DNA from: an uncultured Hyphomicrobiales bacterium
Lineage (GTDB): Bacteria; Pseudomonadota; Alphaproteobacteria; Rhizobiales; Xanthobacteraceae
Reading direction: 5' to 3'
Assembly (NCBI GenBank): GCA_903878085.1
Contig: CAIRGJ010000022.1
Span: 1-58,026 of the forward strand
Length of the DNA: 58,026 nt
Every line of letters begins with the position of its first letter. Positions within the stretch are counted from its first letter, which is position 1. Below the pieces are notes generated by a model. That model ran no database searches and was not told the origin of the DNA. It saw nothing but the letters and a program-made list of their open reading frames with translations. The position numbers and the translations under genes were made by a program. Below, piece by piece: positions 1-58,026 of the stretch.

Positions 1-235
1 AGGATAAGAAGATCGCTGTATTGCCGCGTTAATTGGGGTTTTTTATTAACTTTGGCGGGCTTGCATTAACGGGCAAATCGGCCTAAATATGCAACCATAA
101 CGAGCGGCCATCGGTATGAAACGGCGAAAAGACGCCGACGGTCGGGGCAAGTTGTGCTGCCACAGTTAACATTTCGCTAGGCTATCGGGTCAGATCCCCG
201 ATGACTTTCACAGGACGACCCTCACTCATAGGGCG

Positions 236-282
236 CTCGCACAAGCGCTCGCTAAAGCAAACGCTCAATGGGCGCTTGCGAG
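236..282. repeat. Inverted repeat just before the first gene
   Basis: The left arm CTCGCACAAGCGC (236-248) pairs with GCGCTTGCGAG (272-282), with one bulged C. It ends three bases before the ATG at 285. It could be an operator for the small DNA-binding-type protein that follows, or an RNA hairpin limiting its translation. That role is inferred from position only. Confidence 0.45.
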
Positions 283-284
283 TG

Positions 285-671
285 ATGGAGTCGCTACACA
301 TGCGTTCTATACAAGCTGTCAAATACGAGGATGCGCCTGCGCGCGGAATTGATCGCGTTGCATTCTCGATTCAAGAGTTCTGTTGGCGGAACGATATTAG
401 CCCGCCGACTTATCATAAATTGAAAAATGCCGGCCTTGGCCCGGACGAGATGCGCATCGGCAATGTGATCCGCATCACAGCCGAAGCTGAATTGAAATGG
501 CAGCGGGCGCGTACCTATCCAACAGGCCAAGAAGCGGAGGCGAAGGCCCGTTCCGAAGCGATGACGGTCGCGCGCGGCAAGAAGGCCGGGAAGCTCTCCG
601 CCAAATCGCCGCGCCACATCAGCAAAATGTCGCCGGAAGAGCGCAAGGCGTACCACCGGGCAGGCCGGTGA
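285..671 (+). CDS. Small probable helix-turn-helix protein of the element
   Basis: The product is a basic protein of about 128 residues. The central segment (FSIQEFCWRNDISPPTYHKL, then a GNVIRIT turn) has the layout of a MerR/excisionase-type winged helix: a helix, a recognition helix rich in Ser/Pro/Thr/Tyr, then a short strand reading the gene-position motif. The C-terminal third is Lys/Arg/Ala-rich and looks disordered. ATG codons at 285 and 300 are the likely starts. The open frame runs back to 201, but that part overlaps the inverted repeat and looks noncoding. Such proteins commonly sit at the head of phage or island replication modules as regulators or excisionases. The exact role is not shown. 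Confidence 0.6.
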   Translation: MESLHMRSIQAVKYEDAPARGIDRVAFSIQEFCWRNDISPPTYHKLKNAGLGPDEMRIGNVIRITAEAELKWQRARTYPTGQEAEAKARSEAMTVARGKKAGKLSAKSPRHISKMSPEERKAYHRAGR

Positions 672-678
672 TAGCGCC

Positions 679-1212
679 ATGCATCAAAAAGCAAACCGCG
701 CCTCGGGGGGCATCCCGGGCGCGGCTGGTAACAACACGTCTGCGGTAAGCGACGTAGTTACTAATAGTAACCCATCTACCAAGCCGGTGCAAGTCGCGCC
801 GGGCGGCCCACTGAACCGTCACGACCGCCGGAAACTGCGGGCGGGCATCCGTGCGTTTCACAAATCCGCACGTGGCATCGTCGAGGTCGAGACGGTCCGC
901 ACGGTTGATATTCCCGCGCACCCTCAAAAAGAAAAGTTGCTCGAAGCCACGCTCTGGTGGGCAAGCACGATCTCGGCAGTGCATCCGTTGTGTTTGGCTT
1001 GCGACCACGAATGGCAAACGGTTGAGCAACGCCCGCCGGCCGCATTCGTTTTCTCCCGGCCGTGGCAGCAGACCGCCGTCTCATGGCTTGTGTCCGCGCT
1101 CTGTGACGAATGCAACCAACATCCCGAACGGACCACGGCTGCGCTCAAGCGGCTATGGCCAGGCATGCGCGTGCTTGATACGCCGCATGCGGCGACGGGG
1201 GGTGTGCAATGA
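679..1212 (+). CDS. Hypothetical protein with two CxxC pairs, before primase
   Basis: This 177-residue protein has a Ser/Asn/Gly-rich N-terminus, a basic segment (LNRHDRRKLRAG) and a C-terminal half with CLAC and CDEC pairs about 40 residues apart, which could bind one zinc ion. Its last four bases are shared with the ATG of the primase gene (ATGA at 1209-1212), so the two are probably translationally coupled. The family is not recognised. Position suggests an accessory replication or regulatory role, but this is context only. Confidence 0.7.
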   Translation: MHQKANRASGGIPGAAGNNTSAVSDVVTNSNPSTKPVQVAPGGPLNRHDRRKLRAGIRAFHKSARGIVEVETVRTVDIPAHPQKEKLLEATLWWASTISAVHPLCLACDHEWQTVEQRPPAAFVFSRPWQQTAVSWLVSALCDECNQHPERTTAALKRLWPGMRVLDTPHAATGGVQ

Positions 1213-3449
1213 ATGCCGCCAACAAGATGGTCGCCGTGCCGTCCATGCTCGATGCAGCGCTCGCCTTTGCAGCGCAAGGCATTCCGGTTTTTCCCTGTAA
1301 GAACACGCCGAAGAATGAGGCGACACACAAGGCGCCATTGACCCCTCACGGGTTCAAAGATGCGACGCGCGACCCGTTACAGATCACGCGGTGGTGGCGT
1401 ACGTGGCCCGATGCGTTGCTTGCCATGCCGACCGGCCCGGCATCGGGCGTCGATGTCCTCGACCTCGATGTCAAGAACGGCAAAAACGGTTTTGCTGCTG
1501 TGCCTGACTGGAGAAAGCTGTCGCCGGTCATCGCCCGTACGGTCAATGGTGGCGCACATATCTACTGCAAATCGGACGGCACCATCAGCAGTACCTCCGA
1601 CCAGATCGCACGAGGCGTCGATACAAGGGGCAATGGCGGCTACATCATCGTCCCCCCTTCGCCGGGCTACACTTGGGTGAAGGGGCATGACTTAAGCAAC
1701 CTTCCGCCGTGGCCTGCCGATCTGCGGCCTCCCGAAAGGCATCACAGCGACGAGCAGAACGACTCCACTAGGGCCGACACCTATCCGTCCGTCACCTTGG
1801 AGGAGATCGACGCCGCGCTCGAAGTGACCGCGAGCGACAATTACCAGGTATGGTTCCAGATAGGCTGTGCGATCCGCAAAGAACTCGGCGACGATGGCTT
1901 TCCGCTGTTCGAAAAGTGGTCGCAGAAGTCGGATAAGTACAACGCCACTGAATGTGCAAAGAAATGGCGCGCTTGCAAAAAAGTAACCGGCTTTAGTGCC
2001 GGGACGATCTTTTTCCATGCCGACGAGGCGGATCCGAACTGGCGCGATGAATACGACGCACAGCAAAGAGCCGAACTTGAGCACACAAACACGGGCGCGC
2101 TCGGAGCGGGTTTATTTCTGACCGCTGTTGATGGCAAAAAACTCCATTTACCGGAGACAGGTGAAGGGCCGACCGCCGCGCCGGTCAGCAAGGGGGAAGC
2201 GCCGAAGCCCCGTATCCGCGCCACACCTTTCGAGTGGATTGATCCGACAAAAATCCCGCCGAGACGGTGGCTCTATAAGCCGCATTACATAAGACAGTTT
2301 TTAAGCGCCACATTCTCGACTGGTGGCGTTGGTAAAAGCTCGCTCGCGATTGCCGAGGTGTTGGCCATGGCCACGGGCAAGCCGCTGCTCGCAATCCAGC
2401 CAGCGAAAGCTTTGCGGGTTTGGTACTGGAACGGTGAAGACCCAAAGGACGAATTGGATCGGCGTATCGCTGCTACCTGCAAGCACTTTGACATCACCAG
2501 CGAAGATATTGGCGGCCGCCTGTTTATCGATAGCGGTCGCACCATGCCAATCGTGGTTGCGGAGGACTCAAAGCTCGGGCCGAAGATCGCGATGCCGGTC
2601 ATCGCGGAAGTTATTGCGACCTTGCAGGACAATAAGATCGATGTGCTTATTATCGATCCGTTTGTTTCTTGCCACCATGTGCCTGAGAACGATAATACCG
2701 CCATCGAGCGCGTCGCCAAGAGTTGGTCGCACATTGCCGAGTCGACGGATTGCTCGGTTATGTTGATCCACCATACCCGCAAGACCGGCGGCAAGGAGGT
2801 GAGCGTTGACGATGGTCGCGGGGCGAGTGCATTGCTGGCGGCGGTGCGGTCCGCGCGCACGTTAAATACCATGAACGAAACGGAAGCCGACGACGCTGGT
2901 GTTGAGCATAGCGAACGGCGGCTTCATTTTCGCTGCGACAACGGCAAGTCAAACATGACACCGCCAGCGGAACAGGCCGATTGGTTCAAACTGGTTTCGA
3001 TCGATCTCGGTAACAACGAAATCGAGTGGGGCGGCGATCAAGTGGGCGTCGTGACGCCGTGGAATTATCCTGGCGCAAACCCACCGACGATCACCGCAAG
3101 CACCATATCGCAGGCGCAAAAAGCCATCGCGGCGGGCGGGCCTTGGCGTCTTGACCAGCGCTCAACGAAAGAGCCGTGGGTTGGCTCACCTATCGCGGCC
3201 GTCCTTGGCCTCAGCGAGGACAAGAGGAAAGACAAGCGCGACATTGATAAAATTGTGCGCGGCTGGCTGCAGGCGGGTTGGTTGAAGAAAGTCGAAAAGC
3301 TCGACGCCCATCGCAAGCCGAAGGATTACGTCGAGGTTGGAAAAACGCCGGTTGATGCTCCGGCTGCCGAGGCGGTGCCGAACGATATGTCGCTAGAGGG
3401 GCCGCCCGATCCGCCGCCGTGGAATGAGGTGCCCGAGTGCGCCAGTTGA
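1209..3449 (+). CDS. Bifunctional primase/polymerase fused to RepA-like AAA helicase
   Basis: This 746-residue replication protein has three parts. Residues about 12-170 match the Prim-Pol (archaeo-eukaryotic primase) fold, with a DVLDLDVKNG metal-binding type motif and a later GGAHIY segment. Residues about 195-275 resemble the primase C-terminal domain (PriCT family), with the pattern YQVWFQIGCAIRKELG. Residues about 340-610 form a RecA/DnaB-like ATPase with Walker A GGVGKSS near 370, a WNGED segment, Walker B VLIIDPF near 478 and an LIHHTRKTGG motif. Such fusions prime and unwind DNA at phage, plasmid and satellite origins. The stop codon lies inside a terminator-like hairpin. It is the best-defined replication gene of the element. 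Confidence 0.9.
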   Translation: MNAANKMVAVPSMLDAALAFAAQGIPVFPCKNTPKNEATHKAPLTPHGFKDATRDPLQITRWWRTWPDALLAMPTGPASGVDVLDLDVKNGKNGFAAVPDWRKLSPVIARTVNGGAHIYCKSDGTISSTSDQIARGVDTRGNGGYIIVPPSPGYTWVKGHDLSNLPPWPADLRPPERHHSDEQNDSTRADTYPSVTLEEIDAALEVTASDNYQVWFQIGCAIRKELGDDGFPLFEKWSQKSDKYNATECAKKWRACKKVTGFSAGTIFFHADEADPNWRDEYDAQQRAELEHTNTGALGAGLFLTAVDGKKLHLPETGEGPTAAPVSKGEAPKPRIRATPFEWIDPTKIPPRRWLYKPHYIRQFLSATFSTGGVGKSSLAIAEVLAMATGKPLLAIQPAKALRVWYWNGEDPKDELDRRIAATCKHFDITSEDIGGRLFIDSGRTMPIVVAEDSKLGPKIAMPVIAEVIATLQDNKIDVLIIDPFVSCHHVPENDNTAIERVAKSWSHIAESTDCSVMLIHHTRKTGGKEVSVDDGRGASALLAAVRSARTLNTMNETEADDAGVEHSERRLHFRCDNGKSNMTPPAEQADWFKLVSIDLGNNEIEWGGDQVGVVTPWNYPGANPPTITASTISQAQKAIAAGGPWRLDQRSTKEPWVGSPIAAVLGLSEDKRKDKRDIDKIVRGWLQAGWLKKVEKLDAHRKPKDYVEVGKTPVDAPAAEAVPNDMSLEGPPDPPPWNEVPECAS

Positions 3450-3461
3450 TTGAGTGGCGCA
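3438..3461 (+). terminator. Hairpin overlapping the primase stop codon
   Basis: TGCGCCAGT at 3438 faces AGTGGCGCA ending at 3461, with the stop codon TGA (3447-3449) in the loop, and a run of six T follows at 3465. It has the form of an intrinsic terminator. The same arm sequence recurs twice more downstream, so it may also be one unit of an iterated protein-binding site. Confidence 0.5.
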
Positions 3462-3508
3462 GGGTTTTTTGCACCCAGGGCCTAGGAAATGCCGATGGAA
3501 TGGGCCTT

Positions 3509-3532
3509 TGCGCCAGTTGGCGGACTGGCGCA
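3509..3532. repeat. Perfect inverted repeat TGCGCCAGT / ACTGGCGCA
   Basis: The 9-base arms are perfect, with a 6-base loop. This is the second copy of the motif that overlaps the primase stop codon. It lies in the noncoding stretch before the terminase genes. Confidence 0.7.
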
Positions 3533-3560
3533 TTCAGAGTGTCGCAACCCACACGCCGTT

Positions 3561-3612
3561 TGCGCCAGTAGTAGTTGTTCCCCTTTAGGGGAACTACTAC
3601 TGGAGCGGCGCA
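3561..3612. repeat. Long hairpin sharing the TGCGCCAGT arm
   Basis: TGCGCC (3561-3566) pairs with GGCGCA (3607-3612). AGTAGTAGTT (3567-3576) pairs with AACTACTACT (3592-3601). CCCC (3580-3583) pairs with GGGG (3588-3591) around a TTTA loop. Small bulges separate the three stems. It is the third and most elaborate copy of the element's iterated inverted repeat. Confidence 0.7.
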
Positions 3613-3935
3613 GCGGCCAAGCGGGGAGTTTAAACCTCTCCCTGGGCAGATCGAATACCCGCCCAAAAAAATGCCGCCGGGCTCGACTGCACGCCGGAAG
3701 GCCCCACAACGCCCCACAATCGCCCGCGACGGCCGCTCATTGCCGTGCTGCGGCAATACGTTGGCTCGGATCGAAGAAAATGGACCATTGGGCCTGTCTG
3801 GGAAGCATCCGCCGCGCGCTCTTACCAGTCGGCCCGGTAGCCTGCGCCAACGTAAGGGCTCGGCCGTCGTTTTTTTCTAGCCGCTCATTTGCGTTGGGGA
3901 AACCGCTCCCGTGCAGCTCAGCTAAACACACGAAG

Positions 3936-3952
3936 CCCCCTTATTAAGGGGG
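3936..3952. repeat. Hairpin CCCCCTT / AAGGGGG
   Basis: A perfect 7-base stem with a 3-base loop sits upstream of the terminase operon at the start of an AT-rich stretch. It may end transcription coming from the left or mark the edge of the packaging region. Confidence 0.45.
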
Positions 3953-4051
3953 TAACATAACTCGCATTAACTTCTAAAAACCCATATAATTATGGATTTT
4001 ATGCTGATTCCGGGCTATAAATAGTTCAGAGAGCAAATATAGAGAGACATA

Positions 4052-4459
4052 TTGCCAGCTGAAAGCGCAACAGTCGCCGCAATGCCGCCCGCCAGCCGGA
4101 GCGCCAAAACGAACGGTCGCCGCCTGTTCGTCGATGGCGACGGCCGGGGGCCATGGGCGCGGCGCTGGCGCGACCTCAAGACCCTGTACGCCGACGACCT
4201 GGGTGGTGAGGGCTCGCTTTCCGAATTTCAACTCGGCTTGGTGGGCACTGCGGCGACCATGCGTTGCGAGCTTGAACGGCTCGAAGGCCGCCTGTCTGTT
4301 GGCGAGGCCATCGACACTGACATGTACGGGCGCATTGCTGGGCATTATCGGCGCATCTGCGAGACACTGGGCATAGAGCGCCGTCAGCGCGACGTGACGC
4401 CTTCGGTCGCCGACTACGTTGCCAACGCCGCCGCTGACGAAGAGGCGAGCGCGGCATGA
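4052..4459 (+). CDS. Probable small terminase subunit
   Basis: The product of up to 135 residues begins at TTG 4052, or ATG 4082. It is mainly helical and charged, with the conserved-looking pattern WARRWRDLKTLYADDLGG, a segment LVGTAATMRCELERLEGRL, and YGRIAGHYRRICETLGIERR near the end. Its end overlaps the large terminase start as ATGA at 4456-4459. The call rests on position directly before a clear large terminase, on the size, and on the helical make-up expected of a DNA-recognition subunit. The sequence itself is not diagnostic. Confidence 0.6.
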   Translation: MPAESATVAAMPPASRSAKTNGRRLFVDGDGRGPWARRWRDLKTLYADDLGGEGSLSEFQLGLVGTAATMRCELERLEGRLSVGEAIDTDMYGRIAGHYRRICETLGIERRQRDVTPSVADYVANAAADEEASAA

Positions 4460-5916
4460 AACCGTCCATCAGCATCCGCAAGGCGCTCTTCGACAAGAAG
4501 CTGCTCGGCAACGTGCTCGCCGGTAAGACCTGGCACCCTTGGCGCGTTCTGCTGATCGCCGCGATGGGCGAACCGCTGACCGACGACGAGCGCGTCATCT
4601 TCACCCAATTGACGGGGCGCGAGCGCGAACCGCTGCAATGCGTCGAAGAGTTTGTGGCCGTCGTCGGGAGGCGTGGCGGCAAGTCGAGAGCAATGGCAGT
4701 CCTTGCAACTTTCATCGCAGCACTCTGTAAGCACCTTCTTGTGTGCGGCGAGCGCGGTGTCGTCTTGTTGATCGCGCCAGATCAAAAGCAAGCCGTCATA
4801 GCTCTCAATTACGCCGTAGCCACCTTCGAACAGTCACCGATCCTCAAGCGGCTCATCGCCAACAAAAACAGTGACACCTTGGAATTGACCAACGGCGTCA
4901 GCATCGAAGTTCGCGCGGCATCCTTTCGCCGCCTGCGCGGCCCGACTTATATCGCTGTCATCGCCGACGAGGCGGCGTTTTGGTACAGCGACGAGTTCTC
5001 AGCGAACGCAGACACCGAAATCCTCAATGCCGTCCGACCGGGCTTGGCAACGACTGGCGGTCCGCTGATCATCGCCTCGAGCCCGTATGCAAAGCGCGGC
5101 GTTTTGTTCGACGCATACAAACGTAACTTCGGGCCGGATGGCGATCCGTTAATCCTCGTGGCTCAGGGCGCGAGCCGGGACTTCAATCCGTCGCTGCTGC
5201 AGTCAGTCGTTGATCGCGCATTGGAACGCGATCACGCAGCAGCATCAGCCGAATTTCTTGCGCAGTTCAGGAACGACATAGAGGGCTTCGTCAGCTATGA
5301 AATCGTCCAAGCTTGTGTTGGTGATCATGTCGAGATGGCACCACTTCCGCGCCGTCATTATCATGCCTTCGTCGATCCAAGCGGCGGCAGCGCTGATAGT
5401 TTCACACTGGCAATTAGCCACCGTGACGGCGAGCGCATTATTGTCGATGCCACGCGTGAGGTGAAGCCGCCGTTCTCGCCTGAAGGCGTGATCGATGACT
5501 TCTCGGTTCTTCTCAAATCCTATCGCGTCACGAAGGTTGTCGGCGACCGATACGCGGGCGAGTTTCCCCGTGAATTATTCCGCAAGCGCGGCATCGGCTA
5601 CGTCTGCTCGGAGAAGCCGAAGTCAGATCTGTTCCGCGATTTGCTGCCGTTGCTAAATGCGGGCCGCATCGTGCTACCGAAGTCTGAACGGCTTGTCGGC
5701 CAGTTGACTGGCCTTGAGCGTCGCACTGCGCGCTCAGGCAAAGACAGCATCGATCATGGCCCTGGCAGTCACGACGACTTGGCGAACGCAGTTGCTGGGA
5801 CTGCCGATCTCGCAACCAGCCAGCCAGCGCCTCTTGTCGTTACAAATGCAGTTCTCGCGCGAGCGCACTCACACCTGCCAACATCTCGCCAATCATCCAC
5901 GAGAGTTTTCTTCTGA
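4456..5916 (+). CDS. Large terminase subunit (packaging ATPase-nuclease)
   Basis: This 486-residue protein has the architecture of phage large terminases. The N-terminal ATPase has a deviant Walker A GRRGGKS near residue 72 and a Walker B AVIADEAAFW near 168 followed by a coupling-type IIASSPYAK segment. The C-terminal RNase H-like nuclease has acidic motifs in FVDPSGG near 305, VGDRYAGEF near 360 and GSHDDLANAVAG near 436. These would drive DNA into proheads and cut the concatemer. All motifs look intact and the length is full. No portal or capsid gene follows, which is unusual for a phage and points to a satellite or a relic. Confidence 0.9.
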   Translation: MKPSISIRKALFDKKLLGNVLAGKTWHPWRVLLIAAMGEPLTDDERVIFTQLTGREREPLQCVEEFVAVVGRRGGKSRAMAVLATFIAALCKHLLVCGERGVVLLIAPDQKQAVIALNYAVATFEQSPILKRLIANKNSDTLELTNGVSIEVRAASFRRLRGPTYIAVIADEAAFWYSDEFSANADTEILNAVRPGLATTGGPLIIASSPYAKRGVLFDAYKRNFGPDGDPLILVAQGASRDFNPSLLQSVVDRALERDHAAASAEFLAQFRNDIEGFVSYEIVQACVGDHVEMAPLPRRHYHAFVDPSGGSADSFTLAISHRDGERIIVDATREVKPPFSPEGVIDDFSVLLKSYRVTKVVGDRYAGEFPRELFRKRGIGYVCSEKPKSDLFRDLLPLLNAGRIVLPKSERLVGQLTGLERRTARSGKDSIDHGPGSHDDLANAVAGTADLATSQPAPLVVTNAVLARAHSHLPTSRQSSTRVFF

Positions 5917-5938
5917 ACGTCAACCCAAGGAGCTAACA

Positions 5939-6367
5939 ATGCAGATCATGCCGATGCCATCCCGTTACGGTACGAATAAAGAAAACCTCTTCATCGAAAT
6001 CTCCGGCGGTCGCAACACCGACGGACGCGGCTGGGCTTACGATGCCATGCCTGAAGGCCTTAAGATTAGATCCTTCCGCATGGCTCGTGACGATATCGAC
6101 CCGAACAAGTCGATGAAGCAAGTCGGCGGAATGACAGCCGAAGCATACGGCCGCGTCATGGAGTTTCTCAAAGGTAGGCTCGACGCCGACAGCATGTCAG
6201 AGCTGCACCGTCTTCTTGAGGCTGTCGGCTCAGGCAAGCCGAGCGAAGTCGATGCCACTGACGATCCTTCTTCGTTCCTTGGCAAACCGAAAGTCGGGGG
6301 AGCCATGGACAGCGCCGTCGGCTTCTTCGGACGCTTCCCTAACGCTAAGCGGATTGGGTTTGTGTGA
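5939..6367 (+). CDS. Hypothetical protein after terminase
   Basis: This 142-residue protein starts at ATG 5939, seven bases after a strong AAGGAG ribosome binding site. The open frame continues back to 5714 inside the terminase gene, but the RBS fixes the start. The middle is helical and acidic (LDADSMSELHRLLEAV), and the C-terminus ends in a Phe/Arg-rich motif GFFGRFPNAKRIGFV. Families with a similar tail occur among small phage head-assembly proteins, but I cannot name one with confidence. Its stop codon overlaps the next start. Confidence 0.75.
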   Translation: MQIMPMPSRYGTNKENLFIEISGGRNTDGRGWAYDAMPEGLKIRSFRMARDDIDPNKSMKQVGGMTAEAYGRVMEFLKGRLDADSMSELHRLLEAVGSGKPSEVDATDDPSSFLGKPKVGGAMDSAVGFFGRFPNAKRIGFV

Positions 6368-7038
6368 TGACACAGCAAGCCAAACTCAAAGCCGCCGAAG
6401 CTGCGCCACGCGACCAACTCGCCGCCGCAATCAAAGATCATGCCGCCACGCTTGCCTTGCAAAAGCGGGTCGCGGAGGCTCTCGAACATGCGTCCGAAAC
6501 TGTTTATGCGTGCCGTCCCTCAGTAGAGGCAGCCGAAACGCAGCTTGCCGAGGCGCAAGCCAATACAAGTCGCAGGCTTGCCGCTGTTGCGTTGGGAGAA
6601 CCTGTCGGCATCTCAACGCAAGATGCCACCGACGCCTTGACCAAGGCACAAAACGACCTTTCCGTTGCGCGTGCCACGCGTGAGGCCCTCGGCGCACGGC
6701 ACCAGCGCACGAATGCAGCGCTGGCTGCGTGCCAGCAAAAAGTCGATGATGCCGTGCGTGACGTTATCGGGGCTTCTGTGCCTTCTATTGCTGAATTATT
6801 GAAAGAGGCCACAGCAGCGCGCGACAAGTTTGTCGAGTACCGTTGTCTGTTGCGTTGGCTGATGCGCAACGGCTTTGACAGTTCATCCCCAGAATACGAA
6901 ATGATGAACGACTTCTTAGGCCATCCGTTTCTGTTGCTTGAGTATGGAGATGGGTGGTCGAAAAACGCCATCCTTGCGCCGTGGCAGAAGGCTCGTGATG
7001 TATTGGCAACTGACGCATCAACGTCATTGCCGGTTTGA
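6367..7038 (+). CDS. Hypothetical coiled-coil protein
   Basis: This roughly 223-residue protein starts at ATG 6367, sharing one base with the preceding TGA. A GTG at 6364 is the alternative. Residues about 1-150 are Ala/Glu/Gln/Lys-rich heptads predicted to form a long coiled coil. The last 60 residues are more globular and aromatic (LLRWLMRNGFD, FLLLEYGDGWSKN). No enzyme motif is visible. It ends the plus-strand run that began with the terminase, and a hairpin follows. Confidence 0.7.
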   Translation: MTQQAKLKAAEAAPRDQLAAAIKDHAATLALQKRVAEALEHASETVYACRPSVEAAETQLAEAQANTSRRLAAVALGEPVGISTQDATDALTKAQNDLSVARATREALGARHQRTNAALAACQQKVDDAVRDVIGASVPSIAELLKEATAARDKFVEYRCLLRWLMRNGFDSSSPEYEMMNDFLGHPFLLLEYGDGWSKNAILAPWQKARDVLATDASTSLPV

Positions 7039-7094
7039 GTTGCGTCTCGGCGGCTTGTTTCAAAATCTCCTTTTGAGGTCGCCGAAGGTGCAGT

Positions 7095-7129
7095 AGGGCC
7101 GCTCGTTTGATCCGCAGGCGGGCGGCCCT
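7095..7129 (+). terminator. Possible terminator after the packaging operon
   Basis: AGGGCCGC (7095-7102) pairs perfectly with GCGGCCCT (7122-7129), followed by TTTAAA. The T run is short, so termination is plausible but not certain. Confidence 0.4.
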
Positions 7130-7187
7130 TTAAAGGATTGCATCGGTAGCGGCCTTTCTACTCCTTGGGGCAAGCTCGAGATGCAAA

Positions 7188-7253
7188 GGGCCGTCATTCG
7201 ACGACAAGCGGATGACGGCCCGCCGTCCGGCTCTCTTCCTGGTTACCGGACGG
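7188..7253. repeat. Two tandem perfect hairpins
   Basis: GGGCCGTCAT (7188-7197) pairs with ATGACGGCCC (7212-7221). CCGTCCGG (7223-7230) pairs with CCGGACGG (7246-7253). They lie back to back between a rightward operon and a leftward gene. They may be bidirectional terminators or a structured RNA. Confidence 0.6.
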
Positions 7254-7322
7254 TGGTTAGGCATCACGCCGAAGGAAACTGCCAATTGGAGACGTTTGTC
7301 ATCATGACGGCCATTCAGAAAA

Positions 7323-7553
7323 TTAGTGAGCACCTTGCGTTGGCGCTTTTGCGGCGAGCGTTTCCCGAATGGTTTTGCTCTGCTCAAGAGCGCGTTGTAA
7401 TCGGTCTAGTTCCTCCGCTGGAATCACAAGGTTGGCGGATAATCCAGATAGGGAGAATCCGATCAACAACTCTCCCTGCAATCCTAAACCGAAAGTGAAT
7501 GGTGGTTTAGCATCGAAGGTGATGTTCTGCGTAGATTGCTCATTCTCAGACAC
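7323..7553 (-). CDS. Hypothetical 76-residue protein
   Basis: The gene reads leftward from a GTG start at 7553, with an AGGGAG ribosome binding site about eight bases upstream. The product has an acidic N-terminus, a central alternating hydrophobic stretch (FGLGLQGELLIGFSLSGL) suggestive of a beta hairpin, and an amphipathic helix (EELDRLQRALEQSK). Similar small proteins are frequent in phage and island regions and no function is recognised. Confidence 0.55.
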   Translation of the reverse strand: MSENEQSTQNITFDAKPPFTFGLGLQGELLIGFSLSGLSANLVIPAEELDRLQRALEQSKTIRETLAAKAPTQGAH

Positions 7554-7803
7554 AGCTTCGCTCCCTAGCTCGCTTGATAGTTCACTAGGATAGCGATGGA
7601 AGGGACGGGCGTCATGCTCGGCTCTTTCATTTTTGGCAGATTACGAAGGGTTCCAGGGGCGAACGGCACCCATAACAGCGGCAATTCTCGCGGCACGCGG
7701 AATTGCCCCGGGTCAGAAAAGCCTTTAAAATTGGAACAAACAGGCGCTATTAACGTAGAATCAGCAGTTAGCTCTATAAAGATTGAGCATTGCGGAGGGG
7801 AAC

Positions 7804-8322
7804 ATGGCTTCCAATGAAGATCGTTTGCCGAGCGTGACGCATTACGTCATCGCCCGCTGTGATCCAGCCAAACTCGGCGCGACCAAACTGAACAAGGTTC
7901 TTTGGTTCGCGGACGTGATCTATTATCGCCGGCATGGGCGCACTATCACGGGCGTCGATAATTACGTGAAGCAGCAATTCGGTCCCGTGCAGCGGAACAT
8001 GCTCGGCGTTCTCGAAAAGCTGAAGAAAGAAGGCAAGATCGCCGAACGGCCTAGTGACACCCCGGTTGGAATTCGCCGTGAATATGTTTGGCTTGAAGAG
8101 CCGACCCTAGCGCCTTTCGCGGGCGACGAAGTTGATTTGCTCAACGAGGTTATGGACTGGATCTGCAACGGCGAGAGCGCGAAATCCATCTCCGACAAGA
8201 GCCACGATGTGTTGTGGGAAGAAACGGAGATCGGCGCTGCGATGCCTGTTGCCGCTGGGGCGGTCGTCCCGGCTGAGATCACGGCTGAAGCGGTGGAGTG
8301 GGCGAAGAGCGCCTTCGCGTGA
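7804..8322 (+). CDS. Panacea-domain antitoxin (DUF4065/SocA-like)
   Basis: This 172-residue protein starts at ATG 7804, directly after a GGAGGGG ribosome binding site. The segment TKLNKVLWFADVIYYRRHG followed by an FGPVQRN block matches the Panacea (DUF4065) fold, whose hallmarks are a conserved Lys-Leu helix, an aromatic/Ala helix and a G-P-V turn. Panacea proteins are antitoxins that neutralise many unrelated toxins encoded beside them. The stop codon overlaps the next gene's GTG start (GTGA at 8319-8322), typical of a coupled toxin-antitoxin operon. Confidence 0.85.
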   Translation: MASNEDRLPSVTHYVIARCDPAKLGATKLNKVLWFADVIYYRRHGRTITGVDNYVKQQFGPVQRNMLGVLEKLKKEGKIAERPSDTPVGIRREYVWLEEPTLAPFAGDEVDLLNEVMDWICNGESAKSISDKSHDVLWEETEIGAAMPVAAGAVVPAEITAEAVEWAKSAFA

Positions 8323-8618
8323 GAATTGCTCGACCGGCGACGGGCTTCATCATTACGGAGCCCGCAACTTTTGGCGCGTTGCTTCAGGGCTATGCCCAGA
8401 GATGGCCGCGCGCTCAAGAGCATTGGGCGGCCGTCAAACAGCGCCTGAAGATGACCGGCCATAAGGAAGGTGCCGCGATCGGCGGCAACAGTTCAAACAG
8501 GGTCTTTGAAGCCGAGGGCGACGTCGCTAGCCAGTTGCCGACGATCCGTGTCGCCTATCATGTGCTTGGCGACAAGCTGGAATTTAGGAAGCTCGCGGTC
8601 CTCGATCCGCCCGTCTGA
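8319..8618 (+). CDS. Candidate toxin paired with Panacea antitoxin
   Basis: This 99-residue protein starts at GTG 8319, overlapping the antitoxin stop. It has a basic, helical first half (EHWAAVKQRLKMTGHKEG) and a beta-rich end (LPTIRVAYHVLGDKLEFRKL) that resembles the terminal strands of RelE/ParE-fold toxins. I do not see a definite match to a named toxin family. The toxin call rests on the antitoxin next door, the overlap, the size and the fold impression. A target such as mRNA or the ribosome would follow if it is RelE-like, which is inference. Confidence 0.6.
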   Translation: MRIARPATGFIITEPATFGALLQGYAQRWPRAQEHWAAVKQRLKMTGHKEGAAIGGNSSNRVFEAEGDVASQLPTIRVAYHVLGDKLEFRKLAVLDPPV

Positions 8619-8981
8619 CGCCGGTCGCGGCTTATTGCTCGCGATTCCAGCAGTCAAGATGGACGTTGATAAAGACGGTGGAATCTTGAGCCGTCCCTTC
8701 CAGACTGCGCACGGCAGAACCCGGTTTGGGGGGGCTTTAACAGCGGCCCAAATGCCTGCCGTTCCCAGTCGACTCTGGTAGCGCGACGAAGTAGCATCAA
8801 CGATTGGTTGAAAAAGGTTTTTTGCCGGGGGCCGGGTGCGGGTACCAGTCGCGTTTCTGTTGGGTGGGGCTGGCCTGTTGCTGGGCCCGGGTCCGGCGTG
8901 GGCGCAATCAAGCCCGTACCTTTATGTATAGAGAACAAGGGTGAATCAGCGGCCGCGGGCGTATCAGTAAGGGGACGGGGC
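8619..8981. other. Gap with a signal-peptide mini-frame only
   Basis: About 360 bases between the toxin candidate and the lipoprotein gene. The only readable coding signal is the short frame at 8836-8931. The remainder shows no plausible gene on either strand. Confidence 0.5.
8836..8931 (+). pseudogene. 31-residue frame encoding a signal peptide, probably decayed
   Basis: From GTG 8836 the frame reads a textbook signal peptide: basic start, hydrophobic core LLGGAGLLLG, then an AWAQ cleavage site. It then ends in a stop after seven more residues. Either it is a secreted micropeptide or, more likely, the broken start of an exported protein whose distal part has been lost or shifted out of frame. 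Confidence 0.4.
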
Positions 8982-9290
8982 ATGAGCGGAAAGCTATCCA
9001 AGGCCGGATATTTGCTCGCGCTGTCGGGCGTCGGCCTGCTACTTAATGGTTGTGTGGCGGCGCTGGTCGGCGGCGCGATCTATCATAGCGCTAAGACGCA
9101 GGAGGCGCGGGCCGAATTCACTACGAATTTCCAAAAAAATAACACGGAGCGCGAGAGGGCCAAACTGAAGCCACTTGACTGGTGCTCTGAAATTTACAAA
9201 TTCGACAAGGATTGGGCGAAAGACAAGGCCGAATGTAAAGAGCGCGCCATGCTTTACGAATCCGGGGACACGACTGCCCTTAACTTGTAG
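8982..9290 (+). CDS. Small lipoprotein
   Basis: This 102-residue protein starts at ATG 8982 after a GGGGACGGGG purine run. A basic N-terminus and hydrophobic stretch end in the lipobox LLNGC, so Cys 27 or so would be acylated. A glycine-rich segment VGGAIYHSAK follows, then a charged helical domain (NTERERAKLKPLDWCSEIYKFDK) with two more cysteines. It is likely anchored in the inner or outer membrane. No specific family is recognised. The open frame extends upstream, but that part overlaps the decayed signal-peptide frame. Confidence 0.7.
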   Translation: MSGKLSKAGYLLALSGVGLLLNGCVAALVGGAIYHSAKTQEARAEFTTNFQKNNTERERAKLKPLDWCSEIYKFDKDWAKDKAECKERAMLYESGDTTALNL

Positions 9291-9466
9291 CCTTCGACTT
9301 TGTACCAAAAAACTTCAACTTTAAATTTGGCGTTGGTGTCGGCGTGTCCGCGGGTGCTGAGATCAGGCTGGAGAGCGTGGTATCTTTTGGTGCCAAGTTT
9401 GATGGCGAGTTTTCCAATCGCTCACAGACCTATGCGGGCACCGGAACCATCAGATACGCGTGGTGA
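9284..9466 (+). pseudogene. Fragment of a beta-rich exported protein
   Basis: An open frame with no start codon in a reasonable place reads FVPKNFNFKFGVGVGVSAGA, then SVVSFGAKFDGEFSNRSQTY and ends in TIRYAW. The alternation of aromatic and small residues, with a terminal aromatic, is that of outer-membrane beta strands. It lies directly after the lipoprotein gene in another frame. It is best read as the tail of a gene whose start is gone, possibly the same gene that supplied the signal peptide at 8836. Confidence 0.4.
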
Positions 9467-9543
9467 GCTAGTGCAGGGCGTATGAGGCGCTGCATTGCAT
9501 CACAAGGATATTGCCCAAACTCGACCACATCACCTTCGACAGA

Positions 9544-9789
9544 TCAGGGCGTCATGCCGCGTGGGATCAAATCGCCGTAACGAATTCCGCAGACATCGCC
9601 ATTCTTACCGTGGCGCTCGCACTTCGCGATCAGGTGCAGCAGGTCCGGCATGGTCACGTCGGGGCCGTGCAGATCAATCAACGTCTCTTTTCGGTATTGG
9701 CCTTTTCGGTCGCAACGCGAGCAGACCAGCCGGACCATCGGCTTCGGATAGTCTTTGAGTTTAATTGACGTATAGCGAGACGGCGACAT
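9544..9789 (-). CDS. Small zinc-ribbon-like hypothetical protein
   Basis: This 81-residue protein starts at ATG 9789. It carries CSRC near residue 23 and C-x(n)-C pairs (AKCERHG, DVCGIRYG) in its second half, arranged like a one-zinc ribbon. The pattern RKGQYRKETLIDLHGPDVTM between them is the kind seen in short uncharacterised proteins of Bradyrhizobium-type islands and prophages. The function is unknown; nucleic-acid binding is a reasonable guess. Confidence 0.7.
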   Translation of the reverse strand: MSPSRYTSIKLKDYPKPMVRLVCSRCDRKGQYRKETLIDLHGPDVTMPDLLHLIAKCERHGKNGDVCGIRYGDLIPRGMTP

Positions 9790-9804
9790 GGCCGATGCTG
9801 TCTT

Positions 9805-10059
9805 TCACGGCGGATTGATGGCTCCGGGTGGACTATTGAATGTACCCGACATTTTTTGGATTATCCGATCAAGCTCGCCGCGTTCTGCATCCGTAAGCTT
9901 ACTCAAGCACTGTTCATAAGCTACCAACATTGGTTCCTTCGGCCCGCCGGTGCGCGGCATAGCGCGGGTCATCATAGGCATGCGGCTGCTCGCATTCATC
10001 TCTACCTCATGAATGAAGTCACGAAGCCGCACCGCAATATTTTCCAAGTTGTCAGTCAC
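9805..10059 (-). CDS. Hypothetical 84-residue protein
   Basis: The best start is GTG at 10059, which has a GGGAG ribosome binding site nine bases upstream. The frame runs back to 10278, but the extra part is low-complexity. The product has an N-terminal amphipathic helix (LENIAVRLRDFIHEVEM), a Met-rich loop, and a second helix (CLSKLTDAERGELDRIIQKM). It is 15 bases downstream of the zinc-ribbon gene's start, so transcription order is this gene first. Nothing identifies its function. Confidence 0.55.
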   Translation of the reverse strand: MTDNLENIAVRLRDFIHEVEMNASSRMPMMTRAMPRTGGPKEPMLVAYEQCLSKLTDAERGELDRIIQKMSGTFNSPPGAINPP

Positions 10060-10201
10060 GGACGTTTGCTCCCATGTATATCGTTGCCCTCGGCAAGCGA
10101 CCTCGCGCCGATGCATTCTTAGCATACACGAAGCGAAGCGCCGCACCCCGTTGCGGCCCCGCCTCAAGGAGCGCATTGTCTGAGCAGTTGGGGGCGTGAC
10201 C

Positions 10202-11152
10202 ATGCGTGCCATCGCAATTGTTGGAATTGCCGCGTTTGCCTGGGCTGTCGCGGTATTCGTTTCGTATGACGTCGCCAACTCTCAATCATACGAAATTGCG
10301 CAGCCCACTCCGCGCAACGAAGACAGAGCGCTTGATTGCCGAAATCCTCGCGATGCGGCTCAGTGCCGCGAGTTGGAACGCGGTCTAACGAACTCGGGCA
10401 GAAATCATCAGTCGCAAGTCGCGCAAACGGGAACGTTCAAACCGAGCTTTGACTGCGCCAAAGCGACTTATCCCGACGAGCGGGCCATCTGCTCCAACGC
10501 TGAACTAAGTCAGCTAGATAATATTGCCAACGCCGGCTACGAATATGTTCGTCGTACCAATGGCGCTCAATTTGCAAAATCAATTACGCTGCCGCTTTTG
10601 CAATCACGACGAGCTTGTGGGTCAGACGCAGCGTGCATCAAGGAGCAGCAGCTCGCGGCAATTCAAAAATTTAATTCGGCGGGTGCGCCTGTCAGCGGTC
10701 CTCAGGTTGGCCAGCCGTATTCATCGGGAAAAGGTGAGACTTTTGCGCAGCAGGGCGACCGATACGATGTGGCCGCACGAAAAATGCAACTCGATGAATG
10801 GGAAGTGAGTTTAAAAGCGTTCTACAGTCGAGTAGCCTACATTGGCTTTGCATATGGATGCAAAATCATCAAGGCGCCTGCGCAAGTCGCACTTCTCCTT
10901 GAAGCTCCGTACTTTAGCTTCAATGAAAGAGCAGCTTCAATGGTGCAACACGGTTATAATTATGACAGATTTCATTCAGAATTCAGATCGGCTGGTCGTG
11001 GAGGTTTCGAACGTTCACAGGTTTCCGGACAATGTGACTACTGGAATGCAAACGCCCAAGAGGCGGTTCAACTTCGAATTCAAGCCAGCAGCCTAATGAA
11101 CTACATTGGTCCGGCTGACGCACATCCTCAGATGCCTACCCTTTTTAGATGA
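10202..11152 (+). CDS. Exported protein with LprI-like domain
   Basis: This 316-residue protein starts at ATG 10202 after GGGGG. An N-terminal hydrophobic segment (AIAIVGIAAFAWAVAVFVSY) is a signal anchor or signal peptide. Residues about 80-155 fit the LprI/DUF1311 domain: FDCAKATYPDERAICSN, SQLD, and CGSDAACIKEQ, with the paired cysteines typical of that fold. LprI-type proteins include inhibitors of host lysozyme in mycobacteria. Here the domain is followed by an unrecognised 150-residue C-terminal part with two more cysteines (YGCKI, SGQCDYW). Its placement in a mobile element suggests an envelope-protective cargo gene, which is inference. Confidence 0.75.
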   Translation: MRAIAIVGIAAFAWAVAVFVSYDVANSQSYEIAQPTPRNEDRALDCRNPRDAAQCRELERGLTNSGRNHQSQVAQTGTFKPSFDCAKATYPDERAICSNAELSQLDNIANAGYEYVRRTNGAQFAKSITLPLLQSRRACGSDAACIKEQQLAAIQKFNSAGAPVSGPQVGQPYSSGKGETFAQQGDRYDVAARKMQLDEWEVSLKAFYSRVAYIGFAYGCKIIKAPAQVALLLEAPYFSFNERAASMVQHGYNYDRFHSEFRSAGRGGFERSQVSGQCDYWNANAQEAVQLRIQASSLMNYIGPADAHPQMPTLFR

Positions 11153-11197
11153 TGATCCGCGTTAAATTTGAATGATTGCGATTGGAGGGCGGCGGCA

Positions 11198-11548
11198 ATG
11201 GCAAGTCACGCGAGGCTGTTTTTTTTACTGACCGCAGTCGTTTATTTATCTGTTGTCAAAGAAGCCAACGCTCAAGCTGATTACAAAAAATGCGCTGGTT
11301 ATTTTTTCGTTGGTTTGCAGTGTGTGACACCGCAGTTTCGCGATGCGTACCGAAGCGCATTCATGTCAATGGCGCGGATGAATGCGTCACAAGAAGGGAA
11401 GCCGGAGCCACTTACCGAGGATGAAGCAGTTCAGGGCTTGGCAGATACACTTCGCGAATGGCAAAAACTGGTTGGCCCGCGCTGCGAAAGCGCTTCAAGC
11501 ATTAGGGATTTATATCAAGATGAATGTCGCCAGATGCTCAGACAATGA
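11198..11548 (+). CDS. Small secreted hypothetical protein
   Basis: This 116-residue protein starts at ATG 11198 with GGAGGGCGG upstream. It has a clear signal peptide with core LFFLLTAVVYLSVV and an ANA-QA cleavage site. The mature part has cysteines in KKCAGY, LQCVT, RCES and DECRQ, consistent with two disulfides in the periplasm. It follows the LprI-like gene by 45 bases and may be co-transcribed. Family not recognised. Confidence 0.7.
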   Translation: MASHARLFFLLTAVVYLSVVKEANAQADYKKCAGYFFVGLQCVTPQFRDAYRSAFMSMARMNASQEGKPEPLTEDEAVQGLADTLREWQKLVGPRCESASSIRDLYQDECRQMLRQ

Positions 11549-11570
11549 TGTGGCGATGATGGCATCGTAT

Positions 11571-12203
11571 ATGTGTAGCCACCTATTCCCTGACTACAAA
11601 GCGCCCGTCGTCGCCAACAGAGGCGGCATCCGCGAACTCTGCATGATGCGCTGGGGCTTGCCGTCGTCACAGTTCGCGCAGATGCAAGCCGCCAAGAAGC
11701 GCGCGGCGAAGTTGGAGGCCAAGGGCAAGCCAGTCGATTTCAAAGAGTTGTTGCGGATGGAGCCTGACGGCGGCACGACCAATATTCGGAATACATCAAG
11801 CAAACACTGGCAGAGGTGGCTCGGCATTGAGCAGCGCTGCGTTGTGCCGTTCACATCGTTCAGCGAATTCAACAAGGCTGAGGGCGGCGACATATGGTTC
11901 GCTCTAGACGAGAGCAGGCCGCTCGCAGTGTTCGCCGGCATTTGGACGAACTGGACGTCGGTACGGAAAGTGAAAGAGGGCGACACGACAAACGATCTTT
12001 TCGGTTTTCTGACGACAGAGCCGAACAACGTCGTAGGGCCTATTCACCCCAAGGCAATGCCAGTCATTCTGACTAAGCCGGAAGAGATTGAGACTTGGCT
12101 TACGGCGCCGGTTGATGAGGCATTAGAGCTTCAGAGGCCGCTGGGTTTTGGGATGTTGAAGATTGTCGCGCGGGGGCAGAAGAAGGACGGCGAAGCCAGC
12201 TAA
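11571..12203 (+). CDS. SRAP (SOS-associated peptidase, YedK/HMCES-like), N-terminally shortened
   Basis: The 210-residue product carries the SRAP fold: MMRWGLP, TNIRN (Asn 71), VVPFTSFSEF (Glu 99) and GPIHPKAMPVIL (His 159). SRAP proteins crosslink abasic sites in single-stranded DNA through Cys 2. Relatives with the same body start MCNLYS and have roughly 40 residues before the FPDY-x-APVV block. Here ATG 11571 gives MCSHLFPDYKAPVV, so Met-Cys is kept but the intervening residues are gone. The frame is open farther upstream but without a family-like N-terminus. The copy may be inactive or a functional minimal form. The family assignment is firm. Confidence 0.8.
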   Translation: MCSHLFPDYKAPVVANRGGIRELCMMRWGLPSSQFAQMQAAKKRAAKLEAKGKPVDFKELLRMEPDGGTTNIRNTSSKHWQRWLGIEQRCVVPFTSFSEFNKAEGGDIWFALDESRPLAVFAGIWTNWTSVRKVKEGDTTNDLFGFLTTEPNNVVGPIHPKAMPVILTKPEEIETWLTAPVDEALELQRPLGFGMLKIVARGQKKDGEAS

Positions 12204-12220
12204 AACTAAGCCTTGTTGCG

Positions 12221-12454
12221 TCACTTGATATTGAGATTTTTCATGGAATCTAGCATTTTTTGCGCATCTGCAGCGTTCTGCTTTGCCCACGCTGCCGCCT
12301 TCGTAAGATCAGCGCCTTTCCCTTGCAAATAAGCGAGCGCGCAGATTTCACGATCAGCCCACCATGGACAGTTAAATGGACGGTTTTCTTTTCCGCACCG
12401 ATAGCCAATATTCCAGCTTAGATTTTGATGCCAATCCCGAATACGCGCCAGCAT
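12221..12454 (-). CDS. Hypothetical 77-residue protein
   Basis: The gene starts at ATG 12454 with a GAGG about nine bases upstream and is convergent with the SRAP gene. The product is Trp- and Cys-rich in the first half (YRCGKENRPFNCPWWADREICALAYLQG is interrupted by no stop), followed by an Ala/Lys-rich helix. Three cysteines and a His could bind metal. No family is recognised. Confidence 0.55.
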   Translation of the reverse strand: MLARIRDWHQNLSWNIGYRCGKENRPFNCPWWADREICALAYLQGKGADLTKAAAWAKQNAADAQKMLDSMKNLNIK

Positions 12455-12521
12455 GGTTCATGCCTCAGTTCGCCGGTTAAAACCCAACGCTGAGCATAGT
12501 TGATACATAATTGAATCCAAC

Positions 12522-12632
12522 TCACATAACTTCCGACTTGTCGCGGCTTTTCAGAATGCGACCGGCGTCAATAGCCATGTCCTCTCGGTTACGGTAGGTG
12601 CGGGGAGTGCCGTTCACTAAAATTTCAAACAT
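12522..12632 (-). CDS. 36-residue hypothetical protein
   Basis: The short frame from ATG 12632 encodes MFEILVNGTPRTYRNRED followed by MAIDAGRILKSRDK and ends at TGA 12522. It has the strand-strand-helix layout of small conserved rhizobial proteins, but stops early compared with what the start leads one to expect, so it may be a truncated copy. No strong ribosome binding site is visible. Confidence 0.45.
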   Translation of the reverse strand: MFEILVNGTPRTYRNREDMAIDAGRILKSRDKSEVM

Positions 12633-12692
12633 GCCGAATGATTATGCAATTCCAGTTTGCGGGTGATAAAATTGTTGCGGGAGAATCACTGC

Positions 12693-12881
12693 ATGAGCAA
12701 GATCAAGTTATTCAATGAAGCGTACAGACTGGCTTTCAAGCAGCTGATGGCCGACCCGGAACTTCTCGCAAAACCCTCAGGCCTTGCGTCTCGCCTAAAG
12801 GACGCCGTGCAGGCGCTAGTAAAAGACAGCAACTCTCCTTCGTTCGTTGCGGTCGAAGCGATAGCGCGGCTGAAGTCATAA
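12693..12881 (+). CDS. 62-residue hypothetical helical protein
   Basis: It starts at ATG 12693 with GGGAGAA upstream. The product is all-helical and basic (KIKLFNEAYRLAFKQLMADP, then ASRLKDAVQALVKD), with no transmembrane segment. It is convergent with the 38-residue membrane protein gene that ends at 12915. Function unknown. Confidence 0.5.
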   Translation: MSKIKLFNEAYRLAFKQLMADPELLAKPSGLASRLKDAVQALVKDSNSPSFVAVEAIARLKS

Positions 12882-12914
12882 AAGATCACAGCATGGATCA
12901 ATACCTGAGTCAGC

Positions 12915-13031
12915 TTAGGGTGCATCGCGCCGGTTGACATAAAGCCATACCGCCAACCCCACGATGAAGGCGGCGAACGTCCAACCGTTGGTGACGGTCG
13001 GGATGAGGGCAACGAGATCAGTCGGTTTCAT
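12915..13031 (-). CDS. 38-residue single-pass membrane microprotein
   Basis: A short frame from ATG 13031, five bases after a perfect GGAGG ribosome binding site, encodes a short polar start, the hydrophobic span FAAFIVGLAVWLYV and a positively charged tail VNRRDAP. By the positive-inside rule the C-terminus is cytoplasmic. It lies 123 bases after the end of a minus-strand trio of unknown genes and may be the last gene of that unit. The RBS and the clean transmembrane segment argue that it is real. Confidence 0.65.
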   Translation of the reverse strand: MKPTDLVALIPTVTNGWTFAAFIVGLAVWLYVNRRDAP

Positions 13032-13154
13032 AGGGCCTCCGCGATTCGGCGTTGAGGCTCTCTATTGATTCCACGATCGCGAGAGCGGCAACGCACCGGC
13101 CGCATTACCGGCCGGCCTCACGATGGCTCAAAGGGGAGGTGGGCAGTAGGAAGA

Positions 13155-13904
13155 TTAATCGGCTGCCGCCGTCGCGTTATTCTTCTGTGCCTGCTGCTTC
13201 AAAAAGCTTTTGATGCGGCGGCGGGCCTTGGTGACCGCCTCCGTAAGGCCGGCATTGGTCGAGCCGTGTCGCTGATATTGCTCCGGGAAAGTGCGTTGCA
13301 GTTCCCGAAAAAAAGACACGAAGGGCGAGGCTCGGCCCGGATCATCGAACTTCCCCAGACCGACGGGCAATCCACGAGCGGCGAATAGTTCTCCCAGCTC
13401 ATAGGTCAAATTATTCCATGAGCTGCCTTCGACAAACCCACGCTGCTCGCCTTCGCTGATCTGCTTCTTCGTCATTTCGAGCGCTCCTTGAAGACTCGTC
13501 ATGAAGTCGAGCAACTCCTTCCAACCTGGCCGGTGGAGTTGGGCAAGATATTTCCCCACCTGACCCTGCACGTATCCCGCCGCCGTCGTTTGCGCTCCCT
13601 CGTTCGATTCGAACATTAACAGCCAAAATTTCTGGCCGGCCTTGTGAAGCCGATCCAGATAACGAAGCGCGTCATCAACATAAGGGGCGTTCTGCTCGCC
13701 CGGGGCGCCACGAAAATATTTCTCGACGTGGGCAATGATCGTGCAGCGAAGTTCGGCATCAAGCGCATGATGGTAAGCTGCCTCAATGCGGCGCCAGTCG
13801 GCCGGCTGCGGTTCGAAAGATTGGTCGGCCACCCATCCGATTGAATAGGGAAGGCGAACACGCCGGCTTTTGCGGTTTCCTTTTTTGCTCGATCCCTCGA
13901 CCAT
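13155..13904 (-). CDS. Hypothetical 249-residue protein of the tRNA-proximal cassette
   Basis: The protein is soluble and mostly helical, with a strongly basic start (KKGNRKSRRVRL) and end (KARRRIKSFLKQQAQ). Recognisable blocks are DWRRIEAAYHHALDAELRC, YLDRLHKAGQKFWLLMFESN and LTYELGELFAARGLPVGLGK. No catalytic motif is evident. It starts five bases after the stop of the preceding gene, so they are probably one operon. Basic termini suggest nucleic-acid contact, but this is only a guess. Confidence 0.7.
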   Translation of the reverse strand: MVEGSSKKGNRKSRRVRLPYSIGWVADQSFEPQPADWRRIEAAYHHALDAELRCTIIAHVEKYFRGAPGEQNAPYVDDALRYLDRLHKAGQKFWLLMFESNEGAQTTAAGYVQGQVGKYLAQLHRPGWKELLDFMTSLQGALEMTKKQISEGEQRGFVEGSSWNNLTYELGELFAARGLPVGLGKFDDPGRASPFVSFFRELQRTFPEQYQRHGSTNAGLTEAVTKARRRIKSFLKQQAQKNNATAAAD

Positions 13905-13909
13905 TCGGG

Positions 13910-14605
13910 CTAAAATCCGCTCTCGTCTTCGTCGTCAGGAAAACGCTCCGGCCATGCCTGCAGCATGCGTTTAAATGTGTCATAGAATCCTTGAGGCATG
14001 GTCGAAAAGAAAATCGCCACATAAGCCGAAAGCGGTGTCCACTCCAGGGGAGCTAGCAGACCAATGCTGCGGAGTGGATCGGCGGGCGAGCCTCGTCCGA
14101 CTGAGTTTAAGACGATGGAAGCAAAGGGCTCGAATAGCGGTCGTGTATTCTCCTTCTCGGCTTGTAAATAAAACTTACGCCGCTCGACGGCGTGGTCCGT
14201 GAAATCAACGCCGGTCAGGTTCTCGATCATCGAGACGGCGATACGGTCTGCCGTGCCTACCGTCCCGAAGCCGACACGCTCGAACATCTCGCGATCGTTC
14301 CTCTGGTCGGCTAACCAAAAGCTCCCCATCAAAACCGCAATCCATACTATCGTCTCGGCCGCGATCGCATCGTTGTTCGTGTCGCGAAGATAGCGGTCGG
14401 ACCCCTCCCACATGGGGTGTGCATCCCAATGCAAGCCGCTGATGAAGTTACCCGCTGCGCCCATGATTGTAAGCGAGAGCGCAATAGCGCGGTTGTCGAC
14501 ATGGCCCGCTTCGGCCGTCATCCGATCGACCATGCCGAGCAAGGTTTCGGGCGCGGAGAGCTTGGTGCAAAATGCCGTCAGAGGCGGCGCGGCCGAGCCT
14601 TCCAT
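13910..14605 (-). CDS. Hypothetical 231-residue protein of the tRNA-proximal cassette
   Basis: The protein is helical, with a hydrophobic block ETIVWIAVLMGSFWLADQRN near residue 85 that may be a membrane span or a buried helix. A charged stretch ERRKFYLQAEKENTRPLFEP and an aromatic block AYVAIFFSTMPQGFYDTF follow, and it ends in an acidic tail (DDEDESGF). No family recognised. It sits between the membrane-anchored gene upstream (77-base gap) and the basic gene downstream (5-base gap). Confidence 0.7.
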   Translation of the reverse strand: MEGSAAPPLTAFCTKLSAPETLLGMVDRMTAEAGHVDNRAIALSLTIMGAAGNFISGLHWDAHPMWEGSDRYLRDTNNDAIAAETIVWIAVLMGSFWLADQRNDREMFERVGFGTVGTADRIAVSMIENLTGVDFTDHAVERRKFYLQAEKENTRPLFEPFASIVLNSVGRGSPADPLRSIGLLAPLEWTPLSAYVAIFFSTMPQGFYDTFKRMLQAWPERFPDDEDESGF

Positions 14606-14682
14606 GAATTAATCCCTTGCGGTCTGACCGTCTTCTTGCTTTCGGCCGTCATGGCGCTTGTTGGGGTTCCCCGCGCACCCTC

Positions 14683-15546
14683 TCAAATTTTCTCGTCGAT
14701 GAGGAGGTGCTCGATATAGTTCTCGGCTTCGAAATTAGCATCAGAGCGATAGAAGCTCCGATAAGGCTCGTCGCGCCCGTCTGCGTAGAACACGCTATAG
14801 AGGGCGTACTCGTCGGTGTCCTTGAAGTGGAAGCCGATCCGGCTTTCCATAATATGCGGTACATAGCAGACAGCGAGCACGTCCGTTTCATACACAAACG
14901 GTGTCTCACCGGGGGGGCTGAGCCTGCTCACTCGGTAGTCGATGTTGAATGCATGAAACTCCGCAATCGCTGCATCGATGCGCTGCTTAAATTTTGTATC
15001 TTTGATTTTTCGAGCGTACTCTTGAAGATGCTCAAGGTCTTTATCGCTCGTCGCGGATGATCGAAATTGCCAGTCAGGATTCAACGCGCGTTGCAGCGCC
15101 TGAAACTTCACCAAATTGAGATAGTGCTCCTCGATGTCCTCGATCGCGTAATTGCTCAGCGAGTCTGCATAGAGCACGTGCTCGCGCGTGCCGACGAAAT
15201 CGAAATCGGTGTACATGGGATATTTGTTAGTGATGATCGTAAGCTCGGCCTCACGCACCGCCTTGTCGGCAGTGCCGATCGCCGCCTCGGCCGCTTGCGC
15301 CTTCCGATAAATTCGCAAAAAACGATCAGGATCGAGGCGCACCAGATAGTTGGCGAGCTCGCGACGGAATGTGTCAAGCATCAGCTCTCTATCTGATGCC
15401 ATATTCATGCCGAGCGGGGTCGAAGTGGGGGCGGCTGAGGCGGCCGCTGCCGCTTTACGCGATCGCCAGTGCTCCCACAGATACAGCACGCCCCCCAGTG
15501 CGACGACGGCCCAAAGCCACTCTATGTTGTTTGCCCCGATCCCCAT
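14683..15546 (-). CDS. Membrane-anchored hypothetical protein, first of the cassette
   Basis: This 287-residue protein has one N-terminal transmembrane segment (IEWLWAVVALGGVLYLW, residues about 8-24) followed by basic residues, so the large C-terminal domain faces the cytoplasm. An Ala/Pro linker leads to a helical region (DTFRRELANYLVRLDPDRFL, a long charged coiled-coil-like section) and a beta-rich C-terminal domain with VYETDVLAVCYVP and YALYSVFYADGRDE. No known enzyme motif. It is the first gene leftward from the tRNA-Glu junction. Confidence 0.7.
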   Translation of the reverse strand: MGIGANNIEWLWAVVALGGVLYLWEHWRSRKAAAAASAAPTSTPLGMNMASDRELMLDTFRRELANYLVRLDPDRFLRIYRKAQAAEAAIGTADKAVREAELTIITNKYPMYTDFDFVGTREHVLYADSLSNYAIEDIEEHYLNLVKFQALQRALNPDWQFRSSATSDKDLEHLQEYARKIKDTKFKQRIDAAIAEFHAFNIDYRVSRLSPPGETPFVYETDVLAVCYVPHIMESRIGFHFKDTDEYALYSVFYADGRDEPYRSFYRSDANFEAENYIEHLLIDEKI

Positions 15547-15892
15547 GCGCTCGATTCTGCACTCGCTTTTCAGGGCAGGGAAGGGCCGCCGCGCTGGATG
15601 TGCAGATATTGGGCACCCGCCCGCCTGATTAGTTGAGTCGCGTTTGGGCGAACTTGGCGGCGGCGTCGACGTAGCAATGCGGTGGGCGTCCCAAGAATTG
15701 ACGGGTGCCGCACCGCTCGGTCGTGCCCGTTTTTCACCCGCGTATTCGCCCAGGCAAGGCCATGGGCGCGTTTAGGGTGGGGGTAGGTGGCTTTCCCCGC
15801 CGCCGAGCGGGAATTATATTTTGCCCATTCTTTGTTTGCCGGGCGTGGCAAAAAAGACCTTAAAACTAAGCTTTTGTTTATATTAAACTATT
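15547..15892. other. Element flank next to tRNA-Glu; no integrase
   Basis: About 345 bases between the cassette and the tRNA. A minus-strand frame (15570-15851) translates to an Arg/Pro/His-rich string without family character and is not called. The part nearest the tRNA (about 15845-15892) is AT-rich, as expected beside an attachment site. No second copy of the tRNA 3' end is seen in the window. Confidence 0.5.
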
Positions 15893-15968
15893 TGGCGCGC
15901 CCTAGGGGATTCGAACCCCTGTTACCGCCGTGAAAGGGCGGTGTCCTAGGCCTCTAGACGAAGGGCGC
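15893..15968 (-). tRNA. tRNA-Glu (TTC)
   Basis: Read on the minus strand, the acceptor GCGCCCT pairs with AGGGCGC. The anticodon loop CTTTCAC gives TTC, the T-arm contains GTTCGAATC, and CCA is encoded at 15893-15895. All arms form. Its 3' end faces the mobile element, so it is the probable integration site, with the integration event rebuilding an intact tRNA. Confidence 0.95.
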
Positions 15969-16031
15969 TCACGTGGGAGGCGTATAAAGAGCTTCGCCGC
16001 CAGCGGCAACCCCGCCCCAAGTTTTGCCCGC

Positions 16032-16487
16032 CTACCATTTCCCGGTATTGGGCATCGATTTCCACGGTTCCTGCGGCGGTTTGGCCTCGCCCTTCTGCAG
16101 CAATTCGATCGAATGGTGGTCGGGCGAGCGCACGAAAGCCATGACGCCGTCGCGCGGCGGGCGGTTGATGGTGACACCCGCCTTCATCAGCCGGTCGCAG
16201 GTGGCGTAAATATCGTCGACCTCGTAGGCGAGATGGCCGAAATACCGCGCCTCGCCATAGTCTTCGGTGTCCCAGTTGAAGGTGAGTTCCAGCTCGGGAC
16301 CGGGGCGGCCGGACTTCTTGCTGCCCTCGACCACCGCGGCGTCGTCAGGGCCGATCAGGAACACCAGCGTGTACTTGTTCTTTTCGTCGACCCGGCGACG
16401 GGTTTCCTTGAGGCCGAGCTTGTTGACGTAGAAATCCAGCGCGGCATCGAGATTGCGCACGCGCAGCATGGTGTGCAGATATCGCAT
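16032..16487 (-). CDS. gloA: Lactoylglutathione lyase (glyoxalase I)
   Basis: This 151-residue enzyme isomerises the methylglyoxal-glutathione hemithioacetal to S-lactoylglutathione. The sequence shows the two repeated beta-alpha-beta-beta-beta modules of the vicinal oxygen chelate fold, starting with [20 protein letters not shown]. Metal ligands are a His near residue 5, a Glu in ELELTFNW, a His in YFGHLAYEV and a Glu in [10 protein letters not shown]. The length is that of the bacterial nickel-type enzyme. It is the first core gene after the tRNA and is divergent from the sirtuin gene. Confidence 0.93.
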
Positions 16488-16540
16488 GGGAATTCCTCAC
16501 GACTGATGGGCATCGGCCCGAACCTGACGGCACTATAGCC

Positions 16541-17302
16541 ATGACGCCGCCCGATCTCACGACCGCAATTTCCGATTTGCGCCGCCTGATCAAGAACGCC
16601 GACCGGATTCTACCGTTCACCGGGGCCGGCATCTCGACCGAATGCGGCATTCCCGATTTCCGCTCGCCCGGCGGCCTGTGGACCAAGAATAGACCAATCC
16701 CGTTCGACGACTTCATGGCGAGCCGCGCAATGCGCGACGAATCCTGGCGGCGGCGCTTCGCCCTGGAGGAAAGCTTCGCCAAGGCCGAGCCGGGGCGGGG
16801 CCATCGCGCGCTGGCGACGCTTTATCACGCCGGCAAGGTGCCGGCCGTCGTCACCCAGAATATCGACAACCTCCATCAAATTTCCGGAATCGCGCCGCAG
16901 GACGTCGTCGAATTGCACGGCAATACCACCTACGCGACCTGCCTCGATTGCGCGCGGCGCTACGACGTCTCGTGGGTGAAGGAGCAATTCGATGCCGCCA
17001 GCCAGCATGCGCCTGATTGCGCCTGCGGCGGTTACATAAAAACCGCCACGGTGTCGTTTGGACAGGCGATGCCGGCCACGGCGATGCAGCGTGCCGAAGA
17101 ATTAGCCAAGAGCTGCGACCTGTTTCTGGCGGTCGGTTCGTCGCTGGTGGTGTGGCCGGCGGCGGGATTTCCGCTGATGGCGAAACGCAATGGCGCGGTG
17201 CTCGTCATCGTCAATCGCGAGCCGACCGAGTTCGACGAACTCGCCGATCTGGTGGTGCGGCACGACATTGGCGACGTGCTCGCACCCTTCATTGGCAACT
17301 GA
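16541..17302 (+). CDS. NAD-dependent protein deacetylase (sirtuin)
   Basis: This 253-residue sirtuin removes acyl groups from lysines using NAD. It has the NAD-binding GAGISTECGIPDFRS motif near residue 27, the core TQNIDNLHQISG, the catalytic His in ELHGN, a zinc ribbon with CLDC and CACGG pairs, and a C-terminal VGSSLVVWPAAGFP. It belongs to the CobB/SIR2 group. Whether it acts as deacetylase or desuccinylase cannot be decided from this reading. It is a stand-alone gene. Confidence 0.93.
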   Translation: MTPPDLTTAISDLRRLIKNADRILPFTGAGISTECGIPDFRSPGGLWTKNRPIPFDDFMASRAMRDESWRRRFALEESFAKAEPGRGHRALATLYHAGKVPAVVTQNIDNLHQISGIAPQDVVELHGNTTYATCLDCARRYDVSWVKEQFDAASQHAPDCACGGYIKTATVSFGQAMPATAMQRAEELAKSCDLFLAVGSSLVVWPAAGFPLMAKRNGAVLVIVNREPTEFDELADLVVRHDIGDVLAPFIGN

Positions 17303-17463
17303 TTCGCAAGGGTTTGTGCTGTGTACAGAGTTGTGTGCAAGCCCATTTTGCACTTTGCGGTTCGAGGCCGGGTGTTATCTTCAAGTCACAGATTCGTCGA
17401 AGCGCTCTCTGACAGGCGCGATCATCATGGCGAGTTACGGCGGCGGACGGGATTGAATCAAAA

Positions 17464-18039
17464 ATGCCAGGCACAACTCTCCGGCCGGGAACGGTTCGAG
17501 ATCTCCTCGACGATACCGCAACCGACCTCGTCGAATTGACCGGGGTCATCAAATGGTTCGACGTCTCCAAGGGCTTCGGGTTCATCGTTCCTGACAACGG
17601 CGCAGCGGACGTGCTGCTGCACGTCACCTGCCTGCGCCGCGACGGTTACCAGACCGCTTACGAAGGCGCGCGGGTCGTGGTCGAAGTCTCGCAACGTGAG
17701 AAGGGCTTGCAGGCCTTCCGCATCGTGTCGATGGACGAGTCGACCGCGCTGCACCCGGCGCAGATGCCGCCGCCGCGTACCCATGTCACGGTGACGCCGA
17801 CCTCGGGGCTCGAGCGGGCCCAGGTGAAATGGTTCAACCGCTTACGCGGCTTCGGGTTTCTGACGCGCGGCGAGGGTACCGAGGACATCTTCGTGCACAT
17901 GGAAACGCTGCGCCGTTACGGCTTGGCCGAACTGCGGCCGGGGCAGACCGTGCTGGTGCGTTTCGGGCCCGGACCCAAGGGGCTGATGGCCGCCGAAGTG
18001 CGGCCCGACGGCGGCCCGCTGGGCTTGGCCTCGCACTGA
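17464..18039 (+). CDS. Cold-shock protein with two CSD domains
   Basis: The 191-residue protein has two cold-shock OB-fold domains. The first (about residues 26-90) has IKWFDVSKGFGFIVPD and DVLLHVTCL; the second (about 120-185) has VKWFNRLRGFGFLTRG and DIFVHMETLRR. Each keeps the RNP1-like KGFGF/RGFGF and RNP2-like aromatic residues that bind single-stranded RNA or DNA. Double-CSD proteins are typical of Alphaproteobacteria, where they act as RNA chaperones in stationary phase and cold. Confidence 0.92.
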   Translation: MPGTTLRPGTVRDLLDDTATDLVELTGVIKWFDVSKGFGFIVPDNGAADVLLHVTCLRRDGYQTAYEGARVVVEVSQREKGLQAFRIVSMDESTALHPAQMPPPRTHVTVTPTSGLERAQVKWFNRLRGFGFLTRGEGTEDIFVHMETLRRYGLAELRPGQTVLVRFGPGPKGLMAAEVRPDGGPLGLASH

Positions 18040-18108
18040 TTGACCTGGCACTAAATTCCTCCGAATTTCCCATTGCCGCTGAGCTTTAGGCCGCGTAAAG
18101 GCGAACGC

Positions 18109-18561
18109 ATGCGCGCTTTGACCTTTGCCGCCTTCGCTCTGTTCGGCCTGCTGGTCGCCGCCGGCCCGCTACCGGCGGCCGAGCCGCAGACCCTGGAAAT
18201 CGCCAGCAAAACCGGCGTGCATCCGTTTGCGGTCGAACTGGTCGAAAACGAAGCCGACCGCGCCAAGGGCCTGATGTATCGCAAGGTCCTGCCGGAAGGC
18301 CAAGGCATGCTGTTCGACTTCCACCGCGAGCAGGACGTCTCGTTCTGGATGCAGAATACCTACATCCCGCTCGACATGATCTTCATCAAGGCCGACGGGC
18401 GGATCGCCAATATCGTCGAGAACACCGAGCCGCTGTCGACGAAGCTGATCCCGTCGCGGGCGCCGGTGCGCGGTGTGTTGGAAGTGATCGGCGGCACCTC
18501 CCGCAAGCTCGGCATCGCCGTCGGCGACCGGGTGGCCCATCCGATCTTCGGTGGGCGTTGA
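18109..18561 (+). CDS. DUF192 periplasmic protein
   Basis: The ATG at 18109 gives a 150-residue product with a signal peptide (core FAAFALFGLLVAAG, cleavage after PAAA-type residues). The mature part is a DUF192 domain: FAVELVENEADRAKGLMYRK, GMLFDF, VSFWMQNTYIPLDMIFI and EVIGGTSRKLGI. The function of DUF192 is not established. The open frame extends upstream to 18073, but the signal peptide fixes the start. Confidence 0.88.
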   Translation: MRALTFAAFALFGLLVAAGPLPAAEPQTLEIASKTGVHPFAVELVENEADRAKGLMYRKVLPEGQGMLFDFHREQDVSFWMQNTYIPLDMIFIKADGRIANIVENTEPLSTKLIPSRAPVRGVLEVIGGTSRKLGIAVGDRVAHPIFGGR

Positions 18562-18620
18562 GGGCAGGCTGGCGTTTGCTTGCTGGGTTGGGGCGAAGCG
18601 TGTACCAGACCATCAATCGT

Positions 18621-18697
<77 letters not shown>

Positions 18698-18813
18698 AGT
18701 TTTTCGGCGACTTATGCGAAGGTCGGGTTTGCTCGTTAGGCGCAGGCGCTTAGACTGCAAATCCAGACGACGAAGGCCAAGGTGACGACCAGCGAACGAC
18801 CAAGGAATCGACC

Positions 18814-19119
18814 ATGTCCGCGCGCATCTACAAGCCAGCCAAGACCGCCATGCAGTCCGGCTTTGCCAAGACCAAGAACTGGGTGGTCGATTTCGACCCG
18901 GAAGAGCCGCGCCACGTTGAGCCGTTGATGGGCTGGACCTCGTCCAGCGATATGCGCCAGCAGCTGCGGCTGCGCTTTGCCACCAAGGAAGAGGCGGTCG
19001 CCTATTGCGAGCGCCACGGCGTCGCCTACCAGCTCACCGAAGCGGCCCCCGTGAAGCGGCGCATCGCCTCATACGCGGACAATTTCGCGTTCAAGCGCCG
19101 CGACGCCTGGACCCACTAA
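18814..19119 (+). CDS. Complex I accessory subunit, NDUFS4-like
   Basis: This 101-residue protein matches the ETC complex I subunit conserved region (NDUFS4, 18 kDa). It has ARIYKPAKTAMQSG at the start, NWVVDFDPE, EPLMGWTSSSDM, LRFATKEEAVAYCERHG and a basic YADNFAFKRRDAWTH tail. In Alphaproteobacteria and mitochondria this subunit stabilises the NADH-oxidising arm. It is normally encoded away from the nuo operon, as here. Confidence 0.92.
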   Translation: MSARIYKPAKTAMQSGFAKTKNWVVDFDPEEPRHVEPLMGWTSSSDMRQQLRLRFATKEEAVAYCERHGVAYQLTEAAPVKRRIASYADNFAFKRRDAWTH

Positions 19120-19141
19120 ATAACTGGATAGTCTGCGGGAC

Positions 19142-20386
19142 TTAAGGCGCCGCCGCCTCGGCGCGCGCGCCCGAGCGCTGGCGCAGCAGCGAGACAAACC
19201 GTTCTTGCGCCATCGGCAGGCCGAGCAGGAAGCCCTGACCGAAATCGCAGCCCATGCTCACCATGGCGACGGCGTCCGGCGCCTTTTCGATGCCCATAGC
19301 GACCGCGGTGCGGCCGAAATGGTGCGCCAGGTTGATCATCGCCTTGCACAGCGGCGCGTTCACCCGGTCGGTGGCGCAATCGGCGACGAAGGCGCGGTCG
19401 AGTTTGATCTCGGCGAACGGAAATTCGGCAAGGCCCGCCAGCATCGCGTAGGCGCGGCCGCAATCGTCGATCGCCAGCCGGACGTTGATCGGCTCGAGCT
19501 TTTTCGCGAGTTCGATCGCCTGCGGCAGGTCGGCGACAATCTGGTCTTCCGGCACGTCGATGATCAGGCCCGGCCAGTTATCGGCGCTGGGACGTTGCGA
19601 TTTAACGATGTCCTCTACCGGCAGCTTGGTCAGCGCGGCGAGCGGGATATTGACGGTGAGCCGCAGGTTGATGCCCATCTTGGAAAAATTATGCCCGGCC
19701 TGGAGCGCGCTGTGCAGCGCCAGTTCCGACAGTCTGAGAACGGCGGCGTCGGATGCGCCCGGCATGAAAGTGGCCGGCATCACGATGCCGTTCTGCGGAT
19801 GGCGCGCACGCACATAGGCTTCGGCGCCGGCGAGCTGTTTCTTGCGCAGCGCGATTTTCGGCTGATACCAGAACTCGATCCATTTTTTATCGAGCGCTTC
19901 GTCGAGGCTGAGGCGGACGGCGGCCTCGGCCGGCATGCCGATCTTGAGTTCGTGCAGGATCTTGACGACCGCATCGGTCTCGAACGGCTGCTTGAGCACC
20001 GGCAGCATGCTGATGTGCTGTTGCGTGCCGATGTTCTTGACGTGCTCGAGCACCGCCGCGCCGCGATTGCTCATCAACTGCACGGAGCCGTTAAAAGTGT
20101 GTTTGCCGAGGGCTTTCACCGACTCGATGGCGTCGGCGGAATCGAGCGCGATACTGTGGAATACCAAAGCGGGAATGCGGTTATCGAGCGCGCGGCGCAT
20201 CGCGGCGCCATCGGCGAATTCCATGGTGTCGACGCCGGAGCCGTGCAGCACCAGCGATAGAAAGTGCCGGATGCTGGCCGACTCGTCGACCACATAGCAG
20301 AGCGGGGCGGCGCCGGGCGCCAAAGGCGGCGACCCCACGATGATGTCGGAGGGGTTAGGCGGCGATGAGGCGGCCATATCTGTCAT
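19142..20386 (-). CDS. Receiver-like plus EAL domain protein
   Basis: ATG 20386 gives 414 residues. A GTG at 20485 is possible, but the extra part looks noncoding. Residues about 25-145 are a receiver-like domain (CYVVDESASIRHFLSLVLHG) with a weak phosphoacceptor pocket. Residues about 165-400 are an EAL domain for cyclic di-GMP. The signature is altered to EAYVR, but the residues that bind metal and substrate look largely kept: TVNIPLA, IDDCG, EIKLDR, MGIEK and FGQGFLLG. Activity is therefore possible but doubtful; it may be a c-di-GMP sensor. Confidence 0.85.
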   Translation of the reverse strand: MTDMAASSPPNPSDIIVGSPPLAPGAAPLCYVVDESASIRHFLSLVLHGSGVDTMEFADGAAMRRALDNRIPALVFHSIALDSADAIESVKALGKHTFNGSVQLMSNRGAAVLEHVKNIGTQQHISMLPVLKQPFETDAVVKILHELKIGMPAEAAVRLSLDEALDKKWIEFWYQPKIALRKKQLAGAEAYVRARHPQNGIVMPATFMPGASDAAVLRLSELALHSALQAGHNFSKMGINLRLTVNIPLAALTKLPVEDIVKSQRPSADNWPGLIIDVPEDQIVADLPQAIELAKKLEPINVRLAIDDCGRAYAMLAGLAEFPFAEIKLDRAFVADCATDRVNAPLCKAMINLAHHFGRTAVAMGIEKAPDAVAMVSMGCDFGQGFLLGLPMAQERFVSLLRQRSGARAEAAAP

Positions 20387-20512
20387 TGGTGCACGCGCCG
20401 GTTGTCGGTGTTCGATTACCGATCCCGTTATTGGTGTTCCAAACTCGTTAATTATGGGTTGCCGGCCGGCGGCAGGACGGGCCACGGTTGCGTGACCGAT
20501 TATCCGGTTGAG

Positions 20513-20589
20513 TGGCGACCCCGGCTGGATTCGAACCAGCGGCCCCCGGCTTAGAAGGCCGGTGCTCTATCCAACTGAGCTACGGGGTC
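20513..20589 (-). tRNA. tRNA-Arg (TCT)
   Basis: On the minus strand, acceptor GACCCCG pairs with CGGGGTC. The anticodon loop CTTCTAA gives TCT, the T-arm contains GTTCGAATC, and CCA is encoded. 77 bases. Confidence 0.95.
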
Positions 20590-20831
20590 GTTCGCGTCCG
20601 GTTTTTACGCGTCCTGACGGCCGTTTGAAAGGTGTGCGGCAGGGATTCGGCCGGTCAATTCGGGGTCTGCCGGGGGCGTTGTCACGATAATTGGGCAGAT
20701 AAACAAATAGGTTGCGCGCTATTGTTCGCGTAGCTCATCTAATTTCTGAAGTTGACCGCGAGAGGCCGGTGGCCGGGCGGGGCTAAAGCTGCGGTCGCGG
20801 CTCGGGCGGCCCGGCGGTTTATCGATCCGCC

Positions 20832-23800
20832 ATGACCTCGACACCATCGGGAACTCGAATGATAGTCGCTCGCTGCTTCGGGAGGTTTCACGCCATGCTG
20901 ACGTTTGCCCGCGCCGGTCTTTGCGCCGGTCTAGCTGCTGCGCTGCTTTGCCTTGCCCCGCTCGGCGCCATGGCCGCGGACAAGGCCTACCAGAACGGCG
21001 ATCTCGGCGAGGCGGCGATCAAGCTCGAAGCCCAGATCAAGACCGACGCCGGCACGGTGACCAAGCCGGCGGCGACGTTGCGCAAAGATGCCGATGCCGC
21101 GTTCCAGAAGAACGATTTCCGCACCGGCATGACGGTGCTCGGCCAGGCGGTTGCGGTGGCGCCCGAGGACGCCGCGACCTGGCTGAAGCTGGCGCGCACG
21201 GTGCTGCAGATCCGTCCGCGCGACGACAAAGAGCGCGCGTTGCTGCTCGACCGCGCCACCACCGCCGCCTACGTCGCCTACAGCCGAGCCACCGACCGCA
21301 CGTTGGAAGGCGACAGCCTCGCCGTGCTCGGTCGCGCGCTCGCCGACCGCAAGCAATGGCGGCCCGCGCTCGATACCTTGCGGCTGTCGCTCGACATGCG
21401 CGAGAGCGCCGACCTGCGCGGCCAATATGAGCGGCTGCGCGTCGAGCACGGCTTCCGCTATCTCGATTACTCCGTCGATTCCGACGCCGTCTCGCCGCGC
21501 GCCTGTTTCCAGTTCTCGGAGAACCTGCCGGGCCGCCGCACCGATTTTTCGCCCTTCGTCGCGGTGGCCGGCATCGACAAGCCGGCGATCTCGGCCAACG
21601 ACAAGCAGCTTTGCGTCGAGGGCCTCAAGCACGGCGAACGCTACACCGTGACGCTGCGCGCCGGCCTGCCGTCGACGGTACGCGAGACGTTGGCGAAGTC
21701 GGCCGACTTCACCATCTTCGTGCGCGACCGCAAACCCTTCGCTCGGTTTTCCGGCAAGGCCTATGTGCTGCCGCGCACCGGCCAGCGCGGCATTCCGGTG
21801 CTCAGCGTCAACACCGCGGCGCTCAACATGGCGGTCTACCGCATCGGCGACCGCAATCTCATCGACACCGTGTTGGGCTACGATTTCCAGCGCAACTTGA
21901 GCCGCAACGACGCCGAGCGCATCGGCAGCGAGCGCGGCGCCAAGGTCTGGAGCGGCGAACTCGCCGTCGAGCAGCAGCTCAACACCGAAGTCGCCACCGC
22001 GTTTCCGGTCGGGGAAGCGCTCAAAGACATCGGCCCCGGCATTTACGCGATGACGGCTGTGCCGAAAAATGCCGTCGTCGACGACTACGAACAACTCGCC
22101 ACCCAATGGTTCATCGTGTCCGACTTAGGCCTGACGGCCTATAGCGGCCAGGACGGCATCGACGTCTTCATTCACTCTTTGGCCAACGCTGCGCCGGCTG
22201 CCGGCGCAAACGTGCGGCTGGTCGCGCGCAACAACGAAGTGCTGGCGACCAAGCCGACCGACAAAAACGGTTTCGTGCATTTCGAAGCGGGGCTGTCGCG
22301 CGGCGAGGGCGGCCTGTCGCCGGCGGCGGTGGTCGCCACCGACAAGGCCGACTACGCCTTCCTCAGTTTGAAATCGCCGGCCTTCGATCTGTCCGACCGC
22401 GGCGTCGGCGGCCGTCAGGTGCCGGCCGGGCTCGATGCCTTCGTCTATACCGAGCGCGGCGTCTATCGCACCGGCGAATCCGTCGCGGTGACGGCGCTGC
22501 TGCGCGATGTGCGCGGCGTCGCCGCGCCCGCTGCGCCGCTGACGCTGGTGGTGGAGCGGCCCGACGGCGTCGAATATCGCCGCGTCGTGGTGGCCGACCA
22601 GGGCCTCGGCGGCCGTAGCCTCAATGTGCCGCTGGTGTCGTCGGCTTCGACCGGCACCTGGCGCGTGCGCGCCTATACCGATCCGAAGCGCCCGCCAGTT
22701 GGCGAGACCACCTTCATGGTCGAAGACTACGTCGCCGACCGCGTCGAATTCGATTTGAAATCCGCCACGCCCGTGCTGCCGCGCAATGAGCCGGCGCAAC
22801 TCAGCGTCGACGGCCATTTCCTCTACGGCGCGCCGGCCTCCAATCTCGAACTGTCAGGCGCGCTCGTCATTGCCGCGGCGAAAGAGCGGCCTGGCTTTGC
22901 CGGCTACGCCTTCGGCCTGTTCGACGACGAGGTGACGGCGGTCCGCCAGGAACTCGAAGACGTGCCGAACACCGATGCCGCCGGCAAGGCGAGCTTCCCG
23001 GTCAAGCTCGACAAGATTCCGCAGACCTCGCGGCCGCTCGAAGCCCAGATCAATGTCAGCATGGCGGAATCCGGCGGCCGCGCCGTCGAGCGCAGTCTGA
23101 CGCTGCCGATCGCCGCCGAGGCGCCGATGATCGGCGTCAAGCCAGCCTTCTCCGGCCGCTCGCTGGCCGACGGCGCCAATGCCGATTTCGACGTGGTGAT
23201 GGTCGGGCCCGACGGTAAGACGCTTGCGAAGAGCGGCCTGAAATACGAGCTGCTGCGCGTCGACACCAGCTATCAATGGTATCGCCAGAACGGGCAGTGG
23301 GAGTTCGAGCCGGTCAAGCGCACCGAACGCGTTGCCAACGGCGCGCTCGACATCGCCGCCGACAAACCGGCGCGGCTGTCGCTGCCGGTGAAGTGGGGCC
23401 GCTATCGCCTCGAAGTCTCCGAGCCGAACGCCACCGTCACCTCGCTGTCGTTCGATGCCGGCTTCTATGCCGAATCCAGCGCCGACACGCCGGACCTGTT
23501 GGAAATCGCGCTCGACAAGACCGACGTTAAATCCGGCGACGCTCTGAATGTCGCCGTGACCGCGGCAACCGCCGGCCAACTCACCGTCAACGTCTTCACC
23601 GACCGGCTGGTCTCAACGCAAGCGCAGGACGTCAAAACTGGCGTCTCGCAGGTTAAATTGACCGTCGGCAAGGACTGGGGCACCGGCGCCTACGTCGTCG
23701 CCACCTTGCGCCGCCCGCTCGATGCGCCGGCGCAGCGCATGCCGGGCCGCGCCATCGGCGTGCAGTGGTTCTCGATCGACCGCGGTGCGCATTCGCTCGC

Positions 23801-26111
23801 GCTCGACATGAAACTGCCGGCGACGTTGCGGCCGAATTCCACGCTCACCGTGCCGGTCAAGCTTGCAGGTCTAGCCGCAGGCGAGGACGCCCGCGTTGTC
23901 GTCGCCGCGGTCGATGTCGGCATTCTCAACCTGACCAATTATAAGCCGCCGGCGCCCGACGATTATTATCTCGGCCAGCGCCGCCTCACGGCGGAAGTGC
24001 GCGATCTTTACGGCCAATTGATTGACGGCATGCAGGGCGCCAAGGGCGCGATCCGCTCCGGCGGCGACGCCGGTGGAGCTGAATTGTCCGGCTCGCCGCC
24101 GACGCAGGCGCCGCTCGCGCTCTACTCGGGCATCGTCACGGTCGGCGCCGACGGCGTCGCCAACGTACAGTTCGATATTCCGGCTTTTGCCGGCACCGTG
24201 CGCGTGATGGCGGTGGCCTGGACCAAGGACAAAGTCGGCAAGGCGTCGGGCGACGTCGTGGTGCGCGATCCGGTCGTGCTGACCGCGACGCTGCCGCGTT
24301 TCTTGCGCAGCGGCGACCGCGGCAACATCCAGCTTGAACTGGACAATGTCGAGGGCGCGGCCGGCGACTACAGCTTTGCCGTCGCCGCCGACGGTTCGGT
24401 GAAAAGCGACAGCGACAAGCCGCAAGTGCTCAAGCTTGCCGCCAAGCAGCGCGACAAGGTGTCGGTGGCGGTGTCCGCCTCGGGCTCTGGCTCGGGCGCC
24501 AGCACCATCAATGTCAAAGTGTCCGGCCCTAACGGCTTTGCGCTGGAGCGTGCTTTTGCGCTCGACGTGCGGCCGGCCAACCAGGTGCTGACGCGGCGCA
24601 CGGTGCGATCACTTGCCAAAGGCGAGACGCTGACGCTGTCGAACGACATGTTCGCCGATTTCGTGCCGGGCACCGGGCGCGCGGCGCTGTCGATTTCGAT
24701 TTCGACGTCGCTCGACGCGGCGACGCTGCTCAACGAGCTCGACCGCTATCCGTTCGGCTGCTCGGAGCAGATCACCAGCCGCGCGGTGTCGATGCTCTAC
24801 ATCAACGAGCTCGCGGCGCAGGCTAAGCTCGCGCCCGACGGCGAGATCGATACCCGCCTGAAAGACGCCATCGCGCGGCTTTTGGCGCGACAGGGCTCGA
24901 ACGGCTCGTTCGGGCTGTGGTCGGTCGGCGGCGACGATGCGTGGCTCGATGCTTACATCACCGATTTCCTGACGCGTGCGCGCGAGCGTGGTTTCGAGAT
25001 TCCGGCGACCGCCTACACGCTCGCCATCGACCGCCTGCGTAATTACGTCGCCTCGGCGCCCGAGCCCGGCAAGAACGGCGGCCGCGAATTGGCTTACGCG
25101 CTCTACGTGCTGGCGCGTAACGGCGCGGCCCCGGTCGGCGACTTGCGCTACATCGCCGACGTCAAGCTCGGCGATATTGTCACGCCCATCGGCAAGGCGC
25201 AGATCGCCGCAGCCCTCGGCATGCTCGGCGACAAGGCGCGCGCCGATCGGGTTTATCTGGCCGCGCTCGACTCCATCGCGCCGCAGCCCAAGCTCGATCT
25301 CGGCCGGTCCGATTTCGGTTCGGCGCTGCGCGATGCCGCGGCGCTGGTGACGCTCGCCTCGGAAGGCCGCGCGCCACAAGCGACCATCGACAACGCGATC
25401 CTTCGCGTCGATACCGCGCGGGCCTTGTCGCGACGCACCTCGACGCAGGAAGACGCCTGGCTGGTGCTGGCGGCGCGCTCGCTCGCCAAGCAACTCAGCG
25501 CCATCTCGCTCAATGTCGGTGGCGAGGCGCATAAGGGTGCGTTGTATCGCAGCCTGCGCGCCGACCAGTTGGGTGCGCCTCTGGCCGTGAGCAACAGCGG
25601 CGAAGGCACCGTGCAGGCGGTGGTGTCGGTCAGCGGCGCGCCGGTCACGCCGGAGCCCGCCGTCGAGCAGGGCTTCAAGATCGAGCGCGAATTCCACACG
25701 CTCGACGGCGACGCCGCCGACCCGTCCAAGGCCAGGCAGAACCAGCGCTTCGTCGTGGTGCTGAAAATGACCGAGCCGAAGCCGCAATATGGCCGCGTCA
25801 TCGTCGCCGATTATCTCCCCGCCGGTTTCGAGATCGACAATCCGCGGCTGGTGTCGTCGGGTCAGACCGGCACGCTGCCGTGGATTTCCGATGCTTCCGA
25901 GCCGGTCAACAACGAATTCCGCGACGACCGTTTCACCGCGGCCTTCGATCGCAATGCGGAGTCACCGGCGGTGTTCACGGTCGCCTATGTGGTCCGCGCG
26001 GTGTCGCCCGGCCGCTACGTGCTGCCGCAGGCCAAGGTCGAGGATATGTACCGGCCCGACCGCTTCGGCCGCACCGCGACCGGCTTAATCGAGATCACGG
26101 CGGCAAAATGA
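20832..26111 (+). CDS. Bacterial alpha-2-macroglobulin with thioester motif
   Basis: This 1759-residue periplasmic protease trap has a signal peptide ending in AMA-AD. Alternative ATG starts are 20862 and 20895, the latter giving the most typical leader. A helical TPR-like region (about 50-200) follows, then macroglobulin domains with YRTGESVAVTALLRDVRG, and a thioester domain with YPFGCSEQITSR. The CSEQ at residues 1310-1313 from this start is the reactive Cys-Gln thioester that captures attacking proteases. No lipobox is seen, unlike the E. coli homologue. It overlaps the PBP1C gene by four bases, the classic pairing for this class, thought to guard and repair the wall after membrane breach. 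Confidence 0.94.
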   Translation: MTSTPSGTRMIVARCFGRFHAMLTFARAGLCAGLAAALLCLAPLGAMAADKAYQNGDLGEAAIKLEAQIKTDAGTVTKPAATLRKDADAAFQKNDFRTGMTVLGQAVAVAPEDAATWLKLARTVLQIRPRDDKERALLLDRATTAAYVAYSRATDRTLEGDSLAVLGRALADRKQWRPALDTLRLSLDMRESADLRGQYERLRVEHGFRYLDYSVDSDAVSPRACFQFSENLPGRRTDFSPFVAVAGIDKPAISANDKQLCVEGLKHGERYTVTLRAGLPSTVRETLAKSADFTIFVRDRKPFARFSGKAYVLPRTGQRGIPVLSVNTAALNMAVYRIGDRNLIDTVLGYDFQRNLSRNDAERIGSERGAKVWSGELAVEQQLNTEVATAFPVGEALKDIGPGIYAMTAVPKNAVVDDYEQLATQWFIVSDLGLTAYSGQDGIDVFIHSLANAAPAAGANVRLVARNNEVLATKPTDKNGFVHFEAGLSRGEGGLSPAAVVATDKADYAFLSLKSPAFDLSDRGVGGRQVPAGLDAFVYTERGVYRTGESVAVTALLRDVRGVAAPAAPLTLVVERPDGVEYRRVVVADQGLGGRSLNVPLVSSASTGTWRVRAYTDPKRPPVGETTFMVEDYVADRVEFDLKSATPVLPRNEPAQLSVDGHFLYGAPASNLELSGALVIAAAKERPGFAGYAFGLFDDEVTAVRQELEDVPNTDAAGKASFPVKLDKIPQTSRPLEAQINVSMAESGGRAVERSLTLPIAAEAPMIGVKPAFSGRSLADGANADFDVVMVGPDGKTLAKSGLKYELLRVDTSYQWYRQNGQWEFEPVKRTERVANGALDIAADKPARLSLPVKWGRYRLEVSEPNATVTSLSFDAGFYAESSADTPDLLEIALDKTDVKSGDALNVAVTAATAGQLTVNVFTDRLVSTQAQDVKTGVSQVKLTVGKDWGTGAYVVATLRRPLDAPAQRMPGRAIGVQWFSIDRGAHSLALDMKLPATLRPNSTLTVPVKLAGLAAGEDARVVVAAVDVGILNLTNYKPPAPDDYYLGQRRLTAEVRDLYGQLIDGMQGAKGAIRSGGDAGGAELSGSPPTQAPLALYSGIVTVGADGVANVQFDIPAFAGTVRVMAVAWTKDKVGKASGDVVVRDPVVLTATLPRFLRSGDRGNIQLELDNVEGAAGDYSFAVAADGSVKSDSDKPQVLKLAAKQRDKVSVAVSASGSGSGASTINVKVSGPNGFALERAFALDVRPANQVLTRRTVRSLAKGETLTLSNDMFADFVPGTGRAALSISISTSLDAATLLNELDRYPFGCSEQITSRAVSMLYINELAAQAKLAPDGEIDTRLKDAIARLLARQGSNGSFGLWSVGGDDAWLDAYITDFLTRARERGFEIPATAYTLAIDRLRNYVASAPEPGKNGGRELAYALYVLARNGAAPVGDLRYIADVKLGDIVTPIGKAQIAAALGMLGDKARADRVYLAALDSIAPQPKLDLGRSDFGSALRDAAALVTLASEGRAPQATIDNAILRVDTARALSRRTSTQEDAWLVLAARSLAKQLSAISLNVGGEAHKGALYRSLRADQLGAPLAVSNSGEGTVQAVVSVSGAPVTPEPAVEQGFKIEREFHTLDGDAADPSKARQNQRFVVVLKMTEPKPQYGRVIVADYLPAGFEIDNPRLVSSGQTGTLPWISDASEPVNNEFRDDRFTAAFDRNAESPAVFTVAYVVRAVSPGRYVLPQAKVEDMYRPDRFGRTATGLIEITAAK

Positions 26112-28159
26112 AACGCTGGCGGCTCACGCTCGCAAGCTTCGCCGTCGCTGCGGCGGTGATGGCTGTTGCGGGCGGGGCTTGGCTATACGCACTGGGCCCG
26201 CCGCCGCTCGGTAAAAATATCGAGACCTCGCATATCGTGCTCGACCGCGACGGCCGGCTGCTGCGGGCCTACGCGACGCCCGATGGCCGCTGGCGGCTGC
26301 CGGCGGCGGTGCAGGACGTCGATCCTCGATTCCTGACCATGTTGTTCGCCTATGAAGACAAGCGTTTCCGCAGCCACCACGGCGTCGATCCGAAGGCGAT
26401 GGCGCGCGCGGCCCTGCAATTCGCCGGTAGCGGCCACATCGTCTCCGGCGGCTCAACGATCACCATGCAGGTAGCGCGGCTGCTCGAGCCACGCGAGCAT
26501 CGCAGCTTTGGCGCCAAGCTGCGCCAGGTCACGCGCGCGTTCCAGCTCGAATACGCGCTGAGCAAGGACGACATCCTCGCGCTTTATTTGACGCTGGCGC
26601 CTTACGGCGGAAATCTGGAAGGCATTCGCGCGGCTTCGCTCGCCTATTTCGGCAAGGAGCCGCGCCGGTTGAGCGTCGGCGAAGCCGCACTGCTGGTGGC
26701 GCTGCCGCAGTCGCCGGAACGGCGCCGGCCGGATCGTTACGCCAGCGCCGCGCGCGCGGCGCGCGATCGTGTGCTCGACCGCGTCGTGGCGGCCGGCGCG
26801 ATACCGCTCGATGAGATCGCGCACGCCAAGGCCGAAGGTGTGCCGACGGCGCGCAAAGAACTGCCGGTCTTGGCGCCGCATGCCGGCGATCAGATTGTCG
26901 CTGCCGAGCCTGCCGCGCGCATTCACCGCTTGACGATCGACGCGCCTTTGCAAAAGACGCTGGAAGATCTCGCGCGCGAGCGGGCGCGGTCGCTGGGGCC
27001 CGACATCTCGATAGCCATCCTCGCCGTCGACAACGCCACCGGTGAGGTGAGGGCGCGCGTCGGCTCGGCGGATTATTTCGATGCCCGCCGCGCCGGTCAG
27101 GTCGACATGACCAACGCGCTGCGCTCGCCCGGCTCGACGCTCAAGCCTTTCATCTACGGCCTCGGTTTCGAGGACGGCCTGATCCATCCGGAAACGCTGA
27201 TCGACGACCGCCCGGCGCGTTACGGCAATTACACGCCGGAGAATTTCGATCTGACCTTCCAGGGTACCGTCACGATCCGCAAGGCGCTGCAACTGTCGCT
27301 CAACGTGCCGGCCATCGCCGTGCTCGGCAAAGTCGGCGTCAATCGCCTGAGCGCGCGGCTCACCCAGACCGGCGCGGGCCTAGTGCTGCCGAAAGGCGAG
27401 GCGCCCGGTCTGGCCATGGGGCTGGGCGGCGTCGGCATTAAACTCAACGATCTGGTGATGCTCTATACCGGGCTGGCGCGCGGCGGCCTGGCGGTGCCGC
27501 TGGTCGAGCGGGCCGGCGTCGCCGAGGCCAATCCACGCCGGCTGCTCGATCCGGTCGCTGCCTGGTATGTCGGCAATGTCCTGATCGGCGCGCCGCCGCC
27601 GGACAATGCGCCGCACGGCCGCATCGCCTTCAAGACTGGCACGTCCTACGGCTTCCGCGACGCTTGGGCGCTGGGCTTCGACGGCCGCATGACGATTGGC
27701 GTCTGGGTCGGACGTCCCGATGGTGCACCGGTGCCGGGCCTGGTCGGCCGCGCCGCCGCCGCGCCGATCTTGTTCGATGCTTTTGCCCGGTCCGGGCTGA
27801 CGCCAATGCCGCTTCCGCCGGCGCCGAAGGGGGCGGTCTTTGCCACCAACAACCGGCTACCGCCGCCGTTGCAGCGTTTCAATCCATCAACCGGGCCGAG
27901 CCTTGTCGCCGAGCCGCCGCGCATCATGTTCCCGCCGGACGGCGCCCGCATCGAACTGGCCGGCAGCGAGCAAAACTCGGTCGCGCTTAAGATCGCCGGC
28001 GGGCTGGCGCCGCTCACCGTCATGGTCAATGGCGTGCCGATTGGGCCCGAAACGAGCCGCCGGTCGTTGCTTTTCCAGCCGGATGGGCCCGGCTTTGTGC
28101 GGCTGACAGTCATCGACGCTCGCGGTACGGCCGACAGCGTCATGGTGCGCGTGCAATAG
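26108..28159 (+). CDS. pbpC: Penicillin-binding protein 1C
   Basis: ATG 26108 overlaps the stop of the macroglobulin gene (ATGA). The 683-residue protein has an N-terminal membrane anchor (FAVAAAVMAVAGGAWLYAL), a glycosyltransferase-51 domain with FAYEDKRFRSHHGVDP and GGSTITMQVARLL, and a transpeptidase domain with SPGSTLKPF (Ser 343, Lys 346), a SLN motif and KTGTS. A C-terminal beta domain with PPRIMFPPDGARIEL is the PBP1C-specific BiPBP_C region. It polymerises peptidoglycan in the periplasm. Confidence 0.95.
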   Translation: MKRWRLTLASFAVAAAVMAVAGGAWLYALGPPPLGKNIETSHIVLDRDGRLLRAYATPDGRWRLPAAVQDVDPRFLTMLFAYEDKRFRSHHGVDPKAMARAALQFAGSGHIVSGGSTITMQVARLLEPREHRSFGAKLRQVTRAFQLEYALSKDDILALYLTLAPYGGNLEGIRAASLAYFGKEPRRLSVGEAALLVALPQSPERRRPDRYASAARAARDRVLDRVVAAGAIPLDEIAHAKAEGVPTARKELPVLAPHAGDQIVAAEPAARIHRLTIDAPLQKTLEDLARERARSLGPDISIAILAVDNATGEVRARVGSADYFDARRAGQVDMTNALRSPGSTLKPFIYGLGFEDGLIHPETLIDDRPARYGNYTPENFDLTFQGTVTIRKALQLSLNVPAIAVLGKVGVNRLSARLTQTGAGLVLPKGEAPGLAMGLGGVGIKLNDLVMLYTGLARGGLAVPLVERAGVAEANPRRLLDPVAAWYVGNVLIGAPPPDNAPHGRIAFKTGTSYGFRDAWALGFDGRMTIGVWVGRPDGAPVPGLVGRAAAAPILFDAFARSGLTPMPLPPAPKGAVFATNNRLPPPLQRFNPSTGPSLVAEPPRIMFPPDGARIELAGSEQNSVALKIAGGLAPLTVMVNGVPIGPETSRRSLLFQPDGPGFVRLTVIDARGTADSVMVRVQ

Positions 28160-28274
28160 TGCGGCAACTGTAATCCGGCCTGCGCCATGACAGACCGGGC
28201 CGGGCTCTTTATTGTGCAGCGCAGGCTGTGGAATCAGCCCCTATATATCCGATAGGCCCAAAGAGGCCCCAAGG

Positions 28275-30011
28275 GTGAATACCAGCGTGAGCACGACCAC
28301 CAACGACGCGCGTCAATCGCTAGGCTCCGTGCGGAGCCTGTCGTCCGTGCTCGACTATGCCACCGGGTCGAATGCCCGCGCGCTGGCGATGCTTGTGGCC
28401 TTTTGCCTGATCGCGTTCCTGCCGGGCTTTTTCCAGATTCCGCCGGTCGATCGCGACGAGGCCCGCTTTGCCCAGGCCACCAAGCAGATGGTGGAGAGTG
28501 GCGAATATGTCGACATCCGGTTTCAGGACGAGGTTCGCTACAAGAAGCCGGTCGGCATCTATTGGCTGCAGGCTGCGGTGGTGAAAACCGCCGAGGCGCT
28601 CGGCGTGCCGGAGGCCCGCACCACCATCTGGCTCTACCGCATGCCGTCGCTCGCCGGCGCCATCGGAGCTGTGCTGCTGACTTATTGGGCGGCGCTGGCC
28701 TTTGTCGCGCGCCGCGCCGCGCTGATTGCAGCGTTGATGATGGCGAGTTCGATCCTTCTTGGCGTCGAGGCGCGGCTCGCCAAGACCGACGCCATGCTGC
28801 TGTTCACTGCGGTGGCGGCGATGGGCGTGATGGCGCGTATCTATCTGACGCACCGTCGCGCGCCTGAGGTAGTCCTTGGCTGGAAAATGCCGGTAGTCTT
28901 GTGGACCGCGCTCGCCGGCGGCGTGTTGCTCAAGGGTCCCTTGATCCTGATGTTCGTGGCGCTTACCGCGCTGACGCTGTCGATCGCCGATCGCTCATGG
29001 CGCTGGATCGGGAAGCTACGGCCCTTGGCCGGCTTTGCCTGGCTGATCGTGCTGGTGCTGCCGTGGTTCATCGCCATCGTGGCCAAGTCCGGCGACAGTT
29101 TCTTCGTGCAGGCGATCGGCGACGACATGCTGTCCAAGATCACAAGCGGGCAGGAAGCCCATGGTGCGCCGCCGGGCTATTACCTGCTGCTGTTCTGGGT
29201 GACCTTCTGGCCGGGCTGCGTGCTGGCGGGCCTCGCCGCGCCGATGGTGTGGAAAGCGCGGCGCGAGCCGGGCGCACAATTTCTGCTGGCGTGGCTGATG
29301 CCGTCCTGGATCGTGTTCGAAGTCGTCATGACCAAGCTGCCGCATTATGTGCTGCCGCTTTATCCGGCCATCGCCATCCTCATCGCCGGCATTCTGGAAC
29401 CGGGTAGCCTGTCGAAGACCCGCTGGATGGTGCGCGGCACCGTCGGCTGGTTCGTGTTTCCCGCGGTGATCGCGGTCGCGGTGGTGGCGGGCTTCATCTG
29501 GATCGGCCGCGATCCCGGCATCATCGCCTGGCCCTTTGCAGCCGCGGCATTGGTGTTCGGCCTATTCGCCTGGCGGCTTTATGAAGTCGATGGCGCCGAG
29601 CGCTCGTTGCTTTGCGGCATGATTGCCTCGGTGTTCATTGCGATCACCGTCTATGCGGTGATGTTCCCGCTGCTGCCGGCGTTGTTCCCTAGCAAGCTGA
29701 TTGCCGACGAGATTCGCTTGAGTGGCTGCAAGGCGCCGCAGGTGGCGTCCACCTTCGCCTATCAGGAACCGAGTTTGGTATTCATGGTCGGCACCGGCAC
29801 CCGTTTCACCGACGGCGCCGGCGCCGCCGAATTCCTCAACACCGGCGAGTGCCATTTCGCGCTGATCGATCCGCGCAGCGAGCGCAACTTCGTGCAGCGC
29901 GCCAATGCGATTGGCTTGCGCTACGCCCTGAGCCAGCGCATCGAGGGCTACAACATCAGCATCGGGCGGGCTGTGGCCTTGGCCGTGTTCCGCTCGGCGG
30001 CGTCACCATGA
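28275..30011 (+). CDS. ArnT/RgtA-like glycosyltransferase (GT-C, family 39/83)
   Basis: From GTG 28275 (AAGG just upstream) the product is about 578 residues with some eleven or twelve transmembrane segments. The first periplasmic loop has PPVDRDEARFAQATKQMVESG with the DE pair typical of ArnT-type catalytic loops. Next come KKPVGIYWLQ, KTDAMLL and the lower-conserved C-terminal periplasmic domain. These enzymes take a sugar from a polyprenyl phosphate and add it to lipid A or core. The gene is followed by a PAP2 phosphatase, a polyprenyl-P glycosyltransferase and a LAB_N protein, so it is probably the transferase of a lipid A modification operon. The sugar (galacturonate in rhizobia) is inference. 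Confidence 0.88.
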   Translation: MNTSVSTTTNDARQSLGSVRSLSSVLDYATGSNARALAMLVAFCLIAFLPGFFQIPPVDRDEARFAQATKQMVESGEYVDIRFQDEVRYKKPVGIYWLQAAVVKTAEALGVPEARTTIWLYRMPSLAGAIGAVLLTYWAALAFVARRAALIAALMMASSILLGVEARLAKTDAMLLFTAVAAMGVMARIYLTHRRAPEVVLGWKMPVVLWTALAGGVLLKGPLILMFVALTALTLSIADRSWRWIGKLRPLAGFAWLIVLVLPWFIAIVAKSGDSFFVQAIGDDMLSKITSGQEAHGAPPGYYLLLFWVTFWPGCVLAGLAAPMVWKARREPGAQFLLAWLMPSWIVFEVVMTKLPHYVLPLYPAIAILIAGILEPGSLSKTRWMVRGTVGWFVFPAVIAVAVVAGFIWIGRDPGIIAWPFAAAALVFGLFAWRLYEVDGAERSLLCGMIASVFIAITVYAVMFPLLPALFPSKLIADEIRLSGCKAPQVASTFAYQEPSLVFMVGTGTRFTDGAGAAEFLNTGECHFALIDPRSERNFVQRANAIGLRYALSQRIEGYNISIGRAVALAVFRSAASP

Positions 30012-30853
30012 CTTTGGCGAATGGCGCGAAGCTGGAAAGCGCAAGCGCGCCGCTGCTGCGGCGTTGCGTCGGCAATATCGTTATCAGCGGCAAGATGCTG
30101 CTGCGCCCGGCGCGGCTTCATCCGCGGCAGGCTTGGCTCTGGCCGCCGCGCAAGCTTAGCATCACCGTGGCCATCGCGGCCGCCGTGTTTGCGCTCGGCA
30201 TGGTCTCGATCGACGCGCCCGCGATCACTTACGCGCGCACGCTGCCGCGCTGGCTGATCGATTTCTTCGACTGGATCACCGATTTCGGCAAGTCGGGCTG
30301 GTTCCTGTGGCCGCTTGGCTTTCTGTTCATCGGCCTCGCGGCGTTGCCACGGCCTGCCGGAATCGCACAACGCGTGCTGGCGGCGATGATGGTGCGCATC
30401 GGATTTTTGTTCTGGGCCATCGCGCTGCCCGGCATCGCGACCAACGCCATCAAGCACGTGATCGGACGGGCGCGGCCCTTCGTCAGCGGCATTGCCGACC
30501 CTTATGTCTTTGCCCCGTTCACCGGCAGCGCAGCCTATGCCAGCATGCCGTCAGGCCACGCGACGACGGCGTTTTCGGTGCTCGTGGCCTTCGGCATCAT
30601 ATGGCCGCGCGCCCGCACGGTGCTGTTGCTCTACGCGCTGCTGATCTGCATCAGCCGGGTCGTCGTGACCGCGCATCACCCGACCGACGTGCTGGGCGGC
30701 GCCGTGATGGGCGCGGCCGGGGCGCTGCTGGTGGCCCGCTTTTTCGCGCTGCGGCGCTTGGGTTTTTCGGTGCGGCCGGATGGCACGCTGCTGGCCTATC
30801 CGGCCCCGTCGTTCCGGCGCATCAAATCAGTTGCCCGCGAGCTATTGGCTTAA
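30008..30853 (+). CDS. PAP2-family lipid phosphatase (LpxE/LpxF-like)
   Basis: ATG 30008 overlaps the preceding stop (ATGA). The 281-residue protein has six or so membrane spans and the three phosphatase motifs: KHVIGRARP, MPSGH and SRVVVTAHHPTD. These place it with PAP2 lipid phosphatases. In rhizobia LpxE and LpxF remove the 1- and 4'-phosphates of lipid A before galacturonate is added. Operon context supports that role here; undecaprenyl-pyrophosphate recycling is the alternative. Confidence 0.87.
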   Translation: MTLANGAKLESASAPLLRRCVGNIVISGKMLLRPARLHPRQAWLWPPRKLSITVAIAAAVFALGMVSIDAPAITYARTLPRWLIDFFDWITDFGKSGWFLWPLGFLFIGLAALPRPAGIAQRVLAAMMVRIGFLFWAIALPGIATNAIKHVIGRARPFVSGIADPYVFAPFTGSAAYASMPSGHATTAFSVLVAFGIIWPRARTVLLLYALLICISRVVVTAHHPTDVLGGAVMGAAGALLVARFFALRRLGFSVRPDGTLLAYPAPSFRRIKSVARELLA

Positions 30854-30895
30854 TAAGAAGCGGGCCAATGCGGCCTGCGGGCTGCCGGCGGGACC

Positions 30896-31633
30896 ATGAC
30901 AATGAACACGAACGATCCGGCGGTGTCTGTCGTGGTGCCGGTCCGCAACGAGGCCGGCAATATCGCCCAGCTTGTGGCCGAGATCGCCAAGGCGCTCAAC
31001 GGCCATTGGCGTTTCGAGGTGGTCTACGTCAATGACGGTTCCACCGACGGCACCGAGGCCGAGCTCAAGCGGCTGATCGCGCTGCACCCGTGGCTGCGCC
31101 GTGTGCGGCACAAACAATCCTGCGGCCAGTCGAGCGCGGTGCGCAGCGGCGTCGCCTTGGCGCGCGCGCCTTTGGTGGTGACGCTCGACGGCGATGGCCA
31201 GAACGACCCGGCCTTCATCCCGGCGATGCTACGCGCGCTGGAAGCGGGCGCGCCGAGGGTTGGTTTGGTCGCAGGGCAACGCGTCGGCCGCAAGGCGACC
31301 GGCTTCAAGAAACTGCAATCGCGCATCGCCAATGCCGTGCGCAGCGCGGTGTTGCGCGACGGCACCCGCGACACCGGCTGCGGTTTGAAAGCCTTCCGCC
31401 GCGACGTGTTCCTGGCGCTGCCGTATTTCGACGGCCTGCATCGCTTTCTGCCGGCGCTGGTGCGCCGCGACGGTTACGACATCGGTTATGTCGATGTGGT
31501 CGACCGCGAACGCGCGAGCGGCGTGTCGAATTATGGATTATGGGACCGGCTCTGGGTCGGGATTCTCGATCTCGCCGGCGTGTGGTGGCTGATCCGCCGC
31601 AAGAAGCGCGTCCCGGAATTGGTGGAGGATTAG
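30896..31633 (+). CDS. GT2 polyprenyl-phosphate glycosyltransferase (RgtE/DPM1-like)
   Basis: This 245-residue GT-A enzyme has the start VSVVVPVRNEAGNIAQLV, the DGSTDGT motif, the metal-binding TLDGDGQNDPAFIP, and a C-terminal DVVDRERASGVSNYG that matches the DPM1/ArnC/RgtE group. It lacks the pair of C-terminal membrane helices of ArnC; only one weak hydrophobic segment (VGILDLAGVWWLI) is present. It would charge a polyprenyl phosphate with the sugar used by the ArnT-like gene upstream. Its stop codon touches a palindromic repeat. Confidence 0.88.
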   Translation: MTMNTNDPAVSVVVPVRNEAGNIAQLVAEIAKALNGHWRFEVVYVNDGSTDGTEAELKRLIALHPWLRRVRHKQSCGQSSAVRSGVALARAPLVVTLDGDGQNDPAFIPAMLRALEAGAPRVGLVAGQRVGRKATGFKKLQSRIANAVRSAVLRDGTRDTGCGLKAFRRDVFLALPYFDGLHRFLPALVRRDGYDIGYVDVVDRERASGVSNYGLWDRLWVGILDLAGVWWLIRRKKRVPELVED

Positions 31634-31681
31634 CGCGTGATCCCGAAAAGTGGAAACCGGTTTTCGGACAAGATCACGCGC
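31633..31681. repeat. Palindromic intergenic repeat, copy 1
   Basis: A 49-base element with outer arms GCGCGTGATC / GATCACGCGC and inner arms CCGAAAA / TTTTCGG. It begins at the last base of the stop codon of the GT2 gene. The same element occurs at 32027 and 51999. Such elements are abundant in Bradyrhizobium-type genomes. Confidence 0.85.
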
Positions 31682-31700
31682 AAACTAAGGGAATAATTCT

Positions 31701-32027
31701 ATGCTCGTTGATATCACCCAAGCCGTCGGCGGCTATCTGCACGACGTGTTCGTCGGCAACCTCGATTGGGGCATCCTTGTGGGCTACATCGCGCAGGCGA
31801 TGTTCGCGATGCGCTTCGTGGTGCAGTGGATCGCGTCCGAGCGCGCGGGGCGCAGCGTGGTGCCGACCGCATTCTGGATATTCTCGATCGGCGGCGGCTT
31901 CATGCTGCTCGCCTATGCACTGTACCGCAAAGACCCGGTCTTCATCATCGGCCAGGCCTTCGGCGTCTTCGTCTATCTGCGCAATCTGCAATTCGTCATG
32001 CGCAGCGGCGGTGCGGCGGCGATTTAG
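31701..32027 (+). CDS. Lipid A biosynthesis N-terminal domain protein (LAB_N; RgtF-like)
   Basis: This 108-residue membrane protein consists almost wholly of a LAB_N domain: GYIAQAMFAMRFVVQWIASE, RSVVPTAFWIFSIGGGFMLL and FIIGQAFGVFVYLRNLQFV, giving three membrane spans. Small LAB_N proteins accompany RgtE-type glycosyltransferases and are thought to help make or flip the polyprenyl-phosphate sugar. It is bracketed by two copies of the palindromic repeat but stays in line with the operon. Confidence 0.88.
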   Translation: MLVDITQAVGGYLHDVFVGNLDWGILVGYIAQAMFAMRFVVQWIASERAGRSVVPTAFWIFSIGGGFMLLAYALYRKDPVFIIGQAFGVFVYLRNLQFVMRSGGAAAI

Positions 32028-32075
32028 CGCATGATCCCGAAAAGTGGGATCCGGTTTTCGGATAAGATCATGCGT
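32027..32075. repeat. Palindromic intergenic repeat, copy 2
   Basis: Arms CGCATGATC (32028-32036) and GATCATGCG (32066-32074) with inner CCGAAAA / TTTTCGG. It starts at the stop codon of the LAB_N gene and lies between two convergent genes, where it could end transcription. Confidence 0.85.
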
Positions 32076-32086
32076 AAGCAATAAGA

Positions 32087-33271
32087 CTATTTAGCAGCAG
32101 CCATCGCGGCGAAGCCGCCTTCGAGATCGGCAATCAAGTCGCCGGGATCTTCCAGTCCGATATGGAAACGCAGCGTCGGTCCTTCCGGCTTCCACGGCGT
32201 GGCGGTTCGGTATTCGGCGCAGTCGAACAAGATCACCAGACTCTCGAAGCCGCCCCACGAGAAGCCCATGCCGAACAGTGCCAGTTCGTCCATGAAGGCG
32301 TAGACGGCTTTTTCGCTCGTAGGTTTGAGCACGATGCTGAATAGGCCGCAGGCGCCGGTGAAGTCCCGCTGCCAGATTGCGTGACCGGGATCGCTCTCCA
32401 GCGCCGGATGCAGCACGCGGACGACTTCCGGCCTTTGCTCCAACCAGCGCGCGATCTGCAGTCCGGATTGAAAATGCCGCGGCAGCCGCACGCCCATGGT
32501 GCGCAAGCCGCGTAGCGCCAGGTTCATGTCGTCGGGCCCGACGCAGAGGCCCATGGTGTAGACCGTCTCCTTGAGCGCCGGCAGCATCTTGGCGTTGGCC
32601 GAGACGCAACCGAACATGATGTCGGAATGGCCGCCGATATATTTGGTGCCGGCCTGGATCGACAGATCGACGCCTTTCTCGAACGGTTTGAAATACAGCG
32701 GCGTCGCCCAGGTGTTATCCATCAACACCGTCGCGCCTTTGTCATGCGCGACCCTGGCGATGGCTGGAATGTCCTGCATCTCGAAACTTTGCGATCCGGG
32801 CGCTTCGACGAACACAGCCTTGGTGTTCGGCTTGAACAGCGCGGCGATGCCGGCGCCGATCAACGGGTCGTAATAGGTTGTGGTCACGCCCATGCGCTTG
32901 AACACGCCTTCGCAAAACGTGCGGGTCGGCCGGTAGACGCTGTCGCTCATCAGGATGTGGTCGCCGGCACCTGCGGACGCGAGCAGGGCGGTCGAAATCG
33001 CCGCCAGTCCCGACGGTAGCAACGCGACGCCGGCGCATTTGTCGCCCTCGATCTCGCGCAACGCATTCTCAAGGGCTTCGGAGGTCGGCGTGCCGCGGCG
33101 GCCGTAGCTGTAGCGGGCGCGATGTGCGACCTGATCCGCGGCGGTCGGATAAAGCACAGTCGAGGCGTGATAAACTGGTGGATTGACGAAGCCATGATAG
33201 GCCTTCGGGTCGCGGCCGGCATTGACCAGCTGGGTTTCCGGCTTCGGCGGGGTTTTGGGCGTCTTCGCCAT
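32087..33271 (-). CDS. metC: Cystathionine beta-lyase-like PLP enzyme
   Basis: ATG 33271 gives 394 residues; the longer frame to 33352 adds non-family sequence. It belongs to the Cys/Met metabolism PLP family: HGFVNPPVYHASTVLYP, YSYGRRGTPTSEALE, LLPSGLAAIS, LMDNTWATPLYFKP and the Schiff-base lysine in QAGTKYIGGHSD. The GTPTSEALE and TKYIGGHSD forms fit cystathionine beta-lyase, which makes homocysteine, pyruvate and ammonia. It is a single gene convergent with the lipid A operon. Confidence 0.87.
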   Translation of the reverse strand: MAKTPKTPPKPETQLVNAGRDPKAYHGFVNPPVYHASTVLYPTAADQVAHRARYSYGRRGTPTSEALENALREIEGDKCAGVALLPSGLAAISTALLASAGAGDHILMSDSVYRPTRTFCEGVFKRMGVTTTYYDPLIGAGIAALFKPNTKAVFVEAPGSQSFEMQDIPAIARVAHDKGATVLMDNTWATPLYFKPFEKGVDLSIQAGTKYIGGHSDIMFGCVSANAKMLPALKETVYTMGLCVGPDDMNLALRGLRTMGVRLPRHFQSGLQIARWLEQRPEVVRVLHPALESDPGHAIWQRDFTGACGLFSIVLKPTSEKAVYAFMDELALFGMGFSWGGFESLVILFDCAEYRTATPWKPEGPTLRFHIGLEDPGDLIADLEGGFAAMAAAK

Positions 33272-33383
33272 GTGGTTTTGGGTCCGATTTGGTGTGGGCT
33301 GCGGAACCGTAATGCTAAAGGCATATACGTCCGCAACGGCCGCGACCGTCAACCCCTTGACCTGTCAACCCGATCGGTCTGAG

Positions 33384-33469
33384 ATACAAGAAGTCGAGGG
33401 GACTCGTGGTGCGACGCCAGACCTGCAATGATCCGCAAGGGCGTAAAGCCCGTTGCGGCTGACTTGTAT
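33384..33469 (+). promoter_or_regulatory. Candidate structured leader upstream of aapJ
   Basis: An outer stem ATACAAG (33384-33390) pairs with CTTGTAT (33463-33469). It encloses a small TGGTG / CGCCA hairpin and a strong hairpin 33433-33458 with CCGCAA-GGGC pairing to GCCC-GTTGCGG around GTAAA. It ends about 50 bases before the aapJ start. The layout resembles a multi-branched regulatory leader RNA. No known riboswitch class is recognised, and it could equally act for the divergent metC gene. Confidence 0.35.
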
Positions 33470-33521
33470 GGCCCGTCCGCGAGGGGCGCCGCATCCCGTC
33501 ATGCGTTGAAGAGGCTGCCAG

Positions 33522-34535
33522 ATGAAAAAAATTATTGCACTTGCCGCGCTCGCCATCGTGTTCACCGCGCAAAGCGCATCCGCCCAAACAACATTGAAAG
33601 CCGTCAAGGACCGCGGTTCGTTGAACTGCGGTTCAAACGGCACGCTGGCCGGCTTCGGCCTGCCTGACGCGCAAGGCAAATGGACCGGCCTCGACGTCGA
33701 CTACTGCAAGGCGCTGGCCGCCGCGGTGCTTGGCGATCCCAATAAGGTCAAGTTCGTGCCGCTGTCGGCAAAGGATCGTTTCACCGCGCTGCAGTCCGGC
33801 GAAGTCGACGTGCTGGCGCGCAACACCACATGGACGAGTTCGCGCGATACCTCGCTCGGCCTCAACTTTGTCGGCGTCGATTACTACGACGGCCAGGGCT
33901 TCATGGTGCGCAAAGCGCTGAAAGTGAATTCCGCGCTCGAACTCAACGGCGCCTCGGTCTGCGTGCAGCAAGGCACCACCACCGAGCTCAACCTGTCGGA
34001 CTTCTTCCGCGCTCACAACATGCAGGTCAAGACCGTGACCTTCGCCACCGCCAACGAGGCGGTGAAGGCCTACGACGCCGGCCGCTGCGACGCCTACACC
34101 ACGGACGCCTCGGGCCTTTACGCCGAGCGCCTGCGCCTGGCCAATGCCGACGAGCATATCGTGCTGCCCGAGGTCATCTCCAAGGAGCCGCTCGGGCCGG
34201 CGGTGCGCCATGGCGACGACCAGTGGTTCGACATCGCAAAGTGGACGCTGTTCGCGCTCATCAACGCCGAAGAGCTGGGCATGACGCAGAAGAACGTCGA
34301 TGAAATGCTGAAGTCGGCCAACCCGGATGTAAAACGCTTTGTCGGCACCGAAGGAAATTACGGCGAACAACTCGGCTTGGCGAAGGACTGGGCGGTGCAG
34401 ATCGTCAAGGCCGTCGGCAATTACGGCGAAGTGTTCGACCGCAATGTCGGCGCCACTTCGCCGCTCAAGATCGATCGCGGCCTGAACAAATTGTGGAACA
34501 AGGGCGGCATCGTCTACGCGCCGCCGGTTCGCTAA
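33522..34535 (+). CDS. aapJ: General L-amino acid ABC transporter, substrate-binding protein
   Basis: This 337-residue periplasmic protein has a signal peptide with an SASAQ cleavage site. The family-3 solute-binding fold starts TLKAVKDRGSLNCGSNGTLAGF (interrupted only by normal variation), with LDVDYCKALAAAVLGDP, RNTTWTSSRDTSLGLNF and YDAGRCDAYTTDASGL. The CG and RNTTWT forms mark the AapJ/BztA class, which binds glutamate, aspartate, glutamine and others. It heads the aapJQMP operon. Confidence 0.94.
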   Translation: MKKIIALAALAIVFTAQSASAQTTLKAVKDRGSLNCGSNGTLAGFGLPDAQGKWTGLDVDYCKALAAAVLGDPNKVKFVPLSAKDRFTALQSGEVDVLARNTTWTSSRDTSLGLNFVGVDYYDGQGFMVRKALKVNSALELNGASVCVQQGTTTELNLSDFFRAHNMQVKTVTFATANEAVKAYDAGRCDAYTTDASGLYAERLRLANADEHIVLPEVISKEPLGPAVRHGDDQWFDIAKWTLFALINAEELGMTQKNVDEMLKSANPDVKRFVGTEGNYGEQLGLAKDWAVQIVKAVGNYGEVFDRNVGATSPLKIDRGLNKLWNKGGIVYAPPVR

Positions 34536-34615
34536 GCTGACTGCATCGCCGCGGCCCGATTGCCGCGGCGATTATGCCCTACGAGAAAGCCCGGCCGGGA
34601 CGAAACGAGGGGTAA

Positions 34616-35809
34616 ATGTCGACTGACCTTCCGGCGGGGTTACCCCCCGTGCGGGTTGCCTTCTACAACGACCCCAAGGTCCGCAGCATTGCCTATCAGG
34701 TGGCACTCTGCGTCGCGGTTGGCTTTCTGATCTACGAGGCCGCCAGCAACGCCATTACCAACCTGGAACGCGCGCATATCGCGTCCGGCTTCGGCTTTTG
34801 GCACAATACCGCCGGCTTCGACATCAGCCAGACGCTGATCGAGTACAGCGCGCAGGCCTCGACCTACGGCCGCGCGTTCTGGGTTGGTCTGCTCAATACG
34901 CTTTTGGTCGCCGGCCTCGGCGTTGTCTTCGCCACCATCCTTGGCTTCATCATCGGCATCGCGCGGCTGTCGAAGAACTGGCTGGTGTCGAAAGCCGCCA
35001 CCGGTTACGTCGAGACCATCCGCAACATCCCGCTGCTGCTACAGTTGCTGTTCTGGTACAACGCCGTGCTCAAGACGTTGCCGGAGATGCGCGACAGCTA
35101 CAAAATCCCCGGCGGCATCGTTCTCAACAACCGCGGCCTGTTTCTGCCGAACCCGATCCTCGGGCCCGGCTTCTACTGGGTTGTGATTGCGTTTGTCGCC
35201 GGCATTGCGGCCTCGATCGTATTCTACATCTGGGCGCGCAAGCGCCAGGAGCAGACCGGACAACAGGCGCCGGTGTTCACGACGGCATTCGGCCTGATCA
35301 TCGGCCTATCGATCCTGGTGCTGATCGCAGCCGGATTTCCGCTGTCGTTCGGCTTCCCGCAGGCCGGGCGTTTCAACATCAGCGGCGGCATGGAAGTGCT
35401 GCCGGAATTTGCCGCTCTGCTGTTCGGCCTGTCGATCTACACCGCGGCCTTCATCGCCGAGGTGGTGCGCGCCGGCATTCTCGCGGTGTCGCGCGGCCAG
35501 ACCGAGGCGGCCTATTCGCTGGGAATGCGGCCGCAGCCGACCTTGCGGCTGATCGTGGTGCCGCAGGCGATGCGCGTCATCATCCCACCGCTCACTAGCC
35601 AATATCTCAACTTGACCAAGAACTCATCGCTGGCGGTGGCGATCGGCTATCCCGATCTGGTGCAGGTGTTCACGGGCACGGTGCTGAACCAGACCGGGCA
35701 GGCGGTCGAAGTCGTCGCCATCACCATGGCGGTCTATCTCACCATCAGTCTGGCGACCTCGTTGCTGATGAACATCTACAACAGCCGCATCGCGCTGGTG
35801 GAACGATGA
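34616..35809 (+). CDS. aapQ: General L-amino acid ABC transporter, permease Q
   Basis: This 397-residue inner-membrane permease has the His/Glu/Gln permease fold with a long insertion typical of AapQ/BztB. Key blocks are YVETIRNIPLLLQLLFWYN and the EAA loop segment EVVRAGILAVSRGQTEAAYSLG followed by LRLIVVPQAMR. It lies 80 bases after aapJ and ends 10 bases before aapM, so the genes form one operon. Confidence 0.94.
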   Translation: MSTDLPAGLPPVRVAFYNDPKVRSIAYQVALCVAVGFLIYEAASNAITNLERAHIASGFGFWHNTAGFDISQTLIEYSAQASTYGRAFWVGLLNTLLVAGLGVVFATILGFIIGIARLSKNWLVSKAATGYVETIRNIPLLLQLLFWYNAVLKTLPEMRDSYKIPGGIVLNNRGLFLPNPILGPGFYWVVIAFVAGIAASIVFYIWARKRQEQTGQQAPVFTTAFGLIIGLSILVLIAAGFPLSFGFPQAGRFNISGGMEVLPEFAALLFGLSIYTAAFIAEVVRAGILAVSRGQTEAAYSLGMRPQPTLRLIVVPQAMRVIIPPLTSQYLNLTKNSSLAVAIGYPDLVQVFTGTVLNQTGQAVEVVAITMAVYLTISLATSLLMNIYNSRIALVER

Positions 35810-35819
35810 GGACGCGCCG

Positions 35820-36986
35820 ATGACCATGTCGGAAGGCGATCTCGCGGTGATGGAACTCAGATTCGTGCGCGCCGCTATGCTCGAGTCGCAACCGCCGCCA
35901 GCGGGGATGCGCGGCGCGGTCGGCTGGCTACGCGAAAATCTGCTGTCGACGCCGTTCAACATCACCCTGACCATCCTCATCGGGCTGCTGTTTGCCTGGA
36001 TCGTCCCTGACCTGATCCGATTTCTGCTGATCGATGCGGTGTGGAGCGGCGCCGACCGCGACGCTTGCCGCGAACTGGTGCAGAACCGCACCGTCGGTGC
36101 CTGCTGGCCCTTCGTGTTCGAGCGTTGGCCCTATTTCGTCTACGGCTCCTATCCGCTCTCCGAGCGCTGGCGGGTCGATGTGTTCTTCGTCATGCTGGCG
36201 ATCGGCGTAGTCTGGATGCTGTGGCTGCACGCGCCGCGCCGCGGTCTCGGCGCGATCTATTTCTTCGCCGTGGTGCCGATCACCGCCTTCATATTGTTGA
36301 CCGGCTGGCGTGCTATCGGCCTGGAGCCGGTGGATACCGTGCTGTGGGGTGGCATCCTGGTGACCATCGTGGTGGCCTGGGTCGGCATCGTGGTGTCGCT
36401 GCCGCTCGGCATCCTGCTGGCGCTCGGCCGCCGTTCGCCTATGCCCGCGGTGCGGCTGTTCAGCATCACCTTCATCGAGTTCGTGCGCGGCGTGCCGCTG
36501 GTGACCGTGCTGTTCATGGCGAGCGTGATGCTGCCGCTGTTCGTGCCGGAGCAATATTCGCCCGACAAGTTGCTGCGTGCGCTAGTCGGCATCGCGCTGT
36601 TCGCCTCGGCCTATATGGCTGAAGTGGTGCGCGCCGGCTTGCAGGCGATTCCCAAGGGTCAGTTCGAAGGCGCGATGGCGGTCGGCCTTGGCTATTCGCA
36701 GATGATGCGGCTGATCATCCTGCCGCAGGCGCTCAAGATCACCATCCCGAACATCGTCAACACCTATATCGGCCTGTTCAAGGACACCACGCTGGTGTTC
36801 ATCGTCGGCATCTTCGATTTCCTGCACACCGTCGAAGTGTCGCGCATCGATCCGAAATGGGCGTCGCCGGTCACCAGCACGACCGGTTACGCGGTCGCCG
36901 CCATCTTCTATCTCATCTTCTGCTACGCGATGTCGCGCTATGCCCGCGCCACCGAGGCGCGGCTTGGCCTCAGCGACAGGCGATAA
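35820..36986 (+). CDS. aapM: General L-amino acid ABC transporter, permease M
   Basis: This 388-residue permease partner has the EAA loop EVVRAGLQAIPKGQFEGAMA with LGYSQMMRLIILPQALK, and the FIEFVRGVPLVTVLF block before it. The N-terminal extension with several extra spans is usual for AapM/BztC. A second in-frame ATG at 35826 is an alternative start. It pairs with AapQ to form the membrane channel. Confidence 0.94.
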   Translation: MTMSEGDLAVMELRFVRAAMLESQPPPAGMRGAVGWLRENLLSTPFNITLTILIGLLFAWIVPDLIRFLLIDAVWSGADRDACRELVQNRTVGACWPFVFERWPYFVYGSYPLSERWRVDVFFVMLAIGVVWMLWLHAPRRGLGAIYFFAVVPITAFILLTGWRAIGLEPVDTVLWGGILVTIVVAWVGIVVSLPLGILLALGRRSPMPAVRLFSITFIEFVRGVPLVTVLFMASVMLPLFVPEQYSPDKLLRALVGIALFASAYMAEVVRAGLQAIPKGQFEGAMAVGLGYSQMMRLIILPQALKITIPNIVNTYIGLFKDTTLVFIVGIFDFLHTVEVSRIDPKWASPVTSTTGYAVAAIFYLIFCYAMSRYARATEARLGLSDRR

Positions 36987-37001
36987 TCAGGAAAAACCGT
37001 C

Positions 37002-37787
37002 ATGCCCGACAGCGCCAAAGCCAAGCCTCATATCAAGCCGAGCAAGCTCAAGACCGATATGGCGGTAGACCTGATCGGCGTCAACAAGTGGTACGGCGAC
37101 TTCCACGTGCTGCGTGACATCAATCTCAAGGTCAAAGGCGGCGAGCGCATCGTGATCTGCGGGCCGTCCGGCTCCGGCAAATCGACCATGATCCGCTGCA
37201 TCAACCGGCTGGAGGAACATCAGCAAGGCCAGATCATCGTCGACGGCGTCGAGTTGACCAACGACCTCAAGAAGATCGACGAGGTGCGGCGCGAGGTCGG
37301 CATGGTGTTCCAGCACTTCAACCTGTTTCCGCATCTCACGGTGCTGGAGAACTGCACGCTGGCGCCGCTCTGGGTCCGCAAGATCCCGAAGCGCGAGGCT
37401 GAAGAGATCGCGATGTATTATTTGACGCGGGTGAAGATCCCGGACCAGGCGTTGAAATATCCGGGCCAGTTGTCGGGGGGGCAGCAGCAGCGTGTCGCCA
37501 TCGCGCGGGCGCTGTGCATGAGCCCTAAGATCATGCTGTTCGACGAGCCGACCTCGGCGCTCGATCCGGAAATGGTCAAGGAGGTGCTCGACACCATGGT
37601 GGGGCTCGCCGACGACGGGATGACCATGCTGTGCGTCACCCACGAAATGGGGTTCGCGCGTCAGGTGGCCGACCTAATCATTTTCATGGATGCCGGGCAG
37701 ATCATCGAGTCCAATGTGCCCGAGGAATTTTTCAATCACCCGCAACATGAGCGAACCAAGCTGTTCCTGAGCCAGATTTTGCACTAG
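37002..37787 (+). CDS. aapP: General L-amino acid ABC transporter, ATPase P
   Basis: This 261-residue ATPase has Walker [10 protein letters not shown] near residue 55, the Q-loop [17 protein letters not shown], the signature [15 protein letters not shown], and Walker [18 protein letters not shown] residues ([13 protein letters not shown]). It energises uptake through AapQM. It is the last gene of the operon, and a hairpin with a T-rich tail lies some 170 bases downstream. Confidence 0.95.
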
Positions 37788-38135
37788 GCCCAAAGCGCAA
37801 AACCGGCTGTCTCGGTCAAAATGACCCGAAGCAGCCGCTAGGTCCGTACGAAAACGGTATGGCTAGACAAGCCGACAAAAGTGATCAACGTTTTCGTTCT
37901 AGAGAAGGGAAAGCCGCGTTTTACCCCAGTACATTAACTGAGGCTGTGATCTGACGAGGCCGCCTTAGTTGGCCGCCTCTTTCATTTCAAACCAAAAGCG
38001 CAATGTCGCTGAGTGGCCCTTCGCGATATTGCGCCAATTATGGCGCTTTCGGAGCGAAGCGGACGTTCAGAAAGCTGCACTTACAGAACCGAATTTATGA
38101 GTACGCGCCCTAAAGTGCGTTTAGCAAGGCCGCGC
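37788..38135. other. Gap between aapP and sseA
   Basis: About 350 bases between two convergent genes. It contains the terminator-like hairpin at 37956-37979 and otherwise shows no coding signal. A frame starting at 38013 runs antisense through sseA and is a shadow. Confidence 0.55.
37956..37985 (+). terminator. Probable terminator of the aap operon
   Basis: GAGGCCGCC (37956-37964) pairs with GGCCGCCTC (37971-37979) with one mismatch around a TTAGTT loop, followed by TTTCATTTC. It lies between convergent genes and could serve both. Confidence 0.5.
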
Positions 38136-38984
38136 CTAGTCCTTCTCGACCGGCAAATCCGGCCGCGCGCCCCATTCCGACCACGAGCCGTCATAAACCG
38201 GCGCCAGCTTCTTGCCGATCGCGTCGAGCCCGAGCGACAGGACCACGGCCGAGACGCCCGAGCCGCAACTCGTGATCACGGGCTTGTCGGTATCGACGCC
38301 GGCTTTCTTGAATGCTTGCGCGATGCGTTCGGGCGAGACCAGGCGGCCGTTTTCCACCAGTTCGCTCGACGGCACGTTGAAGGCGCCCGGCATATGGCCG
38401 GCCCGCAGGCCCGGACGCGGCTCGGGATCGCGGCCGGCAAAGCGGCCCGCCGGACGGGCATCGACCACCTGCACGCTCTCGTCGTTGAGCGCCATCTGCA
38501 CGTCGCTATGCATCGCCACCGCGCCGGTCTGCATGACGGCGTTGAAGACGCGGGCAGGGCGCTTGACCTCGCCGCCTTCGGTTTCGCGGCCTTCCGCTTT
38601 CCAGGTCGGCAAACCGCCGTCGAGAATGAACACGTTCTGGGCGCCGAAGATGCGGAACGTCCACCACACGCGCGGCGCGGACATTAGCCCGAGGCCGTCG
38701 TAGACGACAATGGTGTCGGTCTCGGCAATGCCGAGCGCGCCGGCGGCGTCGCCGAATTGCTTCGGCCCCGGCAACATATGCGGCAGATCGCTGGAATGAT
38801 CGGCCACGACGTCGATGTCGAAGAACACCGCACCCGGAATATGGCTGGCGAGATATTCGGCCTTGGCGTCGCGCTTATGCGCCGGCAGATAAAATGAGCC
38901 GTCGATCACCACGATGCCGGGTTTACCTAGCTGGCCGGCAAGCCATTCGGTGGATTTAAGCCATTTGCTCGCGGGATTTGTCAT
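38136..38984 (-). CDS. sseA: 3-mercaptopyruvate sulfurtransferase
   Basis: This 282-residue protein has two rhodanese domains. The first has [16 protein letters not shown] and [15 protein letters not shown]; the second carries the active-site loop CGSGVSA near residue 240. The CGSGV loop is the mercaptopyruvate type rather than the thiosulfate type. It moves sulfur from 3-mercaptopyruvate to acceptors. It follows a cysteine synthase-like gene by 84 bases on the same strand, so the pair probably handle cysteine sulfur together. Confidence 0.92.
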
Positions 38985-39068
38985 GGGTTCTTGTTTCTCA
39001 ATTGCGTCAGCGTTAATGCCCAGCCTCGCCTAATTGTTCCGATCCCGCAATGCCAGCGGGCGCGGCGA

Positions 39069-40103
39069 TCAGATAAACGGCGGCTTGATGTTCGACATGC
39101 GCTCCAGCCGTTCCGGCACCGGCAGATGCTTCGAGCGCAGGAATTCCGGATTGAACAATTTCGATTGATAGCGCGCGCCAGAGTCGCACAGCACGGTGAC
39201 GATGGTATGGCCAGGGCCGAGGTCTTTCGCCAGCCTGATCGTACCGGCGACATTGATACCGGACGAGCCGCCGAGACACAGGCCTTCGTGTTCGAGCAGA
39301 TCGAACACGATCGGCACGGCTTCCTCGTCGGGAATGAGATAGGCCTTGTCGACCTTCATCTGCTCGACGATAGCCGTGACCCGGGCAAGCCCAATGCCCT
39401 CGGTGATCGATCCGCCTGCGCTGACCTTGGCCTCGCCATGGGCAAACAGATTGTACATTGCCGCTCCACGCGGATCGGCGACTCCGATCGTGATGCTGCT
39501 TTTCTTTTCCTTCAGAAAATTAGAAACTCCGGCAAGCGTGCCACCGCTGCCGACCGCGCAGATGAAGCCGTCGATCTTGCCGCCGGTCTCGTTCCAGATT
39601 TCGGGGCCGGTCGAGACGTAATGGGCCTTGCTGTTGTCGAGGTTGTTCCACTGGTCGGCGAAGATCACGCCGTTCGGCTCAGACTGCTTCAATTGCTCAG
39701 CCAGCCTTCGGCCGACATGCTGGTAGTTGTTTGGATTGGCGAAAGGAAGCGCGGGCACTTCCAATAGTTCGGCGCCGCACAGCCGCAGCATGTCTTTCTT
39801 TTCTTGGCTCTGCGTCTCGGGAATGACGATCAGCGTGCGGTAGCCGCGCGCATTCGCGACCAATGCAAGGCCAATGCCGGTATTGCCGGCGGTCGCTTCC
39901 ACCACCAACCCGCCGGGGCGCAATTCGCCGCGGGCCTCGGCCTCCAGGATCATCTGGCGGGCGGCGCGGTCCTTGACCGAGCCGCCCGGATTCATGAACT
40001 CCGCCTTGCCCAAAATCGTGCAGCCGGTCGCCGCGGAGGCGGCCTGCAGCTTGATCAGGGGGGTATGGCCGATTGCGTCGACGAGGCCGTCTCGGATCTT
40101 CAT
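39069..40103 (-). CDS. Cysteine synthase / cysteine desulfhydrase-like PLP enzyme
   Basis: ATG 40103 gives 344 residues, as in the family; the longer frame adds unrelated residues. It shows the fold-II PLP motifs HTPLIKLQAASAATGC, the lysine in NPGGSVKDRAA, VEATAGNTGIGLALVA and GSGGTLAGVSNFL, and GGSSGINVAG. The length and the ANPNNYQHVG block resemble the Cds1-like long form, some members of which degrade cysteine, rather than classical CysK. Pairing with sseA fits cysteine catabolism or sulfide handling, which is inference. Confidence 0.88.
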   Translation of the reverse strand: MKIRDGLVDAIGHTPLIKLQAASAATGCTILGKAEFMNPGGSVKDRAARQMILEAEARGELRPGGLVVEATAGNTGIGLALVANARGYRTLIVIPETQSQEKKDMLRLCGAELLEVPALPFANPNNYQHVGRRLAEQLKQSEPNGVIFADQWNNLDNSKAHYVSTGPEIWNETGGKIDGFICAVGSGGTLAGVSNFLKEKKSSITIGVADPRGAAMYNLFAHGEAKVSAGGSITEGIGLARVTAIVEQMKVDKAYLIPDEEAVPIVFDLLEHEGLCLGGSSGINVAGTIRLAKDLGPGHTIVTVLCDSGARYQSKLFNPEFLRSKHLPVPERLERMSNIKPPFI

Positions 40104-40354
40104 GCCCGGTTCCGGGGGTAAGGGGGGGACGAAATTGAACCTAATAGAGGGCAGCGGGGGCCACAAGACCGGGATTTTGACAGTAAAACCAAACCGTAAT
40201 TCAACTCGTGGTGGTGTTGGAAACCTCGCCGAAACCATATCGACGCATTGGCCGGCGGTATTTGGCCCCATTCACCACTTCTTTGGCCCGAAGCCTTAAT
40301 CGTAGCGGTGGATCAAGAAGAATACCCAAGGTTCCGTGCCACTGGGCCGCCGAA

Positions 40355-41590
40355 ATGATGAATCTCGACGTCAACACCCTGTTTATGGTGACGATCTATG
40401 TGGAAGCAATCCTCGGATTGCTGCTGCTGTTCGCCTGGGCCCAGAACACCCAGCTCTACGCCGTCGCCTGGTGGGGGTTCGCCCATCTGATCCGTGCCGC
40501 CTCGATCGTACTGTTCGGCATGTACGGCAGCGCGCCCGACCTGATCACCATCGATCTCGCCAACGCCTTGCTGTTCACCGCCTTCGCGGTCACCTGGACC
40601 GGCGCGCGGGTCTTCGACGGCCGTCCGGTCGAACCGGTCTATCTGGTGACCGGCGCCGTGATCTGGCTTCTGGTGTGCCGCCTACCGGTTTTGGCCGACG
40701 CGATCGAAATCCGCGCCATGATCGCGTCCGGTATCATCACCGCCTACACTTGGCTCACGGCCTATGAATTCTGGCGCGGCCGCAACGAGCAACTGGTGTC
40801 GCGTTGGCCGGCGATCTTCATGCTGTTTGCCCATGGCGCGCTGTTCATGCTGCGCACGCCGCTGGTCACGCTGCTGCCTTGGTCGACGTCGAACTTGTAC
40901 GGCAGCGTCTGGCTGACAGTGCTCAGCTTCGAAGCCCTGCTGTTTACGATCTCGATCGCGTTCATCCTGCTGGCAATGGCGAAAGAGCGCACCGAATTGC
41001 GCCACCGCACCGCGGCGATGATCGACCCGCTTACCGGCATCGCCAATCGCCGCGCGTTCCTGCATGAAGCCGGCGTCATGGCGAAGCGCCACAGCGCCAA
41101 TCCCCGGCCGACCGCCGTGCTGTTGATCGATCTCGACCACTTCAAGTCGATCAACGACCGCTTCGGTCATGCGCTCGGCGACCGGGTGCTGGAGATTTTT
41201 ACCGACGCGGCGCAGCAATCGATCCGCGCCACCGATCTGATCGGCCGCCTCGGCGGCGAGGAGTTTGCCGCGATCTTGTACGACACCAGTCGCGAAAAGG
41301 CAGTGGTGGCGTCCGAGCGCATGCGCGAGACCTTCGCCCGAATCGCACAGGACGTCGGCGGCCGTCCGGTCTGCGCCACTGTGAGCATCGGCCTTGTGCA
41401 TTGCGAGGGGCCGGTCCTCGACGTGCCCGAACTTCTGGCGCAGGCCGACCAGGCGCTTTATTTCGCCAAGGAAAACGGCCGCAATCGGGTCGAGGTCGCC
41501 TCGCTGGATATGATCATGCAGCGCCAGATCCGCGAGATTGCGGTTTCTGAGCCAGCGCTGCCGCCGCCCGCCACCCAAAGCGCCGCCTGA
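40355..41590 (+). CDS. Membrane diguanylate cyclase (GGDEF)
   Basis: ATG 40355 gives 411 residues; the frame to 40208 overlaps noncoding sequence. Six or seven membrane spans (starting YVEAILGLLLLFAWAQ) lead to a GGDEF domain with DPLTGIANRRAFL, LLIDLDHFKSINDRFGH and the active-site GGEEF. An RATD motif sits five residues before GGEEF, matching the inhibitory I-site, so product feedback is likely. It would make cyclic di-GMP at the membrane in answer to an unknown signal. Confidence 0.92.
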   Translation: MMNLDVNTLFMVTIYVEAILGLLLLFAWAQNTQLYAVAWWGFAHLIRAASIVLFGMYGSAPDLITIDLANALLFTAFAVTWTGARVFDGRPVEPVYLVTGAVIWLLVCRLPVLADAIEIRAMIASGIITAYTWLTAYEFWRGRNEQLVSRWPAIFMLFAHGALFMLRTPLVTLLPWSTSNLYGSVWLTVLSFEALLFTISIAFILLAMAKERTELRHRTAAMIDPLTGIANRRAFLHEAGVMAKRHSANPRPTAVLLIDLDHFKSINDRFGHALGDRVLEIFTDAAQQSIRATDLIGRLGGEEFAAILYDTSREKAVVASERMRETFARIAQDVGGRPVCATVSIGLVHCEGPVLDVPELLAQADQALYFAKENGRNRVEVASLDMIMQRQIREIAVSEPALPPPATQSAA

Positions 41591-41872
41591 CCACCGCGGC
41601 GTTCAATCCCAATCCGTTCGTGCACAAATAGCGGGCGTCGGGCCGCCTGCGATACGATACAATAGCCGTGCCGCGCGGCGCGTGGTCGCGGCAATTCGCA
41701 TTGACCGCAGCCTTCGAATTAGTCCATTTTATCGCGAAGGGCGCACCACTCGGGCGCAGGAATTAGTAGGACGCCAAACTAATTCGAACGCGCAGCAATC
41801 GAACGCCAAAAAGCGTCTAAAAGACGCCCAAGAATCGAATATACACGACTCGAAAACGTCAGGGAGGATGAG

Positions 41873-43078
41873 ATGAAACTAATGAAATACCTGGGGGCCG
41901 CCGCACTGGCCCTTGCGGTGACTGGCACCGCGAACGCAGAAAATGTCAAAATCGGCGTGGTGTTGCCGTTCAGCGGCGCCAATGCCGATCTTGGCCAGCA
42001 AATGGACAAGGCGTTCGATCTTTACGTCAAGCTGCACGCCAAGGACATCGCGCCCAACACGGTCGAACTGATCAAGCGCGACGAAGGCCCGCCGACCGGC
42101 GCGCAGGCCAAGACCGTCGCGACCGAGCTGATCACCAACGACAAGGTGAACATGCTCGCCGGCTTCTCGTTCTCGCCGTCGTCGATTGCGCTCGCACCGG
42201 TGGTGACCCAGGCAAAAATCCCGATGGTTATCTCCAATGCCGGGACGGCGTGGATCACCAACCTGTCGCCCTATATCGTGCGGCTGTCGTTCAGCATGTG
42301 GCACCACGGTTATCCGATGGGCGCCTTTGCCTATGACAAGATCGGCTGCAAGACCGCGGCGCTCGCCTATACTGACTTCCCGCCGGGTAAGGATTCGACC
42401 GAAGCCTTCAAGACCGGCTTCGAGAAGGCCGGCGGCAAGATCGTCGACTCGGTCCCGCTCGGCAGCCCGGTGCAGGTGCCGGATTTCACGCCGTACTTCC
42501 AGAAGATCAAGGATGAGAAGCCCGACTGCATGTATGTGTTCATTCCGTCGGGCGCGCACGCCACCGGTGTGACCAAGGCTTATGGCGAACTCGGCATGCG
42601 CAAAGCCGGCGTCAAGCTGATCGGTCCGATGGATCTGATCCCGGACAACAAGTTGCAGGATATGGGCGACGCCGCCATCGGCACCATCGTCATGGGCAAC
42701 TACGCGGTCGATCTCGAGAATGCCGAGAACAAGGCGTTCAACGAGGAATGGCACAAGGCTTACGGCAAGGACTCCTATCCGGACTTCATGTCGGCGGCCG
42801 CCTGGGACAGCATGCACGCCATCTTCGACGCTATCAAAAAGCTCAATGGCAAAGTTGACGACGGCGCCAAAGTGGTCGATGCGATGAAGGGCTGGTCCAC
42901 CAACGGTCCGCGCGGCCACGTTATGATTGACGCCGACACCCGCGACATCGTGCAGGACGAGCACGCCATGGAAGTCATCCGCAAGCCGGACGGCAAGCTC
43001 GGAATCAAAGTCCTCGGCACCACCAAGGCGGTGAAGGACGAGTGCAAGGTGCAGAAGATCGGCCGTTGCGCTTCCTGA
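41873..43078 (+). CDS. Branched-chain amino-acid-type ABC transporter, substrate-binding protein
   Basis: This 401-residue protein has a GGGAGG ribosome binding site and a signal peptide ending ANA-EN. The LivJ-type fold shows VKIGVVLPFSGANADLGQQM, MLAGFSFSPSSIALAPVV and DFPPGKDSTEAFKTGFEKAG. The family binds many substrates besides leucine, including amides, benzoates and other aromatics, so the substrate is open. The neighbouring MetE-like and M24 genes suggest an unusual one. It heads a five-gene transporter operon. Confidence 0.9.
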   Translation: MKLMKYLGAAALALAVTGTANAENVKIGVVLPFSGANADLGQQMDKAFDLYVKLHAKDIAPNTVELIKRDEGPPTGAQAKTVATELITNDKVNMLAGFSFSPSSIALAPVVTQAKIPMVISNAGTAWITNLSPYIVRLSFSMWHHGYPMGAFAYDKIGCKTAALAYTDFPPGKDSTEAFKTGFEKAGGKIVDSVPLGSPVQVPDFTPYFQKIKDEKPDCMYVFIPSGAHATGVTKAYGELGMRKAGVKLIGPMDLIPDNKLQDMGDAAIGTIVMGNYAVDLENAENKAFNEEWHKAYGKDSYPDFMSAAAWDSMHAIFDAIKKLNGKVDDGAKVVDAMKGWSTNGPRGHVMIDADTRDIVQDEHAMEVIRKPDGKLGIKVLGTTKAVKDECKVQKIGRCAS

Positions 43079-43166
43079 TGGTCTTCAAATCCGTCTCTTG
43101 AATTGACAGCAAACGGCGCCGCCGCGCATATAGACGCGGCGGCGTTTTCTTTACATTCGCAACGGG

Positions 43167-44048
43167 GTGGGGCTCGTGCCGCATTTTGCCATCATAGCCG
43201 TCAGTATTCTGTTCGACGGCTTGGCCTATGCCATGTTCCTGTTCATCACCTCCGTCGGCCTGTCGGTGACGATGGGGCTGATGGGGTTCGTGAATCTTGC
43301 GCACGGCGCCTTCGCCATGGCGGGCGGCTATATCGTGGTTTCACTCACCCGTAACCTCGGCATCGGATTTGTGCCATCGCTTGCGGTCGCGGCCGTTACG
43401 GTCGGCGCGGTCAGCGTCGTGTTCGAGCGCGGGCTCTATCGCAGGCTCTACAAGGCGACCGACCTGGAGCAGGTGCTGCTCACCATCGGGCTCGCCTTCA
43501 TGGCGATTGCCACGGCGACTTATCTTTACGGCCCGATCCCAAAATCTGTGCCACTCCCAGAATGGCTGCAAGGCGACATCAATCTCGGCTTCCGCTCGTT
43601 CCCAAGCTACCGCGCCTTCCTGATCGTGCTCGGCGTCGTGCTGGTCACGGTGCTGTGGTACGCTTTCGAGCGCACCAATATCGGCGCCAAGATCCGTGCC
43701 GCGGTTGATAACCGCCGCATGGCGGAATCGGTCGGCATCAATGTCGACCTGCTGTTCACGCTGACCTTCGCGGTCGGCTCAGGCTTGGCCGCGCTCGGCG
43801 GCGGGCTCGCGATCCAGTTGTTCGGTCTGTCGCCCAGTTTCGCGGTGCTCTATCTCGTGCTGTTCCTGATCGTGGTCGCGGTCGGCGGCCTCGGCAGCCT
43901 GAAGGGCACGCTGATGGCCGCGCTGGTGATCGGCATTATCGATACCGGCGGAAAATATCTGCTGGCGGAGGCCGGCGGCTTCTTCATTTACGCGATCACG
44001 GTCGTGGTGCTGCTGATCAAGCCGGCGGGGTTCTATGGCCGTGAGTGA
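43167..44048 (+). CDS. LivH-type ABC permease
   Basis: This 293-residue permease starts at GTG 43167 or 43176. It has eight spans, with GLSVTMGLMGFVNLAHGAF, the family block RAAVDNRRMAESVGINVDLL and LVLFLIVVAVGGLGSLKGTL. Its stop overlaps the start of the LivM gene. Confidence 0.92.
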   Translation: MGLVPHFAIIAVSILFDGLAYAMFLFITSVGLSVTMGLMGFVNLAHGAFAMAGGYIVVSLTRNLGIGFVPSLAVAAVTVGAVSVVFERGLYRRLYKATDLEQVLLTIGLAFMAIATATYLYGPIPKSVPLPEWLQGDINLGFRSFPSYRAFLIVLGVVLVTVLWYAFERTNIGAKIRAAVDNRRMAESVGINVDLLFTLTFAVGSGLAALGGGLAIQLFGLSPSFAVLYLVLFLIVVAVGGLGSLKGTLMAALVIGIIDTGGKYLLAEAGGFFIYAITVVVLLIKPAGFYGRE

Positions 44049-45081
44049 CAGCAAAGCCGCGGAGCGCGTCTTGGATGTGAGCGCCGATCGCCGGCAGGCG
44101 CGCGATCGCGCCGCAGGCTATCTGTTGCGGCGGCATCACTTCCAATGGCCGGAAGCGCTGCCGTGGATCGTCGCCATCGCGGCGTTTTTCCTGTTTCCGG
44201 ACCGCATGACCTTCGGTAGCCAGGTCCTGGTCATGATCATGTTCGCGCTCTCGCTCGACCTCATCCTCGGTTATGCCGGCATCGTCACGCTCGGCCATGC
44301 GGCGTTCTTCGGCATCGGCGCTTATACGGTGGGGCTCGGCGCGGCGCGTCTCGGCTGGACCGAGCCGGTCAGCGGACTGTTCGCCGCGGCCATCGTCTCC
44401 GCCTTCGTCGGCTTCATCACCGGTTGGTTCCTGCTGCGCTATCGCGGCCTGACGCTGCTGATGCTGACGCTGGCGACCGCGATCATGCTGCAGGAGACCG
44501 GCAATCTGCGATCGGATTTTTCCGGCGGCTATGACGGCCTGCCGGGCCTGGAATTCAAGCCGCTGCTCGGCCTGTTCGATTACGATCTCTACGGTCACAC
44601 TTATTATCTCTACGCCTTGGCGGTGCTGGCGGTGGTGTTCTTTTTCGTGCGGCGCATCGTCTATTCGCCGTTCGGACAGGCGCTGACCGGCATCCGCGAG
44701 AACGTCAAGCGTATGCATGCCATCGGCTCGCCGGTGCACCGGCGGCTGGTGACGGTCTATTCGATTGCCGCCGGCATCGCCGGCATTGCCGGCGCGCTGT
44801 TCACCCAGACCAACGCCTACGTCACGCTGACGGTGTTCGATTTCGACAACTCCGCCAAGGTCATGGTGATGCTGATCCTCGGCGGCACGGGGCGGCTCTA
44901 TGGCGCGTTCCTGGGCGCCGCGGTCTACATGGTGCTCGAAGACCATCTCTCGAAACTGAGTCCGACCTTCTGGCAATTCGGCATTGGCCTGCTGCTGGTG
45001 CTGGCGGTGCTGTTCGCGCGCCGCGGCGTGCTTGGGCTGTTCGAAGACGCCGGCCAATACTTGAAGAGGTTCCGGTCGTGA
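44035..45081 (+). CDS. LivM-type ABC permease
   Basis: This 348-residue partner permease has LDLILGYAGIVTLGHAAFFG, RYRGLTLLMLTLATAIM, GIRENVKRMHAIGSP and LGGTGRLYGAFLGA, all family marks. It overlaps livH by 14 bases and livG by four, showing tight coupling. Confidence 0.92.
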   Translation: MAVSDSKAAERVLDVSADRRQARDRAAGYLLRRHHFQWPEALPWIVAIAAFFLFPDRMTFGSQVLVMIMFALSLDLILGYAGIVTLGHAAFFGIGAYTVGLGAARLGWTEPVSGLFAAAIVSAFVGFITGWFLLRYRGLTLLMLTLATAIMLQETGNLRSDFSGGYDGLPGLEFKPLLGLFDYDLYGHTYYLYALAVLAVVFFFVRRIVYSPFGQALTGIRENVKRMHAIGSPVHRRLVTVYSIAAGIAGIAGALFTQTNAYVTLTVFDFDNSAKVMVMLILGGTGRLYGAFLGAAVYMVLEDHLSKLSPTFWQFGIGLLLVLAVLFARRGVLGLFEDAGQYLKRFRS

Positions 45082-45848
45082 CCGCCGCGCTGGAAGTGCA
45101 GGGGCTTAACCGCAGCTTCGGCGCGCTGCTGGTGACGTACAACGTCAATCTGACGCTGGAACGCGGCGCGCGCCGCGCTTTGATCGGGCCGAATGGCGCC
45201 GGCAAAACCACGCTGATCAATCTGATCACCGGCGTGCTCAAGCCGTCGGCCGGCCGCGTGCTGCTCAACGGCGAGGACATCACTGCGTCCTCGCAGGCCG
45301 ATCGCGCGCGCCGCGGGCTGGCGCGCACTTTCCAGATCAACCAGTTGTTCCGCGGCCTCACGGTGCTGGAAAATCTCTGCATGACCATTGGGGAGCGCGA
45401 CGGCCATTGCAATAATCTCTGGCGCTCGGCTGGCGCCAATCCGGCCGTCATCGACGAGGCGATCGATCATCTTGAATCGCTGCAACTGGCCGACGACGCG
45501 CTCAAGCTGGTGCGCGAACTGCCCTATGGCCGCCAGCGCCTGGTGGAGATCGCCATTGCGCTGGCGCAGAAGCCGCGCGTGCTGCTGCTCGACGAGCCCG
45601 CGGCGGGCGTGCCGTCGTCGGAGAGCCACCTCATCCTCGATGTTGTCGATCGTCTCGATCCCGATATCGCGGTCCTGATCATCGAGCACGACATGGACGT
45701 CGTGTACCGCTTCGCCAAGGAGATCACGGTGCTGGTGCAGGGCGCGGTGCTGGTCGAAGGCGCGCCGGACGCGATCATGAGCGACGAGCGCGTGCGCGCG
45801 GTCTATCTCGGTCAGGATGGCCATCGGGGAGCCGCCCAAAATGGCTGA
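45078..45848 (+). CDS. LivG-type ABC ATPase
   Basis: This 256-residue ATPase starts at GTG 45078. It has Walker A GPNGAGKTT, GLARTFQINQLFRGLTVLEN, a LivG-type signature region LPYGRQRLVEIAIALA, and Walker B LLLDEPAAGVP with EHDMDVV. The signature is degenerate compared with LSGGQ, as is usual in LivG. Confidence 0.92.
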   Translation: MTAALEVQGLNRSFGALLVTYNVNLTLERGARRALIGPNGAGKTTLINLITGVLKPSAGRVLLNGEDITASSQADRARRGLARTFQINQLFRGLTVLENLCMTIGERDGHCNNLWRSAGANPAVIDEAIDHLESLQLADDALKLVRELPYGRQRLVEIAIALAQKPRVLLLDEPAAGVPSSESHLILDVVDRLDPDIAVLIIEHDMDVVYRFAKEITVLVQGAVLVEGAPDAIMSDERVRAVYLGQDGHRGAAQNG

Positions 45849-46563
45849 AGCATTGGCCGAGCGCGCGCTCGAACTCGACAAGGTGTCCGCCGGCTACGGC
45901 GAGACCGTGGTGCTGGAAGATATCCGGCTGGCGCTCGACGTCGGCGAAACGCTGTCGATCATCGGCCGCAACGGCGTCGGCAAAAGCACGCTGCTCGCCA
46001 CCATCATGGGCCACACCCAGTTGCATGGTGGCCGGGTGGCGCTGCACGGCAAGGATATTTCCAAGCTTGCCACCTACGCGCGCGTGAAGGCCGGCCTCGG
46101 CTATGTACCGCAGGAGCGCGAAATCTTTCCCTCGCTCAGCGTACGCGAGAACATGGAGGTCGCGGCGCGGCCGGGCGTGTGGACCTTCGATGCCGTCTGC
46201 GAGCTGTTTCCGCGGCTCGCCGAGCGCGCCAACAACAGTGGCAACCAGTTGTCCGGCGGCGAACAGCAGATGCTGGCGATCGGCCGCGCGCTGGTCGGCA
46301 ATCCGACCGTGCTGCTGATGGACGAGCCGTCCGAGGGCTTGGCGCCGGTCATCGTCGAGGAACTGGCTCGCGCCGTGAAGCGGCTGACCCAGGCCGGCGG
46401 CCTGGCGATGATCCTGGTCGAACAGAACACCCGGCTGGCGCTCGACATCGCGCCGCGCGCGGTGGTGATGGACCGCGGTCGCATCGTGTTCGACGGCAAA
46501 AGCGAGACGTTGCGCAACGACCCGGCCAAGCTTGAGCAATTGATCGGCGTCGTGAAGGCCTAA
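45841..46563 (+). CDS. LivF-type ABC ATPase
   Basis: ATG 45841 gives 240 residues and overlaps livG; an ATG at 45817 is possible. Walker A GRNGVGKST, the block LGYVPQEREIFPSLSVREN, signature QLSGGEQQMLAIGRAL and Walker B LLMDEPSEGLAP are intact. It pairs with the LivG-type subunit and closes the transporter operon. Confidence 0.93.
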   Translation: MAEALAERALELDKVSAGYGETVVLEDIRLALDVGETLSIIGRNGVGKSTLLATIMGHTQLHGGRVALHGKDISKLATYARVKAGLGYVPQEREIFPSLSVRENMEVAARPGVWTFDAVCELFPRLAERANNSGNQLSGGEQQMLAIGRALVGNPTVLLMDEPSEGLAPVIVEELARAVKRLTQAGGLAMILVEQNTRLALDIAPRAVVMDRGRIVFDGKSETLRNDPAKLEQLIGVVKA

Positions 46564-46650
46564 TTTTGCGGGTGGGGCGTTGCCCACCATTGCTTTCTGC
46601 CGCAACGGTGCGCATAGGCTAGGCTCGTAACAACAAGCGAGCCTCGACCC

Positions 46651-47820
46651 ATGAAGCGCAGCGACTCCCGTATCCTCACCACCCATGTCGGCAGCCTGAT
46701 CCGGCCGCAGCCTTTGCAGGAATTTCTGCGCGCCAAGCAGAGCGGCAAGCCTTACGACGAGAAGGCCTATAATGCCTGTCTGACGTCGTCGGTGGCCGAG
46801 GTCGTCGCGCAACAGGCGAAAGCCGGCGTCGATGTCGTCAGCGATGGCGAGTTCGGCAAGGCGATTTCGTGGTCGCAATATGCGCTGGAGCGGCTGAGCG
46901 GCTTCGAGCGCCGGCCGATCAAGGCCGACACTGCCAATCCGTTTAAGCGCGGCGCCGACCGTACGCAGTTCTCCGAATTCTACGCCGAGCTCGACGCCCA
47001 TGACGGCGTCGCCACCACGGTCGAAGCGATCTGCGTCGGCCCGATCGAATATACCGGGCAGGCCGAGTTGCAGCGCGACATCGACAACTTCAAGGCCGCG
47101 CTTAAAGTCACCAAGGTCGAAGAGGCGTTCCTGCCGGTCGCCGCGCCCGCCAGCGTCATTCCCGACCGCAAGAATGAATACTACAAGAACGAAGACGACA
47201 TCATGGCGGCGATCGCCGCCGCCATGCACACCGAATACAAGATGATCATCGACGCCGGTTTCCTGGTGCAACTCGACGACGCGCGCAACGCCGTCACCTA
47301 TGACCGCATGGTGCCACCCGCGAGTTTTGCCGATTACCGCAAGTGGCTCGGCCAGCAGGTCGAGATCATCAACACCGCGATCAAAGGTCTGCCGGCCGAC
47401 CGCATCCGCTATCATGTGTGCTGGGGCAGCTGGCCGGGCCCGCATGTCAGCGACGTGCCGCTCAAGGACATTGTCGATCTGATCCTCAAGGTGAAAGTCG
47501 GCGCCTACGTGATCGAGGGCGCCAATCCGCGCCACGAGCACGAATGGAAGGTATGGAAAGACGCCAAGCTGGCGCCAGGGCAGGTGCTGATCCCGGGTGT
47601 CATCAGCCACGCCACCAATGTGGTCGAGCATCCGGAACTTGTCGCCGAGCGCATTGTTCGCCTGGCGAAAAATGTCGGCCGAGAGAACGTCATCGCCGGC
47701 ACCGATTGCGGCTTCGCGCAGGGACCGTTCCACCGCCGCGTCCACCCGTCCATCATGTGGGCCAAACTACAGGCGCTGGCCGAGGGTGCCCGGCTTGCGA
47801 GCAAGGAATTGTGGTCATAG
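46651..47820 (+). CDS. MetE-like (cobalamin-independent methionine synthase II family) protein
   Basis: This 389-residue TIM-barrel protein starts LTTHVGSLIRPQ and has DVVSDGEFGKAISWSQYALE, YHVCWGSWPGPHVSDVPLKD, a YVIEGANPRHEHEW segment and LIPGVISHATNVVEHP. The His in HVG, the Cys in VCWG and a later Cys in DCGF match the zinc-binding pattern of MetE C-terminal domains. It lacks the folate-binding N-terminal half of MetE, so it is not a full methionine synthase. Members of this short family are linked with methyl or thioether metabolism, but the substrate is unknown. It lies 88 bases after the transporter. Confidence 0.82.
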   Translation: MKRSDSRILTTHVGSLIRPQPLQEFLRAKQSGKPYDEKAYNACLTSSVAEVVAQQAKAGVDVVSDGEFGKAISWSQYALERLSGFERRPIKADTANPFKRGADRTQFSEFYAELDAHDGVATTVEAICVGPIEYTGQAELQRDIDNFKAALKVTKVEEAFLPVAAPASVIPDRKNEYYKNEDDIMAAIAAAMHTEYKMIIDAGFLVQLDDARNAVTYDRMVPPASFADYRKWLGQQVEIINTAIKGLPADRIRYHVCWGSWPGPHVSDVPLKDIVDLILKVKVGAYVIEGANPRHEHEWKVWKDAKLAPGQVLIPGVISHATNVVEHPELVAERIVRLAKNVGRENVIAGTDCGFAQGPFHRRVHPSIMWAKLQALAEGARLASKELWS

Positions 47821-47875
47821 TCTCTTTGCTAATCGGCGCGCCTATGACGCCGGATCAGCCGGGAGCCTAAGACCC

Positions 47876-49069
47876 ATGAACATCAGCGCGCAGCATTCCA
47901 GCGGCTTGAAGACGCCGTTCGACCACAAGCGGCTCGACCGGCTGATGGATCAGGCCGGCATCGACGTCATCGTCACCACGTCGAAGCACAATGTGCAGTA
48001 CCTGCTCGGCGGCCACCGCGCGCATTTCTTCGACTACATGGATGCGGTCGGCATCAGCCGTTATCTGCCGGTGATGGTCTACGCCAAGGGCGCGCCGGAG
48101 AAGGCCGGTTACTTCGGACACCGCCTGGAAAAATTCCAGTTGCAGGCCGATCCGGTGTGGACGCCGGAGACGCAAACCTCGGTCAACAATTCGCCCGACG
48201 CCATCACGCAGGCGATCGACTACATGCGCAAGGCCGGTATGAAGCCCAAGCGCATCGCCTTCGAATTCGGTTTCATGCCCTATGACGCCGCGCAGATCCT
48301 GCGCGACGCGTTCCCCGATGCCGACTGGGTCGATGCGCTGTTCGTGCTTGAGGCGCAGCGCGCCGTTAAATCCGCCGAGGAGCTGGCGATGCTGCGGACC
48401 GCGTCGGGCGGCGTGATCGATTCGATGCAAGCGGTCATCGCCAAGCACGGTCCCGGCGCGTCAAAGAAGGAACTCGTCGAGGCGTTGCGCCGCGAGGAAA
48501 CCAATCGCGGCATGACCTTCGAATATTGCCTGATCACCTGCGGCACCAGCCTTAACCGTGCGCCGACCGACCAAGTCTGGAGCAAGGGCGATATCCTGTC
48601 GCTCGACTCCGGCGGCAATTATCACGGCTATATCGGCGATATCTGCCGCATGGCGATCCACGGCGAGCCGGATGCCGAGTTGGTTGATCTGCTCGGCGAG
48701 ATCGAGACCATCCAACGCGCCGCGTTCAAGGCGACAAAGCCGGGTGCACTCGGCAAGGAAATCTACGCTGCCGGCGAGCCGCTGGTGCAGAAATCGAAGC
48801 ATCGCAACCATCTCGATTTTCTGGCGCACGGCATGGGGCTGGTCAGCCACGAGGCACCGCGTCTGGCGCAGAATTCGCCGATGAAATATCCCGGCGATCA
48901 CGCCAATGTGCCGCTCGAAGCCGGCATGGTGGTGTCGGTGGAAACCACGCTGCAGCACCCGACGCGCGGCTTCATCAAGCTCGAAGACACCGTGGTCGTG
49001 ACCGAGACGGGCCACGAAGTCTACGGCGAGGGCCTGCGCGGGTGGAATAGAGGCGCGACGGGGGTCTAA
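47876..49069 (+). CDS. M24-family (Xaa-Pro-type) metallopeptidase or creatinase-like hydrolase
   Basis: ATG 47876 gives 397 residues. The N-terminal creatinase domain (VIVTTSKHNVQYLLGGHRAH) leads to a pita-bread domain. Candidate metal ligands are the two Asp in LSLDSGGNYHGYIGDI, His in AHGMGLVSHEAP, Glu in VVSVETTLQHP and Glu in IKLEDTVVVTE. The family includes prolidases, creatinases and DMSP or other C-N hydrolases. Proximity to the ABC importer suggests it processes the imported compound. Confidence 0.85.
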   Translation: MNISAQHSSGLKTPFDHKRLDRLMDQAGIDVIVTTSKHNVQYLLGGHRAHFFDYMDAVGISRYLPVMVYAKGAPEKAGYFGHRLEKFQLQADPVWTPETQTSVNNSPDAITQAIDYMRKAGMKPKRIAFEFGFMPYDAAQILRDAFPDADWVDALFVLEAQRAVKSAEELAMLRTASGGVIDSMQAVIAKHGPGASKKELVEALRREETNRGMTFEYCLITCGTSLNRAPTDQVWSKGDILSLDSGGNYHGYIGDICRMAIHGEPDAELVDLLGEIETIQRAAFKATKPGALGKEIYAAGEPLVQKSKHRNHLDFLAHGMGLVSHEAPRLAQNSPMKYPGDHANVPLEAGMVVSVETTLQHPTRGFIKLEDTVVVTETGHEVYGEGLRGWNRGATGV

Positions 49070-49082
49070 CTCTTTACCGTTC

Positions 49083-49148
49083 GTCCCCGCTAAAGCGGGG
49101 ACCCAGTCCTTTTTGAAAGTAAGCCTGGATTCCCGCTCGCGCGGGAAT
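49083..49148. repeat. Pair of intergenic hairpins between convergent genes
   Basis: GTCCCCGC / GCGGGGAC (49083-49102, loop TAAA) and ATTCCCGC / GCGGGAAT (49129-49148, loop TCGC). The second lies just past the pncB stop on the minus strand. Such paired palindromes are common between genes in this bacterial group and may act as terminators. Confidence 0.75.
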
Positions 49149-49156
49149 GAGCGGAA

Positions 49157-50494
49157 TTATTTTTTCATCTGCGCATCGGTCTGGATCGCCAAATTCCGGA
49201 GCGCATCCGCGACCTCGACCGGATAGCTCGCACCCGGCTGCAATTGCACCATAGCCAACGGTAGCCGCGCCAGATCGTGCACGGCGCGGTCGCGGATCTG
49301 GTCGAGCGTCGGCGCCGCGCCGATGCGCTTGCCGCCGCGCATCACTTGCGCGATCAGCGTCTCGCCCGCCTGCTTGTCTGTTTCGAGCGAGAGAATGTCG
49401 CCGCACATGCGGCCCTCGGCATCGTAGGCGCGCCACACCTGCTTGCGGCCAGGCCAGGTCTGCTTGCCCTCGGACAATTTGCGCTTCGGATGGCCGGCAT
49501 ATTCCTGCAGCTTGTAGGCGCAGTCGAAGGCCGGCGCATCGATCGAGGTGGCGAGACTGACGCCGATGCCATAGCCGTCGATCGGCGCACCGGCCTTCAC
49601 CATAGCTTGCAGCACGTCTTCATCGATGCCGCCGCTGACCAGGATGATAGCGTCGCGTAGCCCGCCGTCGTCGAGAATGCCGCGCACTTTGGACGCTGCC
49701 GCCGTCAGATCGCCGCTGTCGATGCGCACGCCGCGGATCGAAATACCGTCGGCCGCAAGCCGCGGCGCCAGTTCGACCACTTTGCGGGCGCCGGCTTCGG
49801 TGTCGTAGGTGTCGATTAGCAGAATGATGCCGTCCGGCCGGGCGCGGGCGAAATTCTCGAAGGCCTGCATCTCGTCGTCGTGCACCTGCACGAACGAGTG
49901 CGCCATGGTGCCGACGATCGGGATGCCGTAGCGCTGGCCAGCCGCGACATTGGCCGCGCCACCGAAACCGGCGATGTAGCTCGCGCGCGCCGAATAGAGG
50001 CCGGCTTCCGCGCCGTGCGCCGTGCGTAGGCCGAAATCGGCCAGCACCTTGCCCGGCGCCGCCAGCACCATGCGTGCCGCCTTGGACGCGACTAAAGTCT
50101 GGAAGTTCATGATGTTGATCAGCCGCGACTCGACCAGTTGCGCTTGCGGCAAAGGGGCCGTGATGCGCAGCAGCGGCTCGTTGGGGAAGCACACGCTGCC
50201 TTCGGGGATCGCGTGTACGTCGCCGGTGAAGCGAAATGCCGCGAGATATTCCAGCATATTGTCGCGAAACCGGCCGGTGCTCTTGAGCCAGGCAATGTCG
50301 GCTTCGGAAAACTGGAGCGTTTCCAGATAGGACAGCGCGTCGTCGAGGCCTGCCGCGACCATGAAGCTGCGCCGCGCCGGCAGCCGCCGCACAAAAAATT
50401 CGAACACGGCTTCCTTGATCTCGCCGCGGTCCAGATAGGCTTGGACCATGTTGAGTTCGTAAAGGTCGGTGGTGAGGGGGCTGGCTGTCGTCAT
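49157..50494 (-). CDS. pncB: Nicotinate phosphoribosyltransferase
   Basis: ATG 50494 gives 445 residues. The N-terminus PLTTDLYELNMVQAYLDRG is diagnostic, followed by FSEADIAWLKSTG, the FGLRTAHGAEAGLYSARASY segment with the phosphorylated-His region VGTMAHSFVQ, and IRGVRIDSGDL. It makes nicotinate mononucleotide for the NAD salvage pathway. A frame extension to 50557 is not family sequence. Confidence 0.94.
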   Translation of the reverse strand: MTTASPLTTDLYELNMVQAYLDRGEIKEAVFEFFVRRLPARRSFMVAAGLDDALSYLETLQFSEADIAWLKSTGRFRDNMLEYLAAFRFTGDVHAIPEGSVCFPNEPLLRITAPLPQAQLVESRLINIMNFQTLVASKAARMVLAAPGKVLADFGLRTAHGAEAGLYSARASYIAGFGGAANVAAGQRYGIPIVGTMAHSFVQVHDDEMQAFENFARARPDGIILLIDTYDTEAGARKVVELAPRLAADGISIRGVRIDSGDLTAAASKVRGILDDGGLRDAIILVSGGIDEDVLQAMVKAGAPIDGYGIGVSLATSIDAPAFDCAYKLQEYAGHPKRKLSEGKQTWPGRKQVWRAYDAEGRMCGDILSLETDKQAGETLIAQVMRGGKRIGAAPTLDQIRDRAVHDLARLPLAMVQLQPGASYPVEVADALRNLAIQTDAQMKK

Positions 50495-50625
50495 GCGTGG
50501 TTTGCGCGCCGTGCGGAAGCGGGCCTGAGTGGTAGCCCAGCCTGCCCGGCGCGCCAAGCGGCGAGTTCCAAACGCGCTGGACCGGCTTACGCTATAGTCT
50601 CAGCAATCAACGGAATCATTGCCCC

Positions 50626-52005
50626 ATGTACCGCGCCACGATCGGAAGTCGGACTTACAGCTTTTCCGATCTGAAAACGCTGCTCGCCAAGGCCACGCCG
50701 TTGCGCAGCGGCGATCAATTGGCCGGGCTTGTCGCCGCGACCGGCGAGGAGCGCGTCGCCGCCCAATTCGCACTGGCCGATACGCCGCTGACGACGTTTC
50801 TCAGCGAGGCCGTGGTGCCTTACGAGAGCTGTGAGGTGACCCGCCTCATTGTCGATACTCATGACAAGGCAGCCTTTGCGCCCGTCGCGCATCTGACCGT
50901 CGGTGGCTTTCGCGACTGGCTGCTGGCGGACGAGGCGACCGCGCCGGTGCTGGCGGCGCTGGCGCCCGGGATCACGCCGGAAATGGCGGCGGCGGTCGTC
51001 AAGATCAGCCGGTTGCAAGACCTGATGGTGATGGCGGCAAAGTGCTCGGTGGTGACGCGCTTTCGCAACACCATCGGCCTGCCGGGCCGGCTGTCGGTGC
51101 GCCTCCAGCCCAATCATCCGACCGACGACGCACGTGGCATCGCCGCCAGCATTCTCGACGGTCTGCTGCTCGGGTCAGGTGACGCCGTCATCGGCATCAA
51201 TCCGGCGACCGACAGTCCGGAGCGCACGCACGCGCTGCTGTCGATGCTCGACGAGATCCGCGCTAAGCTCGAAATCCCGACGCAATCTTGCGTGCTCGCC
51301 CATGTCACCACCACGCTCGAACTGATCGGCAAAGGTTCGCCGGTCGATCTGGTGTTCCAGTCGATCGCCGGCACGCAGAGCGCCAACAAGAGCTTCGGCA
51401 TCGATCTCGCTTTGCTGCGCGAGGCGCGCGATGCTGCGCTAGCGCTCAAGCGCGGCACCGTCGGCGACAACGTGATGTATTTCGAAACCGGGCAGGGCAG
51501 CGCGCTGTCGGCGAATGCGCATCACGGCGTCGATCAGCAAACGCTGGAGGCGCGCGCTTATGCGGTCGCCCGCGCCTTCAAGCCGCTGCTGGTCAACACC
51601 GTGGTCGGCTTCATCGGGCCGGAATATCTATATGACGGCAAGCAGATCGCGCGCGCCGGACTGGAGGATCATTTTTGTGGCAAGCTGCTCGGCCTGCCGA
51701 TGGGCGTCGACGTTTGCTATACCAATCACGCCGAGGCCGATCAGGACGACGCCGACGCGCTGCTGGCGTTGCTGGTCGCGGCCGGCGTCACCTTCGTGAT
51801 GGGTGTGCCCGGTGCCGACGATGTCATGCTCGGCTATCAGAGCACGTCGTTTCACGATGCGTTGGCGATGCGCGATCTCTATGGCCGCAAACCGGCGCCG
51901 GAATTCGAGGCCTGGCTGGCGAAGCAGGGCCTGATCGATAGCGCGAACCGCATTCGCCCGGGCGAGTTGCCCAGCCGCTTCCGCGCATTGTTGCCACCCG
52001 CATGA
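50626..52005 (+). CDS. eutB: Ethanolamine ammonia-lyase large subunit
   Basis: This 459-residue subunit shows the EutB TIM barrel: NTIGLPGRLSVRLQPNHPTD, QSCVLAHVTTTLELI, DLVFQSIAGTQSANKSFG, YFETGQGSALSANAHHG and GLPMGVDVCYTNHAEADQDD. It converts ethanolamine to acetaldehyde and ammonia with adenosylcobalamin. Its stop codon is formed inside a copy of the palindromic repeat. No eutA, aldehyde dehydrogenase or shell protein genes lie nearby. Confidence 0.95.
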   Translation: MYRATIGSRTYSFSDLKTLLAKATPLRSGDQLAGLVAATGEERVAAQFALADTPLTTFLSEAVVPYESCEVTRLIVDTHDKAAFAPVAHLTVGGFRDWLLADEATAPVLAALAPGITPEMAAAVVKISRLQDLMVMAAKCSVVTRFRNTIGLPGRLSVRLQPNHPTDDARGIAASILDGLLLGSGDAVIGINPATDSPERTHALLSMLDEIRAKLEIPTQSCVLAHVTTTLELIGKGSPVDLVFQSIAGTQSANKSFGIDLALLREARDAALALKRGTVGDNVMYFETGQGSALSANAHHGVDQQTLEARAYAVARAFKPLLVNTVVGFIGPEYLYDGKQIARAGLEDHFCGKLLGLPMGVDVCYTNHAEADQDDADALLALLVAAGVTFVMGVPGADDVMLGYQSTSFHDALAMRDLYGRKPAPEFEAWLAKQGLIDSANRIRPGELPSRFRALLPPA

Positions 52006-52045
52006 TCCCGAAAAGTGGGAACCGGTTTTCGGATAGGATCATGCG
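51999..52045. repeat. Palindromic intergenic repeat, copy 3
   Basis: Arms CGCATGATC (51999-52007) and GATCATGCG (52037-52045), inner CCGAAAA / TTTTCGG. The eutB stop codon (52003-52005) is inside it, and it ends 13 bases before the eutC start. Confidence 0.85.
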
Positions 52046-52057
52046 AAAGATAGAACC

Positions 52058-52840
52058 ATGACAAAGTCTCCGGAAAAATTGGAAGGCGCTGCGCTGTGGG
52101 TGAACTTGCGCAAGCTCACCGCGGCGCGCATCGGCCTCAAAAGAGCGGGCGCGTCGCTGGCGACCCAGGCGTTGCTCGAATTCCAACTCGCGCATGCCCG
52201 CGCCCGCGATGCCGTGCATGCGCCGCTCGATATCGCGCGTCTCAATGACGACCTGGCGCCGCTTGGGCTGCCGGTGGTGGATGTCGCCAGCGCCGCCGCC
52301 GACAAGCAGACTTATCTGATGCGTCCCGATCTCGGCCGCCAATTGGCGGAAGGCGCCGCGGCAAAACTGAAGCCGCACGCCGGTGGCTACGACGTGGTGT
52401 TCGTGGTCAGCGACGGTCTGTCGGCCGGCGCGGTGCAGATACATGCCGCGCCGGTGCTGGCGGCGGTGTTGTCGGAACTGCAAAAGCAAAGCTGGCGCAT
52501 CGCGCCGTTCGTAATGGCGCGCCACGGCCGTGTCGCCATCGGCGACGCTATCGCCGCGGCGCTTGGCGCAAGCTGCGCCGTGGTCCTGATCGGCGAACGT
52601 CCCGGCCTGTCGGCGCCCGACAGCATGGGCGCATATCTCACGTGGCAACCGTCGGCGCAGACCACCGACGCCGAGCGCAATTGCATCTCCAACATCCGAC
52701 CCGACGGCATTGGCTATGCCGATGCCGCCTTCAAGCTGACGCATCTGCTGGCCGCCATGCGCGCGCGTCGCCTGTCCGGCGTGGCGCTCAAGGACCTGTC
52801 GGATCGGTTGCTGATCGGGGGAAGTAGCGGCGGCGGCTAA
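52058..52840 (+). CDS. eutC: Ethanolamine ammonia-lyase small subunit
   Basis: This 260-residue subunit has LRKLTAARIGLKRAGASLAT, the family QLAHARARDAVHAPLD, DVVFVVSDGLSAGAVQIHA, LIGERPGLSAPDSMGAYLTW and NCISNIRPDGIGY. It completes the B12-binding active site with EutB. Spacing to eutB is 52 bases and is filled by the repeat. Confidence 0.95.
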   Translation: MTKSPEKLEGAALWVNLRKLTAARIGLKRAGASLATQALLEFQLAHARARDAVHAPLDIARLNDDLAPLGLPVVDVASAAADKQTYLMRPDLGRQLAEGAAAKLKPHAGGYDVVFVVSDGLSAGAVQIHAAPVLAAVLSELQKQSWRIAPFVMARHGRVAIGDAIAAALGASCAVVLIGERPGLSAPDSMGAYLTWQPSAQTTDAERNCISNIRPDGIGYADAAFKLTHLLAAMRARRLSGVALKDLSDRLLIGGSSGGG

Positions 52841-52861
52841 AAGCTTGGCCACTTAAAAGAG

Positions 52862-52936
52862 TGGCTCCCCGGGCTGGGATCGAACCAGCGACATTTCGAT
52901 TAACAGTCGAACGCTCTACCGCTGAGCTACCAGGGA
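52862..52936 (-). tRNA. tRNA-Asn (GTT)
   Basis: On the minus strand, acceptor TCCCTGG pairs with CCGGGGA (one G-T pair). Anticodon loop CTGTTAA gives GTT; T-arm GTTCGATCC; CCA encoded. 75 bases. Confidence 0.95.
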
Positions 52937-53047
52937 ATACGGTACTTCTTATGCAACGGGCCTATAACAAAGCCCTAACCGCTTTGCAAAGCATGAACTT
53001 CGCGCCAGCTTAGACGCGGAATTTCGCCGATTTAGGGGCGAATGGAG

Positions 53048-53121
53048 TGGAGGCCACGCCCGGAATCGAACCGGGATAGAAGGATTTGCAGTCCTCTGCG
53101 TAACCACTCCGCCACGTGGCC
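53048..53121 (-). tRNA. tRNA-Cys (GCA)
   Basis: On the minus strand, acceptor GGCCACG pairs with CGTGGCC. Anticodon loop CTGCAAA gives GCA; T-arm GTTCGATTC; CCA encoded. 74 bases. Confidence 0.95.
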
Positions 53122-53282
53122 TTAGATGGCGCACCCGGACACGTCCGCGCACTCCGCCTAAGTGCTAGCCTATATAGGAGCATTCGTAGCTCCACAACGC
53201 TTGCGGTCACTTGCCTTTTGCCGGCGCTTGCCGCACAAAAGCCACGCCTTTCCTCCGCTTTATCTTCACAATCGGGGCCGCG

Positions 53283-53936
53283 ATGACCGATTTTTCCTCC
53301 GCACGCCGTCATATGGTGGACGGCCAGGTCCGCACCGTCGACGTTACCGACCTGCGGGTGATTTCCGCCATGCTGGAGGTTCCGCGCGAGCGATTCGTGC
53401 CGGCTTCCGCCACAGCTTTGGCCTATCTCGATCTCGAAATGGTCATCGGCGAGGGCGGCTCGCGCCGTCTGCTCAAGCCGCAGGTGCTGGCCAAGCTGCT
53501 TAGCGCTGCTGACCTGACCGGCACCGATCGGGTGCTGGATGTCGGCTGCGCCACCGGTTACTCGGCGGCGCTGCTGGCCGCCATTGCCGGGCAGGTGGTC
53601 GCGCTCGAACAGGACGCCGGCCTCGCCAAGGCGGCGCAAACCGCGCTGGCAAGCCTGCCGAACGTCAGCGTGGTCAGCGGCCCGCTCACCGCCGGCTGGG
53701 CCTCGGGCGGTCCCTATGACCTCATCCTGCTCGAAGGCGCCATTGAAGTTGAGCCGCAGGCCTTTTGCGCGCAATTGAAGGAAGGCGGGCGGCTGCTGTG
53801 CGTGTTGGGTTCCGGTCCCAACGCCAAGGCCATGCTCTATCGCCGCAGCGGCGACGAGTTGGGTGGCCGGCCGGTCTTCGATGCAGCGGCGCCTTTGTTG
53901 CCAGGTTTCGCTAAAGCGCCGGTTTTTGCATTCTGA
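53283..53936 (+). CDS. pcm: Protein-L-isoaspartate O-methyltransferase family protein
   Basis: ATG 53283 gives 217 residues. The start ARRHMVDGQVRT, then VPRERFVPAS, GEGGSRRLLKPQVLAKLL and the SAM-binding VLDVGCATGYSAALLA place it in the PCMT family. The usual repair enzyme has a G-E-G-Q-T-I-S-Q type motif, here GEGGSRRLLKP, so this rhizobial form may not be a true isoaspartyl repair enzyme. It precedes the TolC-family gene, as in other Hyphomicrobiales. Confidence 0.85.
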   Translation: MTDFSSARRHMVDGQVRTVDVTDLRVISAMLEVPRERFVPASATALAYLDLEMVIGEGGSRRLLKPQVLAKLLSAADLTGTDRVLDVGCATGYSAALLAAIAGQVVALEQDAGLAKAAQTALASLPNVSVVSGPLTAGWASGGPYDLILLEGAIEVEPQAFCAQLKEGGRLLCVLGSGPNAKAMLYRRSGDELGGRPVFDAAAPLLPGFAKAPVFAF

Positions 53937-54114
53937 GACGGCTGAAATTGCGGCAAACGGTTCCAAACCGTGGCGCAAAATCCCCATGCCGCCGCCTTTC
54001 TGTGGGCGGAAAGTTTCGGGGGGTTTAAACCCACACGCCCTGCGCATATGGTTTCCGGTTCCTAAGGTAGCGCGCGGGCCATATTCGGACGCGCGCTTGT
54101 AGTCAGGCAGTGCA

Positions 54115-55545
54115 ATGTCGCGTCGGTGTGTGAGCGGGTTGAAAATCGGTTTTGCGGTCGTGACGATCGCAGGCATGGCGTGGTCGCCCGGTCAGGCACA
54201 GGCCGAAACCGTCGAATCCGCGCTGATCCAGGCCTACCAGAACAATCCGACGCTCAATTCGCAGCGCGCCGCCGTGCGCGCCGTCGATGAAAGCGTGCCG
54301 ACGGCGCTGGCCGGCTACCGGCCGCGCGTCACGGTCACAGCGACCGGCGGCGAGCAGGTTCTGTCCTCGACCTCACTGACGAACCCGACGCGCGCGCCAG
54401 GCGCGCCGGCCACGTATTTCACCCAGAACGGCTATAATTCGCCTTACGGTGCCGGCGCCACCATCAGCCAGACCTTGTTCAACGGCTTCCAGACCGCCAA
54501 CCGCACCCGGCAGGCCGAGGCGCAGGTGCTGGCGGCGCGCGAGACCCTGCGCACCTCCGAGCAGACCGTGCTGCTCAATGCCGTCACCGCCTATATGAAT
54601 TTGTTGCGCGACACCGCCATCCTCGATCTGCAGCGCCGCAACGTCGAGGTGCTGCAGGAGCAATTGCGCCAGGTGCGCGACCGCTTCAACGTCGGCGAAG
54701 TCACGCGCACCGACGTGGCGCAGTCGGAATCGAGTCTGGCGGCTGGCCGGTCGCAAGTGCTGACCGCGGAATCCAACTACAAGTCCTCAGGCGCAACCTA
54801 CCGTCAGGTGATCGGCCACGATGCCGCCAAACTGACGCCCGCCACGCCGGTCGATCGTTTTTCGCCGCGCAGTCTGCAGGACGCGATCGGTTTTGCCAGC
54901 AACACCCATCCGGCGGTGGCCACCGCACAATACAATATCGATGCGGCGCAGTTGCAGGTGAAGGTCGCCGAGGGCGCGCTGTATCCGACGCTGTCGGTGC
55001 AGGGCAGCTACAACCAAAACTTCATGAGCGCGTCGAGCCTCAACGCCTTCGTGAACTCTTCGGCCACGGTGCTGGGCACGTTGAGCGTGCCGATCTATCA
55101 GGGCGGCGCAGAATATGCCGCCATTCGCCAGGCGAAAGAAACGCTCGGCCAGCGCCGTCTCGACTTCGACGGTGCGCGCGATCAGGTACGCCAGGCCGTG
55201 GTGCAGTCCTGGGGCCAGCTCGATGCGGCCAAGGCCAATATCGAGGCGACGTCCGCGCAGGTGCAGTCCTCGGAGATCGCGCTGAACGGCGTGCGCGAGG
55301 AGGCGCGGGTCGGTCAGCGCACCACGCTCGACGTCCTCAACGCCCAGCAAACGCTAGTGAATGCGCGGGTGGCGCTGGTCACCGCCCAGCGCGACCGCGT
55401 GGTCGCATCCTACACGCTGCTGTCGGCGGTCGGCCGGCTGACGCCGCCGGTGCTCGGGCTGAACGTGCCGGTCTATAGCGCTACGGTGCATTACGAGCAG
55501 GTGCGCGACAATTGGGCCGGCGTGCGCACCCCCGACGGCCGCTGA
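54115..55545 (+). CDS. tolC: TolC-family outer membrane efflux channel
   Basis: This 476-residue protein has a signal peptide ending QAQA-ET. Both structural repeats of the TolC fold are visible: ESALIQAYQNNPTLNSQRAA and later the second YNIDAAQLQVKVAEGALYP, with QTLFNGFQTANRTRQAEAQV and RDRFNVGEVTRTDVAQSES for the coiled-coil hairpins, and the end repeat VREEARVGQRTTLDVLNAQQ. It forms the outer-membrane channel for type I secretion and efflux pumps. Confidence 0.94.
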   Translation: MSRRCVSGLKIGFAVVTIAGMAWSPGQAQAETVESALIQAYQNNPTLNSQRAAVRAVDESVPTALAGYRPRVTVTATGGEQVLSSTSLTNPTRAPGAPATYFTQNGYNSPYGAGATISQTLFNGFQTANRTRQAEAQVLAARETLRTSEQTVLLNAVTAYMNLLRDTAILDLQRRNVEVLQEQLRQVRDRFNVGEVTRTDVAQSESSLAAGRSQVLTAESNYKSSGATYRQVIGHDAAKLTPATPVDRFSPRSLQDAIGFASNTHPAVATAQYNIDAAQLQVKVAEGALYPTLSVQGSYNQNFMSASSLNAFVNSSATVLGTLSVPIYQGGAEYAAIRQAKETLGQRRLDFDGARDQVRQAVVQSWGQLDAAKANIEATSAQVQSSEIALNGVREEARVGQRTTLDVLNAQQTLVNARVALVTAQRDRVVASYTLLSAVGRLTPPVLGLNVPVYSATVHYEQVRDNWAGVRTPDGR

Positions 55546-55728
55546 CCGGTTCCAGACTGTGGAACGCGGTGGGCGTGTCCACAGATCATTGCCTTTTCAT
55601 AGTTTGGGACTGCCACAGTTGCGTCCGGCTGGCGTATAAAAGGGACTCAAGTAACGATTCGCTCATTCCGCACATGCCTCGGCGTGTCGCCGTGCGGGAC
55701 GCACCAAACTGCGGTCGGGAAGTAAGAA

Positions 55729-56418
55729 ATGACCCAAGCGGCGAAGGCCCAAGAGCCCTCGATGGAGGAAATCCTAGCCTCCATCCGGCGTATCATCGCC
55801 GACGACGATAGCGGCAAAGGCGCCAAGCCTGCCGAGGCCGCCAAGCCGGTCGCGCCGCCACCGCCGGCTGCTGCCGTTACCAGCCGTCCGGCTCCGGTGC
55901 CGCCGCCACCTGCGGCCGCCGCCAATAATCAGCAAGACATCGACGCCATGCTCGCCGATCTCGACGCGCCGCCGAAATTCGTGCCGCCGCCGATCCCGGC
56001 CGCGCCGCCGGTAGCCGACGTGCTCGATCTGACCGAGGCGATGACCGCGGCTGCGGCGCCGCCGCCGGCGCCTAATTTCCGCACCATCGATGGCGCCAAC
56101 GACGTGGTGTTCACCGACCGGGCGCCGGTACCGCCGCCCGAACCGCCGGTCCGCTTTGCCGAAGAGCCGCGGCCCCAATTTACCCCGGCCCCGGCGCCCG
56201 ATCAGGCGCTGATCTCGGGTGCGACGATGTCGGCGGTCGACAGTGCGTTCAATTCGCTGGCCAACACCGTGCTCGGCAACAATGCGCGCACGCTTGAGGA
56301 TCTGGTCAAGGAAATGCTGCGCCCGATGCTCAAGGGCTGGCTCGACGACAATCTGCCCAGCATGGTCGAGCGTATCGTGCGCGCCGAGATCGAACGCGTC
56401 TCGCGCGGAAGGCCGTAA
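55729..56418 (+). CDS. popZ: Polar organizing protein PopZ-like (DUF2497)
   Basis: This 229-residue protein has the conserved N-terminal helix PSMEEILASIRRIIADDD, a long Pro/Ala-rich acidic middle (about residues 35-170), and the C-terminal helices LEDLVKEMLRPMLKGWLDDN and PSMVERIVRAEIERVSRG. That layout is PopZ: a pole-localised condensate scaffold that anchors ParB and other regulators. It sits between tolC and valS, its usual place. Confidence 0.92.
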   Translation: MTQAAKAQEPSMEEILASIRRIIADDDSGKGAKPAEAAKPVAPPPPAAAVTSRPAPVPPPPAAAANNQQDIDAMLADLDAPPKFVPPPIPAAPPVADVLDLTEAMTAAAAPPPAPNFRTIDGANDVVFTDRAPVPPPEPPVRFAEEPRPQFTPAPAPDQALISGATMSAVDSAFNSLANTVLGNNARTLEDLVKEMLRPMLKGWLDDNLPSMVERIVRAEIERVSRGRP

Positions 56419-56425
56419 TCCGGCT

Positions 56426-57646
56426 TCAGATTTCCCGCACCGCGCGCCGTTTCAATGCGCGCGCGAACCACAGACCGCACAACAGCAGCACCACGGCGGC
56501 GCCGAGGAACACCGGCACCGCGGTGTAGCGGTCGAAAATGATGCCGCCGACGGCCACGCCCGCGGTCTGGCCGAGATAAAGCCCCGCCGAGAAAATGCCG
56601 ACCGCGGTGCCGCGCGCTTCCGGCGTCATCTGCGTGGCATTGGTCTGCAGCGTGTTGTGCAGCATGTAGAAGCCAAGGCCGATGGCGATGATGGCGAACG
56701 GCGCGATCCAAGCCACCGGCTCGACGGCCAAAACGACATAGGCCAGCGCCAGCACCACACCGCCGCCGCAGGCCAGGCCCACCGGACCGAACCGCGTGAC
56801 GAGGCGGCCGACCGACAGGCTGTAGATCAATCCGCCGGCCGCGAAAAAGCCGACGAACAGCCCGACCAGCGTGAAGCTGACGCCGAAACGCAAATGCAGG
56901 TCGGCGCCGACATAGGCGAAAGCGCCAAACATCGCGGCAGCCTCGACGAAGGCCAGCGCGATCAGCGCGCGGCTCCAGGGCGAGCGCAGCACCGCGATAT
57001 AATCCGCGACAAAGCCGCCGCCGCTTCGTTTTGGCGCGTTGCGCGCATGCGTGATCGGATTGCGCCACAGTTCGTAGAACAGCCCGACGGTGGCGATGCC
57101 GATCAGGCCGGCCAGCAGCAGGAACACCGTGCGCCAGCCGAAATAATCGCCGAGCGCGCCGCCTGCCGCCTGGCCGAACATCTGGCCGAGGATTTGCCCC
57201 GACAGGAACGTGCCGATCACCTGCTGGCGCCGCTCATAGGGGATGACGTCGCCGACAAAGGCCAGCGCAAACGGCACGATCCAGCCGGTGGCGAGCCCGC
57301 TGCCTAATCTCGCTGCCACCAGCAGCGTCAGCGATGGCGCCAGCCCGCAGGCCAAGACCATCGCCGCCGAAACCGCCGCGGCGATCGAGGCGCAGAGATA
57401 TTTGCCGAAGCGGTCGCCGATCGGACCGATCACCAGTTGCACCGAACCATGAGCCAGCAGGTAAACCGTGACCACGATCGAAGCCGCGCCGACGGTGGTG
57501 TTAAAATCGGCGGCAATCTGTGGCAGCAGCGAATCGGTGACGCGCACCATGGCCTGAGCGGCGAAGGCCGCAATGGCGAGGCAGGCGATGGCGCGGGTGG
57601 CGCTGCCGCTCGGCGGGGCGGGGAGAATGGTCGAATTGTCCGGCAA
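56426..57646 (-). CDS. MFS transporter
   Basis: This 406-residue transporter has twelve hydrophobic spans. The start appears to be TTG 57646, since the first span (AIACLAIAAFAAQAMV) precedes any ATG. GPIGDRFGKYLCA is the loop 2-3 motif, RLGSGLATGWIVPFALAFVG the fourth span, and LSVGRLVTRFGPVGLA the repeat in the second half. It resembles the drug or arabinose-type efflux group (DHA1). The substrate is unknown. It is inserted between popZ and valS on the opposite strand. Confidence 0.85.
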   Translation of the reverse strand: MPDNSTILPAPPSGSATRAIACLAIAAFAAQAMVRVTDSLLPQIAADFNTTVGAASIVVTVYLLAHGSVQLVIGPIGDRFGKYLCASIAAAVSAAMVLACGLAPSLTLLVAARLGSGLATGWIVPFALAFVGDVIPYERRQQVIGTFLSGQILGQMFGQAAGGALGDYFGWRTVFLLLAGLIGIATVGLFYELWRNPITHARNAPKRSGGGFVADYIAVLRSPWSRALIALAFVEAAAMFGAFAYVGADLHLRFGVSFTLVGLFVGFFAAGGLIYSLSVGRLVTRFGPVGLACGGGVVLALAYVVLAVEPVAWIAPFAIIAIGLGFYMLHNTLQTNATQMTPEARGTAVGIFSAGLYLGQTAGVAVGGIIFDRYTAVPVFLGAAVVLLLCGLWFARALKRRAVREI

Positions 57647-57716
57647 AGTTGACTCTCGGTAGGGGGCGGGCTTTCTAACCCGCCAAAGCAGTCAGAACAA
57701 AGCGCCCAAAAGCAAA

Positions 57717-58026
57717 ATGATCGATAAGACCTATCAGCCCGCCGAAGTCGAGGGCCGCATCTACCAGACCTGGGAACAGGCGGGCGCCTTCAAGGCCGGC
57801 CGGCCCGAACGCGCCGCTGCGCAGCCTTACTGCATCGTCATCCCGCCGCCCAACGTCACCGGCTCATTGCATATGGGCCATGCGCTCAACAACACACTGC
57901 AAGATATTCTCGCGCGCTTCGAGCGCATGCGCGGCAAGGACGTGCTGTGGCAGCCGGGCACCGATCACGCCGGCATCGCCACGCAGATGGTGGTCGAGCG
58001 GCAATTGATGGAGCGCCAGGAAAAGA
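57717..58026 (+). CDS. valS: Valyl-tRNA synthetase, N-terminal part (cut by window end)
   Basis: The reading frame opens at ATG 57717 and continues to the window edge without a stop (103 codons). The start [20 protein letters not shown] and the class I HIGH-type motif in [17 protein letters not shown], then [17 protein letters not shown], identify valine-tRNA ligase. Only about a tenth of the gene is present. Confidence 0.95.

What the first reader, a model, noticed from the sequence alone, without database searches (positions are those of the whole stretch)
1..15892. Satellite-like element at tRNA-Glu: primase-helicase and terminase but no structural genes seen
The stretch pairs a Prim-Pol/RepA helicase with an apparently intact small and large terminase pair. 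The genes that should follow a terminase in a phage (portal, capsid, tail) are absent, and cargo genes follow instead. Packaging plus replication genes without structural genes is the signature of phage satellites. If confirmed in a Hyphomicrobiales host, this would be a little-described satellite family. The left end lies outside the window and could change the picture.
Basis: partly seen in the sequence, partly recalled or inferred. Interest (0 to 1): 0.8.

Follow-up and report, generated by a model that had tools for sequence, protein, structure and literature searches.

The report
Phage satellite with its own terminase
A bacterial chromosome carries a parasite of viruses, about 18,000 bases long, that seems to bring its own DNA-copying and DNA-packing machines but must borrow virus shells; it belongs to a large, little-described family in which some members also carry single parts of a virus particle.

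Summary
The finding holds up. The missing left end lies on a 5-kb contig (C53) of the same assembly: a 46-bp copy of the tRNA-Glu 3' end and an inward-reading tyrosine integrase. Five genus relatives have the locus without an island. The island is about 18 kb: att, integrase, a gap (estimated 0.35-1 kb), HTH, Prim-Pol/helicase, noncoding stretch, TerS, TerL, coiled-coil gene, cargo, tRNA-Glu. TerL keeps its ATPase and nuclease residues. No portal, capsid or tail gene was recognised, and the genome has no PF04860 portal, so a helper would come from outside. 245 stretches in species-representative genomes encode relatives of this TerL; the best 80 were studied. Of 31 tRNA-bounded islands (9.4-18.3 kb) all have an integrase, 29 a TerS, none a match to the portal profile. 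Relatives are not all free of virion genes: capsid in 5 of 49, tape measure in at least 15 of 80. A distant relative, Rctr16k, was reported as a 17-kb circle from a virus-particle fraction. Most likely it is a phage satellite that docks its own packaging motor on a helper's portal: neither a classical PICI (TerS or cos only) nor a cf-PICI (whole head). Packaging is inferred, not shown.

The parts
15893..15938 (.). right attachment copy, 46 bp, within the 3' end of tRNA-Glu; the left copy is on contig C53:1399-1444
   Evidence: exact repeat
15893..15968 (-). tRNA-Glu(ttc), the integration target
   Evidence: ARAGORN; empty sites in five genus relatives
201..671 (+). helix-turn-helix / excisionase-like gene (start could be 300)
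   Evidence: phrog_66 E 0.00098; relatives at the same place in islands
679..1212 (+). unknown gene, 177 aa, overlapping the primase start
   Evidence: no family match
1209..3449 (+). Prim-Pol / PriCT_2 / AAA_25 primase-helicase, 746 aa
3435..3610 (.). iterated palindromes GCGCCAGT...ACTGGCGC, candidate replication origin
   Evidence: not found in nearest relative L043
3450..4051 (.). noncoding stretch between primase and TerS, candidate ori and packaging site
   Evidence: gap conserved: median 416 bp in 42 loci against 16.5 bp for 2236 same-strand gaps; function inferred
4052..4459 (+). small terminase subunit (TTG start; or ATG at 4082)
   Evidence: position, profile in 84 of 91 genome loci, model resembling HK97 TerS
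4456..5916 (+). large terminase subunit, 486 aa, catalytic residues conserved
5939..6367 (+). 142-aa gene, no relatives found in the fetched loci
6364..7038 (+). 224-aa coiled-coil gene; possible assembly factor (inferred)
   Evidence: relatives after TerL in other loci; long helical hairpin, pLDDT 88.8
7783..8322 (+). Panacea/SocA-like antitoxin domain protein (cargo)
   Evidence: PF13274 9.7e-11
8298..8618 (+). 106-aa gene overlapping it, possible partner toxin (inferred from position)
   Evidence: no family match
10196..11152 (+). 318-aa cargo gene
   Evidence: phrog_33858 1.2e-7, unknown function
11382..12203 (+). SRAP-domain protein (cargo)
   Evidence: PF02586 3.5e-17
13155..13904 (-). 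unknown cargo gene
   Evidence: no match
13910..14605 (-). unknown cargo gene
   Evidence: no match
14683..15546 (-). unknown cargo gene
   Evidence: no match

Best explanation
A tRNA-Glu-integrated phage satellite that carries its own packaging motor. Shown from sequence: one insertion bounded by 46-bp attachment copies; an inward-reading integrase; HTH gene; Prim-Pol/helicase; TerS and TerL with conserved catalytic residues; no recognised virion genes. Inferred: infection by an outside helper phage triggers excision; the Prim-Pol/helicase copies the element, perhaps from the palindromic stretch before TerS; TerS/TerL recognise this DNA and dock on the helper's portal, so helper heads fill with satellite DNA; helper tails deliver it. 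The coiled-coil gene after TerL may steer head assembly. Across the family the TerS-TerL pair is the constant part and an optional virion part (none recognised, capsid, head protease or tail ruler) is added, which would give chimeric particles.
For: Two ends of one insertion; empty site in five genus relatives. Size near 18 kb. Family of 31 tRNA-bounded islands of 9.4-18.3 kb with integrase 31, TerS 29, portal profile 0. PF04860 portal in 27 of 49 host genomes but at no place inside the fetched loci, while PF05065 capsids are seen inside five islands, so absence of a portal is not plain blindness. Portal-bearing phage TerLs and integrase-bearing portal-less TerLs need only 5 label changes on the tree. 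Three metagenome relatives of 9.4-9.8 kb have exact terminal repeats of 60-123 bp. Rctr16k, a distant relative, is a circular 17-kb genome from a virus-particle fraction (PMC5099504 passages).
Against: No packaging, excision or helper shown for this element or any member studied here. The host genome has no PF04860 portal, so no resident helper of that type. TerS rests on position, profile and a marginal fold match. A short piece between C53 and C22 is unsequenced, and the two contigs are joined by inference. Rctr16k shares only 28.5% TerL identity, and its fraction was only partly reported as DNase-treated in the passages seen. Portal families other than PF04860 and the one portal cluster used were not searched.
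Confidence: 0.83

Rival explanations
1. A defective prophage that lost its structural genes and happens to keep integrase, primase and terminase.
For: Terminase and primase are common in prophages; cargo genes replace structural ones; some relatives are damaged, e.g. the TerL of G238 is split with a transposase-like ORF between the parts.
Against: The same layout recurs in islands of 9.4-18.3 kb at many tRNAs, TerL residues are conserved, and portal-bearing and integrase-bearing portal-less TerLs lie mostly apart on the tree (5 changes against 28.5 in shuffles for the portal group).
Confidence: 0.09
2. A member of a known satellite family: a PICI, cf-PICI, VEIME or tycheposon under another name.
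For: Integrase, HTH, primase and terminase fit PICI-like organisation; some relatives carry capsid and protease as cf-PICIs do. Marine VEIMEs and tycheposons are tRNA- or virion-linked elements (mention in PMC10803314; details recalled).
Against: cf-PICIs are described as carrying MCP, protease, portal, connectors and both terminases (PMC10690885 passage); no portal was found here. Direct comparison with VEIMEs or tycheposons was not possible.
Confidence: 0.05
3. The terminase serves something other than virion packaging, e.g. cutting element DNA during transfer, or defence.
For: No packaging shown for this element; PADLOC gave no defence match for ten cargo proteins, so the cargo does not point to a function either way.
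Against: TerS is kept beside TerL; virion genes recur after TerL in relatives; a relative occurs in a virus-particle metagenome.
Confidence: 0.03

Closest known systems
Phage-inducible chromosomal islands (PICIs, SaPI type)
   Same: Integrated island with integrase, regulator, replication genes and a packaging function; relies on a helper (PMC10690885 and PMC10803314 passages)
   Different: Described PICIs use a TerS, Rpp or cos site with the helper's terminase; this element carries TerL too
Capsid-forming PICIs (cf-PICIs)
   Same: Carry TerS and TerL; some are reported with putative tmp genes (PMC12987554 legend); some relatives here carry capsid and protease
   Different: cf-PICIs are described with portal, connectors, capsid and protease; none was recognised here, and the portal was missing in every island tested
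PLE satellites of Vibrio cholerae
   Same: Relatives of this element carry tape measure and tail chaperone, as PLEs do to make chimeric tails (PMC12987554 passages)
   Different: Different replication and packaging genes (recalled); this element itself has no tape measure
P4-like satellites and PICMIs
   Same: Integrase, replication gene and helper dependence, no own capsid
   Different: P4 uses the helper's terminase at cos sites; the PICMI text seen holds no mention of terminase
Virus Rctr16k (KX853514)
   Same: Integrase, replication gene, terminase in the same order when read as a circle; no portal or capsid annotated
   Different: Only 28.5% TerL identity; carries head protease and tape measure, DnaC-like loader instead of Prim-Pol
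VEIMEs and tycheposons
   Same: Integrative elements packed in or linked to marine virions (mention in PMC10803314; details recalled)
   Different: Primary papers not read: the VEIME DOI I tried is not held, the tycheposon paper was not looked up; overlap untested

Membership tests
Phage satellite (general) | Discrete integrated element with attachment repeats and integrase | tested here: met
Phage satellite (general) | Lacks genes for a complete virion | tested here: met
   no portal, capsid or tail match in the scanned proteins; small gap unsequenced
Phage satellite (general) | Is packaged in helper-made particles after helper infection | not testable with these tools
   only a distant relative seen in a virus fraction
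PICI | Packaging redirected by TerS, Rpp or cos while the helper's TerL is used | tested here: not met
   element encodes TerL with conserved catalytic residues
cf-PICI | Encodes TerS and TerL | tested here: met
cf-PICI | Encodes capsid, protease, portal and connectors | tested here: not met
   none recognised in the element; no PF04860 portal in the whole genome
PLE | Carries tape measure and tail chaperone genes | tested here: not met
   none recognised in this element; present in relatives
P4-like | No own terminase | tested here: not met
   TerS and TerL present
VEIME / tycheposon | Gene content as in the original descriptions | not tested
   VEIME paper not held; tycheposon paper not looked up

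The most novel reading that the evidence does not exclude
A widespread, long-diverged family of satellites in which a conserved terminase motor is the fixed part and single virion parts (coiled-coil factor, capsid alone, head protease, tail ruler) are exchanged, so that members build different chimeric particles with their helpers and each must fit its own motor to a foreign portal.
Probability: 0.5. Interest if true: 0.82.

Novelty: new variant of a known kind. Interest (0 to 1): 0.68.

Why it matters
In tailed phages TerL and portal meet at the packaging vertex. A satellite family that brings the motor but not the portal makes it testable how strict that contact is. [quoted passage not shown] Short islands with a terminase that would be filed as prophage remnants may be working elements. 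In my searches (open-licence papers only, listings and passages) I saw no description of this family.

Tried and rejected
Led nowhere or weak: TerS had no match in Pfam, PHROGs or NCBIfam; Foldseek gave no significant hit, and only the second look put HK97 TerS first, level with an unrelated chain. The coiled-coil model (pLDDT 88.8) gave only generic coiled-coil matches. Its iterated profile also took in L175, a head-protease protein, through a scattered coiled-coil alignment that I do not use; its NCBIfam hit to XopAD (E 0.001, 16 bits against a cut-off of 2000) is a coiled-coil artefact. The palindromes before TerS were not found in the nearest relative L043. PADLOC found nothing among the ten cargo proteins given. 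Of ten large post-TerL proteins scanned last, tape-measure families were hit in 5, a tail-fibre family in 1, a family of unknown function in 1, a phage secretin-like family in 1, nothing in 2. Cluster 28 (L051) had only a weak tape-measure match (6e-5), cluster 38 none (L105) or weak (G249, 1e-4). Rctr16k as deposited has no terminal repeat, although its paper reports identical ends. The tail genes of G099 lie in a locus without a tRNA repeat (best repeat 17 bp), so its borders are open. On the tree the integrase-bearing group as a whole needs 28 changes against all other rows (shuffled 52.5), because 44 unlabelled rows are mixed in.

Rejected: plain prophage remnant; a distant attachment site with structural genes between.

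Full report
WHAT IS THERE. The window is the whole contig C22 of a 64-contig genome. In the stretch 1-15892, on the plus strand, lie an HTH gene, an unknown gene, a 746-aa Prim-Pol/PriCT_2/AAA_25 protein, a 0.6-kb noncoding stretch, TerS, TerL, a 142-aa gene and a 224-aa coiled-coil gene, followed by cargo in both directions up to tRNA-Glu. The TerL frame is open, and residues that I read (from recall) as the ATPase and nuclease sites are invariant in ten sequences. GC per kb is 51-61% up to base 16000 and 58-69% beyond.

THE MISSING LEFT END. A search of the genome for a 27-base core of the tRNA-Glu 3' end, up to 2 mismatches, found one other copy, on contig C53 (4975 bp). There a tyrosine integrase starts beside the repeat and reads inward until the contig ends. 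The repeat is 46 bp, identical. Beyond it lie genes that I recognise from their translations (recall) as KamA-, EpmA- and EF-P-like. Of 19 loci from relatives around the KamA gene, 5, all of the same genus, show KamA, tRNA-Glu and the VOC gene that flanks the window's tRNA side by side with no island; in the other 14 no tRNA lay within the fetched flank. So C53 and C22 carry the two ends of one insertion. From the spacing of integrase and HTH gene in four relatives the unsequenced gap is about 0.35-1 kb. The island is about 17.7-18.3 kb.

A FAMILY. The TerL protein has relatives in 11 of 397 genomes of the order, the window's own included. With an alignment, 300 stretches in species-representative genomes matched a pattern, 245 encode a relative, and the best 80 were kept: by record title mostly Hyphomicrobiales and other Alphaproteobacteria, some Gammaproteobacteria, Acidobacteria and Nitrospira. 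The nearest is L043, a Hyphomicrobiales MAG (67%). Of 86 loci examined for repeats (79 of these 80 and 7 of the order search, duplicates out), 36 are bounded by direct repeats of 20 bp or more, 31 of them at a tRNA: 9.35-18.3 kb, median 13.5 kb. Among these 31: integrase 31, TerS 29, portal profile 0, capsid profile 3, the two primase profiles 6 and 5 (replication genes vary). The portal family PF04860 was found in 27 of 49 host genomes, at no place inside the fetched loci; four coordinate coincidences have closed frames. Contig numbers could not be matched to names, so this is a test by coordinates, and PF04860 does not cover all portals. The same kind of search finds capsids (PF05065) inside five islands, L049, L054, L057, L082 and L108, the same five as my cluster profile. 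One locus, L115, has a portal match, 7 kb upstream of its TerL.

VIRION PARTS IN RELATIVES. After TerL many relatives carry virion genes: tape measure (G356 6e-72 and G099 6.5e-69, both with TMP_3 in Pfam; G124 1e-57; L068, L070, L089, L107, L109); tail chaperone, Neck1 and a tail-fibre family in G099 (3e-19, 4.5e-37, 1e-34); head protease and capsid clusters. Among the 80 genome loci, tape measure is supported in at least 15: five by direct match and ten by profiles from matched clusters (one, L060, is a fragment at the locus end). Not all large proteins were scanned. Of the 31 tRNA-bounded islands at least 7 hold one (G124, G356, L057, L059, L068, L100, L109). The window's element has none that I could recognise. 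It keeps the coiled-coil gene, whose relatives sit after TerL and, in some Methylobacterium loci, before tape measure. Another gene family takes that place in many relatives: 34 proteins, 27 genome loci.

IS IT A LIVING ELEMENT? On a FastTree tree of 160 TerLs, rows with a downstream portal (31) and rows with an integrase and no portal (85) need 5 changes of label; the portal group against all rows needs 5, against 28.5 in shuffles. The window itself was unlabelled there because its integrase is on C53. Three metagenome contigs of 9.4-9.8 kb end in exact terminal repeats of 60, 114 and 123 bp, as circles or concatemers do, among 37 wholly held contigs listed for the test; two hold integrase, TerS, TerL, the X gene and a gene of the tape-measure cluster of L070, one holds TerS, TerL and a capsid gene but no recognised integrase. 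Virus Rctr16k, at 28.5% TerL identity, has integrase, helicase loader, terminase, head protease and tape measure. Its paper gives 'genome 5' as circular, 17 kb, depth 219, from concentrated virus particles, with a putative tail protein and no head protein annotated; one of the two pooled fractions was DNase-treated in the passages I saw (PMC5099504, passages). That fits the family, though the kinship is distant.

MECHANISM. Shown: the insertion, the gene content, the conservation. Inferred: replication by the Prim-Pol/helicase from a site in the stretch before TerS (median gap 416 bp over 42 loci with a large or primase gene upstream, against 16.5 bp for 2236 same-strand gaps; 50 other loci, median 195); packaging by the element's TerS/TerL through a helper's portal; delivery by helper tails. 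The host genome has no PF04860 portal, so the helper would be an outside phage or one with another portal type.

COMPARISON. PICIs use TerS, Rpp or cos with the helper's terminase, and cf-PICIs carry the whole head including portal (PMC10690885, passages). PICMIs have reduced gene content without capsid remodelling (PMC10803314, abstract start and passages). PLEs carry tape measure and chaperone and make chimeric tails (PMC12987554, passages). By the features tested the element fits none of these; it is a satellite of a variant kind. The VEIME paper is not held and the tycheposon paper was not looked up, so priority is open there.

Noticed in passing
L223 (NZ_CP019881.1, Komagataeibacter nataicola plasmid pKNA06): A 25.8-kb plasmid holds a TerL relative (44%) beside a VapE-domain gene, a DUF2213 gene and ParA, much of it present twice; it looks like a plasmid form of such a satellite.
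   Followed up: partly
L140 (1-9545): A 9.5-kb metagenome contig with a 123-bp terminal repeat holds TerS, TerL and a capsid-cluster gene but no recognised integrase.
   Followed up: no
L054, L108, L082, L049: Gammaproteobacterial relatives carry a single HK97-type capsid gene directly after TerL and no recognised portal: a satellite that would bring motor and shell protein only.
   Followed up: partly
L041 14544-17000 (G238): TerL is split in two parts with a transposase-like ORF between them: a damaged family member inside a tRNA-Gln-bounded island.
   Followed up: no
L020, L022, L037 (genome G376): One genome of the window's family has one full and two partial TerL relatives on three contigs, suggesting several islands.
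   Followed up: no
L103 13679-15805: The large gene after TerL in this Mesorhizobium locus matches a PHROG of M13 pIV-like secretins (1e-77), not a tail gene.
   Followed up: no
window 7783-8618: A Panacea/SocA-domain gene overlaps a small unknown gene, as an antitoxin-toxin pair might (the pairing is inferred).
   Followed up: no
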